A DNA stretch of 64,000 nt from Ignisphaera cupida (GTDB lineage Archaea > Thermoproteota > Thermoprotei_A > Sulfolobales > Ignisphaeraceae): positions 1 through 64,000 of the forward strand of contig NZ_JASNVW010000001.1 of assembly GCF_030186535.1 (NCBI RefSeq), written 5' to 3'. Position numbers and translations under genes: made by a program. The stretch's first letter is position 1; each line of letters opens with the position of its first letter. Below, one piece after another: positions 1 through 64,000 of the stretch. The notes beneath the pieces were generated by a model, which worked only from the letters and a program-made list of their open reading frames with translations, did no database searches and had not been told where the DNA came from.

Positions 1-655
1 AAGAGCTACTGGAGGAAGAATAGTAAGCAATATCGAGGATCTAACCGAGAAAGATCTTGGTGAATGTGCACTTGTCGAAGAGAGAAAGGTTGGCGAAGAT
101 AAGATGGTTTTTGTTGAAAACTGCAAAAACCCAAGAGCAGTTTCAATAGTGTTAAGAGCAGGTTTAGAAAGATTGGTTGACGAGGCTGAGAGAAGTGTTA
201 GAGATGCTTTAAGTGCTGTAGCAGATGTTTACAGACTTCCCAAAGTTGTTTATGGTGCTGGAGCCTTTGAAATAGAGCTAGCTAAATACATTAGAGACTA
301 TGCAAATAAAGTTGGTGGTAAAGAGGGGTTAGCTGTAGAAGCATTTGCTAGAGCATTGGAAGGTATAGTGGAAACACTCATCACGAATGCTGGTCTAGAC
401 CCTGTTGACATGTTGATGAAGCTAAGAGCAGAACACATGAAGACTGATGGGAAGTGGATAGGCGTTGATGTATTCACAGGAAAACTTACAGATGCAAAAA
501 CATTAGGCGTTGTAGAACCTTTGCTTGTAAAAACCTCAGCATTAAAAGCTGGTACTGAAGCAGCTACACTAATACTTAGAATTGATGATGTTATAGCAGC
601 AGCTAGAAGAAAGGAGGAAGAGAAGAAGAAAGAAGAAAAGAAGGAGGAAGAGTAG
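1..655 (+). CDS. thermosome (group II chaperonin) subunit, C-terminal part, cut by window start
   Basis: The frame is open from base 2 with no start in the window, so this is the 3' part (about 217 residues) of a roughly 550-residue thermosome subunit. The visible part holds the end of the apical domain, with an ATGGRI motif and an EDLTEKDLG-like segment, then the intermediate and equatorial domains with VYGAGAFEIELA, then LDPVDMLMKLR and the KTSALKAGTEAATLILRIDD segment. The tail is charged and Lys/Glu-rich rather than the Gly/Met tail of eukaryal CCT. Group II chaperonins form double rings that fold cytosolic proteins using ATP. The ATP-binding N-terminal half is outside the window. It converges with the HerA-like gene with 5 bases between stops. 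Confidence 0.95.
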   Translation, partial: RATGGRIVSNIEDLTEKDLGECALVEERKVGEDKMVFVENCKNPRAVSIVLRAGLERLVDEAERSVRDALSAVADVYRLPKVVYGAGAFEIELAKYIRDYANKVGGKEGLAVEAFARALEGIVETLITNAGLDPVDMLMKLRAEHMKTDGKWIGVDVFTGKLTDAKTLGVVEPLLVKTSALKAGTEAATLILRIDDVIAAARRKEEEKKKEEKKEEE

Positions 656-660
656 AGTAT

Positions 661-2271
661 TTAACTAGAAATTAAACCAATTTTTACTAGTATAGGCTCT
701 GGTAATTCAGGTATTATAACAAGAGCTTCGCCAGGTTTTAGCGAAGGAATCACCTTCTTATATTCTTTTTTAAGTATTGATAACCCCAACAGAGTTTTTA
801 TATCAATTGAAGATTTTATGGCGTGAATTATCCTAGTATTTGCATTTCTTAGAACAACAGGTGCTAATAATGAAGGTGTTTGAGTAACAATAACAAATCC
901 CACACCCCATTTTCTAACCTCAGCAATTAAATTAGATATTGGATTATTCTTAGTAAAGATATTGTGTGCTTCATCCACTATTATTAGCAACGGTTTTTCA
1001 ACTTCATTGTACTGAGCTTTTAATGTAGCAGTTTTTATAGCTATTGACGCTAAAATTCTTTTAACACGTGTATTAGGAATTGAGGACACATCAAATACTA
1101 ATATCTTGCCTTTCTCTATTCCTACTTCTCTTACTCCTCTCCACTTTATATTCAAATACTCACTTGATAAAACCTTCAACTTTCTAATTAAGGCCTCTCT
1201 CGACTCTGAAACCCATCTTGCTGAAAGAGATGTGTTTTGTATAATATCCATTAGAAGATCTATATCATAAAGTTCCAACGCTTTTTTATTCAACAATGCT
1301 TTTATAGCTTCTTCCAATATATGCACTTGTGGTGGTGTTAACTCAAGAACATTTTCTAGAATTTCTATAAATGCTAATGGTTCGTATTCGATAATGCTTT
1401 TTAAATTTAAAAATGATGGTATAGTTCCCTCTACAGGATTTGTATATTCAATATTGTTGCAATCACTCAACAGTGAAGCATATTCGCCGTGCCAATCAAT
1501 AATAAAAACTGTGTAGTTAATTCTAGTAGCTTCACGAGCTATTATTGAGGCTGTAGTCGATTTTCCACTTCCAGTAGCACCAACAATTATAATGTGCTTC
1601 ACTAAATGCTCTGGTTTTAATTTTGCTGTAATATTAGTTGAATGAATAATACCTAGTCTTATAGCATTATCACTATTATCAAATATTTTTGATAAATACT
1701 CGTATTTTTGAGGTTCTATATTTGGATATCCCCATTCAAAAGATAGTGGATGCTCAAGTAAAAACACATTATTAATATTGTTTGAATCCATTCTTTTTGA
1801 AAATACATTTAATAACCACTTCAGTGGATTCTCTATTGAATCTCCATATAGACACCTCTTCAAAATGTTAATAGCACTTTCTGATTTCTCTACTTTGCAA
1901 TTAATACTGTTATTAGATAGATTTTCAATGATGGAACATATCACATCTGCTTCTTTATTTATCTCATTTTTTTCTTTTGACAATACCATTATATATGTAG
2001 AAACTTTGTTGGAATCTAAACAACTTAGTAAAAAATATCGTTGATTAGCATTTACAACTCTATTTAGCAAGGATTCTAATATCCTATGTTCAATGTTTTT
2101 CACATATTCATGTTCAACTTTACCTCTGCTAACATATCTCAACGAAACTACAAGACTATATGTAATAGCCTTTGGATAAGATTCAATGCGCAAAACATTA
2201 TCATCATATTTCTCAATATAAATTGAAAGACCATTATTTTTGGTGCTGTGCATCACAACCCCATAATTCAT
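661..2271 (-). CDS. HerA/DUF87-family ATPase
   Basis: This is a P-loop ATPase of the HerA/FtsK-like group. A Walker A motif GATGSGKST is followed by a DWHGEYASLL strand, and a Walker B motif LLIIVDEAHN lies in the last quarter. A VIVTQTPSLL sensor-like segment and a C-terminal GEALVII strand come after it. The first 200 residues are not recognisable. The open frame extends to 2337, but those extra 22 residues are very hydrophobic and AT-rich. A TATA-like TTTTTAATAAT at 2306-2316 (minus strand) favours starting at the ATG at 2271, or at the one at 2253. No NurA is adjacent, so a link to end resection is not supported. HerA-fold proteins translocate DNA or remodel other substrates; its own role is unknown. 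Confidence 0.8.
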   Translation of the reverse strand: MNYGVVMHSTKNNGLSIYIEKYDDNVLRIESYPKAITYSLVVSLRYVSRGKVEHEYVKNIEHRILESLLNRVVNANQRYFLLSCLDSNKVSTYIMVLSKEKNEINKEADVICSIIENLSNNSINCKVEKSESAINILKRCLYGDSIENPLKWLLNVFSKRMDSNNINNVFLLEHPLSFEWGYPNIEPQKYEYLSKIFDNSDNAIRLGIIHSTNITAKLKPEHLVKHIIIVGATGSGKSTTASIIAREATRINYTVFIIDWHGEYASLLSDCNNIEYTNPVEGTIPSFLNLKSIIEYEPLAFIEILENVLELTPPQVHILEEAIKALLNKKALELYDIDLLMDIIQNTSLSARWVSESREALIRKLKVLSSEYLNIKWRGVREVGIEKGKILVFDVSSIPNTRVKRILASIAIKTATLKAQYNEVEKPLLIIVDEAHNIFTKNNPISNLIAEVRKWGVGFVIVTQTPSLLAPVVLRNANTRIIHAIKSSIDIKTLLGLSILKKEYKKVIPSLKPGEALVIIPELPEPILVKIGLISS

Positions 2272-2672
2272 AATAATAAAAATAAAATGTAAACAATAGA
2301 TAGCTATTATTAAAAATTTGTACAAATTACTCAACAAAATACATCAACATCATAGCTTATGATTGAACCCAGAAAATTTCATCCAGCCTAGGATGTTTTT
2401 AATTCATCCCAGGTTCATGAATTACTACTGAGCCTGATCATATAAAGTTCAAATCTATGAACATAGTAACGGCTTAGAACATTATCTTCTTGTTCATTTT
2501 TAGAAAATAATATAGTTATCAATTCATATAAGCTTTTCTCTTAATCGCTAAAATTTAGCTTTGTTTCATAGAAATTGCTAAAATTTTCAATACTCAAATA
2601 AATTTAAACCTTGTTTAAATAACTCAAGCTTGGCTAGGAAAACTCTGTTTTATCACATCTTAATGAGCTAGG
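2272..2672. other. non-coding gap, AT-rich
   Basis: I find no convincing gene in these 400 bases. The left edge holds the probable promoter of the HerA-like gene. A short GC-richer patch at about 2385-2440 has two related halves (CTAGGATG and CATCCCAGG) that could pair, and it ends in two CTGA tetramers. I could not build a full C/D box RNA from it. Confidence 0.4.
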
Positions 2673-3032
2673 CTAATGAGACATTTTAACATAAACTTTA
2701 TCCATTATATTAAAGCCTGAGATCAAATTTTCATTTGTTACTGAAATTATTATTAAGAAGCCCCACAAACTTATGTACATGTTTGTATTGTTATTCTCAG
2801 CTTTCTTCGCAATGATGAATCCATGGGCTACAAAATCCTTTCCTTCAATATATTGTGGCAATTCTTTTGAGAGAATAAATGTAATTTCCTCCTTAGGTTT
2901 AAAAAGATTTAACTTTCTATGAATATCCATCTTAATTTCAACTTCATTGCTACATTTCATTTCAAGTATTTGAATATCTGGTATACGAGATTTTGACACA
3001 TCCTCTATAATACATTTTAGCATTAAACTCAT
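2673..3032 (-). CDS. rpoG: DNA-directed RNA polymerase subunit Rpo8 (RpoG)
   Basis: A 119-residue protein whose central block (KDFVAHGFIIAKK followed by ISLWGFLIII) matches the signature I know for archaeal RpoG/Rpo8, the crenarchaeal counterpart of eukaryotic Rpb8. Length fits the family (about 110-130 residues). It is expected to be a small OB-fold subunit at the edge of RNA polymerase. The ATG at 3032 is chosen because GGT-containing sequence lies just upstream; Met4 is an alternative. It stands alone, divergent from the Sm gene. Recognition is by motif memory, not by alignment. Confidence 0.75.
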   Translation of the reverse strand: MSLMLKCIIEDVSKSRIPDIQILEMKCSNEVEIKMDIHRKLNLFKPKEEITFILSKELPQYIEGKDFVAHGFIIAKKAENNNTNMYISLWGFLIIISVTNENLISGFNIMDKVYVKMSH

Positions 3033-3207
3033 ACCATGTTACCTAATCAAATTTTATTTGTAAAGTATTTACATAGCGTGTGTTAATAAACCTAATTCTC
3101 ACTTATGTGACCACTAACAAAAGCGAATAGATCTAATTAGCAATTAAAAACATTTATTAAAGCTTTTATTTCTATATTTCAATAACATAGATGTGTGGTG
3201 ATGCTTA

Positions 3208-3642
3208 TTGAGCTATAGTAGTAGAAGCATTGTTGGAGAACTTGCGAAGAATATAGACAAGAAAGTGTTGGTTAGACTAGTTGATGGAAAAACATATATT
3301 GGTAAACTAATTTCCTTTGACCAAAACTCTCTTCATATTGTGTTAGGCAATGTTGAAAGTAGTGATGGTGGAAAATACTACAGAGTTATAGTTAATGGGT
3401 CGAGAATTTCGGAGATAATAATTCAAGAGCAGCCAATATTTAATGCAGAAGAATTTGCATCACTACTAATTTCAAAACTTGGATTGCGAGCAGATGTTGT
3501 AAAAATTCTTTCTGATACAAATTCTGTTATAGTTTATGATAGAATAAGAGTTAGTGAGGCTGGTGTTGAAGGCTCTGGTAGTCTTGCTCAAAAAATCTAT
3601 GAAATATACAATGAGTATATAGAAAGCAAGAGAAAAGGCTGA
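3208..3642 (+). CDS. Sm-like archaeal protein (SmAP3-type, Lsm plus C-terminal domain)
   Basis: Residues about 18-70 form an Sm fold: Sm1 is VLVRLVDGKTYIGKLISFD and Sm2 is around VIVNGSRISEII. A second domain of about 70 residues follows (FASLLISKLGLRADVVKIL), as in the two-domain SmAP3 proteins of crenarchaea. Sm proteins make heptameric or larger rings that bind U-rich RNA. The start is a TTG at 3208, chosen because GGTGATG at 3197-3203 is a good Shine-Dalgarno at 4-6 bases. The TATA-like region is at about 3158-3170. Its stop at 3640-3642 is one base before the ATA proposed as the start of the transglycosylase gene, so the two are probably translationally coupled. Confidence 0.85.
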   Translation: MSYSSRSIVGELAKNIDKKVLVRLVDGKTYIGKLISFDQNSLHIVLGNVESSDGGKYYRVIVNGSRISEIIIQEQPIFNAEEFASLLISKLGLRADVVKILSDTNSVIVYDRIRVSEAGVEGSGSLAQKIYEIYNEYIESKRKG

Positions 3643-3643
3643 A

Positions 3644-5230
3644 ATAAGTTGTTTTGAAATTAGAGATCAAGATCTTGCAGGCAGAATAGGAAGATTAAAA
3701 ACAAGATCAGGAACAATTGAAACTCCTTACATATTTCCTGTGATCGATCCATCTCTTAAAGAGCAATTTATTAAGCCTTCTGAGCTAATGAATATGGAAT
3801 TCAATGCTATAATTACAAATGCATATTTATTGAAAAAGCATTTTCCACATGTAAAAAATATACATAGTCATTTAAATTTTAATGGAGTTATTATGACTGA
3901 TTCAGGTGCTTATCAAATTCTTAGATATGGCAAAATAGATGTGAGTAATAAAGAAATTATAGAGTATCAATGTTTCATTGGAAGCGATATTGGAGTTATA
4001 CTCGATATTCCAACAAGATTTGATGTAAGTAAAGAAGAAGCTTATAATAGTGCAAGAGAGACATTGAATAGAGCAAAGGAAGCACTTAGTATAATATCTG
4101 GTGAAGCTTGCAGAAATACTTTATGGACCTTACCTATTCAAGGTGGGATTTATTTAGATGTTCTCAGCGAATCTGCAGCAAAATCTGTAGATTTATTTTA
4201 TCAAGGTTTTAGCATTTTTGCACTAGGAAGTCCAACAACACTACTTGAGCAGTATTTATTCGATAAAGTAATTGACATGATATTCACTGTTAGATCAAAA
4301 TTGCCATTTGCTGCTCCTCTTCATTTATTTGGTGCTGGACACCCACTGATATTGCCTTTTGCTGTAGCCCTTGGTGTAGATCTGTTTGATTCTGCTAGTT
4401 ATATACTCTATGCAAAGGACAATAGATACATCACGCGAAGAGGAACTTATAGACTTGAAGAGCTAGACTATGCTCCATGCCAATGCCCCATATGTTCAAA
4501 ACATTCACCAAAGGAATTATTAGAAATGACAAAAAATGAAAGAATAAGGCTTCTTGCAATGCATAATCTGTATGTAATTAAAGAGGAAATAAATGAAATT
4601 AAACAAGCCATAAAGGAGGGTAGGTTTTGGGAATACCTAGAATTTAAAGCAAATGCTCATCCATCTACTAAGAAAGCATTTACAACAATTCTTAAGTATG
4701 TAGAATATCTTTACAAGCATTCACCATTGTCAAAACCAAATGCTAGAGCAGTCTTAATTTTGTCTGAATATTCTATATTTAATCCGAGAATTGTTCACGC
4801 CAAAAGAAAAATGCTGTCTGAGGGAATTCATAGTAACAAAGATGTATTGATATTTCTTCCCTACATATTTAAAGAAAAATATGAAGTTAGAGACCTCATA
4901 AAAAGTCTTACAAAAGAAATTGATATGAATACTCAAAAAATAGGTGTATACCTCTACTATCCAGTTATAGGGGCTGTGCCCTGGGAGCTCAGACATGTCT
5001 ATCCATATTCTCAGTTTGAGCTTAGTTTAGATAAGCTTACAGAAAACATTGTTATTGATTTAGCTCATCACATCTTCAAAATCATTATGATGTCGAAAAA
5101 TGCTTCAATAATATATTTAGTAAGTAGTGGAGAAGAATGGCAAGAGGAATTGTATAAAAAGATAGTTAAACTAGTAGAAAACTCTGGTAAGAGATCTTCA
5201 ATTAAATTCTTATTATTTGATAAACAGTAG
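3644..5230 (+). CDS. tgtA: archaeosine tRNA-guanine transglycosylase, catalytic part (ATA start proposed)
   Basis: arcTGT exchanges guanine-15 of tRNA for preQ0 on the way to archaeosine. Visible features: the nucleophile/recognition region MTDSGAYQILRYG, the LFGAGHPLILPFAVALGVDLFDSA segment, and the zinc site CQCPIC with a downstream His (AMH). A canonical start appears only at the GTG at 3740, but the frame is open upstream and encodes the family's standard N-terminus (FEIRDQDLAGRIGRLKTRSG, then IETPYIFPVIDP). No ATG, GTG or TTG exists there; the ATA at 3644, one base after the preceding stop, gives SCFEIRD as expected. The protein, about 528 residues, lacks the terminal PUA domain, which is supplied by the separate gene at 5968-6483. 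Confidence 0.88.
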   Translation: MSCFEIRDQDLAGRIGRLKTRSGTIETPYIFPVIDPSLKEQFIKPSELMNMEFNAIITNAYLLKKHFPHVKNIHSHLNFNGVIMTDSGAYQILRYGKIDVSNKEIIEYQCFIGSDIGVILDIPTRFDVSKEEAYNSARETLNRAKEALSIISGEACRNTLWTLPIQGGIYLDVLSESAAKSVDLFYQGFSIFALGSPTTLLEQYLFDKVIDMIFTVRSKLPFAAPLHLFGAGHPLILPFAVALGVDLFDSASYILYAKDNRYITRRGTYRLEELDYAPCQCPICSKHSPKELLEMTKNERIRLLAMHNLYVIKEEINEIKQAIKEGRFWEYLEFKANAHPSTKKAFTTILKYVEYLYKHSPLSKPNARAVLILSEYSIFNPRIVHAKRKMLSEGIHSNKDVLIFLPYIFKEKYEVRDLIKSLTKEIDMNTQKIGVYLYYPVIGAVPWELRHVYPYSQFELSLDKLTENIVIDLAHHIFKIIMMSKNASIIYLVSSGEEWQEELYKKIVKLVENSGKRSSIKFLLFDKQ

Positions 5231-5971
5231 CTAGGTGTGCATAACACTTTCTTTTTTCTCCAACCCTAGCAACATTTCTTGCACGCTTCTCTCTAACTCC
5301 TCAATTTTTTCGGCATACTTTATGAGCTCTTCAACATCAACTGATATATCTAGCAATGAGTTTAAAGCCTTAATAGCTATGGCAGTTGCTCTATGATCAA
5401 CACTTTCAGGCTCTGTATATGGGAATATGGCTATGGCTGGTATATTATTTTTTTCTAGTTCTATTAACAACGATGCTATTGGCCCCACGATATATGCACC
5501 TTTTATAAAGTAAGGCTTATCTAATGTAACATTGCTTGCTTTTGTTTTTAGCCATCTAAATTCTTCATTTCCTTCACGAAAACGTATATCAAGTCCTCCT
5601 ACTAGATATACACATTCTATTTTCAAGCTTTTTAACAATTTAGTAAATGCTTTAACAAAACTCGTTAAGTATCTTCTATCTGGATTTATTCTATTAAGCA
5701 ACACAGTTATGCCTAAATTATTCAAATCCTTAAAGAATACTTCATGTGGCATGCTCAATCCATATTCTTCAACAGATGTAAAGTCTGGAATGTATGGAGG
5801 TTCTATGTATCCTATTAAACTCATGGCAAGTTTTGACACCAAGTATCTTGTTGTTAAATATCCTACTGTGCCAAATCCTTGAAAACCAGTAATTAAAACC
5901 ATTTTCTCCTTTACTATGCTATTAGTATTGACAAGTAACCTTAGGTTATATTTTCTCTTCACAACCATCAC
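5231..5971 (-). CDS. PAC2-family protein (proteasome assembly chaperone homologue)
   Basis: A 246-residue PAC2-fold protein. The N-terminal half contains VLITGFQGFGTVGYLTTRYLV, followed by PHEVFFKD, LVGGLDIRF and IKGAYIVGPIASLLIELEKNNIPAIAIFPYTEPESVDHRA, a run typical of the archaeal PAC2 family. It ends with a helical, probably coiled tail (VEELIKYAEKIEELERSVQEML). It is the last gene of a PAN, PUA protein, PAC2 operon: its start (GTG 5971 or ATG 5968) overlaps the preceding stop in a TGATG arrangement, suggesting re-initiation. Eukaryotic PAC2-type proteins help assemble the 20S proteasome; linkage to PAN supports a proteasome role here, but that is inference. Confidence 0.82.
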   Translation of the reverse strand: MMVVKRKYNLRLLVNTNSIVKEKMVLITGFQGFGTVGYLTTRYLVSKLAMSLIGYIEPPYIPDFTSVEEYGLSMPHEVFFKDLNNLGITVLLNRINPDRRYLTSFVKAFTKLLKSLKIECVYLVGGLDIRFREGNEEFRWLKTKASNVTLDKPYFIKGAYIVGPIASLLIELEKNNIPAIAIFPYTEPESVDHRATAIAIKALNSLLDISVDVEELIKYAEKIEELERSVQEMLLGLEKKESVMHT

Positions 5972-6483
5972 CTTTCTACTTTTTCACGAACTTGCACCGC
6001 AGGACCTCTTAAACTAGTTATCATTGCCTCATAACTAATAATCGCTCTTCCCACACCTATGAGATTATCTTCTTCATCTACTATTAAGACTTCATCAAAT
6101 GGCTTTATATTTTCATCACCTTGTATAACATGTTTTGAAAAAATAGTGTGAGATCCCATTATATCAGGCACAATTTCGTTAATTACTACAATACGGTGCT
6201 TTGGAAATGGTATTACTTTATGGAGCAAGATGGCTAGTGGAATGTGAGGTATTAATCTAAAGTCAGAAGCTCTAATAAAAGCAAACATCTCATTTCTATA
6301 CATTATTGCTCTTAATCTTTTTGTTTTTTTAGAATAGCAAAAGGATAAGTCATCTAGGTTAAGATTCTCTACAATTTTTTGTGTATAGTCTCCATAAAAA
6401 TAGTTTAGCAGCAATATTAGCATGTCTATTTCATCTCTTGTAGGTTTGGAGCAATATTGGATTTTGCTAAGAGAATTTGACAT
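5968..6483 (-). CDS. PUA-domain protein, separate C-terminal module of arcTGT (TgtA2-like)
   Basis: The C-terminal part (about residues 90-171) is a PUA domain: HRIVVINEIVPDIM, IFSKHVI, FDEVLIVDEEDNLIGVGRA. The N-terminal part (RLRAIMYRNEMFAFIRASD) matches the C2 region of archaeosine transglycosylases. The transglycosylase at 3644-5230 lacks exactly these domains, so the pair reconstitutes a full arcTGT split into two genes, an arrangement known from some crenarchaea. The two halves are 0.7 kb apart and on opposite strands; this half is co-transcribed with PAN and PAC2 instead. The gap to PAN is 20 bases and it overlaps PAC2. Confidence 0.82.
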   Translation of the reverse strand: MSNSLSKIQYCSKPTRDEIDMLILLLNYFYGDYTQKIVENLNLDDLSFCYSKKTKRLRAIMYRNEMFAFIRASDFRLIPHIPLAILLHKVIPFPKHRIVVINEIVPDIMGSHTIFSKHVIQGDENIKPFDEVLIVDEEDNLIGVGRAIISYEAMITSLRGPAVQVREKVER

Positions 6484-6502
6484 GTGTAAATCACAAATAT
6501 AC

Positions 6503-7696
6503 TTATAGGTGATATTCTATTGCTTCTCTACTTTGTGACATGGATTGAGCAATACCTGCATAAGGTCTAAATCTTTTCTTCAAAACTTTTTCTATTGCAT
6601 ATAGAAAATCCTTTCTTTCTATAACCAATCTATTGCTTCTTATAGCATGTAAAGCAGCTTCTGTACATATTGCTCTTATATCAGCTCCTGTAGCACCTTC
6701 TGTCATCTTAGCTAATTCTACTAAATCAACATCTATTGCAAGTGGCATTTTTCTTGTATGGATTTTAAATATTTCATAGCGTCCTTTTATATCTGGTAGT
6801 GGTATTTCAATTATTTTATCGAATCTGCCAGGTCTTAGAATGGCTGGGTCCAATATATCAATTCTATTAGTTGTTGCAATAATCTTGACATTGTCTAAGG
6901 GGTCAAAACCATCTATTTCAGCTAGCAGCTGTGTTAGTGTTCTATGTATCTCTCTTTCACCACTTGTTCCCACATCAAGTCTTTTAGCAGCTATTGCATC
7001 TATTTCATCTATTAGTACTATTGCTGGTGCTTTTCTTCTAGCTAATGCAAAAACTTCTTTAACAAGTCTAGCACCTTCACCAATAAATTTCTGTGCAAGT
7101 TCTGATGCCACAATTCGAATAAATGTTGCATTACTTTCGTGCGCAACTGCTTTTGCAAGAAGTGTTTTTCCACAGCCTGGAGGACCATAGAGTAAAACCC
7201 CTTTTGGAGGCTCTATACCCATAGCCTTAAATATAAACGGGTTTTTCAATGGTAGCTCAACAACCTCTCTAATCTCAGCTATTTGCTGCTCCAAACCTCC
7301 AATATCGCTATATGTGACATTAGGTCTTTCAATAACCTCAAATACCCTAACACTAGGATCTTCAACTCTTGGCAAAACCTCTACAATTGCTGAACCTCTT
7401 TGATTTAGGGCGACAGAAACACCAGGTCTTAATTTTGATTTATCAACAACCTCTAAAACATTAACTATTAACACAGGTCCTGATGAACTTCTTACAATAG
7501 CTCTTCCATCCGGCAAAACATCTATCAATGTTGCTTCTACAAGAGGTGGTGCAGTAAGTTTTTCTAGCTGAGATTTATAATATTCAAGCTCTTCCTTGTA
7601 TTTAAATAGCAGTTCTCTTAGTGTGGAAATATCTAGCATATCTATGTTTATTTCCGCATTATCCTTGTATTTATCGATACTATTCTCAAATTCCAT
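6503..7696 (-). CDS. proteasome-activating nucleotidase (PAN)
   Basis: A 397-residue AAA+ unfoldase. Residues about 25-48 are a predicted coiled coil ([20 protein letters not shown]), 50-115 an OB domain ([19 protein letters not shown]), and then the AAA module with Walker A GPPGCGKT, Walker B LIDEIDAI, sensor IIATTNR and arginine fingers [14 protein letters not shown] hexamers unfold proteins and feed the 20S proteasome; a proteasome beta subunit is encoded at 56.5 kb. The C-terminus reads EAIEYHL: the tyrosine is third from the end, not second as in the canonical HbYX gate-opening tail. First gene of an operon with a PUA protein and a PAC2 chaperone homologue. Confidence 0.95.
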
Positions 7697-7791
7697 TTCA
7701 ATACTTCGCCTCTATTTCTCCTAAGATACTTAAATAATTTAAAGCTAAAAACATTTTTCCCAGATACTTATATAGGTGAGCGCAACTGGGA

Positions 7792-8346
7792 ATAAGCAAA
7801 AACATTGTTTACTGCGAATTGTGTGGCGAGCCCATCACCAATGGAAAACAACACAAAGTCTCTATAGACAATACCATATTGACGGTGTGTGACAGCTGCT
7901 TTATTAAACTAAGCAAAAATAAGTTTGATGAAAAAACAAACAAAAAAGCAACACAGAAAAAGCCTAGTACAGCAAGCATTATATCCAAACAAGTGCAGAG
8001 CTTGAAAACTCAAGTATCATCAACTCAAATCAAAAAAAGGAGCACCATTTCATATGATCGCTATGAACTTGTTGATGACTATGCTGAAAGAATAAAAAAG
8101 GCTCGTGAATCATTAGGATGGTCACAGTCTACACTAGCTGTAAAAGCTAAGGTTAGTGAAAACATTATTAAGAGGATAGAAAGTGGAAAGCTTCGACCAT
8201 CATTTGACTTAGCTAAAAAACTTGAGGAAATTCTAAACATAAGGCTTCTTGTACCTATAGTTGAAGAAGAGCTAAAAAAAGGTAGAGACATAGTAAAAGA
8301 GGTTACATTAGGAGAGATTGTGAATATTAGAGGAGAAAAGGAGTAA
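7792..8346 (+). CDS. aMBF1, archaeal multiprotein bridging factor 1 homologue (non-canonical start)
   Basis: The N-terminal zinc ribbon (YCELCGEPI, then VCDSCF), a basic linker, and a C-terminal HTH (YAERIKKARESLGWSQSTLAVKAKVSE, shown in two parts by the DYAERI and GWSQSTL motifs) are diagnostic of aMBF1, a conserved transcription/translation-associated HTH protein. The first canonical start (TTG 7819) falls between the two cysteines of the first CxxC, which cannot be right. Upstream to the stop at 7777 there is no ATG, GTG or TTG in frame; ATA at 7792 (giving SKNIVYCELCG) or ATT at 7804 are the only sensible starts. A TATA box TTATATA at 7768-7774 places transcription start very near, so the mRNA is probably leaderless or nearly so; GGTGAG lies at 7775-7780. 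Confidence 0.88.
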   Translation: MSKNIVYCELCGEPITNGKQHKVSIDNTILTVCDSCFIKLSKNKFDEKTNKKATQKKPSTASIISKQVQSLKTQVSSTQIKKRSTISYDRYELVDDYAERIKKARESLGWSQSTLAVKAKVSENIIKRIESGKLRPSFDLAKKLEEILNIRLLVPIVEEELKKGRDIVKEVTLGEIVNIRGEKE

Positions 8347-8364
8347 GTACTAGCATAATGGGGA

Positions 8365-9507
8365 TTGATAATTAAAGAGAATACAATTTTAGTTATTAAG
8401 AAGGAAGATATGCAATACATAGATGAAATTGTTGCAGTGGTTAAAGAAGCAGGGTTTGAGCCCAAGCTTGTTGTTAAAATATCGAAAATCGATACAAGCT
8501 GCTACCTTACATACGGCAAAATATTGAAACTTAAATATGAAATGGAGAGCAACAATGTAAAAAAGCTTTGTATATATGATAATTTGAAGCCTAGGCAGAT
8601 AACGTGTTTGATGAAGGAATTGAATGCAGAAATCATTGACCATGTTATGTTATTGCTTAAAATATTTCAAATGCATGCAGGTTCTAAAGAGGCGTTGCTT
8701 CAAATTGAAATGGCTCGACTTTTGCATGAATTACCTCTCATTAGGGAATGGATTAGAAGAAGCAAAATGGGTGAATTACCTGGTTTCCTTGGTGGAGGCA
8801 GATATGCTATAGATGTTCAGTATGAGCATGTAAGAAGAAGAATAGCTAGGATACGAAAAGAGTTAAGTGAGATAAGAGCTAGGAGACAAATTGAAAGAGA
8901 AAGAAGAAGAAGTTCTGGATGGATACATGTAGCAATAATAGGCTACACTAATGCAGGAAAGACATCACTTTTCAATGCTTTAACTAATCTAAACAAACCA
9001 ACTGGAAATGAAATGTTTACTACATTAACACCAAAATCATATGCTATAAATATTTGCAGTGAAGATGCAGAGAAAATTGTATTGGTAGATACAATAGGAT
9101 TTATTAAGAAATTGCCTATTGAAATTATTGAAGCATTCAAAGTTGTTCTTGAGGAAATAAGACATGCGGACATATTACTACTTGTTATAGATGTTAGTAA
9201 AGATTTTGCCTCTATACATAACGAAATTGATTCTTCGCTTAACATTTTAAGTAATATAGGCTTTGAAGGCAAACCTATGATTATTGCCTTAAATAAGATA
9301 GATCTTTTAAATTCTCAACACAAAAAAGAGGGAAACATTGATGAAATTATTGAGGCTATTCACAAATATTTGCTAAGTAGAAATGTAAATGTGATAGGAA
9401 TTATCCCAATTTCTGCTTTAAAAGGTTTAAACATAGATACATTAAAGGAGTTTATATGTCGAGCTGTATCTCAGTTGAAGATCTTAAAAAACATGTATAT
9501 GTATTAA
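8365..9507 (+). CDS. hflX: HflX-family GTPase
   Basis: An Obg-related ribosome-associated GTPase of 380 residues. The N-terminal domain carries the glycine-rich GELPGFLGGGRYAIDV segment, then a basic helical linker (RRRIARIRKELSEIRARR), then the G domain: G1 GYTNAGKTS, a G2 threonine region (MFTTLTPK), G3 DTIGF, G4 NKID, and G5 near PISALKG. HflX proteins bind the large subunit and in bacteria rescue or split ribosomes. The start is a TTG at 8365 after GGGG, but the ATA at 8368 is also possible given the use of ATA elsewhere. Its last 52 bases overlap the start of Trm56. Confidence 0.93.
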   Translation: MIIKENTILVIKKEDMQYIDEIVAVVKEAGFEPKLVVKISKIDTSCYLTYGKILKLKYEMESNNVKKLCIYDNLKPRQITCLMKELNAEIIDHVMLLLKIFQMHAGSKEALLQIEMARLLHELPLIREWIRRSKMGELPGFLGGGRYAIDVQYEHVRRRIARIRKELSEIRARRQIERERRRSSGWIHVAIIGYTNAGKTSLFNALTNLNKPTGNEMFTTLTPKSYAINICSEDAEKIVLVDTIGFIKKLPIEIIEAFKVVLEEIRHADILLLVIDVSKDFASIHNEIDSSLNILSNIGFEGKPMIIALNKIDLLNSQHKKEGNIDEIIEAIHKYLLSRNVNVIGIIPISALKGLNIDTLKEFICRAVSQLKILKNMYMY

Positions 9508-10025
9508 GGCTTGGCCATAGACCTCAAAGAGATCGTAGAGTCACAACACATGTTGCACTTGTTGCTAGAGCTTTTGGTGCTAGGGGAATCTACATAGCTA
9601 ATGTTATTGACAAAAATGTTAAACAGTCCGTAGATAAGGTTATTAAGAGGTGGGGAGGATCATATTTTGAAGTAATAGATGGTGTTAACCCATTTGAGAT
9701 TATAAAGCAATACAAAAAAGAAAAATCATGTATTGTTCATTTAACTATGTATGGACTCCCAATAGATAAAGCAATTACAAATATTATAGAGGAATGCGAA
9801 AAGATTTTAGTTATTGTTGGTGCTGAAAAAGTTGAGAGAGTTTTTTATGAATTGGCTGATTATAATATAGCTATAGGAAATCAACCACATTCAGAGGTTT
9901 CTGCGTTAGCACTATTTTTAGATAGATTATGGCAAGGACGTGAAATGAATTTATGTTTCCCTGACGCAAAATATTATATTGTACCAAGTGCTAAAGATAA
10001 GATGGTGAAACGAGTTGAGAGATAG
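9456..10025 (+). CDS. tRNA (cytidine(56)-2'-O)-methyltransferase (Trm56)
   Basis: A SPOUT-class methyltransferase that methylates C56 in the T-loop of archaeal tRNAs. The block [29 protein letters not shown] (key residues LGHRP, RD and TTHV) is characteristic, as are [41 protein letters not shown], the SAM-binding trefoil-knot portion. The ATG at 9456 follows an AAAGGAG Shine-Dalgarno; this makes a 52-base overlap with hflX and about 18 residues before the conserved core. Crenarchaea that lack this gene use a C/D box RNA instead; here the enzyme is present. Confidence 0.92.
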   Translation: [189 protein letters not shown]

Positions 10026-10542
10026 CGAACTACTTAAAATTATAGAGCAAATGTATGGAGCTAGTGGAAGAAAGGTTTTAGAAACTCTTTTAAATTCCTC
10101 TAGCGGCAAAACAATTGATGAAATTGCACAAGAAACAGGTATCAGAGTAAATGATGTGAGAAGACTATTGTATGAGATGAGTAGTGGAGGATTTGTTGCA
10201 TATATTCGTAGCCAACGAGGCGAAAGTCATTGGTATAATTATCGCTGGTTTTCAAACTACTCAATGATTAAAGCTGCTATATCAAGAAGAATTAAGGATG
10301 TTATTAGGGTTTTACATGAGAGATTAAACTATGAATCAAATAATACATTCTATATATGCCCAAATGATTTCAGCATATACACATTTGATGAAGCATTTGA
10401 AAACAATTTTCAGTGTATACACTGTGGTTCAGATCTTGTAGAATTCAATAACAAACTTATAACATCTTATTTAACTAATGTCCTTGAGAAGCTTAGAAAA
10501 ATCAATAACAATCATTTGGCTGATTTAAATAATGAAGCCTAG
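10015..10542 (+). CDS. tfe: transcription factor E, alpha subunit (TFE)
   Basis: Residues 1-85 are a winged helix (KVLETLLNSSSGKTIDEIAQ, GIRVNDVRRLLYEMSSGGFV), followed by a helical linker and a C-terminal zinc ribbon (YICPND, then FQCIHCGSDL; the first half has C-x2 spacing with Asn-Asp rather than Cys, so one Cys pair is reduced). TFE stimulates promoter opening with TBP, TFB and RNA polymerase. The start is a TTG at 10015 with GGTGA at 10004-10008, 6 bases upstream, and overlaps trm56 by 11 bases. It in turn overlaps the methyltransferase gene by 11 bases, so trm56, tfe and the methyltransferase form one tightly coupled unit. Confidence 0.9.
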   Translation: MRDSELLKIIEQMYGASGRKVLETLLNSSSGKTIDEIAQETGIRVNDVRRLLYEMSSGGFVAYIRSQRGESHWYNYRWFSNYSMIKAAISRRIKDVIRVLHERLNYESNNTFYICPNDFSIYTFDEAFENNFQCIHCGSDLVEFNNKLITSYLTNVLEKLRKINNNHLADLNNEA

Positions 10543-11485
10543 AATCATAGACTTGTTTTGTGGAGCTGGAGGTTTTTCAAGAGGATTCAAAGAATCAGGA
10601 TTTAATATAGTTTTTGCTATAGATAATGATCCTGCATGTGGAAAGTCATATAAAACAAACTTTCCTGAAGCAATAGTACTTATAGATGATATAAAAAATG
10701 TTTCGGGTTCTGACATAACCTACTTTACCCAGGGCAAATATGATGTAGTCATTGGAAGTCCTCCATGCGAACCTTTTACAGGAGCTAATCCTAATAGAGA
10801 ACGCGATCCTCTTGATAGACTTTACAAAGATCCAATAGGTAGATTAACACTTGAGTTTATTCGAATTGTTGGTGAGCTAAAGCCCAAGGTATTTGTGATG
10901 GAGAATGTTCCTGCAATTTTAGATGAACCAATAAGAAATAGTTTGATTTATGAATTTCAATATGTGGGATATAACCAAATATATTTTAATGTTCTTGATG
11001 CTGAGAAATATGGAACACCAAGTAGAAGAAGAAGAGTTTTCATATCAAATGTTCCAATAAATCCAAAACCTGTAAAAAGACTTATACGTGTTATAGATGC
11101 ATTAAGCGATTTGCCACCACCGTCGCAATCCAATATTCCAAATCATGAGTATGTACCTATATCAGATAAGAAAATGAAGAAAATATCAAGATTGCGACAT
11201 GGCAAAGCCCTATATTATTACTATGGCGATTCAAAGGTGCTTCCAAATTTCATTAAGTTAGACCCTTATAGAATTGCTCCAACAGTTCTTGGATCCTCTA
11301 GATTTATACACCCATTTGAGAATAGACTTTTAACAGTTCGTGAACAAGCTAGGCTCATGGGGTATCCTGATGACCACATATTTTTTGGTGGAAAAGATCA
11401 ACAATTTAATCAAGTTGGGGAATCTGTACCTCCAACACTATCATTTGCCATAGCAAAATTTTTAATGGAAACAATGTTCAAATAA
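10532..11485 (+). CDS. cytosine-C5 methyltransferase (DNA or tRNA)
   Basis: A 317-residue C5-cytosine methyltransferase with all core motifs: I (IIDLFCGAGGFSRGF), IV with the catalytic Cys (GSPPCEPFTGANP), VI (FVMENVPAI), VIII (RRRRVFISN), and IX-X (TVREQARLMGYP, QFNQVGESVPP). Motif IV reads PPCEPFT rather than the usual PPCQ.FS; PCxPFT resembles the tRNA-methylating Dnmt2 enzymes. The target-recognition region is short (about 90 residues). No restriction endonuclease gene is nearby. It starts inside the 3' end of TFE, in an operon of RNA and transcription genes, so an orphan or RNA-directed role deserves consideration; the substrate cannot be read from sequence alone. Confidence 0.88.
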   Translation: MKPRIIDLFCGAGGFSRGFKESGFNIVFAIDNDPACGKSYKTNFPEAIVLIDDIKNVSGSDITYFTQGKYDVVIGSPPCEPFTGANPNRERDPLDRLYKDPIGRLTLEFIRIVGELKPKVFVMENVPAILDEPIRNSLIYEFQYVGYNQIYFNVLDAEKYGTPSRRRRVFISNVPINPKPVKRLIRVIDALSDLPPPSQSNIPNHEYVPISDKKMKKISRLRHGKALYYYYGDSKVLPNFIKLDPYRIAPTVLGSSRFIHPFENRLLTVREQARLMGYPDDHIFFGGKDQQFNQVGESVPPTLSFAIAKFLMETMFK

Positions 11486-11504
11486 TCACTGTGTGAAGTA
11501 GATT

Positions 11505-11969
11505 ATGACAAAAATATACTTAGTTGCGCACGCTCCATCAAGTCCGTATAGACTAATAGACCTAGCTAAACTTGCTTATTCATTTAATTTCATCAACGGA
11601 TTTGTAGTTGTGAAACCTGTTGGCCTGGCTGCGCAAAATGGTCTTCCAGAAGTATTTAAGTTAGCTTATAAGCATGGTAAATCACTTTTCGTATTATCAC
11701 AATTAAGAGAGTTAAAGGATCTTTTATCAATTGAAATGCTAGTATTCATTATTCAAGGACACAAAGATGCACCTGACATAGAAAATGTAATAAATCGAAA
11801 TGTAAGTTCTTTGGCAATTATAGTTCAAGCTGGGGAAACACCATTTAATAAGGAGGATATCTCATTGGGCTACGTTTCTAAAATTAGTGAAATGAGTGAA
11901 ATTTTTTCGCCTAATGCTGTTGCAGAGGCTGCTGCTGCTCTTCTAAAGATTTCAAAGATTCTAAGGTAG
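11505..11969 (+). CDS. SPOUT-like protein of the archaeal COG4080 / RecB-related family
   Basis: A 154-residue protein with a Rossmann-like or SPOUT-like order: MTKIYLVAHAPSSPYRLIDL, GFVVVKPVGLAAQNGLPEVFKLAYKHGKS, and an SLGYVSKISEMSEIFSPNAVAEAA tail. This matches archaeal proteins annotated either as SpoU-like methylases or RecB-like exonucleases; no biochemical function is certain. It lies 19 bases after the methyltransferase, and its stop abuts the start of the radical SAM gene, so it is part of the same operon. Confidence 0.7.
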   Translation: MTKIYLVAHAPSSPYRLIDLAKLAYSFNFINGFVVVKPVGLAAQNGLPEVFKLAYKHGKSLFVLSQLRELKDLLSIEMLVFIIQGHKDAPDIENVINRNVSSLAIIVQAGETPFNKEDISLGYVSKISEMSEIFSPNAVAEAAAALLKISKILR

Positions 11970-13595
11970 ATGCAAGTGGAGAATGTAATTGTTGTTGATG
12001 CTAATGCTAGAGGAGAGGGTAGAAGAGTTTCAACATTAGATGTTATAGGTGTAGGCCCAAGACTAATAACATCAATTATAAAGACGTTTGGTCTTAAAGC
12101 TACTTTATATCCATATGAAGCTATTTTCAACAATGAAGAAATTCTGAAGGAATTCGATGCCATAGCCATATCATTTATGATTAGTGATTATAAAGCTGTA
12201 AAAAGACTTGTCAGCAAATGGAAAAGGATTAATGGAGGTATAGTAGTTCTTGGTGGACCTGGCACATTAAGTCAATCAATATTAAGATTGCTCGATTTTT
12301 CAATTGCATTTAAGGGAGAAGCTGAGGTTACACTACAAAAACTTTTGTCGAAGTTTAAAACATTTACTGAAGCATACTATGAATTATCCAAATCAAAGAA
12401 TATACTAAAGGGATTAGCAATAAAAAATGGTGAAAACATTTTAGATGGTGGCATAGGCGAGTGGACACCTAAACAAATGCTGAATATAATACCCGAAATT
12501 AATGACCTTAAAAATTACCCATTTTTCTGGGCATCAAGAGTTTATGTAGAGACTGTTAGAGGTTGTAGTAATTTTCGAAGAGCTATTCAAACATTTGATG
12601 GTAAATACTGCAATAATTGTCACATATGCTACAAGGGCTCATTAAGCCTTAGAATCAATTGTCCTATGAATATACCTCCAGGCTGTGGCTATTGTAGCGT
12701 GCCTATGATTCATGGACCTGCAAGATCCCGCAATCTGTATAGCATAGTTGAAGAAATTGAGAAACTGATAAACATAGGTGTAAGTAGAATAGTGTTAAGT
12801 GCTCCTGATTTTCTAGATTTTGGAAGAGATGATTTAGTAGAGGGTCCTCTTACAGATCCCTGCAAACCTTCACCAAATATTAAAGCATTAGAAGATTTGT
12901 TGAGTAAAATATCTAAGATCAAAGCTATTGCGGAAGAAAAAGCCGTTGTATTAATTGAGAATATAAAGCCATGTTTAGTTAACAATGATGTAGCAGAGGT
13001 TCTAGGGAGATATGTAAAAGATACTGCAATATATATTGGCTTAGAAAGTTGTAGTGATGATTTACTAGAAAAAGTTGGAAGACCTTCAAAATGCTTCGAA
13101 AGTATCAATGCTATTAAGCTGCTTAAAGAACATAGGCTTAGACCATATGTTTATCTTATGCATGGACTGCCTTTTGAAAAGGATGAGGATATATTGAAAA
13201 CAATTCAAACTATTGATTTGCTTAGGGATTTAGGTGTAGAAAGAATAGTTTTGTATAGATTTACACCATTGCCATATACAGCATTCGAATTTGCCCCAAG
13301 ACCAAAAGCAGCTATTTTTGATCCCTTAAGAAAGATTTTATATGACAAAGTAAAAGAATTTAATATTAATCAAAAAAAGAATTTCATAGGCAAATTAATG
13401 AAAGCAATCATAGCTCATAAATATGGTAAGAAGAAAGGATATCTCATAGCATATCCAATGAAACATGGACCTGTTGTTATTGTTAAAGGATCTAGTAGCT
13501 TAATTGGACATAGAGTTACCATTAGAATAACTAATGTAATTAGTGATCGAGTTGTATTTGGAGAAATTATCTATGTTCATGAAAAACATATTTGA
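11970..13595 (+). CDS. radical SAM protein with B12-binding-like N-terminus and TRAM-like C-terminus
   Basis: 541 residues. Residues 1-115 resemble a cobalamin-binding-like Rossmann segment (DAIAISFMISDY, GIVVLGGPGTLS, IAFKGEAE). The radical SAM core contains VETVRGCSNFRRA, then a cysteine cluster CNNCHIC, then NCPMNIPPGCGYCSVP. The cluster spacing is C-x7-C-x2-C rather than the standard C-x3-C-x2-C, though related archaeal COG1031-type proteins also deviate. The barrel continues through IYIGLESCSDDLLEKVGRPS and VYLMHGLPFE. The last 60 residues (SLIGHRVTIRITNVISDRVVF) look like a TRAM RNA-binding domain, which suggests RNA modification. Substrate unknown. Confidence 0.78.
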   Translation: MQVENVIVVDANARGEGRRVSTLDVIGVGPRLITSIIKTFGLKATLYPYEAIFNNEEILKEFDAIAISFMISDYKAVKRLVSKWKRINGGIVVLGGPGTLSQSILRLLDFSIAFKGEAEVTLQKLLSKFKTFTEAYYELSKSKNILKGLAIKNGENILDGGIGEWTPKQMLNIIPEINDLKNYPFFWASRVYVETVRGCSNFRRAIQTFDGKYCNNCHICYKGSLSLRINCPMNIPPGCGYCSVPMIHGPARSRNLYSIVEEIEKLINIGVSRIVLSAPDFLDFGRDDLVEGPLTDPCKPSPNIKALEDLLSKISKIKAIAEEKAVVLIENIKPCLVNNDVAEVLGRYVKDTAIYIGLESCSDDLLEKVGRPSKCFESINAIKLLKEHRLRPYVYLMHGLPFEKDEDILKTIQTIDLLRDLGVERIVLYRFTPLPYTAFEFAPRPKAAIFDPLRKILYDKVKEFNINQKKNFIGKLMKAIIAHKYGKKKGYLIAYPMKHGPVVIVKGSSSLIGHRVTIRITNVISDRVVFGEIIYVHEKHI

Positions 13596-13695
13596 TATAT
13601 TTCCATATAGTATTAATTGAAAGTACTAGGATATGTATTAGTTAATTTTAGTAAATATCCTTATAATCTCAGTATAATATAGAAACATCTAGAGG

Positions 13696-14025
13696 ATGAG
13701 AGCATTGGTAAGAATATCAACAATAGAACTTGAAACATTTGAAGACATGATACTAATGCTGCACTCTCGCATGTCAGCGGTTAGCATGACCTCATCACTT
13801 ATGTGTACAGACAAGAATTGCTTCACTATAATAAGTGCTGGAGATGAGCAAGTATTTATAATATCATCTCCACCTCCAGCTACAAAATGTCGTTTTGCAT
13901 TTGTGGATGATTTTGGAAAAGTTAAGTGTAGTGAAACTCCGCCTACAGGTAGACCAATAGTATTTGTAGTTTCTGTGAAAAATATTAAGGAATCAGACAG
14001 TATTTTAAAGGCGTTACTTACATGA
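13696..14025 (+). CDS. conserved-looking hypothetical protein
   Basis: A 109-residue protein that I do not recognise. It starts at an ATG preceded by AGAGG, with a TATA-like CCTTATAATCT about 35 bases upstream, which favours this strand over the antisense frame of similar length. The sequence alternates short beta strands (ALVRISTIELETF, NCFTIISAGDEQVFIISS, PIVFVVSVKN), with two close cysteines in MCTDKNC and others at TKC and VKC. It has no signal peptide or membrane segment. It sits between the radical SAM gene and tRNA-Leu. Confidence 0.6.
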   Translation: MRALVRISTIELETFEDMILMLHSRMSAVSMTSSLMCTDKNCFTIISAGDEQVFIISSPPPATKCRFAFVDDFGKVKCSETPPTGRPIVFVVSVKNIKESDSILKALLT

Positions 14026-14109
14026 TTCAATTATATTAAAAAAATCCATAAAGAAAAAACATTTTTAACGTCTACACAAAAGTAAATTTTGGGGTATTAA
14101 ATAGCTAGT

Positions 14110-14194
14110 GCGGGGGTGCCCGAGCCAGGTCAAAGGGGTCGGGCTGAGGCCCCGATGGCGTAGGCCTGCGTGGGTTCGAATCCCACCCCCCGCA
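14110..14194 (+). tRNA. tRNA-Leu(GAG)
   Basis: Acceptor GCGGGGG pairs with CCCCCGC. The anticodon stem TCGGG/CCCGA encloses the loop CTGAGGC, giving anticodon GAG. A long variable arm (class II) and the T arm GTGGG-TTCGAAT-CCCAC follow; the discriminator is A. CCA is not encoded. No intron. Two stretches, 14131-14141 and 14162-14171, are complementary to the two guides of the C/D box RNA at 32206-32266. Confidence 0.97.
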
Positions 14195-14225
14195 TCAAAA
14201 CATAATTAACTAATGTGATTGTATT

Positions 14226-14534
14226 ATGAGTTATAGCTGGGAACCTAAGTGGATAAGACGAAAAATTAAACTTGCAGAAAGTATTGAAATCGAGACATGT
14301 TATGATGAAGCAACAACTCTATTTCTGTGTCCTCTATGTATAGACATAACTAAGGTATGTCCTAGCTATACTGATTATTCAAATATTATACCCGAAAAAT
14401 CTCTGTACTTTTTCTCAATAGAGGATTTAATGCATCATATGAGAACACATGGCAGGGAAGGAGATGTGAGCAAGCTTTATATTGTTCAAACCGAGTCTGA
14501 GGAAATGGAAGAGGAAGAAGCAGAAGAAGAATAG
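14226..14534 (+). CDS. hypothetical protein with zinc-finger-like motif and acidic tail
   Basis: A 102-residue protein of unknown function. A CPLC pair (FLCPLCIDITKVC) is followed 45 residues later by MHHMRTHG, so a C2H2-like zinc site is possible. The C-terminus is a run of glutamates. The start ATG follows the tRNA-Leu gene by 31 bases. It converges with aglB (18 bases between stops). No homologue is identified from memory. Confidence 0.6.
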   Translation: MSYSWEPKWIRRKIKLAESIEIETCYDEATTLFLCPLCIDITKVCPSYTDYSNIIPEKSLYFFSIEDLMHHMRTHGREGDVSKLYIVQTESEEMEEEEAEEE

Positions 14535-14552
14535 ATGTTAAGAATTAGCAAC

Positions 14553-17000
14553 TTAGTGTTTTGTACATATACTATTGTAAACATTGCTATTTAGTTTTAG
14601 CAATGCTATGAAAACTACCCTATAAGCTTCAGCACTTCTATTTGACGCAATAAACAGTTTAAATGGTTGTGAAATTCCTGCATATGCTAAGCTATATAGC
14701 GATTGATTTACATTCTTAATTGTTGCATATATGCCATAAGATTCAAAATATTTTGATTCAAGTACTGGTTCAACAACAACTGTGAAGCTAGAGCCTATAA
14801 GCTCATAGCCTAGTACCCATGGCACAATCTTTATGTTGTATGATGGATACATTTTTGAGAATGTTTGAAGAATAGACCATGCATAGAGTCTTGGCATAGT
14901 AGCATTTAAAACAGTTGAAGAATTCCAATTAAGACCTATTTCTACAGTATACTGGCTTCCTCCTACATATACTCTTTTTGCAACAACCCACTTATTTGAT
15001 GCTAACTCATTATATCCTCCTAGTGATGATGCTGATGCAGGATAACTTGTAATTGTGGTAAGAGGTATGCTTAAAGGTGATGAGCCTGTTGCTAAATATA
15101 TTATTGCACTAATGAATTTTGCCATATCCCCGAAACTAAATTGCGATGGCGAGTTCAGACCTATGTAAACATTTTTTGAAGAGTAATTAACATAAACATC
15201 TATAGGGCTAAATATGAGCACATAAACATCGCTTTTCTTGCATATGCCAAATTGATTTAGATATTGCAAAGCGCTTTCATATGGCATGGTAAAGAATTGT
15301 GCAAGAACATGTATTCTCGTAGAATTTATTGTTGCACCATCAGCAACAGTAGATCTATTGCCTATAACAGATATCCAGTAGCCATAATCCCACCAGCTTA
15401 GTATTAAAGCGTTTGGCGATGTATTAAACCTTATGAATTTTAACGTGTCAAGCCAAACAGTTGTTGGTAAGAAGAAGCCCTCTGCTCTTGAAATCATTGT
15501 ATAGGAGATGTAGTATTGATTGCTTTCAGCAAATGCTACAGGTATTGATGCTATAAGCACTATAATTGCAACAATAATTCCAATAATCTGCATAAAAGAA
15601 ACTTTAACTCTGGTTAAACGACCAACAACTCTAATTTCAGGTTTTAAATATTGAAACAAAACACCCAGAGACAAACCCACACATGCAGCTGTTACAAGTT
15701 TCATGTAATCAACAAAATAGCTTAAATTATATGTTGCATACCATGTTAAACCAATCCATATCAACATTATTAGCAAGCTAATGGTCTTTGATTTAATTAA
15801 AATGTAAATTGTCATTGGTATGAGTATAAATATCATTAACATAAGTGTTAATATCATATATTGAGGCAATGAACCAAGCTCATACAGAGGCTGGTACTCA
15901 GCTACAGTTGCAGGTACACCAGGAGGCCTTATTCCCAGGCCAAGCATGATCTTTCCAGCAATTGGAATAAACTTTGTGAATTGTTCATAAAGTCCTGGAA
16001 CAGTATCAAACAATATTATGAGAGTTCCTGCTAGTATTATTGAAGCCACAAAAATTGCTGCATATATCTTCATAGCTTTTCTTCTTTTAAATAAGATGTG
16101 AAGAAGCCAAGCAAAAACAAAAATTGCTAACGCAATGTAATATGCTATTGCAAGTACAAATCTTCCACCGTGATATGTTGGCATTAAATACATGACAATG
16201 AATGGTATTGTTGATTCTATAGCAAAACCAGTTAAATATTCTTTGAAGACAGTTTTTGAGGATAAATCTTTAACAAAGGGCAAAAAAATCATTGATGCAT
16301 ATACCGGTATTGCTGTAAGTCCAATACCTGTCCACACACTAGCGCCATATGCAAGTGCAATACCAGCAAGAGCAAAATTATATATTTTAGGGGATTTCAA
16401 AGCTCTAAAATGTAGCCATAGCGCTATAGGGGCTATGAACAATCCAAATGAGTATTTAACTGTAAATCCTGCTACTTCTCTACTAATGAAGAATAGCGAA
16501 TAAATCAATGCAGCTGTTATTGACGCGATTTTGCTGTTTGTTACTTCATTTACAGTTAATGCAATAAATATTGTTACAAGAGCTCCCATTACCGGAGGTA
16601 AAATCGCCATTAAATCATATAATGAAACTCCAAAAGATTTAAAGATTTCATATAGCAAGTATATAGTTAGTATATGCCCTTGTAAATCAGATGCAAAAAC
16701 ATTTCTACAAGAAGGATACCAAAACACACATGTAGCTGGGTTAGTGCTTGTAAGACTAGTCCATGATTGTAATCCATTTTTATCAAGATATGACACAACC
16801 CAATAATTAAAGAATGTATCGAGTTCATCCAATTTAGCTTCAGGATAAACAGATGCTATACCAGAACTTGTCACATTGAAATATTGTTGCATTCGCAACC
16901 AAAAGGCAATGAAAGCTATCAATACTACAACAATGGCTGTAACAATTCTTGAATGCTTATCCCAAAGCCTGTAAACCAAGATAAAAATGTTGTTTTTCAC
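14553..17000 (-). CDS. aglB: oligosaccharyltransferase AglB (STT3 family)
   Basis: An 815-residue multi-pass membrane enzyme that transfers lipid-linked glycans to Asn in N-glycosylated surface proteins. The N-terminal about 500 residues hold some 12-13 hydrophobic helices, with acidic residues in the first external loop (KLDELDTFFNYW) where the metal-binding motif is expected. The catalytic/recognition motif WWDYG occurs in ALILSWWDYGYWISVIGNRS at the start of the extracellular C-terminal domain. The start is a GTG at 17000 with GTGGTGAT a few bases upstream. The giant surface protein at 59.8-63.5 kb, rich in N-x-S/T sequons, is an obvious substrate. Confidence 0.93.
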   Translation of the reverse strand: MKNNIFILVYRLWDKHSRIVTAIVVVLIAFIAFWLRMQQYFNVTSSGIASVYPEAKLDELDTFFNYWVVSYLDKNGLQSWTSLTSTNPATCVFWYPSCRNVFASDLQGHILTIYLLYEIFKSFGVSLYDLMAILPPVMGALVTIFIALTVNEVTNSKIASITAALIYSLFFISREVAGFTVKYSFGLFIAPIALWLHFRALKSPKIYNFALAGIALAYGASVWTGIGLTAIPVYASMIFLPFVKDLSSKTVFKEYLTGFAIESTIPFIVMYLMPTYHGGRFVLAIAYYIALAIFVFAWLLHILFKRRKAMKIYAAIFVASIILAGTLIILFDTVPGLYEQFTKFIPIAGKIMLGLGIRPPGVPATVAEYQPLYELGSLPQYMILTLMLMIFILIPMTIYILIKSKTISLLIMLIWIGLTWYATYNLSYFVDYMKLVTAACVGLSLGVLFQYLKPEIRVVGRLTRVKVSFMQIIGIIVAIIVLIASIPVAFAESNQYYISYTMISRAEGFFLPTTVWLDTLKFIRFNTSPNALILSWWDYGYWISVIGNRSTVADGATINSTRIHVLAQFFTMPYESALQYLNQFGICKKSDVYVLIFSPIDVYVNYSSKNVYIGLNSPSQFSFGDMAKFISAIIYLATGSSPLSIPLTTITSYPASASSLGGYNELASNKWVVAKRVYVGGSQYTVEIGLNWNSSTVLNATMPRLYAWSILQTFSKMYPSYNIKIVPWVLGYELIGSSFTVVVEPVLESKYFESYGIYATIKNVNQSLYSLAYAGISQPFKLFIASNRSAEAYRVVFIALLKLNSNVYNSICTKH

Positions 17001-17374
17001 AAAGTATCACCACAAAGTCATTTCATTTATTTTCAATTCCATGTGTTGAATTCCAATCTCATTTTCTTAGCCAAGGTTTTCCATTATCGAATTCTGAAGT
17101 ACTCATTATGTGTTGTATTAGATGGGGTATAAAAACTTTACAAGTTTTTCATCACCATAATCATTTTATGATTAACAAATATTGATAATGTGATTAGGTC
17201 AACAGTATATGAAGTTTCTTTCCACTATTCAATAATACATTCTTCTTTACAAGAACCTTATATATAATGCTTAAGTTTTCGATATTTGTTATTGCTAACT
17301 TTAAAATACTTAAAATATATCAATGACTTTTAAAGCTCTTGATGCAACAAAGCTGAAAACTTTAAGGGAATATA
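17001..17374. other. non-coding gap between divergent/convergent units
   Basis: This AT-rich stretch contains the aglB upstream region on the right side of that gene. On the plus strand it has a good TATA-like CTTATATATAATGC at about 17257-17270, with no reading frame following it. A small unannotated RNA downstream of that TATA (about 17290-17370) is possible, but I could not fit it to a known class. Confidence 0.35.
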
Positions 17375-17911
17375 TTAGCATACACGATAGTTCTCATTGC
17401 TATGACTCTTCAAAACTTCAACACCATATTCGCTTTTTATAATAATGGTAATTTTCTTATTTACATTGCCATTTAATATTTCATTTAATAACTTTATGTT
17501 TTGCATGTTATTTTCACTACTTGCTATCTGCTCCAATAGTTCTAGAACATACAATAATATTGCGTCAATGGTTAGTATGTTTCCAAACTTTAGCTGAGAT
17601 ACTTCAATTTTTATGTTAATCTCAGAAATTTCTATAATTGAGTCCTCAGGTACATAAATAAGTGTGTTAAGATCTTGAGGAGTTGCTATTTCAATTGCAA
17701 TACACTTATTTGAGAAAGATGTAGCTATTGGAATTATAGTTGAAGTTTTAAATCCGCAATTCTCACATTTCATTGTCATAATAATGATTTTTTCATTGGG
17801 AGGTGTTTCATATGTATATATGTTAATTGTTGCTATAGAATTACATACAGGACATTTTTCCGTGCCTATTACAAAAGGCTTTGCATTATTTAATTGATCT
17901 TCAGTATTCAT
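17375..17911 (-). CDS. ZPR1-type zinc-finger protein
   Basis: About 178 residues from the ATG at 17911 (the frame continues to a GTG at 17920). The N-terminal zinc finger CPVC-x30-CENC is followed by the ZPR1 pattern (IIIMTMKCENCGFKTSTI), and then a beta-rich ZPR1 domain (EDSIIEISEINIKIEVSQLKFGN) and a helical tail. Archaeal ZPR1 homologues have one such module; in eukaryotes ZPR1 acts on eEF1A folding. Function here is inferred from family only. It is isolated on the minus strand between aglB and hsp20. Confidence 0.8.
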   Translation of the reverse strand: MNTEDQLNNAKPFVIGTEKCPVCNSIATINIYTYETPPNEKIIIMTMKCENCGFKTSTIIPIATSFSNKCIAIEIATPQDLNTLIYVPEDSIIEISEINIKIEVSQLKFGNILTIDAILLYVLELLEQIASSENNMQNIKLLNEILNGNVNKKITIIIKSEYGVEVLKSHSNENYRVC

Positions 17912-18037
17912 ATAAACCACTATCTATGAGCTAAAGTTTCATTAACGGCATTGTAGCTAAACCTTGTTTAAGGTTACTTAAGCCTTGAATAAGATTGGTA
18001 AATATCAAAAAATTAATGTGTCTAAAGGTAAAGAGAT

Positions 18038-18595
18038 TTAATGTTCCTTCACAACCCTTATTATCTTACCTTTTTTACTCTCTTTCTTCTTCTTCAATCT
18101 AATTTCTAAAACACCATTCTTATACACAGCCTCAGCAGAATCAACATCAACTTCTGTTGGCAGCTCTATTTCTTTCTTATATTTTCTATCATGATTAGAT
18201 CCCTCAACAACTATATGGCGATCATCAAGTGCTTCAACCTTTATTTTATTTTCGTCAACACCTGGCATTTCAAGAACTACTCTAATTTTGTCTTCCTCTT
18301 CATAAATGTCAACCAAAGGCTCAAGTTCTTCACTTACAATGACTTTTGGTCTTCCTCTTCCACTTCGTTTAACATTGCCAAATTCATAAATTTTAGGAAT
18401 GCCATCAGGACCAATTTCTATTCTGAAACCATATACTATGGGTTTGCCAAATTCGCTTTTATCTAGTGGTGCAAGACCTATTCTAAAAGATCTCTCTAAT
18501 TCGTTTAACTCTTCTTCTAATTCGCTAAACAAGTCATCGAATAAATCGAAAATGCTTCTTCTCCTCCTCCCCCTACGTTCTTCTGGTTCTGACAT
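18038..18595 (-). CDS. small heat-shock protein (Hsp20/alpha-crystallin family)
   Basis: 185 residues: a charged N-terminal arm (RRGRRRRSIFDLFDDLFSEL), an alpha-crystallin domain at about 85-165 (EPLVDIYEEEDKIRVVLEMPGV, then IVVEGS and KNGVLEIRL with the A-x-x-x-N-G-V-L-E signature) and a basic tail containing KIIRV, an I-x-V-like motif that docks oligomers. These chaperones hold unfolded proteins in an ATP-independent way. Single-gene unit, ATG start just after AT-rich promoter sequence. Confidence 0.93.
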   Translation of the reverse strand: MSEPEERRGRRRRSIFDLFDDLFSELEEELNELERSFRIGLAPLDKSEFGKPIVYGFRIEIGPDGIPKIYEFGNVKRSGRGRPKVIVSEELEPLVDIYEEEDKIRVVLEMPGVDENKIKVEALDDRHIVVEGSNHDRKYKKEIELPTEVDVDSAEAVYKNGVLEIRLKKKKESKKGKIIRVVKEH

Positions 18596-18683
18596 TAAAA
18601 TACACCCATATTATTTGCTTCTATCAATCTATTATATTTTAACCAGAGTTATAAACACTCGTGAAAAACACTTGTACATAGCA

Positions 18684-18965
18684 TCATTCACTATACCATG
18701 ACGCAACTAAAATGTAACATTTTGAGTTTTTGCATACTTGTCTCATTACATCTACTAAATCTGCATCTAAGCTAGCAACATTATTTGTGATCTCAATGCT
18801 TAACTCAAGGACTTTCACATTTGGCATTAAAATATTTTTCAATTTATTCATAATATTTTTAGCTTCATCAAGACTTTGATAAACTCCTAGTACAGTTTTC
18901 ATGCTTTCTTTAGCTACAACACCTAATGGACTTTTTCTATATATAAACCACATGCTTTTATTCAC
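18684..18965 (-). CDS. hypothetical protein, about 93 residues
   Basis: No family recognised. It starts at a GTG (18965) or the ATG at 18953. It has an alpha/beta pattern (SLDEAKNIMNKLKNILM, VKVLELSIEI, SKCYILVASWYSE). Lies upstream of hsp20 on the same strand with 88 bases between, so probably a separate transcript. Confidence 0.5.
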   Translation of the reverse strand: MNKSMWFIYRKSPLGVVAKESMKTVLGVYQSLDEAKNIMNKLKNILMPNVKVLELSIEITNNVASLDADLVDVMRQVCKNSKCYILVASWYSE

Positions 18966-19316
18966 ACAATGTTAATAATAATACATCTTTATTATCATTA
19001 TAAATTTGTAAACAATGCTATAAAATATTTTTTTAGAGTTCAACGCCATAACATTAATGAAAAGTTAATAACATATAATTTCGTTTTTGCTTTTATTTTT
19101 GGCTTAAAGCTTTTCATAATATAAATCATTGTCATCAATGTTTCTTTATAATCGATGAAGATAAAGAATAGAAAGGATTTTTAAATTTTAATTATCTACT
19201 TTAAAAGCAAGGCTTTTAATTTTAAAACATCTTCTTGACTGATTTGGGTCACACTTTATCTAAATTTGTTTAACTATGGCTAAATCAGGAAATGAAAATA
19301 GTTTAGTGTAATAGTT
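18966..19316. other. very AT-rich divergent intergenic region
   Basis: It separates two divergent small genes and must hold both promoters. I see no RNA gene or repeat. An imperfect ATGAAGA near 19155 and a CTGA near 19234 do not make a usable C/D box pair. Confidence 0.4.
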
Positions 19317-19667
19317 ATGAAGGGCCTTGTTTTAGAAGCAACAATATTTATGGGACTTGATGAAATGAGTAATGTAGCGTTGGATAATCTTAAAAAAGCT
19401 AGCCAAATTCTTTACACAAAATATGGTGTGAAATTACTTTTAAACCCAGTAAATATATGGCTTGACCCAATAAAAGCTGCTTTAAACTCGCTTCCTATCA
19501 TATTTATTGGTGATAGAAAATTATTTTCTGGGTATACACCATCTATCGATGAGATTGTAAGTGAAGTTATTAAATTGATTTCAACACAGCAACATACTTA
19601 TGTTGAAACATTGATGCCTGCAGGTATATTTAGAGATGATTTTGTAAATGCTGCAATAATTGAGTAG
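19317..19667 (+). CDS. hypothetical protein, possibly thioredoxin-fold
   Basis: A 116-residue protein. The segment NSLPIIFIGDRKLFSGYTPSIDEI resembles the cis-Pro strand and following region of thioredoxin-like proteins (LP-x-I-F-I-G-D-R), and the N-terminus (VLEATIFMGLDEM) could be the first strand; the usual CxxC is absent. Function unknown. It precedes the FAD protein by 119 bases on the same strand. Confidence 0.5.
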   Translation: MKGLVLEATIFMGLDEMSNVALDNLKKASQILYTKYGVKLLLNPVNIWLDPIKAALNSLPIIFIGDRKLFSGYTPSIDEIVSEVIKLISTQQHTYVETLMPAGIFRDDFVNAAIIE

Positions 19668-19786
19668 AATAAGATTTTATATCTAAGTACTTTAAACATT
19701 ATTGTAGGAAAAGTAAATAGGAAATAAAATAATTAAGCATATCATATTCAATAATTAAGTCACTTACACATATAGGTTGTGATGTA

Positions 19787-20794
19787 ATGATAAATGTTGA
19801 TATTGCTATTATAGGTTCAGGAGTTGCTGCACTAAGGATGTATAAAGATGCTAGCGAACAAGGGTTTTCAACTTTGCTTATAGATATAGGGCCTCTTGGA
19901 GGAAGCTTATCATCTATTGGGGCTTTGTATAAGTTTCCCAAGATTCCAATACTGTTCGATTATGATATTAGAAAGTTGTTCGATAAATGTAATTTTATGT
20001 GCTATTCCACAAAGCTTTACACAATAAAAACAGGAAGTATTATAGATAAAATAAAGGGATTTGAAAAATTTGAGGCTCAACGTCTATGGATTTTTGAATT
20101 ACTTAACAAAAAAGAGCTATGCTTTATCAATGATGTTATAAGCTGTATTATATCAACTTTAAAGCTTTCTCATGAATCGATTAAAAAAATTGAAGGTAAT
20201 GTAAGAAGAATATATGTTGATTCAAGAACTATTATGTTATCAACAGGTCTTGTAATAAAATACAAAGAACTTGTGTATACATGGCCTTTAACCATGTTAG
20301 GGGATCTAATTGTTACAAAAAATAAGGAACTGAAACTTTTTTTAGATAAGTTAGTTAATGAGCTAAAATATTCATCACTATTTATACGTAGCTATATTGT
20401 TGAAGAAAGAAATGACAACGAAAATGTAATTAGTTTATATATTCATGCAACCAAAGCTTCAAGACTGCATACCATAATTAAGATACCTCTTGCTAAAAAT
20501 ACACACTTATTTTATGCAATAACAAGTTACTCTAAAAATTATCCTTTGTTGCCAGGAATTGGGGAAAAAATTGATTCGGAACTTAGGAAACATAAGCTTT
20601 TCACAAACATAACCAAAATACTAGAATTCAACAACATCAACATTGTTTATGGTGTACTTAACAAAATTGATAAAGAGCTTATTAACTTGATAAAAAATGC
20701 GTTACTGCCTTACAACATAAAGTTATTTGGGAGAGTAGCAGAATGGATAGAATATGATATCCCCACAATAATTTTTAAGTCTAGACCAGGTTAA
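19787..20794 (+). CDS. FAD/NAD(P)-dependent oxidoreductase-like protein
   Basis: 335 residues. The N-terminal dinucleotide motif VDIAIIGSGVAALRMYKDASEQ (G-x-G-x-x-A) is followed by an acidic strand end (LLIDIG) and GPLGGSL. Near the C-terminus LFGRVAEWIEYDIPT resembles the second FAD-contacting strand of amine-oxidase or UDP-galactopyranose-mutase-like enzymes. The middle is poorly conserved and Lys/Ile-rich. The substrate is unknown. ATG start with GGTTGTGATG just upstream. Confidence 0.65.
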   Translation: MINVDIAIIGSGVAALRMYKDASEQGFSTLLIDIGPLGGSLSSIGALYKFPKIPILFDYDIRKLFDKCNFMCYSTKLYTIKTGSIIDKIKGFEKFEAQRLWIFELLNKKELCFINDVISCIISTLKLSHESIKKIEGNVRRIYVDSRTIMLSTGLVIKYKELVYTWPLTMLGDLIVTKNKELKLFLDKLVNELKYSSLFIRSYIVEERNDNENVISLYIHATKASRLHTIIKIPLAKNTHLFYAITSYSKNYPLLPGIGEKIDSELRKHKLFTNITKILEFNNINIVYGVLNKIDKELINLIKNALLPYNIKLFGRVAEWIEYDIPTIIFKSRPG

Positions 20795-20969
20795 AAACAT
20801 CAATAATCGTTTTATGCACTTCCCCTTCCACGATAATCTTAAGTAATTTTCAGCATTTTTAACTCTGTGGAAAGAGTCAATCCTTTACATAAGTTAACAA
20901 GCTTTATTATATCTCATAGAGGCTGTTTTCGATTTAGCGATAAATTTAAATGCTTTTGATTGCTTCTAA

Positions 20970-21152
20970 TTATTTGATAAGAAATCCTCTGTGATCCGCT
21001 ATGCGGTGAGAGGGGGTGAGGGAGTGAGAGTTGTAGATGGGAGCCTTGTGGCGTTGGGCTCGACAGAGTCCCATGAGGCTTGGGTGAAGCTGGTGAACCC
21101 AAGCCTAGGGCCAACCCCACTCACGAAGTTAAAAGTGATTGAAACCAATTAA
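20970..21152 (+). pseudogene. GC-rich coding relic, fragment 1
   Basis: Between 20970 and the TAA at 21150-21152 a GC-rich frame reads through with protein-like composition (RYAVRGGEGVRVVDGSLVAL, then STESHEAWVKLVNPSLGPTP). GC content is far above the surrounding DNA. It has no good start (a GTG at 20991 is possible) and no recognised family. Its order of features (basic residue, DGSL, T-x-S, P-x-P-x-T, K-x-K-V) weakly recalls the relic at 63610-63837. It could be a small gene of about 53 residues, but a decayed fragment is more likely. Confidence 0.45.
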
Positions 21153-21169
21153 AAGTACCGTGAGTGGGG
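21115..21169. repeat. 11-bp perfect inverted repeat
   Basis: CCCCACTCACG at 21115-21125 and CGTGAGTGGGG at 21159-21169 are exact inverted copies separated by 33 bases, with a small inner ATTG/CCAAT pairing. It overlaps the end of relic fragment 1 and could form a stable stem-loop in RNA or mark an old element end. Confidence 0.8.
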
Positions 21170-21254
21170 AAACGCCTATTAAACTCACTATCATTAGATT
21201 TCCATTTAAGAACTTTCTAACCTAATATGAATTACATAATGTTGGCTTAGTTAG

Positions 21255-21464
21255 AAATTTACAAGCTCTCTTATTAAATGCTATGGGCACTTGTATAGAG
21301 GATTTCGTCTCAATGGCTGTGAAATAGCTACCAGAAATAGGAGACTATACCTAGTCAACCAGGAGACAAGCTTTGTGGTGCTCACCAATACAGTCTTTGA
21401 TGAGCCTATGAAAAGTGGGTGGGGTGCTGAGGAGGAAGCCAGTGCCCATAGTAATGGGCACTGA
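21255..21464 (+). pseudogene. GC-rich coding relic, fragment 2 (paralogue of the relic at 63610-63837)
   Basis: An open frame of about 69 codons without a start codon reads GFRLNGCEIATRNRRLYLV, then QETSFVVLTNTVFDEP, and stops at 21462-21464. The DNA aligns with the minus strand at about 63645-63850: both share GAGACTATACCTAG, a GTGGTG core, GGTGCTGAGG.GGAAGCC and CCCATAG; this copy has about 35 bases deleted between CCCATAG and TAATGGGCA. Both are GC-rich islands in AT-rich DNA. Protein family not recognised. Confidence 0.65.
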
Positions 21465-21659
21465 CGACCACTTATTCACATTCCATCAACTAGTTAAAAA
21501 CAATTTTAAATCCCAAAAACGACTTTACACACTCTAGTTGTTACTGTTTTTCTCAAAATCCTTATTTATTATTGTGATTAATGGCTTCAGGAAATATAAT
21601 AACTAAAGAACTTAAGTGTTTAACTAGGTTAGACTAGGTTAGAGTATGTTGGTGTAAAA

Positions 21660-21809
21660 ATGAAAATAGACTATATTAAAAAATGTAACGATCTTTGTGA
21701 AGATATTGTGAATTGTGATAACTGTGAAAATGATTTTTGTGAAAGTATTTGTGAAGATGTTGAAAGATACTGTGTAACTACATGTGTTGAACAACTTGAG
21801 AATCAATAG
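21660..21809 (+). CDS. small cysteine-rich protein, 49 residues
   Basis: An ATG at 21660 opens a 49-codon frame ending at the TAG 21807-21809. It encodes eight cysteines at residues 9, 13, 19, 22, 27, 31, 38 and 42, making CX3C, CX2C, CX3C and CX3C pairs, among many Asp/Glu. GGTG lies 8 bases upstream and TATA-like AAATATAATAA about 65 bases upstream. The acidic, highly helical CX3C pattern recalls disulfide-linked helical hairpins or a metal-binding miniprotein. It overlaps the 3' end of the convergent gene at 21778 by about 30 bases. No homologue known to me; the cysteine spacing makes chance unlikely. Confidence 0.6.
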   Translation: MKIDYIKKCNDLCEDIVNCDNCENDFCESICEDVERYCVTTCVEQLENQ

Positions 21810-22437
21810 ATATTTTATTACCTAACTCAACATAATCAATTTTTTCTGCTATTAACTGAGCTAATTGTATTACCTCTCTCAAAACATTGATTTCAATAAA
21901 CAATTCGTCTTCAAACTCTTCTGCTTGTTTCAAAATCTTTATAAGTTTTGGTAATATGGCAAATGAAAATCTCTGAAATATTTTTATATCAGCTTTTGAT
22001 AGCTTCTCCTTAACACCCATGTTTTTTAATTTGTTTAGCCAATACCTAGGCCTTAGACTTCTAAACTGTATTTTTATCAATGTTATATCCGGATCTTCTA
22101 AATCCTCAGATCCCTTAACTATGCTATCTATAATGGATTCTAGAACTTCTATACCGTATCTAAATTTATACCAATGTTGATTGCTAGTCTTATACGATGT
22201 TTCTATTATTCTGTATTCTTTTTCAAGTGTTTTTAGAAGAAGAGATGGGTTGTATGAATACCCCATTGAATTAAGCTTCTCTACAACACCTTTATAATCA
22301 AAATCACCCATGGAGTTGCTTCCACGCAGTTTATTTTCTCTTGCGACAGAGAGAGCTGCTTTCATAACTAAAACAAATTTTTGGCCATACCTATGAAAAG
22401 CATCTAAAATAGCAAGCCTAAGAGCATCAATGCTCAT
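21778..22437 (-). CDS. hypothetical protein, 219 residues
   Basis: Not recognised. Probably all-helical with a possible N-terminal winged-helix-like region (LRLAILDAFHRYGQKF, YKGVVEKLNSMGYSYNPSLLLKTLEKEY, then IIETSY and HWYKFRYG as a wing), followed by helices ending in FEDELFIEINVLREVIQLAQL. The size and layout resemble crenarchaeal proteins of unknown function. ATG start at 22437 on the minus strand. It stands alone. Confidence 0.6.
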   Translation of the reverse strand: MSIDALRLAILDAFHRYGQKFVLVMKAALSVARENKLRGSNSMGDFDYKGVVEKLNSMGYSYNPSLLLKTLEKEYRIIETSYKTSNQHWYKFRYGIEVLESIIDSIVKGSEDLEDPDITLIKIQFRSLRPRYWLNKLKNMGVKEKLSKADIKIFQRFSFAILPKLIKILKQAEEFEDELFIEINVLREVIQLAQLIAEKIDYVELGNKISIDSQVVQHM

Positions 22438-22614
22438 TTGTAAGTCTCACTTAAGTGTTTTTATTGCAAAGAAGACAAAAAGATTGCACAAAATAACTTC
22501 CATATTTCCTCTAACAAAACTGAAGTAGTAACAAGGTATTACATATGTTTAACCATATTCTCATAACACATCTACATTCATAAACTACGGTATTACACTT
22601 AATTAAATACATAA

Positions 22615-22673
22615 ATTCAGTTGGGTAAGTTTATATCATGCATCTTTCAATACGGGGATAACTCATCATCCAT
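22615..22673 (-). ncRNA. C/D box sRNA, predicted 2'-O-methylation guide for 23S rRNA
   Basis: On the minus strand a C box ATGATGA (22663-22669) is followed by a 12-base guide GTTATCCCCGTA and a D'-like TTGA. After a short spacer come a C'-like ATGATAT, a second 12-base guide AAACTTACCCAA, and a D box CTGA (22617-22620). Spacings are exactly those of archaeal C/D sRNAs. The first guide is complementary to UACGGGGAUAAC; GGGGAUAAC is the near-universal 23S rRNA segment holding the catalytic adenosine of the peptidyl-transferase centre. By the N+5 rule the modified base would be the second G (about 2445 in E. coli count). The TATA-like CTTTAAAG lies about 26 bases upstream of the C box. Confidence 0.75.
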
Positions 22674-22732
22674 ATTTTAATAATAACTAAATAGTCTTTA
22701 AAGCTTAATTAGCTTAGAGGGTATTAATAAAA

Positions 22733-22990
22733 ATGGGTTTAACAAGAATTGTTATGAACGCCTTTAAGTCTATGGGAAAACAAAATATCATTGATATTGC
22801 TAATCAATTATTAAAGTTAGATGAGGTTAGGAATGTTAATATAAAGGTTAATGACATAAATGCTGAAGTTGTTTCTGTTACAATTATTATTGAAGGGGTG
22901 AACCTGGATTTTGAAAAAATAAGAAGTGTTTTAGAAGATATGGGTATTGCCATACATAATGTTAGTGAAATTATAGCATCTAAGGAATGA
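22733..22990 (+). CDS. DUF211 family protein
   Basis: An 85-residue archaeal protein with the DUF211 pattern: MGLTRIVMNAFKSMGKQNII, LLKLDEVRNVNIKV, VSVTIIIEGVNLDFEKI and a final IAIHNVSEIIASKE. The fold is ferredoxin-like and known members assemble into rings that can bind metal; physiological role unknown. The start ATG follows GAGGG. TtuA starts 30 bases downstream, so the two may be co-transcribed. Confidence 0.85.
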   Translation: MGLTRIVMNAFKSMGKQNIIDIANQLLKLDEVRNVNIKVNDINAEVVSVTIIIEGVNLDFEKIRSVLEDMGIAIHNVSEIIASKE

Positions 22991-23020
22991 ACAAATCCTA
23001 CGTTATGTAGGTGAAACGCA

Positions 23021-23980
23021 ATAGCAAGTGCTATTTGCTCTATATGTGGAAGAAATAAAGCTATTTTCTATCAAAGACATACTGGTTTAAGACTTTGTAA
23101 GAAATGTTTTATTGAGGATGTTAAAAATAGGGTTTTAGAGCAAATTAGTAAGTATCAAATGATATTGCCTGGAGATACTGTATTGGTAGGGGTTTCAGGA
23201 GGTAAGGATAGCTATGTCTTATTAAAAATTTTAGCTGAGGTACATAATCCGTCAAAAATAATTGGATTAATGATTGATGAGAATATTCATGGATATAGCA
23301 GAGCCGATGTTTTTGACTTTTTGAAGAAAACATGCCATGATCTTGGTGTGGATTGCATAAATACAAGTATTAAGAAAGAGCTTGGCTATGGTGTAGATGA
23401 TTTTATGTTAATGCAGATAAAGAAGTATAGCAGTATAAAAGTAAGTGCTTGTACTTTTTGTGGTATTGCAAGAAGAAGAATATTAAATGCTTATGCTAGG
23501 ACATTTAATGTGAATAAAGTTGCTACAGGACATAATCTAGATGATGAAGTTCAAACATATTTGATAAACATATTGAGAGGTGATTTAATGAGACTTATAC
23601 AACTACATCCATTGAGTATGACACATAGTAAATTACTTGTTAAGAGAATTAAACCAATCAGAGCCATATATGAATATGAAACATCGTTTATGGCGTATAT
23701 AGAGAATTTTAAATTTCAGGAAACAGAATGTCCATATATTCTTCAAAGACCTACACTAAGAGCAAGAATACGTGAACTAATTAAAGATATTGAAAAATTC
23801 TATCCAGGTATTCAAATAAAGCTTTTGAAATATGTAGATGAAATTCTAGAGCCATTAGTTAAATCAACCAATACAAAACCAATAGAATTGCCACTATGCT
23901 CGAAATGTGGAGAACCAACATCGCCAGGCAGAATTATATGCAAATTCTGTGAATTAGTAAATGAGGTACTTAACATATAG
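23021..23980 (+). CDS. ttuA: TtuA/Ncs6-type tRNA 2-thiolation enzyme (ATA start)
   Basis: An ATP-pyrophosphatase that thiolates uridine in tRNA. It has an N-terminal zinc finger (ICSICGRNKAIFYQ, LRLCKKCF), PP-loop VGVSGGKDSYVLLK, the CTFCG cysteine that helps hold the Fe-S cluster, GHNLDDEVQTYLIN, a partner Cys in ETECPY, and a C-terminal zinc finger (LCSKCGEPTS, CKFCEL). The first canonical start (ATG 23159) would delete the whole N-terminal zinc finger. The frame is open upstream to 23015 with no ATG, GTG or TTG; ATA at 23021 lies 6 bases after AGGTGA at 23009-23014, an ideal Shine-Dalgarno distance. About 319 residues. Confidence 0.92.
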   Translation: MASAICSICGRNKAIFYQRHTGLRLCKKCFIEDVKNRVLEQISKYQMILPGDTVLVGVSGGKDSYVLLKILAEVHNPSKIIGLMIDENIHGYSRADVFDFLKKTCHDLGVDCINTSIKKELGYGVDDFMLMQIKKYSSIKVSACTFCGIARRRILNAYARTFNVNKVATGHNLDDEVQTYLINILRGDLMRLIQLHPLSMTHSKLLVKRIKPIRAIYEYETSFMAYIENFKFQETECPYILQRPTLRARIRELIKDIEKFYPGIQIKLLKYVDEILEPLVKSTNTKPIELPLCSKCGEPTSPGRIICKFCELVNEVLNI

Positions 23981-24087
23981 ATAAATGGATATAAATTTGG
24001 ATATAAATTTTGCTCAACTAAAACGGGTATAATAAATAAAGCATTTAAAATACTATCTTTATATATAGCGTTTAGTGGTTGTGTGTT

Positions 24088-25074
24088 ATGAGGATTAGAA
24101 TAGAAGAGGAGCATAAAAATTCAACATTTGCTATAACTAGTTTAGTTGAAGATTATGTACTGCAAGGCCAAGGTTCTCAAGTAATATCAAAAACCACTTT
24201 TCCACGGTATAAACCATTTAGGGGTTATCTAATTGTAATTGTCTCAAGTAATAATAAAGTTAGTGACATTATAAAGTGGAAAGTAGCACTAAATAACATT
24301 GCTCTAACAAGAGAATTTAGACCACACATAGATGCAAAAATAAATGAAAAATTATACCAAGCCATATTTGTATACGAGGTTTCGAAAATACTATCATCAA
24401 ATGGTTTAACATTTAAAATAAGCTATGAAGGAAAGGAACGAATAAAAATAGATGGGGCAGTTCTAATAACACTTCATCAATATGATGATGATAATACCTA
24501 TTTGTTGTGTAATAGTGAAATTATCCCATTAATTGACTATTATGAGATGGAGCTTCCAACTCAGAAATATAAAGATTATAGAACAGCATACATACATATG
24601 GGGATTATAGCACAAAAACCATCGCAATTACACTTCATTGTTGATAGTAATCAAAACATATTGTTTCCCTTAGGGGAAGGCTTTAATTTCATTGAAACTA
24701 ACATTCATGATGTTTCATCTCTAACTAAAATTAAGTTGAAGTGTGATAACGAGATGACAAGACATGTATTTAATTGTGTAGTATTCTCTTCGGCCTTGCA
24801 ACCTGATATAATTTTAAATCATTATGAATTAAATGAAAATAACTTGAAGCTTCAAGTAAGAAATGTTGGAGCGTCTAGGGCTGATGCCGTTGAGGTGCTG
24901 ATAATAAGAAGTGGTTGGGTTATGCAAAGACTTAGCTTAGGTACTATGAACTCTAATGAGGAAAAGTCTATAAATATTGTGTTGCCCAAAGATATAGCCA
25001 GAAAAGTTATGGTTAGGATACTTTGGCGAAAAGTATTAAGAACATTTGTAAGAGATTATCAAATTACTCTTTAG
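24088..25074 (+). CDS. hypothetical protein with C-terminal CARDB-like region
   Basis: 328 residues from the ATG at 24088 (the frame continues to a TTG at 24079). The TATA-like TTTATATATA at 24057-24066 places transcription start at about this ATG, so the mRNA is probably leaderless. Only the C-terminal about 80 residues look familiar: a CARDB/Ig-like strand pattern ([38 protein letters not shown]). No signal peptide is seen. Function unknown. It overlaps the 3' end of the eL13 gene on the other strand by 11 bases. Confidence 0.55.
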
Positions 25075-25378
25075 CTTGAGCTACAACTGCTATTCTTGCT
25101 GGTTTCGTTTTCCTAGCATTTACAATTTCCTTAATTTGATCTAGAAACAATTTAAGACTTTCAACATTTTCTTTATGCACACTTTTTCTTCTTGAATCAA
25201 CTGGTATATTAAGTTGACGTGCAAGTTTATAATTCAAACCTACTTCTTTAAGCTCTCCTAGACTATATCCCCTTCCAATTTTGAATCCTAATTCAATTCC
25301 TCTATACTTGACTAATGCTACTTTTTTAACCTTTGGAGCTGGAACCTCAACAACAATGCAACATGTTTCACTATTCAT
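25064..25378 (-). CDS. ribosomal protein eL13
   Basis: The signature [20 protein letters not shown] followed by [35 protein letters not shown] (key motifs [27 protein letters not shown]) is eL13, a large-subunit protein in archaea and eukaryotes. Start set at the ATG 25378, 10 residues inside the longest frame, because GGTG lies 9-12 bases upstream; the longer frame begins at 25408. It is downstream of hjc and the PIN/KH ATPase on the same strand. Confidence 0.9.
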
Positions 25379-25439
25379 AAATGCAAAACACCTATTTAAC
25401 TTCGTCATTTCTATATTGTGTAGGATTTATAAGCTATTC

Positions 25440-25913
25440 TCAAGCATTGCTTTGACTTATGAACTTGTCTAATCCTATAGAAAGTTTTTTTGAGATGTAA
25501 GTGAAAAGCTCTTCAGCATTGTCTATAACATCCCTACTTATCTTTATTCTCTTACCACTGTTCATACTTGCTGACAAAAACTGTGTTAATTCGATGACTT
25601 TCCAGCTCTTCAAAGAATCTATTTTTATTGCTAATAATGCTTCACCACCAGCTCTTTTAGCAAACTCAATTGTTTTTAGGATTTGACTCATTTCTATGTA
25701 AACAGTTTTTGGTTCTTTACGTCTCTTTACCTCAAAAACAAATATCTTTGAATCTTTAATAGCAACAACATCAGGGTATATTCCTCTTTTTATCTTCGCT
25801 CCACTAGCAGGACCTCTTATAACTGCAAAACCCATTTTCCAAAGCTTTTTAACAAGTTCACGTTCAGCACTAGTACCGCTACTTCTAATCTTTTTCACAT
25901 TATTATTTGACAT
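25440..25913 (-). CDS. hjc: Holliday junction resolvase Hjc
   Basis: 157 residues with the archaeal Hjc nuclease layout: SSGTSAERELVKKLWKMGFAV (catalytic Glu), RGPASGAKI, then PDVVAIKDSKIFVFEVKRRKEP carrying the D-x(n)-E-x-K catalytic set. Hjc cuts four-way DNA junctions during recombination or fork restart. ATG start at 25913, 22 bases after the stop of the PIN/KH ATPase gene, implying one transcript. Confidence 0.95.
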   Translation of the reverse strand: MSNNNVKKIRSSGTSAERELVKKLWKMGFAVIRGPASGAKIKRGIYPDVVAIKDSKIFVFEVKRRKEPKTVYIEMSQILKTIEFAKRAGGEALLAIKIDSLKSWKVIELTQFLSASMNSGKRIKISRDVIDNAEELFTYISKKLSIGLDKFISQSNA

Positions 25914-25935
25914 AGTATAACTCCAAAAACAGTGT

Positions 25936-27489
25936 TTAAGAGAGTTTCAGGTCTACGTCAAATCCAATTTTATCTAGTCTTTTCCTAATTTTTCTCAATA
26001 TTTTTAAGGTGTTAGAATTATAGAAAGATCGTGGTATGGATATAACAACAGTTTTACCAGTTACATCAACATTGGCATAGGGCATGAGCTTTTTCACAAT
26101 ATTTGCAGCATTATCAGCAGCAATTTCGCTACGTATCTTCTTAACAGGTACAACAACGGTTTGTTCACCAAACACATATATCTCATACTCTAATTCGTTT
26201 GTTAAAAAATCTCTTACTTCAACAACAGGTCTTGCCAAGTCTGCTTCTCTTAAACCTGTAGGTAAACGAACTGTAAGTGTGAGTTCATATACCTTTGACA
26301 CACGACCCTTATCTATGAATATCACGGTATCTATTATACTTGGTATCATACCTATATCGACACGTCTAATAAATCTTTGGATAGCGTCTATAGGTGATGT
26401 TGCGTGAACAACTCCTATCATACCTATTCCAGCTAAACGCAAATCAGTGTATATCATGAAGTCCTCATCATCCCTCATTTCATCAAAAACTGTATAGTCA
26501 GGACGGCTTAGCAAAAGAAGATCGTGAAGATCTTTTGATGAGGCATAATGTTTTGAGTATTGTGCAACTGTTTGAGGAAGTCTCATGTCTCTAGGAGACT
26601 CAATTGTTTTAACAATTTTACCCATTCTTGCATAGTACTCTGCTAGTGCTTGAGCAAATGTTGTTTTTCCCATGCCAGGTGCTCCTGCAATCAATATTCC
26701 CTCTGCTTTTTCATTCAATCTCCTCACTAGTTTGTCTGGCAAGTTATAGTCTTCTAGCCTTAGTCTTGCAATAGGCTTTGTAATAGTCATTTCATATGCT
26801 AATGAAATTGGAGGAGTTACAATCACTATTCTATAATCTTTTAACTGTACAATCATTAAACCTTGTCTCTCAATTTCAATAACGCCTTCCCCATTTCTAG
26901 CCCTTCTAACCACTTCCTCAATAAGCATTTCTATTTCAGCTTTAGCCATAGGCTTATCGGTAACATAAACAAGTCTCCATTCACCTGGCTTCCCCTTTTT
27001 AGCCATGATAGGCGCTCCCTCCTTTATGTGCAAACTCAAAGTCTCTTCATCAACATATTTTTCAAACCAGAGTCCAGCTCCCTCTACATTCTCAACAAAC
27101 AATACGTCTATGCCCATAGCCTTGCAAACAGCTTTTTGCAGAGGATCACTTGTAACTACTTTACCGCCTAGTCTTCTAGCCAAATCCTTTACAATGCTAT
27201 TGAGCATATCTTGGTTAAGCTCCTCTGTCTCTCTAACTCCACCTTCAACAATTTCTATTGAAACCCCTGTTTCCTCTACACTATAATTTCTTAGTTCAGA
27301 TAACTCCTGTAAACCGATATATCCAACAGCACTGCCACCTCTAGCCATGAACTCAAAATATCTTACAAGCTCCTTAGGTATTACAATCTTTCCTCTAATC
27401 AAACCCTTTTTTATCATGTCAGATAAGCTTCTTGTAGTTAGTGCTGAAATATCAGGAATGTAAACATCTTCAAAAGCTATTTTAACCAT
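25936..27489 (-). CDS. PIN domain / KH domain ATPase (PilT-like, COG1855 type)
   Basis: 517 residues. The N-terminal PIN domain begins VYIPDISALTTRSLSDMI and ends around VVTSDPLQKAVCKAMGIDVLF. A type II/IV secretion-like ATPase follows with Walker A GAPGMGKTTF, an ESPRDMRLP segment, Walker B YTVFDEMR and GVVHATSPIDAIQR, and a small C-terminal KH-like domain (NVDVTGKTVVISIPRSF). This PIN-ATPase-KH arrangement is widespread in archaea; an RNA-directed role is suspected but unproven. Heads the operon with hjc and eL13. Confidence 0.88.
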   Translation of the reverse strand: MVKIAFEDVYIPDISALTTRSLSDMIKKGLIRGKIVIPKELVRYFEFMARGGSAVGYIGLQELSELRNYSVEETGVSIEIVEGGVRETEELNQDMLNSIVKDLARRLGGKVVTSDPLQKAVCKAMGIDVLFVENVEGAGLWFEKYVDEETLSLHIKEGAPIMAKKGKPGEWRLVYVTDKPMAKAEIEMLIEEVVRRARNGEGVIEIERQGLMIVQLKDYRIVIVTPPISLAYEMTITKPIARLRLEDYNLPDKLVRRLNEKAEGILIAGAPGMGKTTFAQALAEYYARMGKIVKTIESPRDMRLPQTVAQYSKHYASSKDLHDLLLLSRPDYTVFDEMRDDEDFMIYTDLRLAGIGMIGVVHATSPIDAIQRFIRRVDIGMIPSIIDTVIFIDKGRVSKVYELTLTVRLPTGLREADLARPVVEVRDFLTNELEYEIYVFGEQTVVVPVKKIRSEIAADNAANIVKKLMPYANVDVTGKTVVISIPRSFYNSNTLKILRKIRKRLDKIGFDVDLKLS

Positions 27490-27623
27490 TTCATCAAACC
27501 ACGTATAATCCCATAATAATTATTGACACGTTGCTATAAATTCTCTTAGAGAGGCTTAAAAGTTGATTACACAGTTTAAGAATAAGAAAGTCTTTATTAC
27601 CAATGCTTGTATTGATGAACTAG

Positions 27624-28172
27624 CTAAAACCTTAATCCAAGGTTCTTCAATCTTTCGTATATATGCAATGATTCATCCTGAAATAGCTCAATAGCATTTC
27701 TTAGTTTGTTTTTATCAATTTTTATATCATTCTTTTTTGCAAGTTCTATTACCATAGATAATTTTGCTAAATCCTGATTTGAACCTCTTCTTGCTTTTAA
27801 TACCATCCAACACTCTTTTGATATACAGGAAATTTTTTCTCCACTTATTTCATATTCCTGTTTGCATAATTCTATTAGTTCTTGTGGTATGTAAAAATCC
27901 ATGATATTTTCAAATAACTCTACAACTACTTCTTCATCATTTACAGTCATTGTTATTGATGGTGTTCCCAGTGTTGTTACCCCTATACTCCAGCCTTTTT
28001 CCCTAGCTATCTCATTTATCTTATTAGCTTCTAGTAACGGACTTGTGGAAGTTACAAAAAGATCTATATCTCCTTCAAAAGTCTTATTTCCCATTTCCAT
28101 ATTTAAGCATGTATCTCCTATTATTATTCCTTCAATGCCTTCATTGGAAAGCTCTTTAAGAGCTCTGACTAT
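27624..28172 (-). CDS. nucleotidyltransferase-fold protein, start uncertain
   Basis: From the first canonical start (ATG 28100) the protein has 158 residues: GDIDLFVTSTSPL (nucleotidyltransferase G-D-x-D-like), WSIGVTTLGTPSI, VELFENIMDFYIP. The frame is open further up to 28196 and encodes a family-like N-terminus (YTLKHIVRALKEL, GIEGIIIGDTCLN) with no ATG, GTG or TTG. Starts could be ATA (28172) or, with a frameshift, the ATG at 28200 which follows GGGG nine bases after the eL40 stop. It belongs to the eL40 transcript. Substrate unknown; possibly an inactive or regulatory member. Confidence 0.6.
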   Translation of the reverse strand: MVRALKELSNEGIEGIIIGDTCLNMEMGNKTFEGDIDLFVTSTSPLLEANKINEIAREKGWSIGVTTLGTPSITMTVNDEEVVVELFENIMDFYIPQELIELCKQEYEISGEKISCISKECWMVLKARRGSNQDLAKLSMVIELAKKNDIKIDKNKLRNAIELFQDESLHIYERLKNLGLRF

Positions 28173-28208
28173 GTGTTTTAATGTATATTGCGTATATCAT
28201 CCCCAACT

Positions 28209-28376
28209 CTATTTCTTCATAGCCACTTGTTTCTTCTTAAATCTGAGATTTGTACTTCTACATCTCCTACATCTCGTAGCAGTTGGCGGATTCAAGGCTC
28301 CACATCTGCGACATACTTTCTTATTTAAAATCCTCGCTTCTACGATCTTCATCAACTCTGGATCTGATACAGGCAT
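28209..28376 (-). CDS. ribosomal protein eL40
   Basis: A 55-residue protein starting [17 protein letters not shown] and carrying the zinc motif VCRRCGAL-x6-TRCRRC followed by NLRFKKK, the diagnostic eL40 pattern. GGTG lies 8 bases before the ATG at 28376. It is co-directional with the nucleotidyltransferase-fold gene downstream. Confidence 0.95.
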
Positions 28377-28500
28377 TTAAATGCACCACATACTTTACCT
28401 TATAAACATGCTTCATATAAGCTCTAAAACGTTTTAAATTTATAAGCTAAACGTACAGCACATTACATAGGAGTAAACATTTTAGAAGAGATACATTATT

Positions 28501-29028
28501 GTGCTGAGTGGTATAACAATGAAAATACCCCTCGACACAATATGTGTTAAAAGTGGTGTTTTATGTCCTCGCTGCAGAAAACTCGTAGATAGCGGTACTT
28601 ACACATTACGTGAAGTGGAGATAATGAAACAGTTACTTGAGTTAGAAGAACAAGACCCGAATTATAGATTCCTTAAAGATGTTACATATGTGAAAAGCTA
28701 TGAAACAAATTCAATTATTGTAACAATATTAGATGTTGATGACTCAATTCCTCAATCAATGTTAATAAGACTTGGAAAAACTTTAAGTGAAAAAATAGGA
28801 CTGAGGGTTCGTGTAATAAGAAAGTCCGATCCAAAAACATTAATAGCACAAATAATAGCACCTGCAAGAATCCATGGAGTTAATAGTGTGTGGACTCCAG
28901 ATGGCGATGTGCAACACATAATCAGAATCTCTAGATATGATGCAAGGTTTTTACCTGTTGAAGTTAAAGAGTTGGAACAGCTTCTTTCAACAATATTTCA
29001 TGAGAATTACAGAATCAAAATATATTGA
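28501..29028 (+). CDS. NusA-like protein with zinc ribbon and KH-type domain
   Basis: 175 residues. The N-terminus (IPLDTICVKSGVLCPRCRKLVDSG) is a zinc-ribbon half with CxxC, followed by helices and a KH-like region (RFLKDVTYVKSYETNSIIVTIL, LSEKIGLRVRVIRKSDPKTLIAQIIAPARI). Crenarchaeal homologues are usually annotated as transcription elongation factor NusA-like. The start is a GTG at 28501 or the ATG at 28519. It ends 8 bases before the convergent tRNA-Thr. Function inferred from family only. Confidence 0.7.
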   Translation: MLSGITMKIPLDTICVKSGVLCPRCRKLVDSGTYTLREVEIMKQLLELEEQDPNYRFLKDVTYVKSYETNSIIVTILDVDDSIPQSMLIRLGKTLSEKIGLRVRVIRKSDPKTLIAQIIAPARIHGVNSVWTPDGDVQHIIRISRYDARFLPVEVKELEQLLSTIFHENYRIKIY

Positions 29029-29035
29029 AGGTTAA

Positions 29036-29109
<74 letters not shown>

Positions 29110-29263
29110 TTTTTCTTCGCATAATGGGTCTTAGTAACTTATAGTATATAAGTGTTTTTGTTCAACCAATTACTGAACACAGAGTTGAAATGAATTGCTG
29201 CATTTCAGCATCCATAGCTTACCTCTTTTTGCTATAACGCAAAAGGAGAGTTAGTTTCTTCTG

Positions 29264-30124
29264 CTACAGAGAATTGTTTTGATGTATCAGGCTTTCAGCA
29301 CTATTTATTAAATCCTTTTCATATGTAACTGAATGGTACAGGTTTTTGTCTCTAATTAGATTTATACATTCTTCCTCAACTGGGTGAAGCTTCTTTGCAG
29401 GTATTATTAGTGTGTATAGCGTGTTTTCGTTAAATGTTTTTTTCATAGCTTCTTCTACACTTAATACAAAAACCTTTTGTTTACGGCTAAACGCATCTGC
29501 TATTACTATCACAATATCTTCATTTGCTAGAACCTTTTCCCCAAGTCCTTTCTGTATATTCATTATCAATTCTATACCTTCATTCGGTTTCATATAATAT
29601 TTTTTCTCCACATCTATTTCTAACAGAAAAAGTGTGTGCAAGTTTTGTTCACGATTCATTTTTAAAACAGTGAATGGATATTCGTATACTACACCATTTT
29701 TGCTACTTACAATGGTAGCTACTTTGCCAAATCTATAGATCTGTAGACATGATATTGAGATAGCTGTATTGAATATCGATGTTGCAGGCGAGACGTCAAC
29801 TTCAACACCTTTTTTCAATGCTTCAACAATTATGATACTATGTGTAGTTGCAATTAATGGATCTCCAACAACAGCAATACATACATCCTTTTTCATTGCC
29901 TCGTTTACCACATTCTCTATGGCAGAACCCTCTAACATGTATCTTTTAGCAATAATCACATCTTTCTTCATATTTAACAATGTTTTTACAAGAATGTTTA
30001 TATCAGGAAACCATACACTTGTATATGCATCTACAAAGATTTTGTCGCATAGTAAAAGTAATTTTTTCAAATTGCCCAATGGTATGGAATCTATTGATAG
30101 ACCCAAACCAATAAGTCTTAGCAT
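29264..30124 (-). CDS. dphB: diphthine synthase (DphB/Dph5)
   Basis: 286 residues. A tetrapyrrole-methylase fold protein: LRLIGLGLSID, KIFVDAYTSVW, AVVGDPLIATTHS (SAM-binding loop), VDVSPATSIFNTAISISCLQIYRFGKVATIV. It trimethylates the modified histidine of elongation factor 2 during diphthamide synthesis. Its ATG overlaps the stop of the HD gene in a TAATG junction, so it is translated with it. A probable second function is not indicated. Confidence 0.93.
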   Translation of the reverse strand: MLRLIGLGLSIDSIPLGNLKKLLLLCDKIFVDAYTSVWFPDINILVKTLLNMKKDVIIAKRYMLEGSAIENVVNEAMKKDVCIAVVGDPLIATTHSIIIVEALKKGVEVDVSPATSIFNTAISISCLQIYRFGKVATIVSSKNGVVYEYPFTVLKMNREQNLHTLFLLEIDVEKKYYMKPNEGIELIMNIQKGLGEKVLANEDIVIVIADAFSRKQKVFVLSVEEAMKKTFNENTLYTLIIPAKKLHPVEEECINLIRDKNLYHSVTYEKDLINSAESLIHQNNSL

Positions 30125-31419
30125 TAACCCAAACCCTTTTCCCTAATTAATTTCATGACCTTGTCCCAAACATTGAAAAGAGCATACAATCGCTTAACAT
30201 GGTATTTTCTTGGAAGCTTTGGAATTATACTATTCTCGATTTGGAAAACTGGTATAGATTGCTTATTGCCTAGAATAACCCTTGGAGCAGTATGAGGATC
30301 TACTTCAATGATTCTTATATCATCAACAAACATCGCTATTTCATATGGTCTTACATATCTTTCTATTTCATTCATTATGTTCCTAAGTTTTTTAATACCT
30401 TCATCATTTTCTAGATCAAGTGCAGTATTACTAAATTTTGATTCTTCTAACACAACCTTGTATCCTCTTCTAAATAGAAATGCTCTAATCAACTCTTTTA
30501 CTTCTTGAGGTGTTGAAGAGGCTTTATATAATCTTGTTATTAGTCCTGTTAGCCAATCGTCGTGCCATAGAACAATATCACCACTTTCTACAAGCCTTTT
30601 TAAATCATCTTCACTTTTTGGCAATAGAGTGTCATTGCTATATCTATACAAAACTTCATATATACTTCTAAGCAGTGTTTCATAACCAACTACTGTTTTG
30701 TGATAGTACACTGTTTTATACATGTGCATTCTAGCTAAGTAGAAATTTTCAAGAGCATCAATACCTTTATCAAGTATAGCAATATTTCCATCACCATCAA
30801 CAACAAGTGTAGATATTATTCTCTGTAAATCTATCATTCCATATGTTACACCAGTATGTGTAGCATCTCTTATTAAATAATCCATTCTATCGACATCAAT
30901 ATCGCTGGAAAGTAGTTGATTGTATAAAGGCTCTTTATATCTTCCTTCTATTATTGCTGTTATGGTTTTAGGATCATAGCCAAAATAGTTTAGAATATCC
31001 CTAATCTCACTTTCTAGTATAATCATTCTAGTGATTTCCTCATGTCCTATGCCAAGCAAATCTTTGTAGAAAGGCTCAATAGCATGGCTAAACGGTGTAT
31101 GACCTATATCATGAAGAAGAGCTGCTAATCTCAAAATTTGTACATCTTCAAAAGAATGTATATAACCTAGTTCAGCAAGTTTTTCTGCGACTAATCCCAT
31201 GAGATGTGTGGTGCCAAGGCTATGACTAAAACGCGTATGAGTAGCTCCTGGATAAACATACCATGCTACTGCCAATTGCTTTATGAATCTAAGTCGTTGA
31301 AAGTAGGGAGTGTCAACAATTTTAATTTCAACATCGCTTAAGTCTATATATCCATGAACCTCATCATAAATCTTCTTCACACTAAAGCCACTTACTGATT
31401 TACTTCTATACCTATGCAC
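30124..31419 (-). CDS. HD-domain phosphohydrolase (dGTPase/SAMHD1-like)
   Basis: 431 residues of the COG1078 type. The HD active site is visible: HTRFSHSLGT (first His), LRLAALLHDIGHTPFSHAIE (HD pair), IDVDRMDYLIRDATHTGVTYG (distal Asp). Members hydrolyse dNTPs or other nucleotides and are relatives of SAMHD1. Position 2 of an apparent operon with a YwgA-like protein upstream and dphB downstream. Confidence 0.9.
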   Translation of the reverse strand: MHRYRSKSVSGFSVKKIYDEVHGYIDLSDVEIKIVDTPYFQRLRFIKQLAVAWYVYPGATHTRFSHSLGTTHLMGLVAEKLAELGYIHSFEDVQILRLAALLHDIGHTPFSHAIEPFYKDLLGIGHEEITRMIILESEIRDILNYFGYDPKTITAIIEGRYKEPLYNQLLSSDIDVDRMDYLIRDATHTGVTYGMIDLQRIISTLVVDGDGNIAILDKGIDALENFYLARMHMYKTVYYHKTVVGYETLLRSIYEVLYRYSNDTLLPKSEDDLKRLVESGDIVLWHDDWLTGLITRLYKASSTPQEVKELIRAFLFRRGYKVVLEESKFSNTALDLENDEGIKKLRNIMNEIERYVRPYEIAMFVDDIRIIEVDPHTAPRVILGNKQSIPVFQIENSIIPKLPRKYHVKRLYALFNVWDKVMKLIREKGLG

Positions 31420-31478
31420 ATTTTACACCAAGGCACTTTACAATCGAAAAACTGTTTTTGGTAAACAGCTAAGTAAAT

Positions 31479-31991
31479 CTATATGCAAAATCCATATCTC
31501 TTAACAATGTTTAATAACCTTTCAACAATATCCATAGAAACATTCTTTTTTCTCGAAAACTCATCAACAACATTATCTGGAGCTGGATAAACATCAGTAC
31601 AAAGCATAATCAGACTTGCCACAAGCTCTAAAACACGATGATCTAATTGACCAATCTCATGTTTTGCATCTAGCAACATGTTTTCAACTTTTCGAATTGC
31701 TATATCCTCTGATTCATCTAGCTCAATATCTTGCACATCACCTAGATGCTGAAATACGTGGTGATAGTAATTTTGAAGACCCTTTGAATAAGGGCCTCTT
31801 GACAACCATTCAAACTTAAATCCATAGTCTAGCCCCCCAACTTTTTGAATTAAATAACCTAGTTTTTGAACTACAATTTTGAATTCCATTGAATCTTCAG
31901 AGAAATTTTTTACAACATCAAAATCCTTAATAATCTTGGCAATTAATACCGCAATTCTCTTTTTATTACCATTCATAAAATAAACCTTCAC
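31479..31991 (-). CDS. YwgA-like hypothetical protein
   Basis: 170 residues. The motif VQKLGYLIQKVGGLDYGFKFEWLSRGPYSKGL follows the KxxYLL...Y.F.WYxxGPYSxxL pattern of YwgA/Panacea-like small proteins, some of which act as antitoxins. The rest is helical. No toxin gene is adjacent. It lies 60 bases upstream of the HD gene. Confidence 0.6.
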   Translation of the reverse strand: MKVYFMNGNKKRIAVLIAKIIKDFDVVKNFSEDSMEFKIVVQKLGYLIQKVGGLDYGFKFEWLSRGPYSKGLQNYYHHVFQHLGDVQDIELDESEDIAIRKVENMLLDAKHEIGQLDHRVLELVASLIMLCTDVYPAPDNVVDEFSRKKNVSMDIVERLLNIVKRYGFCI

Positions 31992-32068
31992 TTACTACAT
32001 CTAAGTTATGAAAATAATATATGCACGGAGGGATAACCGAAACAAAACATGTGAGCTATGAAAATTGG

Positions 32069-32141
<73 letters not shown>

Positions 32142-32205
32142 ATGTACACAACAGTTTTTAATTATATAAACGCTGGTTAAAAAGCGTATAATGTGCATGT
32201 AGAGA

Positions 32206-32266
32206 ATGATCAGCCAAAGGGGTCGCATCATCTCTTTCTATTAGGCCTGCGTTTATCATCATCTAT
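32206..32266 (-). ncRNA. C/D box sRNA with two guides matching tRNA-Leu(GAG)
   Basis: Read on the minus strand: C box ATGATGA (32256-32262), an 11-base guide TAAACGCAGGC, a D'-like CTAA, a spacer, C'-like ATGATGC, then the guide GACCCCTTTGG and D box CTGA (32210-32213). The plus-strand copies CAAAGGGGTCG (32215-32225) and AGGCCTGCGT (32243-32252) are identical, in the same order, to 14131-14141 and 14162-14171 of the tRNA-Leu(GAG) gene, so both guides can pair with one tRNA. A TATA-like CTTATAAAGC lies about 37 bases upstream of the C box. The rest of 32142-32481 holds the aspS promoter and nothing else I can identify. Confidence 0.75.
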
Positions 32267-32481
32267 TTTGTGTTGCTTGTCATAGTAATCCTATTGATTG
32301 CTTTATAAGCTTTGTGTTATCAGAAACAAAATCTATGTTGCAAAGAGTTCAGTTTAAAGCATGATTGTTTAGTTTTTCTATGTTCTAGGAAAAGTTCTTG
32401 CCAAGAGCTTAGAACTTATAAAAATATTTTAGGAAGTATTATAATCTATGCTGATTGTCTATAGATTTGGGTAGCTAGACT

Positions 32482-33789
32482 ATGGAGACAAGATACAAAA
32501 ATGTTATGTGTGGTGAAATTACAAAAGAGTTTAGAGGAAAGGAAGTGGTAATTGCTGGATGGGTTCATCAGATAAGGGATCTTGGTGGGAAAAAATTCAT
32601 AGTTATTAGAGATTCTAGTGGTGTTGTGCAGGTTACTATATCAAAAGATGCTGCATCAAAGAATTTACTTAGTGTTGTTGAGGAGCTAACCTTTGAATCT
32701 GTTGTGCAGATAAGGGGTGTTGTTAAAGAGGATCCAAGAGCACCAAGAGGAGTTGAAATAGTGCCTCATGAAATCAAGTTACTTAGTGTTGCAAAAAAGC
32801 CACTACCTTTGGATATCAGTGGTAAGGTTCCTGCAGACATTGATACAAGACTTAGGGAAAGGGTTTTAGATTTGAGAAGAACTGAGATGAGAGCTATTGT
32901 TAAAATAGGTGACACAGTTTTGAAGACCATTAGAGAGGTGTTGCGAAGTCTTGGATTTGTTGAGGTTTTCACACCAAAAATAATAGCCTCTGCAACTGAG
33001 GGTGGGGCAAGCCTGTTTCCAGTGATATATTTTGGTAAAGAGGCTTTTCTTGCCCAAAGTCCTCAGCTTTATAAGGAGTTGTTGGCAGCATCACTTGAGA
33101 GAGTATTTGAAATAGCACCTGCTTGGAGAGCTGAGGAAAGTGATACTCCATATCATTTAGCTGAGTTTATTAGTATAGATATTGAAGCAGCGTTTATGAA
33201 TTATGAGGATGTTATGAAAATTCTTGAAAAGGTTATATATGAAGTTGTAAAAGCTGTTAAGCAAGAAAATGAATATGAGCTCAAGGTATTAAACTATATA
33301 CCACCTGATGTTTCCTTGCCTTTACCAAGAATAAAATATATTGATGCTGTGAAAATGCTTAGAGACAGGGGTGTAGCGATAGAACCTGGTGAAGACTTGT
33401 CAACAACGCATCTAAGAATTTTGAGTGAAGTCATCGAATCTCCTCTATACTTTGTTACAGAGTTTCCAACGAAAATCAGAGCTTTTTATACAAAACCAAA
33501 AGATGATGATCCTACCTATAGTGAAAGCTTTGACTTAGTGTGGAAACACCTAGAACTTGCTTCTGGTAGCTCAAGAATTCATCAAAAAGAACTGTTAATA
33601 GAGGCATTGAAAGAGCGTGGATTAAATGTTGAAAGCTTTAGCTTCTTCCTAAAATGGTTTGACTATGGAATGCCTCCGCATGCTGGCTGGGGCATGGGAT
33701 ACTCTAGGCTGCTTTTAATGCTTACTGGAAGAAGCAGTGTCAAAGAGGTAACATTATTCCCAAGAGATAAGAAAAGGCTTATTCCCTAG
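32482..33789 (+). CDS. aspS: aspartyl-tRNA synthetase (archaeal type, possibly Asp/Asn)
   Basis: 435 residues. N-terminal OB anticodon-binding domain (EVVIAGWVHQIRDLGGKKFIVI), class II motif 2 (FEIAPAWRAEES, TPYHLAEF), and motif 3 (MGYSRLLLMLTGRSSVKEVTLFPRD). Charges tRNA-Asp and, in many archaea lacking AsnRS, also tRNA-Asn; which applies here cannot be settled from the window. ATG start after a TATA-like region near 32440. Converges with truD with a 4-base overlap. Confidence 0.95.
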   Translation: METRYKNVMCGEITKEFRGKEVVIAGWVHQIRDLGGKKFIVIRDSSGVVQVTISKDAASKNLLSVVEELTFESVVQIRGVVKEDPRAPRGVEIVPHEIKLLSVAKKPLPLDISGKVPADIDTRLRERVLDLRRTEMRAIVKIGDTVLKTIREVLRSLGFVEVFTPKIIASATEGGASLFPVIYFGKEAFLAQSPQLYKELLAASLERVFEIAPAWRAEESDTPYHLAEFISIDIEAAFMNYEDVMKILEKVIYEVVKAVKQENEYELKVLNYIPPDVSLPLPRIKYIDAVKMLRDRGVAIEPGEDLSTTHLRILSEVIESPLYFVTEFPTKIRAFYTKPKDDDPTYSESFDLVWKHLELASGSSRIHQKELLIEALKERGLNVESFSFFLKWFDYGMPPHAGWGMGYSRLLLMLTGRSSVKEVTLFPRDKKRLIP

Positions 33790-35000
33790 GTATATAACAT
33801 TGGATTGCAACGAATTATCTCCCTTAATAATATTGTTGCATAGGAGCCTGGTGAAAGATTAAATGTGAGTATAAGTTCATTTTTATTGTATCTATAGTTA
33901 AGGTTTGTAGCTAAAGCGATAGAGTCTCTGTAATCACCTGAAAAACATAGCTGGTTCAGCTTTCTCAAACAAAACTTTTCTAGTGTGATACCCTCTATCT
34001 CCATAACCTCATCTAAAAACCTTCTAATATTTTCATTAACTTGTGTGTTATATCCTGGCAGGGGCACATATCTATATTCCTTTTTTAAAACATGAAAAGC
34101 ATCTTTAATATTCTTTGTCTCTACAATGCTAAGCCATATTGATGATAAAATTCTATTGAATAGATAAGCCTGATAAGCATGAGTAAACAACCTTATAATT
34201 TTGCCATATAACACATGTTTTAGCAATTGACCAAGCTTTTTCTCGATGTCATGCAACTCTAAACTGCATATCAATTTCTCTAAGCTTTCAACAAATCCCT
34301 TTGGTGATTTTCCAAAGTTTATGCACAACACATTAAAAAATTTTTCAAAGTCTTCATTAATTAAAGCCTTACCTAAAATGTGTGTAACAGGTTTTCTGCT
34401 ACCAAATCTTTGATACCCGAAGAAATTAAGAAATTGATTGTTATGTTCCCTAAGCAAGTTTATTGTCCTTGAAAACTCCTCCAGAAAGCTACTCGACTTT
34501 ATCGAAAGTATAATATTGAATTCATTCATGTCATGCATTAAAACAGGCTTAATCTTATCACAAAACCATGCATATGCTTCGAAGCTGGCATCCTCATAAA
34601 CTACTTTAAAACTAGGCCTAGGATCTCTACATCCACGTAACAACACTACTTGGTATGCTATTGCATGAGCATCTTTTAATCCAAGTAAGTCAAAGTCTTT
34701 ACATCTAAAACTTTTCCTTAGAATTTGTCCTAGCGAGAAAGAGTCAATGTTTCTCTTCTTAACAACATAAGCACAGTAGTTGTTGTAATCATCTCTACTA
34801 AATTGTGCAACCCTTCCTTCTTTCTGTAGTTCATAAAATAGTTCTCTCAAATTAATGGAGTTAACATACTCTGTTACCACAAATCCCTCGGGTCTTCTAA
34901 TTTCTACACATTCACTATTAAAACAATTATTTTGCGATGGATATGTATATACATGAAGACCAAGTAATATGTCGAGCATGTATTTCGATGAAAAACTCAT
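33786..35000 (-). CDS. truD: tRNA pseudouridine synthase TruD
   Basis: 404 residues. The TruD catalytic motif LLGLKDAHAIAYQ (catalytic Asp after GLK) and the later FFGYQRFGSRKPVTHILG segment are both present, plus a FSLSPG-like C-terminus. TruD-family enzymes make pseudouridine at position 13 (and in archaea sometimes 35) of tRNA. It follows pth2 by 21 bases on the same strand. Confidence 0.93.
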   Translation of the reverse strand: MSFSSKYMLDILLGLHVYTYPSQNNCFNSECVEIRRPEGFVVTEYVNSINLRELFYELQKEGRVAQFSRDDYNNYCAYVVKKRNIDSFSLGQILRKSFRCKDFDLLGLKDAHAIAYQVVLLRGCRDPRPSFKVVYEDASFEAYAWFCDKIKPVLMHDMNEFNIILSIKSSSFLEEFSRTINLLREHNNQFLNFFGYQRFGSRKPVTHILGKALINEDFEKFFNVLCINFGKSPKGFVESLEKLICSLELHDIEKKLGQLLKHVLYGKIIRLFTHAYQAYLFNRILSSIWLSIVETKNIKDAFHVLKKEYRYVPLPGYNTQVNENIRRFLDEVMEIEGITLEKFCLRKLNQLCFSGDYRDSIALATNLNYRYNKNELILTFNLSPGSYATILLREIIRCNPMLYT

Positions 35001-35021
35001 AGAAGAACCTTCAGCATATTG

Positions 35022-35384
35022 TTATAGAAGTGGCAAATTCCCAGTTATTTTATCTATAAGCTCTGCAGGAGCTGGTCCAAGACCTAGTGCTGTAATTGTT
35101 CCTGGTTCTAGTTGTGTTAATCCTGCATCAGCTATGATAACAGTGTTTATTCCCATTTCCTCAGCCATTTTCTTTATCTGTAGTAATTCTTCAAGACTTT
35201 TGACTTTAACTACTATCTTTTTCTGTCCCTGTCTCCTCCACACATTAAGCATATCAACACAAGTTTTTTTCTCAAGACATTGAAAAACAGCTTCAACAGC
35301 TGCATGAGCAACTTGTGTTGCTAACTTACCTTTCCCCATTTTAATATCTGTTCTAACCACAATTACTTGTTTCACTTCAATCAT
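35022..35384 (-). CDS. pth2: peptidyl-tRNA hydrolase Pth2
   Basis: About 120 residues from Met at 35384 (the frame extends to a TTG at 35426). Family motifs: VIVVRTDIKMGKGKLATQVAHAAVEA, WRRQGQKKIVVKVKSLEEL, GINTVIIADAGLTQLEPGT and TALGLGPAP. Pth2 recycles peptidyl-tRNA released from stalled ribosomes. The TATA-like TTTAAAAG near 35440 serves it; truD is downstream in the same unit. Confidence 0.93.
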   Translation of the reverse strand: MIEVKQVIVVRTDIKMGKGKLATQVAHAAVEAVFQCLEKKTCVDMLNVWRRQGQKKIVVKVKSLEELLQIKKMAEEMGINTVIIADAGLTQLEPGTITALGLGPAPAELIDKITGNLPLL

Positions 35385-35499
35385 TTTGATATCCACATTT
35401 GTTGCAGCTATACTGTTTAATTGCAAAGAATTAATAGGCTTTTAAATCTGTGTGTTTAGGAGATATTCACAGCAAATTTTAATTAAGACAAGGTGAATA

Positions 35500-35709
35500 G
35501 TGCTGGCAATTGCTGTTACAAAAATTGTGCTTTATGAAATAGCTGGTGCAAGAATATGCTCAAGTTGTAAAAAGCCTATTGCACCAGATGAAAAAGCTGT
35601 TAGTTTTAGATGTCCAAATTGTGGTGCTGTAACTATATGGCGATGCTATAAATGTAGAACCATGGGAGTTCCATACAAGTGTCCAAATTGTGGATTTGAA
35701 GGACCTTAA
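35500..35709 (+). CDS. zinc-ribbon protein (COG2888 type)
   Basis: 69 residues with four CxxC knuckles: [39 protein letters not shown]. Archaeal proteins of this type are RNA-binding or RNA-associated and usually precede the elongation factor 1 beta gene, as here: the stop abuts the next start. The first residues ([18 protein letters not shown]) may include an over-long start; the conserved part begins around GARIC. Confidence 0.88.
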
Positions 35710-35724
35710 ATGGTGGGATTGCAT

Positions 35725-36006
35725 ATGGCTGGTAATGTTATAGTTGTTGTGAGAGCTTTTCCAAAAGAGGTAATGAATGATTTTACAGCATTGCTTGATA
35801 AAATACGTATGAAAATTAAGGGAAGTGCATATGAATTAGCGAAATGGGAATCAGTGGATATAGCCTTTGGATATAAGGCACTTGATCTCTATTTTATAAT
35901 GCCTGAAGATATTGAGGGTGGAACAGAGAATCTCGAAGAACTCATAAAAAGTGTTGATGATATAGACAATGTTGAGGTAGTATACATTACTAGAATAGGT
36001 GCATAA
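35725..36006 (+). CDS. translation elongation factor aEF-1 beta
   Basis: 93 residues from the ATG at 35725 (the frame runs from 35710). VIVVVRAFPKEVMNDFTALLDKI, KWESVDIAFGYKALDLYFIMPEDIEGGTE and VEVVYITRIGA match aEF-1 beta, the nucleotide-exchange factor of aEF-1 alpha. Coupled to the zinc-ribbon gene upstream. Confidence 0.93.
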   Translation: MAGNVIVVVRAFPKEVMNDFTALLDKIRMKIKGSAYELAKWESVDIAFGYKALDLYFIMPEDIEGGTENLEELIKSVDDIDNVEVVYITRIGA

Positions 36007-36024
36007 AATGGGGAGTTTCTGTAA

Positions 36025-36255
36025 ATGTTTATAAAAAGAAGAATACAACAAAAAATACTGGATTATATAAAAGAAAATGGTAAAGCTGAAGATAAGGAGC
36101 TGCTGGAGTATTTAAAGAAGGAAGCTGAAATTTCATATAATGAGCTGCTAAATCTTGTAATGTATCTAGAGATAGAAGGTTTTATAGAAGTTAGAAGACA
36201 AAAAGATGGTTTAGTAGTAATACCAAAACAAGCAGCAAAAAAGATAGTAGCATAA
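36025..36255 (+). CDS. small winged-helix protein
   Basis: 76 residues: QQKILDYIKENGKAEDKELLEYL, NELLNLVMYLEIEGFIEVRRQKDGLVVI is a helix-turn-helix followed by a beta wing. It lies 18 bases downstream of aEF-1 beta. Target unknown. Confidence 0.7.
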   Translation: MFIKRRIQQKILDYIKENGKAEDKELLEYLKKEAEISYNELLNLVMYLEIEGFIEVRRQKDGLVVIPKQAAKKIVA

Positions 36256-36298
36256 CAAGTTTTAATCTTCTACAGCAAAAATTTTTTGGAAATAATGT

Positions 36299-37354
36299 AT
36301 GGGTGTTAATTTAAAGGATTTAATTCCACCTAACTGCAAAACTGAAGTAAGTGATTTGAGGCAATTAGCTCGAAAAATTGTAGCATTTGATGCTTATAAT
36401 GCTTTATACCAGTTTCTAGCTGCCATTAGACAACCAGATGGAACACCTTTAATGGATTCAAAATCTAGAGTAACAAGTCATTTAAGTGGACTTTTCTATA
36501 GAACTATAAATCTTGTTGAAAATGGTATAAAACCTGTTTATGTATTTGATGGAAAACCACCTGAAATTAAAAGAATTGAGTTGGAAAGAAGAAAAGTAAG
36601 GAAAGAGAAAGCACAGAAGTTGGCTGAAAAAGCATATGAGGAGGGGGCTATAGAGGAGGCTGCAAAGTATGTTGTACAGGCAATTAATCTTGAAAGTCCT
36701 ATGGTTAAAGATGCAAAAGATCTTCTAGAGGCTATGGGAATGCCATATGTTCAAGCATCTGAAGAGGGAGAAGCACAAGCTGCGTATCTAGCCAAGAAGG
36801 GTTTAAGCTGGGCTACTGCAAGCCAAGACTATGATTCTCTTCTCTTTGGATCTCCAAGACTAGTTAGAAATCTTACTATAACTGGAAGAAGAAAACTGCC
36901 AGGTAGAGAAGTTTATGTTGAGATAAAACCAGAGATAATAGAGCTAAATACATTACTAAAAGCGTTGGGGATAACAAGAGAACAGCTAATAGATATTGCA
37001 ATATTAATAGGAACAGATTATAACCCAGATGGGGTTGAGGGAATAGGGCCCAAAACAGCTTTACAAATAATTAAAATGCATGGCTCTTTAGAAAAAGCAT
37101 TAAAGTTTTTACCCCAAGCCAAGTTCCCTGAAGACCCACTGAAAATACGAAGCTATTTCCTCAATCCTCCTGTAAATGAAAATGTTGATATTGAGTGGAG
37201 AGAGCCTGACAAAAATAAAATTATTCAAATTTTGGTTAAAGAGCATGATTTTTCTATGGACAGAGTTGAGAATGCTATTAAAAGACTTGAGAAAGGGTAT
37301 AGAGAGTTTATAAAATCGAGCACTACAAGTTTAGATCTCTGGTTCAAGAAATAA
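36299..37354 (+). CDS. fen: flap endonuclease 1 (FEN1)
   Basis: 351 residues. N region (AFDAYNALYQFLAAI, PVYVFDGKPPE), I region with EEGEAQAAYLAKKG and the acidic ASQDYDSLLFG, the helix-hairpin-helix GTDYNPDGVEGIGPKTAL, and a C-terminal PIP box TTSLDLWF that binds PCNA. It removes 5' flaps during Okazaki fragment maturation and repair. Start ATG at 36299; argF follows with one base between stop and next start region. Confidence 0.97.
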   Translation: MGVNLKDLIPPNCKTEVSDLRQLARKIVAFDAYNALYQFLAAIRQPDGTPLMDSKSRVTSHLSGLFYRTINLVENGIKPVYVFDGKPPEIKRIELERRKVRKEKAQKLAEKAYEEGAIEEAAKYVVQAINLESPMVKDAKDLLEAMGMPYVQASEEGEAQAAYLAKKGLSWATASQDYDSLLFGSPRLVRNLTITGRRKLPGREVYVEIKPEIIELNTLLKALGITREQLIDIAILIGTDYNPDGVEGIGPKTALQIIKMHGSLEKALKFLPQAKFPEDPLKIRSYFLNPPVNENVDIEWREPDKNKIIQILVKEHDFSMDRVENAIKRLEKGYREFIKSSTTSLDLWFKK

Positions 37355-37355
37355 C

Positions 37356-38315
37356 ATGGTGATGAGTAAAATGTTTATCAACAGCTTGCGTAACAGAGAT
37401 TTATTGTCTATTGCAGATCTATCTAGAGATGAGTTAAAATCATTAATTGAGCTAAGCTTTAAGCTTAAAGAGCTTTACTATAATGGTGTTAGATATTTAA
37501 ATGTGTTAAATGGCAAAGTTGTTGCATTGATATTTGAAAAGCATAGCACAAGAACAAGGGTAAGTTTGCAGGTTGCTATACATCAACTTGGTGGCCATTC
37601 CCTCTATCTCTCTTCACAGGAGCTTCAACTAGCTAGAGGTGAGCCTGTAAAGGATACTGCAAGAGTTTTGGAAAGATATGTTGACGGTATAGCAGCTAGA
37701 GTTTATAGCCACAAATCTCTTATGGAATTAGCAGATTATGCTAAGATTCCTGTTATAAACGCTTTAAGTGATGTTGAACATCCGCTTCAAGCACTAGCAG
37801 ATGTCATGACCATTTTAGAATTTAAGAAGAATTTAAAGAATGTAAAAATTGTGTTTGTTGGTGATGGTAGAGACAATGTTGCACATAGCTTAATGCTTGC
37901 AGTAGCAATGCTTGGAGGAACAATATTTATAGCAACACCACAAGGCTATGAACCTGAGCCAAGACTATACAATTTAGCTAGAGATTATGCAAATGAGTCT
38001 GGAGGGTATGTAGCTATAGTTAGAGATCCCATAGAGGCTGTTAGCAATGCTGATGTGATCTATACTGATGTATGGATTAGCATGGGACAAGAAAGTGAGA
38101 GAGACAAACGTGTAAAAGATTTAAGACCTTATCAAGTAAATAAACAGCTTGTATCGTATGCAAAAAAAGATTACATATTTATGCATTGTCTTCCTGCACA
38201 TAGAAACGAGGAGGTTACAGAGGATGTTATAGAGTCTCCAAATTCTGTTGTGTGGCAACAAGCAGAAAATAGATTACATACCTCAAAAGCTGTTTTCGCA
38301 TCAATTCTAGGGTAA
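37356..38315 (+). CDS. argF: ornithine carbamoyltransferase
   Basis: 319 residues. Carbamoyl-phosphate motif KHSTRTRVS, HPLQALAD, and the ornithine-specific HCLPAHR near the C-terminus; FVGDGRDNVAHSLMLAVAMLGG is the second-domain entry. Forms citrulline from ornithine and carbamoyl phosphate (or the reverse in arginine catabolism). No other arginine gene is in the window, so the direction of use is not clear. Confidence 0.93.
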   Translation: MVMSKMFINSLRNRDLLSIADLSRDELKSLIELSFKLKELYYNGVRYLNVLNGKVVALIFEKHSTRTRVSLQVAIHQLGGHSLYLSSQELQLARGEPVKDTARVLERYVDGIAARVYSHKSLMELADYAKIPVINALSDVEHPLQALADVMTILEFKKNLKNVKIVFVGDGRDNVAHSLMLAVAMLGGTIFIATPQGYEPEPRLYNLARDYANESGGYVAIVRDPIEAVSNADVIYTDVWISMGQESERDKRVKDLRPYQVNKQLVSYAKKDYIFMHCLPAHRNEEVTEDVIESPNSVVWQQAENRLHTSKAVFASILG

Positions 38316-38621
38316 AACACCAATTCTTGATAACAAAACCTCAAATCTGTTTTCTCTACATGTGTAAACACATTCAGAAAAACACTCATTATCTCTATAA
38401 CCATTATGGTTATGGCACTGAGCGTTGCATTCATGTTCACAAAGCAAAACATTAGGCTCTAAAATAATGAAGTTTCCTGCTTTATTAATGCGAAAGAGAT
38501 GAGCTAGATTAGCATTTCTCAGATAATCCCATATTTTATTGCCGTAATCAATTGAAGTTATTACGAAACCATATTGCCTAATCATTTTTTCAATAGATCT
38601 AATTAACTCAGATTCACTCAT
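38307..38621 (-). CDS. hypothetical protein with cysteine/histidine-rich segment
   Basis: 104 residues, unknown family. The middle has LCEHECNAQCHNHNGYR and NECFSECVYTCR: six cysteines with CX3C-CX3C spacing and two histidines that could bind metal or form disulfides. Last gene of a three-gene minus-strand operon; overlaps the preceding gene by 4 bases. Also overlaps argF's end by 9 bases. Confidence 0.55.
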   Translation of the reverse strand: MSESELIRSIEKMIRQYGFVITSIDYGNKIWDYLRNANLAHLFRINKAGNFIILEPNVLLCEHECNAQCHNHNGYRDNECFSECVYTCRENRFEVLLSRIGVLP

Positions 38622-39004
38622 TTAAGCTCAGCCTCAACATACTTTAAAATATTCTTAATTAAATGCACAGCCTCTCTATCTCCAGAAACATATCTTAGTC
38701 TACCTCTAATGTATTTAACCTTTAGCAAGTCTAGGCCATCGCTATTCTTTACATTGATATACCCCTTCACATGTTTTCGCCAGTTTATTGTTAACTCAAT
38801 TAATACAACAAACAAATTATCTTCTACATCAATATGAACACACCTGCTTTCACCCCTTGAATATACTCCTTTGCAACTCCAAGAACTAGAAATCTTTATT
38901 GGTAGCACTTCCCCATTCTCGTTAACAATAAAAGCTTTTGCAATTCTTCGATGCTTACCACTATTGCTTCTAGTATTCTCAATTCTAAACGATATTCTAC
39001 TCAA
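38618..39004 (-). CDS. hypothetical protein, 128 residues
   Basis: No family recognised. Beta-rich (RIENTRSNSGKHRRIAKAFI, SWSCKGVYSR, FVVLIELTINW), ends in a helix VHLIKNILKYVEAELK. Middle gene of the operon 39245-38307; overlaps both neighbours by 4-8 bases. Confidence 0.5.
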   Translation of the reverse strand: MSRISFRIENTRSNSGKHRRIAKAFIVNENGEVLPIKISSSWSCKGVYSRGESRCVHIDVEDNLFVVLIELTINWRKHVKGYINVKNSDGLDLLKVKYIRGRLRYVSGDREAVHLIKNILKYVEAELK

Positions 39005-39245
39005 CTTTTAAAACACCTCCAAGCATTTTCCATTTATTCACATTCTCAGCAAATATACATATAATGTCTTTCCCCATACCCATAGAACTTATGTCTATTC
39101 TTGTAACACCACTTATCTCTACAAGCTTTACATTTTCATAGGCACTGCTATCAATACAAGCTCCTTCATAATTATATAAATCAATTTTCACAACTTGTTT
39201 AGATGTTGAAAAACATATTCTTGCATACATCTGATTAAGCACCAA
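38997..39245 (-). CDS. hypothetical protein, 82 residues
   Basis: No family recognised. Short beta strands (ARICFSTSKQVVKIDLY, NVKLVEISGVTRIDIS, DIICIFAENV). First gene of the three-gene unit; overlaps the next gene by 8 bases, which supports all three being real and translated together. Confidence 0.5.
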   Translation of the reverse strand: MVLNQMYARICFSTSKQVVKIDLYNYEGACIDSSAYENVKLVEISGVTRIDISSMGMGKDIICIFAENVNKWKMLGGVLKVE

Positions 39246-39414
39246 ATCATAGTCTTGTAACTTAAAGCCTCACCTTTTATGGCAAGAATAAATATTTATA
39301 AAATTTTCTTCTTTTGCTTTCAATAGTTAAGGATGTTTGTTTTGCAATTTCAAACATAAACAAATTTGTTGGGGATAAACGTAAACTTTATCAGACAACT
39401 CTATTCATAATATC

Positions 39415-39927
39415 TTGTGTGAAAACTCTATGTCATCTGCTATTAAAAAGTTTGAGGTTATAGATGTTCCAATTCCACATGGTGCTAATGTTATTGTGGG
39501 GCAAAGCCATTTTATAAAAACTGTAGAGGATTTATATGAAGCTTTGGTAACTTCTGTACCCAATATAAAATTTGGGATAGCTTTTAATGAGGCTAGTGGA
39601 AAAAGGCTTGTAAGATATGATGGAAATGATGAGGAGCTTGTTAAACTTGCTATTGATGTTGCTTTAAAAATTGGTGCAGGTCATGTATTTGTTTTGTATA
39701 TAAGAAATGCTTGGCCCATTAATGTGTTGAATGCTTTGAAGAATGTTCAAGAGGTTGTCAAAATATATGCTGCTACTGCAAACCCATTGCAGATAATAGT
39801 AGTGGAAACAAATCAGGGAAGAGGAGTTATTGGTGTAGTTGATGGCTATACACCACTAGGTGTTGAAGACACTAATGAAAAACGTGAAAGATATGAGTTT
39901 CTTAGAAAAATAGGTTACAAGAAATGA
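39415..39927 (+). CDS. adenosine-specific kinase family (COG1839)
   Basis: 170 residues from GTG 39415; the conserved part starts near [31 protein letters not shown]. Further family motifs: [32 protein letters not shown] and [17 protein letters not shown]. Members are archaeal and reported as adenosine-specific kinases. It overlaps the next gene by 4 bases (ATGA). Confidence 0.85.
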
Positions 39928-40538
39928 GTACACAAAGCACAGTAATTATTGAGAAGTATTGTTTCCAACCACTTGAAACATCAATGTTTATTTTACATGT
40001 TCTAAAAAAATGTGGTGAGTCAACGGAGCAGGTAGAAGAGGATACTGCTAATAAGTTTATAGAAAATGATGATTTATTTCATTCTTGGATTCTTTCAATT
40101 CTTGAAAAAGATTTTCGTGGAGGCGTTATAAAGGCATCGATAAATTATCATGGCAAGAATTACTCAACTCTATTTTTTAAGGAACCAGAAATAGATTCTA
40201 ATTACTTGATTATACCAATACCATATATGGCAAGGTTAATGAAAATTATAGTATTACAGAATTTAGATAGTGGAGAGGTAACAGTTAAGGAAACTATAAG
40301 TCAAGACTCTACAAATATTCTCGAGTTTTCTAATGACAGCATTTATGTGTTTTTCAATCCAATAAAAATACATAATAGCTTAAGTAATTTCATTATAGTT
40401 ACTGATACAGGTGTAGAGAGGATTTCAGTAAACAATTTGATTAAGCTACCTTTAGAGAAAAAGAAATCAGTTTCCAAAAAGAAAAAGAAAAGAAAGTCCA
40501 GAAAGAGAAAAACTAAAAAGAAAAAGAAGAAACAATAA
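39924..40538 (+). CDS. hypothetical protein with polylysine tail
   Basis: 204 residues. The first 170 residues are unrecognised ([35 protein letters not shown]). The last about 30 residues are almost purely Lys/Arg with a few Ser and Thr, suggesting nucleic-acid or membrane binding. It is translationally coupled to the adenosine-kinase-family gene by an ATGA overlap. Confidence 0.6.
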
Positions 40539-40544
40539 TAGCTA

Positions 40545-40865
40545 CTACTTCCTGCTTGAAACAATTATATTGTAGAGAACTTCTCTCAAAGTTTTTGATA
40601 AAGAGTAGCATCCATATCCTTGTTCAAGCAAACCTTTTTCCACAAGTTTTCTTATCACAAATTTTGGATCACTAACTTTGTACATGAATCTCAATTCTCT
40701 TAAAGCTATTAATGAACCAACTGAAATATTTTGTATAAAGTATTCTAAAACCTTTACCTCATCAGAAGAAAGTGACAATATTTTTTTCTTCAAATCATCA
40801 TCTTTGATATATTGCAAAAGATTTGACAAAATCTTGCTCTCCATGTTGCTAACCAGTTTTAACAA
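40545..40865 (-). CDS. small winged-helix-like hypothetical protein
   Basis: 106 residues. SSDEVKVLEYFIQNISVGSLIALREL and DPKFVIRKLVEKGLLEQGYGCYSLS form an HTH with a wing, typical of small archaeal DNA-binding proteins. ATG at 40865 or at 40844 (second Met). Target unknown. Confidence 0.55.
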   Translation of the reverse strand: MLKLVSNMESKILSNLLQYIKDDDLKKKILSLSSDEVKVLEYFIQNISVGSLIALRELRFMYKVSDPKFVIRKLVEKGLLEQGYGCYSLSKTLREVLYNIIVSSRK

Positions 40866-41061
40866 CTTCTATTTATCATTGTTTTAAGCATTATAAACTA
40901 TTTTTACAATTAACAAACACATAGCACATATTTTTATAGGGGGTACAATAAAAATTAAGTAACTCGCTAAACAGTTTAAATAGGGTTTTTAAGGGTCCTC
41001 AATTAATTATTGATAGAAAAGTTTATAAATAGATTTGATATGTAGCTCTTGGTGAGTCGAA

Positions 41062-41430
41062 ATGAGTGCAGCAATGAGAACAGTGCTAGTATATGGTAAG
41101 CATGTAGTAGGAAATTTGTATAATTGCAATCCAGAGAAGCTAGGGAATATGCTATACCTTATAAATCTAGTGAGAAATGCTGCAAAAGTTGGAAACATGA
41201 CTCTTCTTGACATCAAGTCCTGGAAAATAGGAAATGGTGTTAGTATTGTGGGAATAGTGTTAGAGAGTCATATATCCATACATACATGGCCTGAACACAA
41301 TTTTGCAACAGTTGATGTGTATAGCTGTGGTTCTCATACAAATCCTGAAAAAGCATTTGACTACATAGCTTCATCATTAGAAGCGCAAAGAATTGAAAAG
41401 AGAGTTATTGATAGAAGCTATGAGATTTAA
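41062..41430 (+). CDS. S-adenosylmethionine decarboxylase proenzyme family (SpeH or crenarchaeal arginine decarboxylase)
   Basis: 122 residues. The autocatalytic cleavage site [11 protein letters not shown] (Ser becomes the pyruvoyl group) and downstream [16 protein letters not shown] are typical. In crenarchaea two close paralogues exist: one decarboxylates SAM for polyamines, the other arginine; the specificity is not decided here. It stands alone, with TATA-like TTTATAAATAG at about 41022-41031 and GGTGAG upstream of the ATG. Confidence 0.88.
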
Positions 41431-41499
41431 ATTCTCTTACATTTATCTATTCTTTCAAAGCAATATGTTTAAACCAAAAATTCTTATTATGTTGATTAG

Positions 41500-41573
41500 T
41501 GGGCCCGCGGGGATTTGAACCCCGGACCTCCGCCTCGTCAGGGCGGCGTCCTACCAGACTAGACGACGGGCCC
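41500..41573 (-). tRNA. tRNA-Val(GAC)
   Basis: Acceptor GGGCCCG/CGGGCCC, anticodon stem CCGCC/GGCGG with loop CTGACGA (anticodon GAC), T arm CGGGG-TTCAAAT-CCCCG, discriminator A. It differs from tRNA-Val(CAC) at 53745 only in the anticodon loop. No intron. Confidence 0.97.
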
Positions 41574-41657
41574 CAGTACTAACTCTGATTTTATGTGAGC
41601 ATTATAAGCTTTAATTCAAAACAATTTCTTAAAAAAAAAAAGAATTTAGTTTAGTGG

Positions 41658-41764
41658 AGCCGGGGCCGGGATTCGAACCCGGGAATTATCGGGTCTCGAC
41701 AGGCGGTTTCTTAGCCGGAAAGCCCGCTGCAGCCCGACGCCTTAGACCTCTCGGCCACCCCGGC
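41658..41764 (-). tRNA. tRNA-Cys(GCA) with 32-base intron
   Basis: Acceptor GCCGGGG/CCCCGGC with discriminator U (as in tRNA-Cys). The anticodon stem TCGGG/CCCGA encloses CTGCAG, then a 32-base intron (41695-41726), then A. Anticodon GCA. The intron sits at the canonical 37/38 position and can form a bulge-helix-bulge-like fold. Mature length is about 75. Confidence 0.93.
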
Positions 41765-41838
41765 TCTGAAAAGCACATAATATATTTTTGCCTTTAGGAG
41801 TAATAAGGTTATCGCTATTTTAAAAATTGAAGTTAGAA

Positions 41839-41954
41839 TGCCGCCGGGGGGATTTGAACCCCCGACCTCCCGGTCTTCAGCTTCGCCGAACACCTGTGCC
41901 AAAGTTTCCTGGCACAGGTGTTCACGGGCGCTCTCCCAGCTGAGCTACGGCGGC
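41839..41954 (-). tRNA. tRNA-Phe(GAA) with intron inside the anticodon stem (30/31)
   Basis: Acceptor GCCGCCG/CGGCGGC with discriminator A. Removing the 43-base segment 41882-41924 restores stem CCCGG/CCGGG and loop CTGAAGA with anticodon GAA; with it in place the stem cannot form. The intron therefore lies between positions 30 and 31, not at 37/38. It contains a perfect long hairpin (GAACACCTGTGCCA and its complement). Mature length 73. Confidence 0.9.
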
Positions 41955-42011
41955 TATTTTTCATTTTCTATTTTTGTTCCCAGGTTTTTAATTTTTGTTG
42001 CAGTTGTGTTT

Positions 42012-43187
42012 CTATTCTATGAAGTCTTGTGTTTGTATTTTCATTGGTATGTAGGTGTCCATTAGAAAGTGAAGTCCTTTTCCAGTTAATGCCTCTATTT
42101 CTAGTTTGCTTTGTTTTTGTAGAAATATGTTTATTTCTTTACTCCATTTCTCTGTTTTGAACCATTCGTAATTTAACAGTTCTTGAGCTCTTTTGATATC
42201 TGTTTTCTTAGCTTTTATTATAAAGTTTCTTCTTTCCGATTCTGATAAGTATGGCTTTTTGTTTTTATCTCCAAATATGTCTGTCATGCTTACTCCTAAG
42301 AATTTTGCTTTTGGCGTTGCTAGTCTTTCGCTTTCATATGATAGTGTTATTGAGCCAATTTTGAAAACACTGTATATGTACCATCCATATGGATCAGCAT
42401 CTGTTAATATATATACCGGCAGCTTTAGCTCCTCATTCAATCTTCTTACAAATCTTCTTGTTGCTCTATCTGGTTGCCCAGCGCTTGTCACAAGTATTGC
42501 TCTATATTTTTTCCAGAACCCAGCTCTATGCAGTTGCTGAAAAACAGCGTCCTTCTCAACAACAAGCACAAACTCTGCATTAACATCGATAAACTCTATT
42601 AGATCTGGTGTTGGCTCTATAGCATATGCTCCATGACCCATCTTACTCAAGTCAATAACATCATCACCTGATCTAATCCTCATATCCCCAACAACTTTCC
42701 CTTTCTCCTTGCTCAAAATAAGCATTTCCTCTCTAAGCAAATTCACCAAAACCTCTATATCCCTCAAAACAGAATCACTTTCTTTTTGCTCATCCCACGT
42801 ATTCTCCTCCTCGACCCTGCCCTTATGATCTCTATATCTAATGCTATGCTTACCCCTATAAAACAAATCTCTTATTGTTGGATACTCATTATTTATAAGA
42901 GCATCGTATATTATCTTAGCCATTAGAAGTGTTTGCATAAACTTTCTAGCTTCTTTAACATCCAAAAAGCTTCTCTCAAATGTTGCTGGACCTAAGAGAA
43001 GCAACCCCTTTTCCTTATCATATATAGTGTTTGACAGTGTTCTCTTCGGTATTACAAGCCTTGGTTCCTCGCAATTCAAAACAGCTTTGACAACTTTCTC
43101 AAAAACTTCATTAAACTTTTCAGCAGCTTTTATCCTAGCCCTGATATCCACAGAAGATATGAATTTTTTGGTTTGCTCCATAGCCAT
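42012..43187 (-). CDS. top6A: DNA topoisomerase VI subunit A
   Basis: About 391 residues from the ATG at 43187, which has GGTGA 6 bases upstream and falls 14 bases after the top6B stop (the frame extends 11 codons further). Catalytic Tyr lies in the region TIRDLFYRGKH; the Toprim acidic residues are in FVLVVEKDAVFQQL and YILTDADPYGWYIY. Cuts double-stranded DNA and is the relative of Spo11. Confidence 0.95.
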   Translation of the reverse strand: MAMEQTKKFISSVDIRARIKAAEKFNEVFEKVVKAVLNCEEPRLVIPKRTLSNTIYDKEKGLLLLGPATFERSFLDVKEARKFMQTLLMAKIIYDALINNEYPTIRDLFYRGKHSIRYRDHKGRVEEENTWDEQKESDSVLRDIEVLVNLLREEMLILSKEKGKVVGDMRIRSGDDVIDLSKMGHGAYAIEPTPDLIEFIDVNAEFVLVVEKDAVFQQLHRAGFWKKYRAILVTSAGQPDRATRRFVRRLNEELKLPVYILTDADPYGWYIYSVFKIGSITLSYESERLATPKAKFLGVSMTDIFGDKNKKPYLSESERRNFIIKAKKTDIKRAQELLNYEWFKTEKWSKEINIFLQKQSKLEIEALTGKGLHFLMDTYIPMKIQTQDFIE

Positions 43188-43200
43188 GTATTTCACCACA

Positions 43201-44790
43201 TCATTCAACTGATAAAACAACGTCTCTTGGCGATGAAATATTCTTTAAGCTATCTCTAAACCTGTTCTTGACTAATTCAAAAAGCTTTGACTCCAAAGTC
43301 TCCACATTAACTGGTTCAGGATTGCTTTTTGCAAATACCACTAAGGCGCTAGCAATTTCTGGAATGTATTTAATCAATGTTATTGCTTTTCTAGCTGCCT
43401 CCTCCTCTTTTTGTTTCCTAGCTAAATAAAGCTTTAGAGATCTTGCAACATGTCTAACACCCTCCTCAATCTCATTCTCCAATATGGGAACCTCAGCAAT
43501 ACTTTCTTTACCAACACCCTTATACGGTATTTTAGTGCCGCAAACATGAACAAGAATAGCTATTGGTGCTGGAAAAACTATGTCGTAATAACCCCAGTCA
43601 ATATTTTCTGATACCACTTTCCAAGCAACATCACTTTTCTCATCATACAGAAGCGGTATCTTGTTTGCAAATCTCAATAGCAAAGGTTCTTCAACAGGCT
43701 CTATAGCACCTCCATAAGCAATGCCAACCTCAACTATCATGGAGTGTCCCTCGTAAACAATAGGCTTTCTTGTAATAGCATCAACAAATTCTGGTTTTAG
43801 AATTGAACTCAACCCAATTTTTATAAGATCTGATCCTATTGGCGAAAGATGGTCAGATCTAGGCTTTCTAAATTCGTTAAACTCCTTTAATGCTCTAACA
43901 AGCTTTTCTAAATCATCTTTTGATAACGTCTTGGGATTTGCATTTGGATCAAAATTATTTTTAGTAATAAATCTTTCAGCCAAAACCCTGCCAACACCTT
44001 GAAACTCTTCCGAGAGAAAGTCTAGAAGTGTTTGTGTCTTTGTTTCACTAATCATTGCTTTTAGCATCTCAAGATCTATTCCATGTGGATGTGGCTTTGT
44101 TTCCCTTGGTGGTGGTGGTAGTTTATCGACAACTCTTTGATAAATCTTTATCTCTCCATCGGGAGTTCTAAAAACTATATTTGCATAGGGAGTGACTATA
44201 GCTGTTCTCTTAACATACTCCAAAACTTTTTGTCTAGCCTTGCCCCAATCACCCTCAATAGCAACTTTTACAATAGTTCCATGCCAACTGGTTTTATTTG
44301 GCCACCAGCTCTTCTCAAGCACAATAGGCTTGTTCTCCTTAATATCTATCATTATTTTGTATTTGTAAATCTTTTTCGAGTTTATCGTTGCAGACACTAT
44401 TTCTGCAGGTTCTCCAACAGTTATTTGACCATATAAAATAACCATTTTTGCTCCAAGACCGAAAAGCCCTCTTGTTTGCCTCAAGACATATTTTGAGCTG
44501 AAAAGAACTCTTCCAAAAGCATCTGGAACATAGTTTTCTGGAACACCAATTCCATTGTCTTTAACAGTTATCCTATAGACATAGGTTTTGTTAGGATCTC
44601 TATCTATTGATATTGAGATTTCTGGTAAAATCCCATGAGAATCTGTTGCATCTAAAGCATTTTCAACAAGTTCTCTAACAGATTGATACAATGCTCTTGC
44701 GGGATTTGCAAAACCAGCTATCTCCTTATTTCGATAGAAAAACTCTGCAGGGCTTATGCTTCTAAACTTCTCTGCTGTACTCATTACCAT
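43201..44790 (-). CDS. top6B: DNA topoisomerase VI subunit B
   Basis: 529 residues. GHKL ATPase: LVENALDATDSHG (Bergerat N-box), KDNGIGVPEN, TRGLFGLGAKMVI; then a transducer domain (PANKIPLLYDEKSDV-like segment) and a helical tail. It powers strand passage with subunit A. First gene of the top6BA operon. Confidence 0.96.
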   Translation of the reverse strand: MVMSTAEKFRSISPAEFFYRNKEIAGFANPARALYQSVRELVENALDATDSHGILPEISISIDRDPNKTYVYRITVKDNGIGVPENYVPDAFGRVLFSSKYVLRQTRGLFGLGAKMVILYGQITVGEPAEIVSATINSKKIYKYKIMIDIKENKPIVLEKSWWPNKTSWHGTIVKVAIEGDWGKARQKVLEYVKRTAIVTPYANIVFRTPDGEIKIYQRVVDKLPPPPRETKPHPHGIDLEMLKAMISETKTQTLLDFLSEEFQGVGRVLAERFITKNNFDPNANPKTLSKDDLEKLVRALKEFNEFRKPRSDHLSPIGSDLIKIGLSSILKPEFVDAITRKPIVYEGHSMIVEVGIAYGGAIEPVEEPLLLRFANKIPLLYDEKSDVAWKVVSENIDWGYYDIVFPAPIAILVHVCGTKIPYKGVGKESIAEVPILENEIEEGVRHVARSLKLYLARKQKEEEAARKAITLIKYIPEIASALVVFAKSNPEPVNVETLESKLFELVKNRFRDSLKNISSPRDVVLSVE

Positions 44791-44883
44791 CTTGCGCCTC
44801 TAATACACACCCTAATACTCTAAATTCTAATGGAAGAAAATATAAGCAATAATATTAAAGATATGTAGAAGAAGAATTGAACA

Positions 44884-45816
44884 CTACTTTAGAAAAATAG
44901 CTGCATAAGCTATTATAGGTAACACCAGTGTTGCATCTGCATAAACAACAACATTCTTTGCTTTTTCCTTCAGCTTACCCCATGTAATAGCTTCTTTGGG
45001 TCTTGCACCACTCAATGACCCATCCCATTCAGTAGCTGTGGTTATGTATATTGCGTAATCTAAACCTCCATGAAATTGAGCCCACCACAATGTGTGATGC
45101 TTGCTTATTCCACCACCAATTATTAAAGCTCCAATGCAATTTGCATGAAAAACAATATCTGCAAGTTCTTTCTCATCCTTAAACACATCAATGTTAAACT
45201 TATTGAATTGTGAAAAGGTTAGAAGAGCTGTTCCAAAAGCACCGTCAAGAAACCCTGGAACATATATTGGTGTATTTGAAAGTGCGGCATTTCTAAGAAT
45301 TGACTTTTCGTCATATATTCTTTTTCCAATTTCATAAAGAATTTCTCTTACACCAAATGCTTTCAAACCATATTGAGACACTATTTCATGTAAGAATTTG
45401 TGAACAACCTTTTCTATAAGTGGCCCATAGCTATCAACAGGTATAAACACATTTCCAAGTCTGTGCATACCCTTCTTATACAACTCCACATCATCTGCAT
45501 CAAAAAAGCCCTTTAAATATTTGCCACCAAAACTTTTCGCAATATCATGATCTACAGCACCACAGGTTGTTATTACAACATTGAATATCTTCTCTTTAAT
45601 GAGCTGAGCTATAATGCTTCTTGCACCTGTAGCCACAATGTTTCCTGTAAACGAAATTATTCTAATATCGCATTTGTCTCTAACTTCCTTAACAATGTTT
45701 ATAGCATCAAATAGATGTGAAGCCATAAAACCATGTATTTTTCCATATATACTAATTAGATCCTCTACCTTCATATCTTTTAACAGAAAAGGTTCTTCAA
45801 CTTCATGCAACTCCAT
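44884..45816 (-). CDS. dys: deoxyhypusine synthase
   Basis: 310 residues. LDGAFGTALLTFSQ, IIGGGISKHHTLWWAQFHGGLDYAIYITTATEWDGSLSGARPKEAI; the Lys of GGGISKHH is the catalytic residue. Transfers the butylamine group of spermidine to a Lys in aIF5A. Start ATG overlaps the hisS stop by 14 bases; third gene of the endA-like, hisS, dys operon. Confidence 0.95.
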   Translation of the reverse strand: MELHEVEEPFLLKDMKVEDLISIYGKIHGFMASHLFDAINIVKEVRDKCDIRIISFTGNIVATGARSIIAQLIKEKIFNVVITTCGAVDHDIAKSFGGKYLKGFFDADDVELYKKGMHRLGNVFIPVDSYGPLIEKVVHKFLHEIVSQYGLKAFGVREILYEIGKRIYDEKSILRNAALSNTPIYVPGFLDGAFGTALLTFSQFNKFNIDVFKDEKELADIVFHANCIGALIIGGGISKHHTLWWAQFHGGLDYAIYITTATEWDGSLSGARPKEAITWGKLKEKAKNVVVYADATLVLPIIAYAAIFLK

Positions 45817-47110
45817 GTTCTATTACCTCAACAAGTTGTTTCAAATCCACTTCTACTTGGCTCCACTTCCTCAAGTTTCTAACAACAACACTTTTCTTCT
45901 CAAACTCTCTTTTTCCAATTATAGCAACATAGTCAAACCCCATTTTAGATGCGTATTCAAGCCACCTACTCATCCTACTTGGTGAGGACACTTCAAGCTG
46001 GGTTACAATACCTTTACCTCTCAATTCCTTTAGCAAAGCCCTTACAAAACCACTTTCTATAATTGATTCATCCAACAATAAAAAGAGAACAGAACGCCTA
46101 TGCAACATAGTTTTCAAGTCTATGCCAAGATTTTGTAAAGCTAGCAATGTTCTTTCAACACCTATTGCAAAACCTGTTGAGGATAGCTCCTCACCTCCAT
46201 AAACTACTGTAAGATTATTGTATCTTCCACCTCCAGCAATGCTAATGGCCATTCCAGGTACTTGCACTTCAAATATGATATTTGTGTAGTATGCTATTCC
46301 CCTGGCAAACCCAGGGTCAACAACAACATTAACACCAATGCTCTTTAGAAAATCAACGTATTTTGTTAACAACGTTACATCATTTTCTAACTCTTTGTAA
46401 ATACCCATTTCAATAAGCTTTGAAATTATGCTGTTCATTCCAAGCCCTTCTCTATGTGCAGTAGCCAAGAACATTACTAGCTCACTATACTTTGCAAAGC
46501 CTTTTAAATCAAACAAACTTGCAGCTTCTCTAAACATGCCCTTATCAAGTAAGTGCAACATTCTTTCCGTTTCTTCATCACTAAAATTAGCTAGTTTAGC
46601 AATTTTCTTAAACAATGCAACATTGTTTACCTTGTAAATTCTTTTGCTTAAACCTATTCTACTGTAAAACTCTTCTAGAAGCTCTATCAACTCAATGTCA
46701 TAGTAAATATCATCTCCTCCAAGAATCTCCACACCGGCCTGGGTAAATTCTCTGTATCTACCATACTGAGGTTCATCATATCTAAACACATTTGCTATGT
46801 AAAACAATCTTATTGGCTTTGGCCAAGACCTTAGCTCTTTTAGATAAACCCTTACAACACTTGGCGTAACCTCTGGTCTTAAAGCAACTTCACGATCTCC
46901 CTTATCTTTAAAAACATACATAGAATTTCTTATTTCCTCACCAGACTTTAGTGCAAACAACTTAAAGTTTTCTACTGTAGGTGTTTTAACTTCTTTATAG
47001 CCAAATGATTTAGCAACTTCTTTAAAGTTGTCACAAATCCATGTGATTGCCTCGCTTTCAGGTGGTGTATAATCTTTGAAGCCTCTTATAGGCTCTAACA
47101 AATCCCTCAA
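45803..47110 (-). CDS. hisS: histidyl-tRNA synthetase
   Basis: 435 residues. Class II motif 2 (VFRYDEPQYGRYREFTQAGVEILGGDD), histidine-specific FARGIAYYTNIIFEV, GGGRYNNL and GFAIGVERTLL, then the C-terminal anticodon domain. Overlaps the EndA-like gene by 4 bases. Confidence 0.96.
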   Translation of the reverse strand: MRDLLEPIRGFKDYTPPESEAITWICDNFKEVAKSFGYKEVKTPTVENFKLFALKSGEEIRNSMYVFKDKGDREVALRPEVTPSVVRVYLKELRSWPKPIRLFYIANVFRYDEPQYGRYREFTQAGVEILGGDDIYYDIELIELLEEFYSRIGLSKRIYKVNNVALFKKIAKLANFSDEETERMLHLLDKGMFREAASLFDLKGFAKYSELVMFLATAHREGLGMNSIISKLIEMGIYKELENDVTLLTKYVDFLKSIGVNVVVDPGFARGIAYYTNIIFEVQVPGMAISIAGGGRYNNLTVVYGGEELSSTGFAIGVERTLLALQNLGIDLKTMLHRRSVLFLLLDESIIESGFVRALLKELRGKGIVTQLEVSSPSRMSRWLEYASKMGFDYVAIIGKREFEKKSVVVRNLRKWSQVEVDLKQLVEVIEHGVA

Positions 47111-47604
47111 ATGAATTCACCACTTCTTTCAATTTTTGGAAAACTCATTTTTGAAACCTCGTAATACGTTACATCACCATACATATCAACAACAGCTATA
47201 ACTAGTTTATATCCCTGCTTAATAGCTCTATCAACAGTGTTATAAAGATTCTCAACATTTATTACAGCATCTTCATCGAGAACAAGTATTCTTGTTTTTT
47301 CATCAACAAGTACAAGCTCATTCTTAGAAACACCCATTGAAACCTTTTTGCCTCTTTTCAGCAAATCCATTAATACAAGAAATATTGATGTGTTTACACT
47401 GCTTTGAATTCTTTTAATAAACTCATCAAAACCAATCTTCACATTATTTTCATTTACCACATCAGCCACATTATTATATATCAAATAAAACGCTAATGCT
47501 GGGTCAATTTGCTTACCAGCTTCGGGTTCTTCTACAACAATTCTACCATCAGCTAATATCTTTAGTATAGTCTTTTTCTTGGAACCCATTGAAGATGCTG
47601 ACAC
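47107..47604 (-). CDS. tRNA-splicing endonuclease structural (beta) subunit
   Basis: 165 residues. The C-terminal LVIAVVDMYGDVTYYEVSKM matches the conserved strand of tRNA intron endonucleases, and LVLMDLLKRGKKVSMGVSKNELV is a degenerate version of the catalytic-domain start. The catalytic Tyr/His/Lys triad is not seen, so this is best read as the non-catalytic partner of the crenarchaeal heterotetramer; the catalytic subunit is outside the window. The N-terminal domain (ILKILADGRIVVEEPEAGK) fits. It leads the hisS operon. Confidence 0.72.
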   Translation of the reverse strand: MSASSMGSKKKTILKILADGRIVVEEPEAGKQIDPALAFYLIYNNVADVVNENNVKIGFDEFIKRIQSSVNTSIFLVLMDLLKRGKKVSMGVSKNELVLVDEKTRILVLDEDAVINVENLYNTVDRAIKQGYKLVIAVVDMYGDVTYYEVSKMSFPKIERSGEFI

Positions 47605-47684
47605 CTAGTCTAGATAAGTTTAATACTAAGTAGCATAGTTACTTTAATAAAAAGGTTTTTGTTTCATTATTTGAGGTGTTTTAA

Positions 47685-48731
47685 ATGTATCCAATAAAGG
47701 TTAAGGCTATTGAGTGGACTGGAAAGGGTGTTAAGTGGCTTAACACTAATCTTTTACCTCATCAGGAGGTTTACGAGGAGAGTAGTGATTATGAACGTGT
47801 TGCGAAAGCTATAGAATCTATGGAGATTAGAGGTGCTCCAGCAATTGGTGTGGCAGCAGCATTTGCGGTAGCAGCTGCAGTTGTTAATGCTGATATAAAT
47901 GATGTTTCTAAACTAAGATTGCTTGCTGTAAAGGCTATTGAAAGACTTAGCAGAACAAGGCCAACAGCCTACAACCTTTTCTGGGCCTTGGAGAGAATGA
48001 GAAAAGTTGTGATGAAAGAGTATAGCAATGGAGATGAGTTGAGAAAAGCTATTGTCAATGAGGCTTTAAAGATTTACAATGAAGATATTGAAACAAATAT
48101 AAAAATTGGTGAAATTGGTGAAAAGCTTATAGAAGATGGAGACACTATTCTAACACATTGCAATGCAGGTGCATTAGCTACAGCAGCTTTTGGAACAGCA
48201 CTTGCAGTAATTAGAGTTGCGTGGTACAAGGGAAAAAGAATTAGTGTTATAGCTACAGAGACAAGACCTGTTTTGCAAGGTGCTAGACTAACGGTTTGGG
48301 AATTGAGAAAAGAGGGCATACCTGTAACCCTAATAACAGATAACATGGTTGGATATGTTATGTATAGAAAACTTGTTAACAAGGTTATTGTTGGTGCAGA
48401 TAGAATTTTGGGAGATGGCCATGTGATAAACAAAATAGGTACATACACTATCGCAATAGCTGCAAAAAGACATGGAATACCATTCTATGTGGCTGCACCA
48501 ACATCTACATTTGATTTAAGATCTAGAATAGATGAGGTGAAGATAGAGGAAAGAAATCCTGATGAAGTTAGAAAGGTTCTAAATAGAGCACTTATAACGA
48601 TAGAGGATGTTAATGTGCTGAACCCGGCATTCGATATAACACCACCAGATTTGGTTACAGGTATTATAACTGAAAAAGGTATTGTTACAGAACCTTATAC
48701 AGAGAACATAAAGAAGCTGTTTTCCCTTTAA
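47685..48731 (+). CDS. mtnA: methylthioribose-1-phosphate isomerase (MtnA/eIF2B-like family)
   Basis: 348 residues. SMEIRGAPAIGVAAAFAVA, ILTHCNAGALATAAFGTAL (catalytic Cys), VIATETRPVLQGARLT, VIVGADRILGDGHVINKIGTYTIA (catalytic Asp), VAAPTSTFD and LVTGIITEKG. Acts in methionine salvage; the close eIF2B-alpha homology is known. Start ATG at 47685. Confidence 0.9.
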   Translation: MYPIKVKAIEWTGKGVKWLNTNLLPHQEVYEESSDYERVAKAIESMEIRGAPAIGVAAAFAVAAAVVNADINDVSKLRLLAVKAIERLSRTRPTAYNLFWALERMRKVVMKEYSNGDELRKAIVNEALKIYNEDIETNIKIGEIGEKLIEDGDTILTHCNAGALATAAFGTALAVIRVAWYKGKRISVIATETRPVLQGARLTVWELRKEGIPVTLITDNMVGYVMYRKLVNKVIVGADRILGDGHVINKIGTYTIAIAAKRHGIPFYVAAPTSTFDLRSRIDEVKIEERNPDEVRKVLNRALITIEDVNVLNPAFDITPPDLVTGIITEKGIVTEPYTENIKKLFSL

Positions 48732-48774
48732 ACTTCATTTAGATAGTACAGATTTCTTCAGCTTACTACCCCAT

Positions 48775-49527
48775 CTACTTTTTCTTAATCGCGCTAATAA
48801 TTTTTATTGCGTCATCAATTTTCTCTTCAACTACAGTACCAGTAACTATTATATCTGCACCAGCATTTACGATTTCCAATGCCTTGCTATAATCTCTAAT
48901 GCCTCCACCAACAATTAGTATTGTATCATCAATAGCTTTCTTAACTTTTTCAACAAAATATGGTGGTACAGGTTGTGGTGCACCAGACCCTGCTTCTAGA
49001 TAAACAAATTTCATGCCTAAAAACTTTGCTGCTAAAGCATATGCTACACCTATTCCAGGTTTGTCGTAGGGTAAAGGCCTTGCTTTTCCAATTACACTTA
49101 CAGATGTATTTGCATTGCCAACAACTATATAGCCTGTAGGCAAAACCTCTAAACCAATTCTTTTTATAAGAGGTGCTGCAGTAACATGGGCTCCAACTAT
49201 GTAGTATGGATCGTCAGAATTAAGCAACGATATGAATAGTATTGCATCAGCATTTCTAGCAAGACCCATTGGATTTCCTGGAAAGAGTATTGATGGAACA
49301 TTGAATTCCTCAACAAGCTTCACAATTCTTTCAACATCATCAACATAAACTTGGAGACTACCACCAACAAGTATAGCATCTGTACCAGCATCAACAACTT
49401 TTCTTAAGGCATTTGAGAACTCCTTCAAATTTTCTATTTTCTCAGGATCTACTAAGGTAAAGTGAAGTTTTAGCCCCTTATCAACACCACTTCTTATCAT
49501 CTCATATACTTTGCCTCTAAACCTCAA
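48775..49527 (-). CDS. geranylgeranylglyceryl phosphate synthase
   Basis: 250 residues. LHFTLVDPEKIENL, GTDAILVGGSLQV, PSILFPGNPMGLARNADAILFISLLNS, VYLEAGSGAPQPV, TILIVGGGIRDYSKALEIVNAGADIIVTGTVVEE. It makes the first ether bond of archaeal lipids from G1P, which is made by the enzyme at 57.3 kb. Confidence 0.95.
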   Translation of the reverse strand: MRFRGKVYEMIRSGVDKGLKLHFTLVDPEKIENLKEFSNALRKVVDAGTDAILVGGSLQVYVDDVERIVKLVEEFNVPSILFPGNPMGLARNADAILFISLLNSDDPYYIVGAHVTAAPLIKRIGLEVLPTGYIVVGNANTSVSVIGKARPLPYDKPGIGVAYALAAKFLGMKFVYLEAGSGAPQPVPPYFVEKVKKAIDDTILIVGGGIRDYSKALEIVNAGADIIVTGTVVEEKIDDAIKIISAIKKK

Positions 49528-49572
49528 AACACTTCACCATCCACATTAATACTTAACACTTTCATGATTATA

Positions 49573-49929
49573 CTACTTTCTCAATACACTACTTAAATGT
49601 TTTCGTAACGTTTTTGAGAATCCCTGCAACGCTATCTCCAACACAATATCTTTTATTGTGCTAAGATCCAGCTCTAATTTAGTTATCTTCTGCTCTTTAT
49701 AGGCTATGTAAAAACCTATCACATGATAACATGGATACCCTCTTTTACCTTGAATAAAGTGAATCACGAAATCTGTACAAGTGCAAAGCCTGCAAGGAGA
49801 AACTACATAGTCTTTGTTAAAACCTTTGAAAACATTTATGGTTACACCAGAGTTTTTATCTACTAGCAAAACAAATCTTCTATTTCTCAACGCCTCTAAC
49901 AATTTGTCATAATTTTTAAATCTATTCAC
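49573..49929 (-). CDS. SWIM zinc-finger protein
   Basis: 118 residues. CRLCTCTDFVIHF followed by YPCYHVIGFYIA is a C-x-C-x(n)-C-x-H SWIM motif. Small archaeal SWIM proteins accompany recombination or other DNA functions, but the partner here is unknown. It precedes the GGGP synthase on the same strand by 45 bases. Confidence 0.75.
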   Translation of the reverse strand: MNRFKNYDKLLEALRNRRFVLLVDKNSGVTINVFKGFNKDYVVSPCRLCTCTDFVIHFIQGKRGYPCYHVIGFYIAYKEQKITKLELDLSTIKDIVLEIALQGFSKTLRKHLSSVLRK

Positions 49930-50045
49930 ATTATCTTCAATACATAGATCATTTACATTACTTCACCAATTCTTCAACATCATACTATAAAACTTATAAA
50001 CAGTGCTATAAATACAGATGGTAGAATAGGAAAGAGGTCTAAATA

Positions 50046-50222
50046 ATGTCATCAAGAAGAAGAAGAGCAGGACCTGGCTTAGCAAGTTATGTAGGGTTAA
50101 TAAGATTCTATGAGGAAGTCGAAGAACAGATTAAGCTAAATCCATACCTTATACTATTTATCGCAATAGCAACTTCAATACTTGCAATAGCTCTCACAAA
50201 ACTTTTCCCACCACCAGTATAA
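50046..50222 (+). CDS. Sec61 beta / SecG-type translocase subunit
   Basis: 58 residues: a basic N-terminus (SSRRRRAGPGLASYVGLIRF), then an amphipathic segment with NPYLILFIAIATSILAIAL as the single membrane helix and a short external tail. Matches archaeal Sec-beta. AGAGGT lies a few bases upstream of the ATG, with TATA-like CTATAAATA about 40 bases upstream. Confidence 0.9.
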   Translation: MSSRRRRAGPGLASYVGLIRFYEEVEEQIKLNPYLILFIAIATSILAIALTKLFPPPV

Positions 50223-50288
50223 AACACTGCTAAATCGCTTTAACAAGACAACAAAAGAATAATAACCATTTAAAACTAAATTCCATTA

Positions 50289-50611
50289 GGTCCCTGGCCC
50301 ACAAGCTGCTACGGAGCAAATCCGAGGAAACACCATCCTCCGCACAGCACCAGAGCCCCGCAAGGGGCTAGGGTAACACCCTAGGCTCTGGCACAGAAAC
50401 GACACAACTGCAAACCAATGAAGATGAAGCGGCGAGGTCCCCTAGGTAACTAGGGGACAGAAAACCCGCAGATGAGGTTTGCAGATGTGGTGAAACGGCC
50501 ATCCTCTGGGGAGTAAGGAAAAACCCCGATGAATAGCTGTGTGAAGGGGGTGAAACCGCTATAGCCAAATGCAGCTAAAAACAAAAGATGGGTTATTGTG
50601 GGCCAGGGACC
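50289..50611 (+). ncRNA. rnpB: RNase P RNA
   Basis: A GC-rich 323-base block in AT-rich DNA, closed by a perfect P1 helix (GGTCCCTGGCCCACAA with TTGTGGGCCAGGGACC at the ends). Conserved regions are visible: CR-I GAGGAAA..CC near 50325, GGCACAGAAACGA near 50391, GGTGAAACGGCC near 50501, GATGAAT near 50528 and the CR-V-like ACAAAAGATGGGTT near 50581. A TATA-like ATTTAAAAC sits about 20 bases upstream. Archaeal type A architecture; it matures tRNA 5' ends. Confidence 0.92.
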
Positions 50612-51307
50612 ATTCTTCTACACATTGTTCATAGTGGTTTCTCAATTTTTTCCTATACCCCGAAGTAAAATGAGGTTAAATCTAAGCTTACCATGTTTAA
50701 ATTTTTATGAGCGTTACAAGCTCATGAGAAAACATAGACTAAGCAAACACATAACACTAAATTAAATGACAATATTTAGGACATCAGAATATCATATCTT
50801 TAAAAATCTGAGAAGATTGCGTATTAGAAACTGTTACAGACATTAAAACTAAACAACTTCCAAGCATTCTTGGATATAGTATTTTTCAAAGCAGCTATAC
50901 AAGGTTTCTTAAAAGTAAATTGTGCAGGATTTAACTGATTAGTAATTGATATAGCTTCGCTAATTTATTGAGAGCTTTTCCACAGGAACCAACGGGGTTA
51001 GTAATACTAAAACAAGTGTTGATTGCTGATCTGTATTTGTTACTAGCTAGGAGTCAGAGCCCTAGACTTCATATGTATTTTGATGTAAATATCCAAAAAC
51101 TATAAATCAATGAATTATTTTATATTGTTTGTATAATGATCTTGAAATAGTTTGAATATTACTTTAATACTATTTTTTGCAGTTTATATTTATCTTGAAA
51201 TATATAATGGTTTATGTTGTGTTTCTGTTTTGAATCAGCCTCTGAGTATGTTTATATGCAGCAAGTGAACCTGTGGGGTCTCTGTTTAAGTGGGTAAAAA
51301 GTGTTCT
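50612..51307. other. non-coding gap of 700 bases
   Basis: I find no gene. Two short similar stretches ACAGGAACC.ACGGGGTTA (about 50990) and ACAGGAACTGAAGGGGTT (about 51310) may be a decayed direct repeat. A CTAGG..CCTAG-type imperfect hairpin lies near 51045. It may be debris from an old element, or it may contain an RNA I cannot recognise. Confidence 0.35.
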
Positions 51308-52738
51308 CTACAGGAACTGAAGGGGTTCGATAATATTTGTTGTTTCTGAAACAGCTATTAGCTGGACTAATCTTGGTGTAAACTTCTTTTCTTTTGAATA
51401 TCTCGCTAAGGGTTTAATCAAGTGTTTTTGTGCATGTAGAGGAGGTAAATACATTTTGCTTTCTACTTGCCTTGGCTTTTCTTTGCAAGTAAGTTTTGGG
51501 TTGAAGTCTACATACCCACATTTTTCACATTTGTACCCCTTACCAAATCCTTTTTTACTCATTTTTGAACCACATTGCGGACATGTTGGTGATGTACATA
51601 TAAATTCTCTTAATGTTTTAAGCACCACCATTTTTTCAACATGAAAGACTGCAAGCTCATTCCATTTCTTCACATGTCCCTGTACCTCAACAAGGTCTCC
51701 AACACTTAATTTCTCTGCTATTCTATTTAACTGAGATGGTTTGAAGAATACCAAAACTATTTCACCTGTACCATCAAAAGCTTTTATAATTACTGCCCCT
51801 CCTCTTATACGATAAGGCTTAGAACCTATAACAATTTTTGCTTTTCCTGTTCTAAACGGTTTCAAATCACTAACACTTCTTTGCATAGCATGAGCATCTG
51901 TTGCCTGGTTGCTTCTAAATATTGTCCAAGCTACTACAGGTTCACATGTTTTTATAATGCTCAATGCTTTTTTCACATCTGATGGGGTTTCTCCTCTAAC
52001 ACCATATAGAACTGGGTCAAAACCTCTTGGAGTTATCAAAACTCTTTTCTCATTATAGTCATAGTTGTTAAATGTTGAATTCTTGGTTATGGAGTCAAAA
52101 ACTTTTACACTATTCTCATCAACACATCTTTTAGTTCCATAGAATTTCTTTGATCTATAGGTTAAGAGCTCGTATGTGTAATCATCCTCCTTGTAAAACC
52201 ATGCAATAGCTGCTAAAGCCCCTATAACACCGCGACCACTATACCTTTGAGAAAAGATAATACCTCTCTCTTCAAACTTTTTCTTCAAATAATCATCAAA
52301 TATAATAACATCTGTTAAAGCTTTTTCATAAATCCATGTTAACTCACTTGAAACATTTGTTGCTATTACAAGTCCAGGCTCAAAATCTGGTGTAACAAGA
52401 TCAAATTCCTTAGTCATTGAATCTATGTATTTATCAACAATGCTTTCAACAATGAGCAAAACATTTTCAGCATTTTCCAATTGATCGCATTTTGTACAAA
52501 ACCTTATTGCTATTGCACCATTGCCTCGCGTTTTCCAAGGTATAGAAGGGTTTAATCTAACAAGATTTGGATAGTCAATTAAAAACACGTTACCTATCTT
52601 CTTAGGCAATTCGTTTAAAACATATGTGGCTAAATGTGTTGTACAGCCATATTTAAGTAAATCAAAATCGTCTAAACCTAGGTGAACACAACAAATATTG
52701 CTATTATAATTCATTGCATCATCGTTTGTGTTTAGCAA
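51308..52738 (-). CDS. tiaS: tRNA(Ile2) 2-agmatinylcytidine synthetase (TiaS)
   Basis: 476 residues. GLDDFDLLKYGCTTHLATYVL at the N-terminus, GNGAIAIRF, ERGIIFSQRYSGRGVIGALAAIAW, VLYGVRGE, FRSNQATDAHA, an OB-fold region (YRIRGGAVIIKAFDGTGEIV) and a zinc ribbon (TCPQCGSKMSKKG, YKCEKCGYVD). It puts agmatine on C34 of tRNA-Ile to read AUA codons. This is notable because the same window shows AUA being used as a start codon. Confidence 0.93.
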   Translation of the reverse strand: MLNTNDDAMNYNSNICCVHLGLDDFDLLKYGCTTHLATYVLNELPKKIGNVFLIDYPNLVRLNPSIPWKTRGNGAIAIRFCTKCDQLENAENVLLIVESIVDKYIDSMTKEFDLVTPDFEPGLVIATNVSSELTWIYEKALTDVIIFDDYLKKKFEERGIIFSQRYSGRGVIGALAAIAWFYKEDDYTYELLTYRSKKFYGTKRCVDENSVKVFDSITKNSTFNNYDYNEKRVLITPRGFDPVLYGVRGETPSDVKKALSIIKTCEPVVAWTIFRSNQATDAHAMQRSVSDLKPFRTGKAKIVIGSKPYRIRGGAVIIKAFDGTGEIVLVFFKPSQLNRIAEKLSVGDLVEVQGHVKKWNELAVFHVEKMVVLKTLREFICTSPTCPQCGSKMSKKGFGKGYKCEKCGYVDFNPKLTCKEKPRQVESKMYLPPLHAQKHLIKPLARYSKEKKFTPRLVQLIAVSETTNIIEPLQFL

Positions 52739-52746
52739 TGCATTAA

Positions 52747-52992
52747 TTACTTATTGTTTTTTGTGGACACTATTATCATTGTTATTGTTGATCTAACCTT
52801 GGGAATTTTTCTAATCTTTGATGAGACAATATCCTTTAGCTTCTCAATGGTATCTGCCTCAATTTTTGCATATAGGTCATAGATTCCATAAACTATAAAA
52901 GCTTCTTTCACACCTTCCACATTCTTTATTTCTGCCAATACCTCATCCTCGGCTCCAACATCTGTATTAATCAATATTAACGCTTCTGGCAT
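52747..52992 (-). CDS. stand-alone Lrp/AsnC ligand-binding (RAM) domain protein
   Basis: About 81 residues from the ATG at 52992 (longer frame to 53004): ALILINTDVGAEDEVLAEIKNV, EGVKEAFIVYGIYDLYAKIEA, STITMIIVST. The RAM fold binds amino acids; no HTH is attached. TATA-like CTTTATATTAATG lies about 25 bases upstream, so the mRNA may be leaderless. Probably a co-regulator. Confidence 0.85.
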   Translation of the reverse strand: MPEALILINTDVGAEDEVLAEIKNVEGVKEAFIVYGIYDLYAKIEADTIEKLKDIVSSKIRKIPKVRSTITMIIVSTKNNK

Positions 52993-53119
52993 AGCACAAA
53001 TCACATTAATATAAAGCTTTCATGTGTTAGGTATATAAATTTTATATGGGTATTAAAAAATTGTTGTTTAGCAAAAAGCTAGTGGAAATAGCCACGTTGT
53101 TGCACAGGTGAGATAAACG

Positions 53120-53683
53120 ATAAACATATTTATATATTCGAAACATGAAGATGATCCTAATCTATGCACAGCTGAGAAGCTGATCAGATATGGAATTGCG
53201 AAACAAATACATAGGTATAGCGAAATACCAGATTGTTCAATAGTTCTAAATCCTTTGGCAAACAAATATTTGAAGTCTTCTGACAGAATATACATAGAGA
53301 AGTGTGGTATTGTAGCAATAGATGTTTCATGGAAAAGAGGCTTGAAGATTCTAAGAAAAATTAGAAAGGGTAATCACAGAATTTTGCCAATATTGATAGC
53401 AGCAAACAATATCAACTATGGAAAACCATTCAAACTAAGCACTGCAGAAGCACTAATAGCAGCACTACTTACAACAGGTTTTCATGAAGAGGCAATGAAA
53501 ATAGCATCGCTATTCAAATGGGGTCAGCAATTCATAGAGTTAAACAAAAATCGCATAGAAAGATACATGTTAGCTCAATCCGATGAAGAGCTAGAGCAAA
53601 TTCAAAGAGAATTATTCAGCATAAGCATTTCACAAAATATTAAAATAATTGATTTATTACACAAATACGTAGTAGAAACTTAG
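53120..53683 (+). CDS. tsr3: Tsr3-type rRNA aminocarboxypropyltransferase (ATA start)
   Basis: DUF367/Tsr3 transfers the aminocarboxypropyl group of SAM to a uridine in small-subunit rRNA. Core: KCGIVAIDVSWKRGLKIL, RILPILIAANNINYGKPFKLSTAEALIAALLTTG. The first canonical start (TTG 53255) would cut off the conserved N-terminus, which is encoded upstream (YSKHEDDPNLCTAEKLIRYG, then SIVLNPLANKYL). No ATG, GTG or TTG occurs in frame there. ATA at 53120 lies 7 bases after GGTGAG at 53107-53112. About 187 residues. Confidence 0.92.
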   Translation: MNIFIYSKHEDDPNLCTAEKLIRYGIAKQIHRYSEIPDCSIVLNPLANKYLKSSDRIYIEKCGIVAIDVSWKRGLKILRKIRKGNHRILPILIAANNINYGKPFKLSTAEALIAALLTTGFHEEAMKIASLFKWGQQFIELNKNRIERYMLAQSDEELEQIQRELFSISISQNIKIIDLLHKYVVET

Positions 53684-53744
53684 CAAAATACTAAATTGCA
53701 AAGCTAAAAACATTTAATAGCTCAGCTCTTAAAGAATTTGATTG

Positions 53745-53818
53745 GGGCCCGTCGTCTAGTCTGGTAGGACGCCGCCCTCACAAGGCGGAGGTCCGGGGTT
53801 CAAATCCCCGCGGGCCCA
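53745..53818 (+). tRNA. tRNA-Val(CAC)
   Basis: Acceptor GGGCCCG/CGGGCCC, anticodon loop CTCACAA (anticodon CAC) on the stem CCGCC/GGCGG, T arm CGGGG-TTCAAAT-CCCCG, discriminator A, followed by an encoded CCA (53819-53821). Nearly identical to tRNA-Val(GAC) outside the loop. Confidence 0.97.
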
Positions 53819-53906
53819 CCAATCAAAAAGATCAAATTGCATAACCTTTTTGTTGTGACGCACTCTTATATTTTCAGCTATGTAATAAGGTTTGTGAGTG
53901 TTTGCT

Positions 53907-54578
53907 ATGGATCCTTGCGAAAGATTACGCAACTATATTGCAAATTTTAAAGAGAGTTTGAAAACACTTAAAGTAGTTGATTCAGAAGCTGAAAAGCTTT
54001 TGGATAATGCTGTTAGGTATTACCAAGATTCTCGCTACTATCTTGAGAAAGGTGATTGCATAACAGGTCTTGTAGCAATATCTTATGCAGAGGGTATTTT
54101 GGATTCTTTGAGGGAGCTGGGCTTAGTTGAATTTTCTTGGGTTAAAGCGAAGGAGGTGAGGGTTTTGGCTGCAGGCTCTTTTGACATTATTCACCCTGGT
54201 CATGTAGAGTTTCTTAGGTGGGCTTCTTCGCTTGGTGACAAGCTATATGTTGTTGTGTCTAGAGATTCTAGCTATAAGAGGCTTAGAGGCTATGAACCAA
54301 TATTTAGCGATGTTGATAGAGCTTTTGTTGTTAACTCTATTCGATATGTTTACAAAGCCTCTATAGGTTCTGAAGAAGATTTTCTGAAACCTGTTGAGGA
54401 GATAAAACCTGATTTAATTGCTCTCGGACCTGATCAAATTGATGTGGAGTTTTTGGAGAAGTTGCTTAGGGAAAGAGGATTAAATGCCAAGGTTGTTAAG
54501 CTTAGTAGCAGAGTTTATGGCTACTCCTCGTCAAGCATTAAGGAGAAGGTGTGTAGAGTTTGGTGTAAAAATATTTGA
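53907..54578 (+). CDS. DUF357 domain fused to cytidylyltransferase-like nucleotidyltransferase
   Basis: 223 residues from ATG 53907 (frame from 53898). Residues 1-85 are a DUF357-like four-helix region (NFKESLKTLKVVDSEAEKLLDNAVRYY, GDCITGLVAISYAEGILDSL). Residues 90-223 are a HIGH-type nucleotidyltransferase: LAAGSFDIIHPGHVEFLRWA (HPGH), LGPDQID and YGYSSSSIKEKV. The archaeal FAD synthase/RibL and phosphopantetheine adenylyltransferase groups share this fold; the exact substrate is not decided. Confidence 0.82.
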   Translation: MDPCERLRNYIANFKESLKTLKVVDSEAEKLLDNAVRYYQDSRYYLEKGDCITGLVAISYAEGILDSLRELGLVEFSWVKAKEVRVLAAGSFDIIHPGHVEFLRWASSLGDKLYVVVSRDSSYKRLRGYEPIFSDVDRAFVVNSIRYVYKASIGSEEDFLKPVEEIKPDLIALGPDQIDVEFLEKLLRERGLNAKVVKLSSRVYGYSSSSIKEKVCRVWCKNI

Positions 54579-54581
54579 TTT

Positions 54582-56513
54582 TCACATGTTGTATGCTAAA
54601 GTAACAGAGTCTAGAAGATTTGGTGTAAGAACTGTGGCATCTCCAATTCCTAGAAACTTTCTTCTTTTCTCAACCTCGTTGGCTAGACTTGCTATAGCGT
54701 TTTTCTCTCCATGAACTAGAATTATTCTTGATGGCTTTGGCTGCACATGTCTAAGATAATCAAGTAGCTGATGTCTATCGGAATGTCCTGAAAACCCCTC
54801 TATCGAATACACCTGCATTTTAACTCTAAGAATCTCGACTTTGCCTTTTTCATTCACAAATGCTATTTCTCTAGCACCATCTCTTATTCTTCTACCCAGA
54901 GTTCCCTCAACTTGATAATTAACAAATATCATGCTATTATTTGGATTGGGGGCCATGAGCTTAAAATACTCTACAGCGGGTCCACCTGTAAGCATTCCAG
55001 ATGATGCTATTATTATTGCTTGTTGCGGAGACTCAACAATTTCTGTTCTTGGCTCTCTCCCCTCTAACCTAACAAATGTTTCAAAATCAAATGGGTTTTC
55101 ACCACCTCTAAGTCTTTTTCCAAGGTCTTTTGATAGCAAATCAGGGTATGCAGTATGTATTGCTGTAACCTCATGAACCATACCCTCTATATAAACAGGT
55201 ATTTTAGGTATTTTCCCCTGTCTCATAGCATCTGCAAGTATCACCATAACTTCTTGTGCTCTTCCAACACTTAGAGTTGGTATTAAAACCTTTCCACCCT
55301 TGTTATATGTGTCCAAAACTATTTTCAGCAGCTCATTCTCAGCCTCTTCCCTCCTTGGCTGATCAGTTGCTCCATATGTGCTCTCCATTATTATTGTGTC
55401 AACACGTGGAAACTCATAATCTGCTCTATCAAGCAGCCTGGTTTTGCCAAATTTTAAGTCACCAGTGTAAACAATGTTGTGAAAACCGTTGCCTATATGC
55501 AAATGGACTATAGCAGAACCAAGTATGTGTCCAGCATTGTAGAGTGTAAGTCTTATGTCAGGAGCTATATCCGTTACAACATTGTATTTTAGAGCTACTG
55601 TATGCAGAAGCATCTTCTCAACATCTCTCAAGCTAAAGGGCGGCTCAACACCCTCTCTCTCAGTTACTTCCAAAAAGTCTTTTAGTAAAAGCGTTGTAAG
55701 ATCTCTTGTGGCCTCGGTCATGTACACTGCTCCATTGAAACCATATTTAAATAGATATGGCACAAGACCTGCGTGATCCAAGTGTGCATGAGTTACTATA
55801 ACAGCGTCTATATCCTCTGGATCAATTCCTATGAGATCTATTCTTGGAAAGGCATTTGGAGACAAGCCTCTTCCAGGATTCAATCCAAAATCTAGCAAAA
55901 TCTTGCTTTCAGCAGTTTCAACAAGCACAGCTGATCTACCAACTTCTTGTGCTGCTCCAAGAAATGTTAATCTTACATAGTTACTTCCATTCTTTGCCAG
56001 TAGAACATCTCTATGTATAGCCTCTCCCAAAGCCCTTAAAAACTTTAGTCTATAATCGCTTTCAGATAGATAACCACTCATAATCTCCTCATATACTCTC
56101 GATCTCATGGGAGGTGATCTAATTATTTTAGGTCTCCAACCAGTGTAAACAAGTATTTGATTAGCCTTCTCCTCCACAAGCTGCGTGTTCCTAGCCTTTA
56201 TCACAACTTCTCCAAGAACTTCATCAAGCTCAATACTCTCTATTCCAGCCTCAGCTGGTACAACACTCTTTATATACTCTATAACCTCTTTCCCCTGTTT
56301 TCTTATTGATGGATCTGTTCTAATAACAATTCTCTTCTTTATTAGCTTAGCAATTTGGGAAACGATATCTCCCTGTTCCAGCAAAAACTGTGGGTTTTTA
56401 ACATAAACAGCTATTTCAGGTCCTTCAAATTCTAGTCTTGTTAGCTGTGCTGCTGGAGGCATCATCTTGAATATTACTGATCTTATGTATGAAAGATCTA
56501 TGTTAAAGCTCAT
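54582..56513 (-). CDS. aCPSF1 (FttA), KH / metallo-beta-lactamase / beta-CASP ribonuclease
   Basis: 643 residues. Two KH domains in the first 150 residues, then MBL motifs: VTHAHLDHAGLVP, GHILGSAIVHLH, YTGDLKFG, MESTYGATD, the beta-CASP segment (SSGMLTGGPAVEYF) and the C-terminal GFSGHSDRHQLLDYL and ILVHGEKNAIASL. It cuts RNA 3' ends and terminates transcription in archaea. It follows psmB by 5 bases, a familiar archaeal gene pair. Confidence 0.95.
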   Translation of the reverse strand: MSFNIDLSYIRSVIFKMMPPAAQLTRLEFEGPEIAVYVKNPQFLLEQGDIVSQIAKLIKKRIVIRTDPSIRKQGKEVIEYIKSVVPAEAGIESIELDEVLGEVVIKARNTQLVEEKANQILVYTGWRPKIIRSPPMRSRVYEEIMSGYLSESDYRLKFLRALGEAIHRDVLLAKNGSNYVRLTFLGAAQEVGRSAVLVETAESKILLDFGLNPGRGLSPNAFPRIDLIGIDPEDIDAVIVTHAHLDHAGLVPYLFKYGFNGAVYMTEATRDLTTLLLKDFLEVTEREGVEPPFSLRDVEKMLLHTVALKYNVVTDIAPDIRLTLYNAGHILGSAIVHLHIGNGFHNIVYTGDLKFGKTRLLDRADYEFPRVDTIIMESTYGATDQPRREEAENELLKIVLDTYNKGGKVLIPTLSVGRAQEVMVILADAMRQGKIPKIPVYIEGMVHEVTAIHTAYPDLLSKDLGKRLRGGENPFDFETFVRLEGREPRTEIVESPQQAIIIASSGMLTGGPAVEYFKLMAPNPNNSMIFVNYQVEGTLGRRIRDGAREIAFVNEKGKVEILRVKMQVYSIEGFSGHSDRHQLLDYLRHVQPKPSRIILVHGEKNAIASLANEVEKRRKFLGIGDATVLTPNLLDSVTLAYNM

Positions 56514-56518
56514 GCTTC

Positions 56519-57211
56519 TTATCTACCGAGAATTTTTTTAATATCATCAACAGTGTATGTGTATTCTCTATAGAAATCCTTTCCAATTACAGCAACATCA
56601 ACTCCAACACCACCAGTAAAAACATCTCTAGCAATAGCTGTTGCAACAGCTTTAACTGCAAGAACAATGGATTTATCAACATCTAGATCTGGTCTATACT
56701 CAGCTTCTATAATTCCTATAGCTGTTGGTGATCCAGATCCAGTTGCTGTAAATCTTTCCTCAGTTACATCACCAAATGGCTCTATAGCAAAGATTTTAGG
56801 ACCTTCATAGTAGTCGTAGCCTCCTAGAATTAGCTGGACAATGAATGGAAAGTACTTGTACTCATTTAGTATTAATCCTAGTAGAGAGGCCATGCTTTTT
56901 AGTGGCATGGGTCTATTATTCAATATGTGGTAGTATGCAGCTTGAGCTCTTATATAATCAGCAAGTGTTTGAGCATCTGCAACAAGTCCTGCAACAGTCA
57001 TTGCAACTCTATCACTTATTTTAACAATTTTCTTCACATTCTTGTGGGCAACATAGATACCTGATGTAGCCTTTTTATCTGATGCTAAAACAACATGGCT
57101 ATTGAATGCTATGCCAATTGTTGTTGTACCTTTATACACTTTTTCAATTACTTCCTTTAGCATTTCCTCGTTTTGATATTGAGTTTCTAAACCATGATAA
57201 TACATGTTCAA
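56519..57211 (-). CDS. psmB: proteasome beta subunit
   Basis: 230 residues with a propeptide of about 28 residues ending KVYKG, followed by TTTIGIAFNSHVVLASDKKATSG with the catalytic N-terminal Thr and Lys. Further: VAMTVAGLVADAQTLADY, TATGSGSPTAIGIIEA and DVFTGGVGVDVAVI. Works with the PAN at 6.5 kb. Shares its promoter region with the divergent G1PDH gene. Confidence 0.95.
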   Translation of the reverse strand: MNMYYHGLETQYQNEEMLKEVIEKVYKGTTTIGIAFNSHVVLASDKKATSGIYVAHKNVKKIVKISDRVAMTVAGLVADAQTLADYIRAQAAYYHILNNRPMPLKSMASLLGLILNEYKYFPFIVQLILGGYDYYEGPKIFAIEPFGDVTEERFTATGSGSPTAIGIIEAEYRPDLDVDKSIVLAVKAVATAIARDVFTGGVGVDVAVIGKDFYREYTYTVDDIKKILGR

Positions 57212-57311
57212 AACCCTTTTCTATAGAAAGCTTTTTAGCAAAAACACCTGTAGCAAGTATCTTTTTATTGGAAAGCTTAATAAGTTTCTATGCTCCACAA
57301 AAAAGCTGTGG

Positions 57312-58379
57312 GTGTTTCATCTGTCTGCCTTGCATGAGATAACACTGCCCAAGAGATTTGTTGTTGGTGGCAATGTGCTTGAGAAGGTTTCTGAGTATGT
57401 TCTTAGTGTTGTTCAATGCTCAAAAGCATTAATTGTTACAGGATCTAGCGAAACTGCTAGATATGCGAGTATTGTTTATGATGGGCTTAGAGATACTCAT
57501 GTTGATAGCTGGATTGTTTCAGTCAAGTCTTCTACAATTGGCGAGGTTAATAGAGTTGTTGAGGTAGTTAATGAGGTTGAGGCGGATGTTGTTATTGGTG
57601 TAGGTGGTGGAAAGGCTATTGATGTTGCCAAGTATTCTTCGTACATTGCTGCAAAACCCTTTGTCAGTATACCAACAGCTCCTTCGCATGATGGAATAGC
57701 ATCGCCATTTGCATCAATAAAAGATGTTAACAGGGTTACATCTGTAAAAGCCTCAACACCTGTGCTCGTAGTAGCTGATGTGAATGTTATGGCGAAAGCC
57801 CCGAGAAGAAATATCGTGGCTGGTTGTGGCGACTTAATTGGGAAGTTTTCAGCTGTTTTGGATTGGAGACTTGCCCACAAGCTTAGAGGAGAGTACTATG
57901 GTGATTATGCAGCTTCCCTATCTCTCTTATCAGCAAAGCACATTGTTAAATATAGTAAAATGTTTAGTGCTAGGCAAATACCATTGGAAGCTGTAAGAGT
58001 TTTGGTAGAGGCTTTGATAAGTAGTGGTATTGCAATGGCTATTGCAGGTTCAACAAGACCTGCTAGCGGTTCTGAGCATCTCATTGCACATGCAATAGAT
58101 GTTGTTGCAAACTTTCCAGCTCTTCATGGTGAAGAGGTTGGAATTGGTAGTATAATAGCTCTTTATCTACATGGAAAAAACTGGAGAAGAATTAAGAAGA
58201 TGCTTAGTGATATGGGGGCACCAACAAAAATATCTCAAATAAATGTGTCTAGAGAGCAAATGGTTAAAGCACTTACAATAGCTCACACAATAAGACCAGA
58301 GAGATACACTATCCTAGGGGAAAAAGGGTTTAGTGAGGAAGCTGCAGAGAAAATAATTGATGCACTGGAGCTTGTATAA
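57312..58379 (+). CDS. egsA: sn-glycerol-1-phosphate dehydrogenase
   Basis: About 355 residues from GTG 57312; the longer frame from 57204 adds an unlikely 36-residue extension. ITLPKRFVVGGNVLEKV, VVIGVGGGKAIDVAKY, TAPSHDGIASPFA, then metal ligands in GCGDLIGKFSAVLDWRL, GSEHLIAHA and FPALHGEEVGIG. TATA-like CTTAATAAG at about 57277 places transcription start close to the GTG, so probably leaderless. It makes the G1P backbone of archaeal lipids used by the GGGP synthase at 48.8 kb. Confidence 0.93.
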   Translation: MFHLSALHEITLPKRFVVGGNVLEKVSEYVLSVVQCSKALIVTGSSETARYASIVYDGLRDTHVDSWIVSVKSSTIGEVNRVVEVVNEVEADVVIGVGGGKAIDVAKYSSYIAAKPFVSIPTAPSHDGIASPFASIKDVNRVTSVKASTPVLVVADVNVMAKAPRRNIVAGCGDLIGKFSAVLDWRLAHKLRGEYYGDYAASLSLLSAKHIVKYSKMFSARQIPLEAVRVLVEALISSGIAMAIAGSTRPASGSEHLIAHAIDVVANFPALHGEEVGIGSIIALYLHGKNWRRIKKMLSDMGAPTKISQINVSREQMVKALTIAHTIRPERYTILGEKGFSEEAAEKIIDALELV

Positions 58380-58456
58380 CACCCAAAATTTGCATGTTGC
58401 TGCAAAATGCTTTGCCATATCCAAAAACTGTTTTTGGATTTTTAATAAGTTTTTGT

Positions 58457-59176
58457 CTACTTCTTCTCAGTTTCTTTCTCAAATTTCTCTATGTACATAA
58501 CTGTGTTGTATTTTCCTATGAACCTATATATCTCCTCAGCTACAATGGCTTTAACCAGCTGCAAATCCCTGTCGAGGAGAATCTCCTTTGGAACTTCTAT
58601 TGTTACAGAATTGGTGTTTTGATCTATAGATACTTTGAATCTGTCCAACGGTATTCTCCTATATCTTCTATGAAGCAAATGCCTTATCTTTTCAGAGTCA
58701 TCTTCAATAATTTTAACTATTTTGTATGTGCATAGAAGGGTTTTTCCTGCAAGTGGATGGTTAAAGTCTATAAGCACTCTACCACCTGTAACAGCTTTCA
58801 CAACTCCAACTTGCCCATTTAGCTCAACAGTTTTTCCAACTTCTGGAATAATGTTATTTCTTATGAGCTCTCTAACACTAACTATTTTAACTTTTGAAGA
58901 GTCTCTCACACCATATGCTTTCTCAGGTGGTATTTCAACTTGCATCTCCTTTTCAGCTTCGCCAAAATTTTCAATATGCTCCTCCAATCCTCTAATAATT
59001 CTATTCTCACCAACAATAACTAGAAGAGGCTCGTAAACTCTATCAACTTCATATTTGTTTTCCTTTTTTGCAACATCTTCAATTGTTGTTTCAATTAGTT
59101 CTCCAGTGTCCTTAGCTCTTATAACATAGTCTATTAAAATGAAACTGTTTTTGGATATGGCCATGTTGCTTAACAC
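58457..59176 (-). CDS. FKBP-type peptidyl-prolyl isomerase (archaeal long type)
   Basis: 239 residues. FILIDYVIRAKDTGELIETT, EPLLVIVGENRIIRGLEEHI, VEIPPEKAYGVRDSSKV, then an insert-in-flap domain (VELNGQVGVVKAVTGGRVLIDFNHPLAGKTL) and a C-terminal extension of about 80 residues (IPLDRFKVSIDQ). Assists protein folding in the cytosol. ATG 59176 or ATG at 59161. Confidence 0.92.
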   Translation of the reverse strand: MLSNMAISKNSFILIDYVIRAKDTGELIETTIEDVAKKENKYEVDRVYEPLLVIVGENRIIRGLEEHIENFGEAEKEMQVEIPPEKAYGVRDSSKVKIVSVRELIRNNIIPEVGKTVELNGQVGVVKAVTGGRVLIDFNHPLAGKTLLCTYKIVKIIEDDSEKIRHLLHRRYRRIPLDRFKVSIDQNTNSVTIEVPKEILLDRDLQLVKAIVAEEIYRFIGKYNTVMYIEKFEKETEKK

Positions 59177-59249
59177 CCTTGCCTTTTAACCATATTTTAT
59201 TGAAAAGGTAAAAAAGCTGTTATAAAGATATTGGATAGAGGTGTGGTTT

Positions 59250-59810
59250 TTGCTTGAAACAGAGATTAAGTTAAGAGTAAACAACCTAGATGATGTGGAG
59301 AAGAAGCTGTTGTCAATTGGAGCAAAGCTTGTTGATTTTGTTGAGGAAACTGATTACTATATTGATTTAAGGCCATGCATAGACTTGAGATCATTGGACA
59401 TGGCTTTAAGAGTTAGGGTTTCGAGAAATATTTTAAATGGTTCTGTAAAGTGTGAGCTAACATTTAAGGGTAGTAGAGTATCTAGCTATCCAAAGATTAG
59501 AAAAGAAGTTTCTGTGAATATAGACAATGCTGAGAATCTTCTTGAAATATTTAAGGGGCTTGGCTTCAACAAAGTGTATGCTGTTTCAAAAACTAGGAAG
59601 GTGTATCAGTTTGAAAACTTTCTTGTTTTTCTTGATAATGTTGCGGAGCTTGGGAGCTTTGTTGAGGTTGAGACTAGAAATGTAACTGGTCAAAGCATTA
59701 GTGAATTGGCAAATGCTTTGAGAAGCTTTTTGCTTTATGCTGGTATTGCTGGCGAGGTTGTGGAGAAAACATATCTAGAATTATTATTAGAGAAAAAAGG
59801 TTTGGGTTAA
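59250..59810 (+). CDS. CYTH-domain protein (CyaB / triphosphatase type)
   Basis: About 186 residues. The N-terminal ETEIKLRV is the E-x-E-x-K motif, followed by basic and acidic beta strands (MALRVRVSRN, CELTFKGSR, SFVEVETRN) of the eight-strand tunnel. Members hydrolyse triphosphates or make cAMP; which is not decided here. TTG 59250 is preferred because GAGGTG lies 6 bases before it; the frame begins at 59241. Confidence 0.88.
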   Translation: MLETEIKLRVNNLDDVEKKLLSIGAKLVDFVEETDYYIDLRPCIDLRSLDMALRVRVSRNILNGSVKCELTFKGSRVSSYPKIRKEVSVNIDNAENLLEIFKGLGFNKVYAVSKTRKVYQFENFLVFLDNVAELGSFVEVETRNVTGQSISELANALRSFLLYAGIAGEVVEKTYLELLLEKKGLG

Positions 59811-59848
59811 AAATATTTTTGTGTTTGCAAATCATTATTTTAATGTTG

Positions 59849-62800
59849 TTATGCTGCTAATTTTCTGCCAAGCTGTATTGCTGCATATATTGATGTTGCA
59901 GCAGCTATTAGTGCTAGCACAAGTGTTATTATGATGTATGTTTGTAGTGTTGATGATGCAGAATCTAATTTGCTTGCAACACTATCAACTTTTGAAGCAA
60001 CATTGCCAACACTTGATGATACTGCATCCACTTTGCCACTAACACTGTTAACAGCACTTGCAACATTGTCAACCTTCTTAGACACATCTGCCACGCTTGA
60101 AGCAACACTATCAACTTTTCCAGATAGTGCATCAACCTTGCTGCTTAAACCAGTTAAACTAGCTATGGCAGAGTCTAGCTTACTACTCAAATCACCTAAG
60201 GTCTTCACAGTATTTGCAATAGTATCAGCTTTGCTTGATATAGCATCGATTTTTCCAGATAATGTGTCAATCTTTTCAGGTAGACCAGCTACAGCACTAC
60301 CAACATCTTTAACAGCAGCTGAAACACTATCAATCTTTGTGTTAATGGTGTTAACAGTTGCTGTTAAAGTATCTACCTTGGATGATACTGCATCTACTTT
60401 GCTACTCACCTTGCCCAGGCTATCACTTAAGCCTGCTGCTGAAGTGGTTATTGCATTGGTTAGAGAAGCGTTTACACTTGTTATAAGCTTTGATAAACCG
60501 TCTAACGCTGTTGACACCTTGTCTAGTGATGATGCTATTGCGGATAGTGATGCCATTAGCGATGAGTTAACAGCTTTAATACTCTTTGAAACATCTGATA
60601 TTTGACTACTTAATGTAGCTACTTCCTTGCTGAAGTAGTCTTTGTCAACAAGTTTGCTAACATTGTTAACAACAAATACATAGCCTGGCATTGTTGAGCT
60701 TGGTGTACCTTTATCAGGCATTACATAGGCTAGGCTAATAGCATATGCACCAGGTTCTAGCACAGGTATGTAGAGCCCAAGTTTTTCTGTGAATGGACTT
60801 GATAACACACCTCTTGAATCAGAACTCCATCTCTGTACCTGTAGATTTAGAGAGTATCCAGCATCGGTACCGTTTATAAGCATTGCAAGTACAGAAGCTC
60901 CTGGTGGGAATCCTGTTCCAATAACTCTTACAATACCCTGTCCAACAAGTATTGGCACAACATCCTTGTTTAGATCTAGCAACAACAGCTTTGGCACTAC
61001 CTGTGGATAAACTGGGTTTGTCTCATTTCCAAGGAATGCTGTTGTGTTGTAGAATGTGTTAACATAGATTGTGCCACTAACACTACCAACAGCAACTAGT
61101 GTGTAGCTGCCTTGTGGAACTGTTGGAACAACAAATTCTATTGAAACCACTGACTCATTTGCCTTAACTTTCTTTACAGTGATTCCACCAAAACGTACTT
61201 CAACAGTTTCTCCTGGTGATAAACCAGCTAGTGTCACTCTTATGATATCGCCTAGATAGTCACAAGCTGCTGCATATGTAACACACTTGGCACAGTAACT
61301 AACTCCAGTTACACCTGCACTTTCTGGGCATGGACACACAACAATTCTCTTGTTATCATATCCTGCACTAACCTTTGGCTCCACCTTTGCTGGTGGTGCA
61401 AATGGTGGTGGGTAGACAATTGTCCAATAAGCCTTTGCTCCAATTACAATTGCTAGTGAGTATTCATAGCCCCACTTGTCAACACCCCATATGTAGTGAA
61501 CACCAAATGTTGCATCACTTGGTATAGTCACTGTGAATGTTGCATTACCATCCTTTCCTAGAGGAACTGTTGTTAGCAATCTTATCTTCTCCCAGTAAAC
61601 ATAAAGTGTGTTGTAACCTGGATAACCCCATGCAGCACCAGGTCCATAGCCATAAGCAGCAATTGTCACGGTGTCACCAGGCTTTATAATACCAGATTTT
61701 AGCAACACTAGCAATGGCCTTACAATATAGTAAACATTGCGGAATGTGAATGATGGTCCTTTTGTTGGCTGTCCTGTTACACTCAAGTAGGCTTTCCTTT
61801 CTGTTGCATTGTATCTCCATGATATTGACCAGCTAATATCGGCATCACTAAACTTTATAGTTTCTATCGAAACAACATCTTTTGTTACAGACATGTTTGC
61901 TGGATACACATAGAACTTCTTAATAGTTGTTCCAGTATCAACATTTGAATATGTAATTGTTAGGTTTGCTGCTGTTACAACAAAGCTCCACTGCTTAAGC
62001 TCCAAGTATATGTAATTGGTGTAGTTGTAGAATGTTGCCCAGAATGTGTATTCTCCAGGAGTTGACGGCGCAGTAAGGTTGTAGTCCGTACCTATGAGGT
62101 AGGGTGGAGTCTTTATATTAAATGATACATTAGCTGTGTAAGCACCATAATAGTTATTGTATAGGGTTGTTGTAGTATCGGTAAACATTGTTATTGGTGG
62201 AGTAACTGTTGTGTTATATAATGTAAATCTTACGACATTGCCTTCGATGTTTGCTGCTAGCATGTATTTCTTGCCAGCATATGTTATATTAACTCTCAGA
62301 ACCTCTGTTTTTGTATAGGACATTGCAGATGATGCTACAACATACTTAAATGTTCCATTGACAAATGATTTTGCTGTAACAGATGCTCTTGTCCCTAGGG
62401 CATTGTATATAGCGCTTTGACTAATCACAACAGTTCCTGTTTTTCCGAGATCAATGGTGGAGCTATTTGATAGTGTCTTTGGTGTTGGAGCCTCATAAAC
62501 AATTGGTATGTATAGACCAGCACTCATGTTTGTTCTTAGGACTTCCGCAAGATTACTCACATTGAAGAATCCATATTCATTTGTTGTTGTTAATCCACCA
62601 GATTTTGTGAATGTGTATCTAACGTTTGTGAAGTTCAGGTTCCACAAATCTATTTTGAGTATTGAAACATTGGGGTCGAAGCCATAACCAGTTATTGTTA
62701 TGTTTATTAGATCACAGACTCTTGCATCACATCTTCCATTGCCTTCAGTTGGCTTTATAACAACTTGTGGAACTATTGTCAAAGTACCGTTCTTAGCCTT

Positions 62801-63463
62801 TGAAATACTTGTTTCACCAGCTACACCATAAACAGTGTATGTTCCTCTTGGAAGACCATAACCACCTGTTAACATGGTTAAGTTAGCTCTTGTTGTTGCC
62901 GTTCCATCATCTCCAACATATATTGAAGTGTCGTTGTATGTTGTGATAGGTCCTTCAAATACTGTTAGTGATATTGTATCACCTGGTATGTATCCAAGGA
63001 ATCTTATTGTTACAAGCTGTGATTTGTTAAATGGATCAACATTTGCTGTTTGTGGTGGTGACACAACTACTTTTGGTGCTATAGGCACTTCCTTTACATC
63101 GAGAATAGAGGGAGCTTTGATACCAACAAACAGACTGCGCATCATACTAGGATGAATATTTACAGGGCCAGGTAGGGACTCTGGTAATGTTAGGCTTACT
63201 GTGTATGTTCCTGGTGATGGTGGTACAAACCATGTTGAAGCCCATACAGTAGTGCATGCAATATCTGCACAGAGATACACATAGACTGTTGTTGCCATGT
63301 TAACATCTATTGTTATATTTACTGGCTCTCCTGGGTATGCAACTGGTGGAACTGATCTAATTATTGCAAACTGTGCTTGCACAGGTACTGTTGATAGTAT
63401 TAGTGGTGCTATGAATAGTATTGCTATGGCTAGTGAAGCTAGTGTTTTTAGATTTGGTTTCAT
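59849..63463 (-). CDS. large S-layer-type surface protein with coiled-coil stalk and C-terminal membrane anchor
   Basis: About 1204 residues from the ATG at 63463, which has GGGTGA 8 bases upstream and gives a clean signal peptide (LASLAIAILFIAPLILSTV ending near VQA). Ig-like/beta domains with many N-x-S/T sequons follow for about 950 residues (IRSVPPVAYPGEPVNITIDV, VKPGDTV-like units). Then comes a long heptad region of VSSKVDAVSSKVDTL-type repeats (about residues 980-1175), and the C-terminus is one membrane helix (YIIITLVLALIAAATSIYAA) plus a basic end. Its likely glycosylation enzyme is the AglB at 14.5 kb. Architecture unites in one chain what Sulfolobus splits into SlaA and SlaB. Confidence 0.85.
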   Translation of the reverse strand: MKPNLKTLASLAIAILFIAPLILSTVPVQAQFAIIRSVPPVAYPGEPVNITIDVNMATTVYVYLCADIACTTVWASTWFVPPSPGTYTVSLTLPESLPGPVNIHPSMMRSLFVGIKAPSILDVKEVPIAPKVVVSPPQTANVDPFNKSQLVTIRFLGYIPGDTISLTVFEGPITTYNDTSIYVGDDGTATTRANLTMLTGGYGLPRGTYTVYGVAGETSISKAKNGTLTIVPQVVIKPTEGNGRCDARVCDLINITITGYGFDPNVSILKIDLWNLNFTNVRYTFTKSGGLTTTNEYGFFNVSNLAEVLRTNMSAGLYIPIVYEAPTPKTLSNSSTIDLGKTGTVVISQSAIYNALGTRASVTAKSFVNGTFKYVVASSAMSYTKTEVLRVNITYAGKKYMLAANIEGNVVRFTLYNTTVTPPITMFTDTTTTLYNNYYGAYTANVSFNIKTPPYLIGTDYNLTAPSTPGEYTFWATFYNYTNYIYLELKQWSFVVTAANLTITYSNVDTGTTIKKFYVYPANMSVTKDVVSIETIKFSDADISWSISWRYNATERKAYLSVTGQPTKGPSFTFRNVYYIVRPLLVLLKSGIIKPGDTVTIAAYGYGPGAAWGYPGYNTLYVYWEKIRLLTTVPLGKDGNATFTVTIPSDATFGVHYIWGVDKWGYEYSLAIVIGAKAYWTIVYPPPFAPPAKVEPKVSAGYDNKRIVVCPCPESAGVTGVSYCAKCVTYAAACDYLGDIIRVTLAGLSPGETVEVRFGGITVKKVKANESVVSIEFVVPTVPQGSYTLVAVGSVSGTIYVNTFYNTTAFLGNETNPVYPQVVPKLLLLDLNKDVVPILVGQGIVRVIGTGFPPGASVLAMLINGTDAGYSLNLQVQRWSSDSRGVLSSPFTEKLGLYIPVLEPGAYAISLAYVMPDKGTPSSTMPGYVFVVNNVSKLVDKDYFSKEVATLSSQISDVSKSIKAVNSSLMASLSAIASSLDKVSTALDGLSKLITSVNASLTNAITTSAAGLSDSLGKVSSKVDAVSSKVDTLTATVNTINTKIDSVSAAVKDVGSAVAGLPEKIDTLSGKIDAISSKADTIANTVKTLGDLSSKLDSAIASLTGLSSKVDALSGKVDSVASSVADVSKKVDNVASAVNSVSGKVDAVSSSVGNVASKVDSVASKLDSASSTLQTYIIITLVLALIAAATSIYAAIQLGRKLAA

Positions 63464-64000
63464 AAATAGGTTCACCCAACTCATGTAAAAGGTTGGCATG
63501 GCCTGGTTTTAAAAGGGTTTTGCCTACAGGCTTCCAGCGTATTACTGTGTTTGTATACAGCTGTTTTGCTTTTATCTACAGCATTTTTCCATGAAAACCT
63601 TTTTGAATTCTAGAGAGCTAGAATAATTAGAAAGTGGTTGCCCATGCCCATTAGCTGGGTTACTTTTATTGTTTTAGTTGTTTTGGTTTCTATGGGCATG
63701 GGCTTCCCCCTCAGCACCCACTCACTGATCGTGGGGTCATCGAAGGCTACATAGACGGGCACCACTGAGCCCGTCTTGTGGAGAGCTAGGTATAGTCTCC
63801 CACTTCTGATGGCTGCTTTGCCGTCATTGAAGCGGGTTCACTCATATAGGTAACTCTAGTAGCTAAACTAGCTTAAAAATCTCTACCTATGAGACAGTCC
63901 TGGAGATATTTTGGAAGCGTTGCAGGATGACTAGATAAGCTCATGGGATAAACCCTAACAAGTCAAAATCCTTTCATCTTTAGTTTTAGTTGAGTTGCTA
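63464..64000. other. upstream region of the surface-protein gene
   Basis: It holds the surface-protein promoter (TTTTAAAA at about 63510, minus strand) and the relic 63610-63837. Beyond 63840 the DNA returns to AT-rich sequence with no gene before the window ends. Confidence 0.5.
63610..63837 (-). pseudogene. GC-rich coding relic paralogous to 21255-21464
   Basis: A 75-codon frame without a start and with an upstream stop at 63838 reads TRFNDGKAAIRSGRLYLALH, KTGSVVPVYVAFDDPTISEW, VLRGKPMPIETKTTKTIKVT, QLMGMGNHFLIILAL and ends in TAG. It aligns with the relic at 21255-21464 in DNA and in protein. The two are in opposite orientation, 42 kb apart. No known family recognised. Confidence 0.65.

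What the first reader, a model, noticed from the sequence alone, without database searches (positions are those of the whole stretch)
3644..53683. ATA appears to be used as a start codon in at least four conserved genes (arcTGT, aMBF1, TtuA, Tsr3)
At 3644 (arcTGT), 7792 (aMBF1), 23021 (TtuA) and 53120 (Tsr3) the protein family's N-terminal domain is encoded upstream of the first ATG/GTG/TTG, and the frame contains none of those codons before the previous in-frame stop. Without the upstream part TtuA loses a zinc finger, Tsr3 its conserved N-terminus, aMBF1 half of its first CxxC, and arcTGT about 30 conserved residues. At TtuA and Tsr3 an AGGTGA/GGTGAG Shine-Dalgarno ends 6-7 bases before ATA. 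At arcTGT the ATA follows the upstream stop by one base. For aMBF1 an ATT is an alternative. AUA starts are rare; four in 64 kb would be remarkable. The window also encodes TiaS, which creates the AUA-reading tRNA-Ile.
Basis: partly seen in the sequence, partly recalled or inferred. Interest (0 to 1): 0.85.

Follow-up and report, generated by a model that had tools for sequence, protein, structure and literature searches.

The report
Many non-standard start codons in Ignisphaera
In the heat-loving archaeon Ignisphaera some core genes start at codons other than ATG, GTG or TTG (ATA, ACG, CTG and others), apparently because a ribosome-binding signal at a fixed distance marks the start; this was not described for archaea in the papers I could search, and it makes standard gene finders cut these proteins short.

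Summary
The observation mostly holds. At all four genes the conserved N-terminus lies upstream of every in-frame ATG/GTG/TTG, and close orthologues show the same. The ATA reading is right for at most one of the four. aMBF1 starts at CTG (7786), conserved in six genomes, with TTG or GTG in the rest. Tsr3 starts at ACG (53117), where relatives carry ATG, GTG or TTG. In arcTGT the ATA is not conserved; Ignisphaera carries a fixed one-base shift after a TTG. TtuA's ATA is plausible (TTA in two relatives). Two more window genes qualify: an ACG nucleotidyltransferase (28193) and a GTA small protein (49956).

The general rule is Shine-Dalgarno-positioned initiation at near-cognate codons. PurQ is the cleanest case: GGTGA, six bases, then ATA, CTG, ACG, GTG or TTG in different species, with no gaps. 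A MoaD-like gene has ATA in 10 of 11 genomes. Near-cognate codons are enriched at exactly that distance (P = 5e-5), but not in a control lineage. aIF1A (ATA) and perhaps aIF2-beta (ATT) are among them, suggesting feedback like bacterial infC. The initiator tRNA gene looks ordinary and aIF1 is present. New variant of a known kind.

The parts
23010..23023 (+). TtuA: SD GGTGA (23010-23014, its TGA is the in-frame stop), 6 nt, start ATA (23021-23023); gene to 23980
   Evidence: TTA at the same place in G005/G006; N-terminal LIM domain only with the upstream part
7775..7788 (+). aMBF1: SD GGTGA (7775-7779), 6 nt, start CTG (7786-7788); gene to 8346. The ATA at 7792 is not the start
   Evidence: CTG in G000, G001, G003, G005, G006, G009; TTG/GTG in G002, G004, G007, G008, G010 and six other family members; no ATG start apparent in any
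53107..53119 (+). Tsr3: SD GGTGA (53107-53111), 5 nt, start ACG (53117-53119); gene to 53683. The ATA at 53120 is codon 2
   Evidence: canonical starts of G009, G003, G008, G007 (ATG), G002, G015, G017, G026 (GTG) and G004 (TTG) align with this ACG; PRK02287 profile position 3 aligns with the residue after the ATA
3644..5230 (+). arcTGT. In-frame ATA 3644, AGT 3647, TGT 3650; out-of-frame TTG 3649-3651 followed by TTT TGA; likely UUG start with +1 shift, or UGU start
   Evidence: TGT aligns with ATG of G002; the T before TGT is kept in 10/10 genomes; ATA not conserved
27624..28204 (-). DUF2204 nucleotidyltransferase: SD-like GGGGA (28200-28204), 6 nt, start ACG (28191-28193), gene end 27624
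   Evidence: ACG in 8 of 11 Ignisphaera genomes; ATG at the same codon in G002, G004, G010
49573..49967 (-). Small protein with CxC..CxH pattern (SWIM-like by pattern only): SD GGTGA (49963-49967), 6 nt, start GTA (49954-49956)
   Evidence: GTA in G000/G005/G006, ATT in G004/G010, ATC in G002, ATG in G001/G003; no Pfam hit
35492..35709 (+). HVO_2753-type zinc finger protein: SD GGTGA (35492-35496), 6 nt, CTG 35503-35505; a GTG at 35500 (3 nt after the SD) is the alternative
   Evidence: G005 has ATA-ATA-CTG at the same place
51308..52738 (-). TiaS, tRNA(Ile2) agmatidine synthetase; in the window but no evidence that it is involved

Best explanation
In Ignisphaera (and at least partly in relatives such as the lineage of G011 and the Sulfolobus-type genomes G046/G055) a strong Shine-Dalgarno sequence, GGTGA or close, 5-7 nt upstream fixes the P-site codon so firmly that ordinary initiator tRNA(CAU) starts at codons with one mismatch to AUG: AUA, CUG, ACG, AUU and AUC, and perhaps with two (GUA, UUA). 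The genes affected are a small set (about a dozen found in roughly half the genome), many of them in translation and tRNA modification; weak starts probably keep their output low, and in aIF1A, aIF2-beta and aMBF1 could give feedback on initiation stringency. ArcTGT is a separate case: a +1 shift immediately after a UUG start. Shown by sequence: position, spacing, conservation, lack of alternatives. Inferred: that these codons are decoded as methionine by the normal initiator, and the regulatory role.
For: PurQ in 10 genomes: GGTGA-N6-[ATA x3, CTG x2, ACG, GTG x3, TTG] then the conserved N-terminus, no gaps, SD's TGA as in-frame stop. MoaD-like gene: ATA at one codon in 10/11 genomes, 5-7 nt after GGTGN, ATG there in G002. 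DUF2204: ACG in 8/11 genomes at SD+6/7, ATG in three others. aMBF1 CTG in six genomes. Tsr3 ACG. ORFs that open at the TGA of GGTGA and lack canonical codons 1-6: near-cognate at codon 3 in 10 of 19 against a background of 0.13, P = 5e-5; pooled with the other Ignisphaera stretches and G055 P = 1e-6; control lineage 0 of 8. Single-contig genomes (G009, G055) show it too, against sequencing error. Initiator tRNA gene ordinary; aIF1 present.
Against: No protein or ribosome data. GTA and TTA have two mismatches and are weaker cases. Some genes (GatE, aIF1A, aIF2-beta, HVO_2753) have a canonical codon slightly downstream or upstream. Only about half of the genome was read. The 3' end of 16S rRNA of this genome was not seen, so the SD match rests on the established archaeal anti-SD sequence.
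Confidence: 0.85

Rival explanations
1. ATA specifically has become a start codon, for instance because TiaS also modifies the initiator tRNA or a second initiator tRNA reads AUA.
For: ATA at SD+5-7 in the MoaD-like gene of 10 genomes, PurQ of three, TtuA, GatE, TadC-like and aIF1A genes; GTA and TTA would fit an initiator that reads third-position A.
Confidence: 0.07
2. The genes really start at downstream canonical codons and the conserved upstream part is leader.
For: Downstream canonical codons exist in every frame.
Against: It would delete the first conserved strand of the MoaD-like protein, the PurQ N-terminus, the TtuA zinc finger and part of DUF2204; the SD sits 5-7 nt from the near-cognate codon but tens of nucleotides or more from the first canonical one in the strong cases; the upstream residues are conserved at protein level.
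Confidence: 0.04
3. The starts are out-of-frame ATG/GTG/TTG codons followed by programmed frameshifting.
For: arcTGT: TTG TTT TGA or TTG TTT CGA in 10/10 genomes, one T more than the TTG TTC GAG of L317; CGA is rare, 1.5 per 1000. TtuA and the small zinc-binding-like protein have an ATG/GTG one base off.
Against: PurQ, DUF2204 of most species, aMBF1 and the MoaD-like gene show no such conserved out-of-frame start; in TtuA the out-of-frame codon is 13 nt from the SD.
Confidence: 0.1
4. Sequencing or assembly errors, or RNA editing back to AUG.
For: Most relatives are draft or metagenome assemblies.
Against: Same codons in independent assemblies and in single-contig genomes; several different codon types at one position, which no single editing reaction would restore.
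Confidence: 0.02

Closest known systems
E. coli infC (IF3) AUU start and pcnB AUU start (from general knowledge)
   Same: Near-cognate start codon behind an SD; in infC the product controls start codon fidelity, giving feedback; here aIF1A (ATA) and perhaps aIF2-beta (ATT) would be the counterparts.
   Different: There one or two genes per genome; here a dozen or more, with several codon types that interchange between orthologues, in archaea.
Archaeal SD-dependent initiation at AUG, GUG, UUG (review PMC7531240)
   Same: GGTGA-type SD, same spacing, aIF1/aIF1A/aIF2 machinery.
   Different: The passages found in the review name only AUG, GUG and UUG as start codons.
Non-AUG initiation in eukaryotes and chloroplasts (PMC5487733, PMC9845219, listed, abstracts only)
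   Same: Near-cognate codons, low efficiency, often regulatory.
   Different: Chosen by scanning context or, for chloroplast ACG, often by editing (general knowledge); here by SD distance.
Programmed +1 frameshifting of the prfB (RF2) type (general knowledge; recoding review PMC5009743 listed)
   Same: arcTGT: UUU followed by UGA in 0 frame, slip to UUU/UUC in +1.
   Different: It would occur at the second codon, right after initiation, and with CGA instead of UGA in six genomes.

Membership tests
SD-directed near-cognate (non-AUG) initiation | Start codon differs from AUG by one base and is not GUG/UUG | tested here: met
   ATA, CTG, ACG, ATT, ATC at aligned start positions; GTA/TTA cases differ by two bases
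SD-directed near-cognate (non-AUG) initiation | SD at the distance used by normal starts | tested here: met
   ATG/TTG/GTG and near-cognates peak at the same codon, GGTGA+6
SD-directed near-cognate (non-AUG) initiation | Orthologues carry a canonical start at the same position | tested here: met
   PurQ, DUF2204, MoaD-like, Tsr3, aMBF1
SD-directed near-cognate (non-AUG) initiation | Protein N-terminus begins with Met at that codon | not testable with these tools
   needs N-terminal proteomics
Autoregulated fidelity-factor start (infC type) | Fidelity factor itself has the weak start | tested here: inconclusive
   aIF1A ATA and aIF2-beta ATT at GGTGA+6 in this genome, each with a later canonical codon; aIF1 and aIF2-gamma have canonical codons available
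Autoregulated fidelity-factor start (infC type) | Expression responds to factor level | not testable with these tools
   needs reporters
Reassigned start codon ATA | Only ATA (or NTA) is affected | tested here: not met
   CTG, ACG, ATT, ATC equally placed
Reassigned start codon ATA | Dedicated or altered initiator tRNA | tested here: not met
   one initiator-type tRNA gene, CAU, A1-U72, GGG/CCC stem; a few of the 42 tRNA loci were not read; modification not testable
prfB-type +1 frameshift (arcTGT only) | Slippery UUU N followed by stop or rare codon | tested here: met
   TTG TTT TGA or TTG TTT CGA in 10/10 genomes; CGA 1.46 per 1000
prfB-type +1 frameshift (arcTGT only) | Upstream SD-like stimulator at short distance | tested here: inconclusive
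   AAGG[GC]TGA-type sequence about 6 nt before TTG in three genomes, 8-9 nt in others (read by eye)

The most novel reading that the evidence does not exclude
A whole archaeal lineage lets SD position override codon identity, so that start codons drift freely among all near-cognates, and uses this to wire feedback on initiation stringency through its own initiation factors (aIF1A, aIF2-beta) and aMBF1, plus a genus-wide fixed +1 frameshift at the second codon of arcTGT.
Probability: 0.3. Interest if true: 0.88.

Novelty: new variant of a known kind. Interest (0 to 1): 0.72.

Why it matters
Start codon choice is taken to be AUG, GUG or UUG in archaea, and gene finders assume it. Here orthologous genes swap ATA, ACG, CTG, GTG and TTG at one SD-fixed position, a natural series for measuring how far SD pairing can replace codon-anticodon pairing, in organisms with an aIF1/aIF1A/aIF2 system close to that of eukaryotes. 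It also means that proteins such as PurQ, TtuA and aIF1A may be annotated truncated or missing in these genomes.

Tried and rejected
ATA-only rule: rejected after the genus alignment. NTA rule (ATA/GTA/TTA only), entertained after TtuA and the small zinc-binding-like protein: rejected by CTG and ACG. General frameshift rule: rejected except for arcTGT. Loss of aIF1: rejected. A tRNA with UAU anticodon acting as initiator: none seen among tRNAs read. Raw counts of codons after GGTGA in all frames were too noisy because GGTGA is common inside genes; restricting to ORFs opened by the SD's own TGA gave a clean signal. The G046/G055 pair was too similar (96%) for the missing-start pipeline, so only the SD test was used there. 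The tail of the PurQ query was guessed beyond residue 19; it served only to locate the gene. The codon-share figures use an assumed usage for AAG and are not relied on. Literature searches turned up no report of ATA, ACG or CTG starts in archaea; only titles and abstract openings were seen for most hits, and subscription papers are not held.
Full report
Scope and conventions. The window is C1:1-64000 of a 1.74 Mb, 14-contig genome (G000). Its ten same-genus relatives include MAGs named Ignisphaera; G009, a single contig of 1,875,953 bp, is by size I. aggregans DSM 17230, and G055 (2,225,959 bp) is by size S. acidocaldarius (both from memory, not tested). 'd' is the number of bases between the last A of GGTGA (or the fifth base of GGTGN) and the start codon.

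Observation. The four frames were read back to the previous stop: arcTGT, TtuA and Tsr3 contain no ATG, GTG or TTG before the conserved N-terminus, and aMBF1 none before its first CxxC. Reciprocal comparison of 850 kb of this genome with stretches of G005, G006 and G009 found the same lack in orthologues of arcTGT and aMBF1, and in the two closest relatives for TtuA. So the genes do lack canonical starts, and not through a local sequencing error.

Which codon is the start. For each gene I aligned the 5' ends across the genus. aMBF1: CTG 6-7 nt after GGTGA in G000, G005, G006 and G009, and 5 nt after GGTGG in G001 and G003; the remaining Ignisphaera and six other family members have TTG or GTG; no ATG start is apparent. 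Tsr3: nine relatives have ATG, GTG or TTG exactly where this genome and G005 have ACG, the codon before the ATA; ACG is 5 nt after GGTGA here (G005 also has an ATG five codons upstream of it). TtuA: GGTGA-N6 is kept in the three closest genomes but the codon is ATA, TTA, TTA; most other relatives begin one to two codons further on with ATG, TTG or GTG.

More cases. In the window: a DUF2204 nucleotidyltransferase (27624-28193, minus) with ACG, where G002, G004 and G010 have ATG, and where G001, G003, G007, G008 and G009 have GGTGT-N6/7-ACG one codon on; and a small protein (49573-49956, minus) with GTA, ATT or ATC at GGTGN-N6, ATG in G001 and G003. A HVO_2753-type zinc finger gene at 35503 (CTG) is possible. 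Elsewhere: a MoaD/ThiS-like protein (ThiS and Urm1 hits) with ATA at one codon in 10 of 11 genomes; a TadC-like membrane protein (named by eye), ATA in two genomes; GatE, ATA at GGTGA-N6 in three genomes with a later TTG; PurQ, aIF1A (ATA), aIF2-beta (ATT), cytidylate kinase (CTG).

PurQ is the strongest single piece. A pattern search for an SD followed by the PurQ N-terminal motif found ten genomes, all with GGTGA, six bases and then ATA (G000, G004, G011), CTG (G009, G008), ACG (G007), GTG (G001, G002, G013) or TTG (G023). The TGA of the SD is the in-frame stop, so nothing upstream can serve, and the alignment has no gaps.

Statistics. Among ORFs of at least 90 codons that open at the TGA of GGTGA, canonical codons peak at codon 3 (49 of 82 in this genome; other positions 2-11). 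Of the 19 without a canonical codon in codons 1-6, ten have a near-cognate codon at codon 3 against 0.134 per position elsewhere, P = 5e-5. G055 shows the same (4 of 6, P = 0.006, mainly ATT). In the control lineage G044/G054 codon 3 is ATG, GTG or TTG in 25 of 36 ORFs and no near-cognate is found in the other class (0 of 8). The effect is thus lineage-dependent, although the control genomes are also richer in G+C (46-53%).

Machinery. The initiator-type tRNA gene is ordinary: anticodon CAU, A1-U72, three G-C pairs in the anticodon stem. aIF1 is present in all Ignisphaera genomes. TiaS is present but nothing links it to initiation. [quoted passage not shown] solfataricus (cited in PMC6237735), so its presence means that SD pairing must outweigh it at these sites.

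arcTGT. Of 80 loci fetched, all those outside the Ignisphaera loci L303, L304, L306, L307 and L309 and one misaligned locus (L347) have a canonical in-frame start within 12 codons of the conserved FE motif. The Ignisphaera sequence reads TTG TTT TGA or TTG TTT CGA, one T more than needed for Met-Phe-Glu-Ile, and the T that completes TTG is kept in 10 of 10 genomes although its codon otherwise varies. The best reading is a UUG start followed by a +1 shift of tRNA-Phe from UUU to UUU/UUC, helped by a stop or a rare CGA codon (1.46 per 1000). A UGU start is the alternative. This step is inference.

Why these genes. Weak starts fall on tRNA modification, amidotransferase and initiation genes in this sample, but the window is itself rich in such genes, so no functional bias is claimed. 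The feedback idea rests on aIF1A, aIF2-beta and aMBF1 and on analogy with infC; it is inference.

Known or new. Near-cognate initiation is known in bacteria, organelles and eukaryotes. For archaea the review consulted names AUG, GUG and UUG (PMC7531240), and searches of the library turned up no report of the kind seen here. I file it as a new variant of a known kind.

Noticed in passing
G000 C1 about 551559, minus (o0-68441): aIF1A appears to start at ATA (GGTGGTGA-AAACCT-ATA-GCA-AAA); a GTG six codons on is the alternative.
   Followed up: partly
G000 C1 about 553234, minus: aIF2-beta has GGTGA-N6-ATT; a TTG nine codons on is the alternative.
   Followed up: partly
G046/G055 fetched stretches (L262-L281): Sulfolobus-type genomes have GGTGA-N6-ATT in four long ORFs (one with a homoserine-dehydrogenase-like N-terminus, one hydrolase-like) and ATA in a PDCD5-like gene; names read by eye.
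   Followed up: partly
window 49950-49967, minus, and G005/G006 orthologues: An out-of-frame ATG followed directly by TAA/TAG overlaps the GTA start; a conserved start-stop pair that might be regulatory.
   Followed up: no
window 23021 and G000 C4:1102: TtuA and a MoaD/ThiS-like protein, a possible sulfur carrier for it, both have ATA starts in this genome.
   Followed up: no
G005 and G006, orthologues of own C1 about 90957 (f0+97992, s0+88855): ACG at GGGGA-N6 where this genome has ATG; a further near-cognate case in the sister species.
   Followed up: no
G000 C1:146794, minus: A 276-codon ORF with GGTGA-N6-ATA and a weak HepT-like match.
   Followed up: no

Follow-up and report, generated by a model that had tools for sequence, protein, structure and literature searches.

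The question raised by this locus is whether a short intergenic stretch of the Ignisphaera cupida window (the whole 64,000-nt stretch of DNA analyzed here) encodes a guide RNA with both of its guides directed to tRNA-Leu, and what such an RNA would do to its target. An earlier note had placed a C/D box sRNA at 32206-32266. Its sequence and coordinates are right, and the sRNA lies on the minus strand.

Boxes, guides, and neighbors of the sRNA

Minus-strand positions 32262-32210 read as a C/D box sRNA with boxes C, D', C', and D at archaeal spacing, arranged as ATGATGA-TAA-ACGCAGGCCT-AATAGA-AAGAG-ATGATGC-GACCCCTTTGG-CTGA, that is, C box, D' guide, weak D' box, C' box, D guide, and D box. The core from C box to D box is 53 nt inclusive (32210-32262, minus strand) by sequence reading and a 13-sequence alignment, and the mature RNA is probably this core with a few bases on each side, about 32206-32266. 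The C box, ATGATGA (32256-32262), is of the RUGAUGA type with TGATGA invariant in every orthologue, and the D box, CTGA (32210-32213), is likewise invariant; the class is defined by such a pair about 50 nt apart. Between them on the same strand are the D' guide ACGCAGGCCTA (32242-32252), a clear C' box, ATGATGC (32225-32231), located by the alignment and a strict scan, and the D guide CGACCCCTTTG (32215-32225), with guide lengths of about 11 and 13 nt where 10-12 nt is the rule. The D' box region, AATAGA (32237-32242), has an uncertain exact register, varies among the orthologues, and is degenerate in most of them. The four boxes had been listed before as C, D', C', and D-like, and all are there, but the qualifier was misplaced: the D box is a full CTGA, and the degenerate box is D'.

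Scanned strictly for C/D boxes on both strands, the full 64-kb window yields 1 candidate, 32262-32210. Rfam gave sub-threshold C/D hits only, the best archaeal one being sR18 with 15.6 bits against a threshold of 45; since the Rfam C/D families are guide-specific, missing that threshold does not disqualify the RNA from the C/D class. Folded alone, the sRNA does no better than shuffled sequences, as expected for a C/D RNA.

The sRNA is flanked on its 3' side by a tRNA-Ala(GGC) gene on the same strand (32066-32141, minus, from the tRNA scan) and on the other by an open reading frame starting at 32482, which we take from its sequence to be aspartyl-tRNA synthetase. A TATA-like element, CTTATAAAGC (32300-32309, minus), lies 5' of the sRNA and is a possible promoter for it. 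A second TATA-like element can be read in front of tRNA-Ala, so the two genes may be transcribed separately. Between them on the minus strand is ACGCTTTTTAACCAGCGT (window 32170-32187), whose core CTTTTTAACCAGC is found again at this place in several orthologous loci, for example in genomes G005, G006, and G004; it may be the terminator of the sRNA or an upstream element of the tRNA promoter. Elsewhere in the window, intron-containing tRNA-Cys(GCA) and tRNA-Phe(GAA) genes lie at about 41655-41764 and 41839-41954 on the minus strand, beside tRNA-Val(GAC); the default tRNA scan missed both, and they were found with introns allowed.

Pairing with the leucine tRNAs

The plus strand at 32215-32225 is identical to positions 14131-14141 of tRNA-Leu(GAG) (CAAAGGGGTCG), a gene at 14110-14194 on the plus strand, and hence the minus-strand sRNA is antisense to tRNA-Leu. 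A second segment, TAGGCCTGCGT, is shared between 32242-32252 and tRNA-Leu 14161-14171. Each guide forms 11 uninterrupted Watson-Crick pairs with tRNA-Leu, with duplex energies of -21.6 kcal/mol for the D guide on 14131-14141 and -22.4 kcal/mol for the D' guide on 14161-14171, and the D guide pairing extends to 12 bp if one G-U is counted. The earlier note gave the match lengths as 11 and 10; the first figure stands, and the second is 11 as well.

That such a double match is unlikely by chance, as had been claimed, is borne out by 150 first-order Markov versions of the window. Single matches to tRNA-Leu had means per simulated window of 1.8 for 10-mers and 0.35 for 11-mers, and an ordered pair of matches of at least 10 within 60 bases appeared in 0 of the 150. 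As a yardstick for the guide pairing, which was scored against tRNAs, the chance of 8 uninterrupted bp with tRNA-Leu is 0.5% for a random 12-mer, and that of 11 bp about 0.005%.

The naming of a single target, tRNA-Leu(GAG), proves too narrow. A search of the other leucine tRNAs, proposed as a check, finds both segments identical in CAG and UAG, while UAA has one base changed in the D-guide segment. Pairing is thus 11+11 bp for Leu CAG, UAG, and GAG, the three for which the duplex energies above hold, and 8+11 bp for UAA, and neither guide makes more than 8 bp with any non-Leu tRNA recovered from this genome. These four isoacceptors are the leucine set recovered here; tRNA-Leu(CAA), which was not among them, has both segments in relatives, and the first of them there bears the UAA-type change. 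By sequence complementarity, then, the predicted target is the leucine isoacceptor family rather than one tRNA. The sRNA locus is intergenic, outside any intron of a target tRNA, and 18 kb from tRNA-Leu(GAG), the nearest leucine tRNA gene.

Conservation and a second sRNA family

Using BLAST and a sequence model, orthologues were found in 10/10 other genus members and, elsewhere in the family, in G013, G015, and G017. The full-length sRNA is therefore present in 11/11 genus genomes and 3 further family genomes, 14 in all, and the box pair, whose absence from relatives had been named as a ground for doubt, is kept in every one of them. When the 13 orthologues are aligned, the C and D boxes and the guide cores are almost invariant and the spacers and flanks diverge. 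Gene context changes as well: in 8 of the 11 genus genomes the sRNA lies 5' of a tRNA-Ala(GGC) gene with the same orientation, and it follows tRNA-Val at roughly 15-25 nt in G001 (L006), G007 (L010), and G008 (L008), a spacing that suggests tRNA-sRNA cotranscription in those three. All 6 substitutions in the guide interiors keep the pairing as G-U, a modest statistic given that they represent at most 5 independent events, and the 7 substitutions that break pairing with the consensus tRNA are all at guide edges. In one case, the I. aggregans orthologue (G009:C1:50030-50084, minus strand), an edge change from A to U faces a U-to-A change in 3 of that genome's 5 leucine tRNAs. Because tRNA-Leu is almost invariant among these genomes, guide/target covariation is hardly informative.

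Outside the family, no full copy of the sRNA was found among 229 genomes of the class. A scan for the two-guide pattern through 84,980 named species genomes gave six archaeal and three bacterial records; at least four of the six archaeal records are family genomes already in the comparison, and three bacterial ones are about the number expected by chance. Weak model or pattern matches outside the family were rejected, some being in coding sequence, such as the three f9 matches that read as the protein start MSPRRP, and others without boxes. In another family of the order, locus L159 (G201:C181:2805-2851, match f7) is C/D-like: its D' guide is CGCAGGCCT, and its D guide looks similar to an antisense of the D-arm/anticodon stem of tRNA-Leu; judged by its sequence, it is a possible independent double guide.

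Another C/D sRNA with tRNA-Leu guides is present in five genomes: L226 in G009 (C1:901090, plus strand), L225 in G012 (C84:2141, minus), L230 in G017 (C20:10043, minus), L232 in G014 (C83:2909, minus), and L157 in G011 (C42:about 13273, plus). Its D' guide, of the CGCCATCG type, selects U44: it pairs where the anticodon stem ends and with the variable arm's 5' side. In G011 this match is 7 uninterrupted bp only. The D guide matches tRNA-Leu too in four of the five genomes: in G011, G014, and G017 it is GACCCCTTT, which selects A22 as in the first sRNA, and in G012 it is AAGACCTAGCAT, which makes 8 bp with the D-loop and selects U17; the D guide in G009 has no match to tRNA-Leu. Since G011, G014, and G017 were found by way of the D guide or the model, their D' match is an independent observation. 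The pattern that brought up G009 and G012 already contained the D' guide, so the independent part is their boxes and, for G012, the second guide. With a second family also pairing two guides with tRNA-Leu, double guiding of tRNA-Leu has been kept as individual guides changed. The original proposal of two tRNA-Leu guides is thus supported by the boxes, the 11+11 bp, the conservation in 14 genomes, and this reuse of tRNA-Leu as a guide target.

Predicted sites, rival readings, and known systems

C/D guides select their target nucleotide by the D+5 rule (PMC4644070). Applied to the D guide, whose 11 bp span the position, the rule gives A22 (14134) at the edge of D-loop and D-stem, in standard tRNA numbering as assigned in this analysis. 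The D' guide has its 11 bp in the variable arm/T-stem; if D' directly follows CCT, it selects C14166, on the variable arm's 3' strand. Given the degenerate D' box, the predicted second site could be anywhere in 14164-14167; it is uncertain and may not be methylated. The likeliest role of the sRNA is to direct 2'-O-methylation of A22 and of a base near the variable arm's 3' side; perhaps it also holds the tRNA open.

From the observed boxes, pairing, restriction to leucine tRNAs, and conservation, we infer with good confidence an archaeal C/D box sRNP that would direct 2'-O-methylation of the leucine isoacceptors at A22 and, in the variable arm, at about C14166. The sRNA would be transcribed from the minus strand and assembled with L7Ae, Nop5, and fibrillarin. 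On tRNA-Leu precursors, the D guide would pair with the 3' side of the D-arm, and the D' guide with the beginning of the T-stem and the variable arm's 3' side. One target segment touches the D-stem and anticodon stem, the other the variable arm and T-stem. Each is one strand of core stems, so the RNP has to meet the tRNA while it is unfolded or partly folded, before or during folding, and it may help tRNA-Leu to fold.

The folding role could even be the main one, with the sRNA an RNA chaperone that bridges from the D-arm to the variable/T region; methylation would then be incidental or confined to one site. Both guides do fit one molecule, binding one strand of each of several stems, the D' box is degenerate, and a chaperone role has been proposed for double-guide rRNA sRNAs (PMC4644070; PMC7994747). 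We nevertheless think this unlikely, as the D box and D guide are near-invariant and the A22 register of the D guide is fixed in both sRNA families, as expected if the methylated position matters; methylation is what a C/D RNP is expected to produce, and fixed A22 and U44 registers across the sequences support it. It is quite improbable that one guide works on rRNA or another RNA and matches tRNA-Leu secondarily. Archaeal C/D guides mostly aim at rRNA, with 56% against 16% for tRNA in Pyrobaculum in the summary of Lui 2018 given in PMC7994747, and the guide comparison here covered tRNAs, the 16S having gone unmatched in the genome copies; yet both guides match a single tRNA family at 11 bp, for which a random 12-mer has a chance of about 0.005% each, and relatives have substituted other tRNA-Leu guides. 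As to the 16S, neither an archaeal model in the genome of this window (G000) nor a core motif in G000, G006, and G009 found a match in genomes rated 99% complete, so the rRNA is probably masked or missing in the sequence copies. Finally, the plus-strand order of the two segments is that of the tRNA, as it would be in a tRNA-Leu gene fragment, decayed antisense or duplicated, that makes no guide RNA, but the intervening sequence is unlike tRNA, and boxes and guides are conserved across 14 genomes while the rest diverges; this refutes a fragment origin, which we reject as extremely improbable.

The reading as a two-site methylation guide can be set against known systems. As summarized from Lui 2018 in a 2021 review (PMC7994747), archaeal C/D sRNAs directed to tRNA use one guide, the other being without a target. 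Like those of Pyrobaculum in that summary, the Ignisphaera sRNA is free-standing, and a guide to shared sequence can serve several tRNAs, but here both guides match tRNA-Leu. The known dual-guide exception is in the intron of pre-tRNA-Trp (sR50 of Pyrococcus), directing Cm34 and Um39 and tested in Haloferax (PMC7994747). It too has both guides on one tRNA and two 2'-O-methylations there, which for tRNA-Leu are predicted; unlike it, the Ignisphaera sRNA does not reside in an intron of its own target, and it would serve several isoacceptors. The double-guide sRNAs proposed as chaperones also place two guides on nearby segments of one molecule, in their case rRNA rather than tRNA (PMC4644070). 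For P. furiosus, PMC7668247 gives a guide to G47 of tRNA-Leu(UAA), predicted in snoRNAdb, and that site went undetected by mass spectrometry (PMC7668247), which counts against the two-site methylation reading; it is likewise in the variable region of tRNA-Leu, but it belongs to another lineage and is likened by site, not by sRNA sequence. In S. acidocaldarius, there are methylated tRNA nucleotides for which no guide is known (PMC7668247).

A free-standing sRNA with both guides on one tRNA family departs from the single-guide pattern stated for tRNA-directed archaeal C/D sRNAs. If the sites are methylated, it would add 2'-O-methylations in the core of a class II tRNA and offer a compact system for asking whether double-guide sRNPs fold their targets. 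More tentatively, dedicated double-guide C/D sRNPs might mature tRNA-Leu in Ignisphaera and its relatives, acting both as methylation guides and as tRNA-specific folding chaperones that pair with both halves of the unfolded core, with two sRNA families carrying interchangeable guides to the variable arm and to positions 17, 22, and 44. Inside a single archaeal family, guides have changed from one sRNA family to the other, which shows how tRNA guides evolve while the target is kept.
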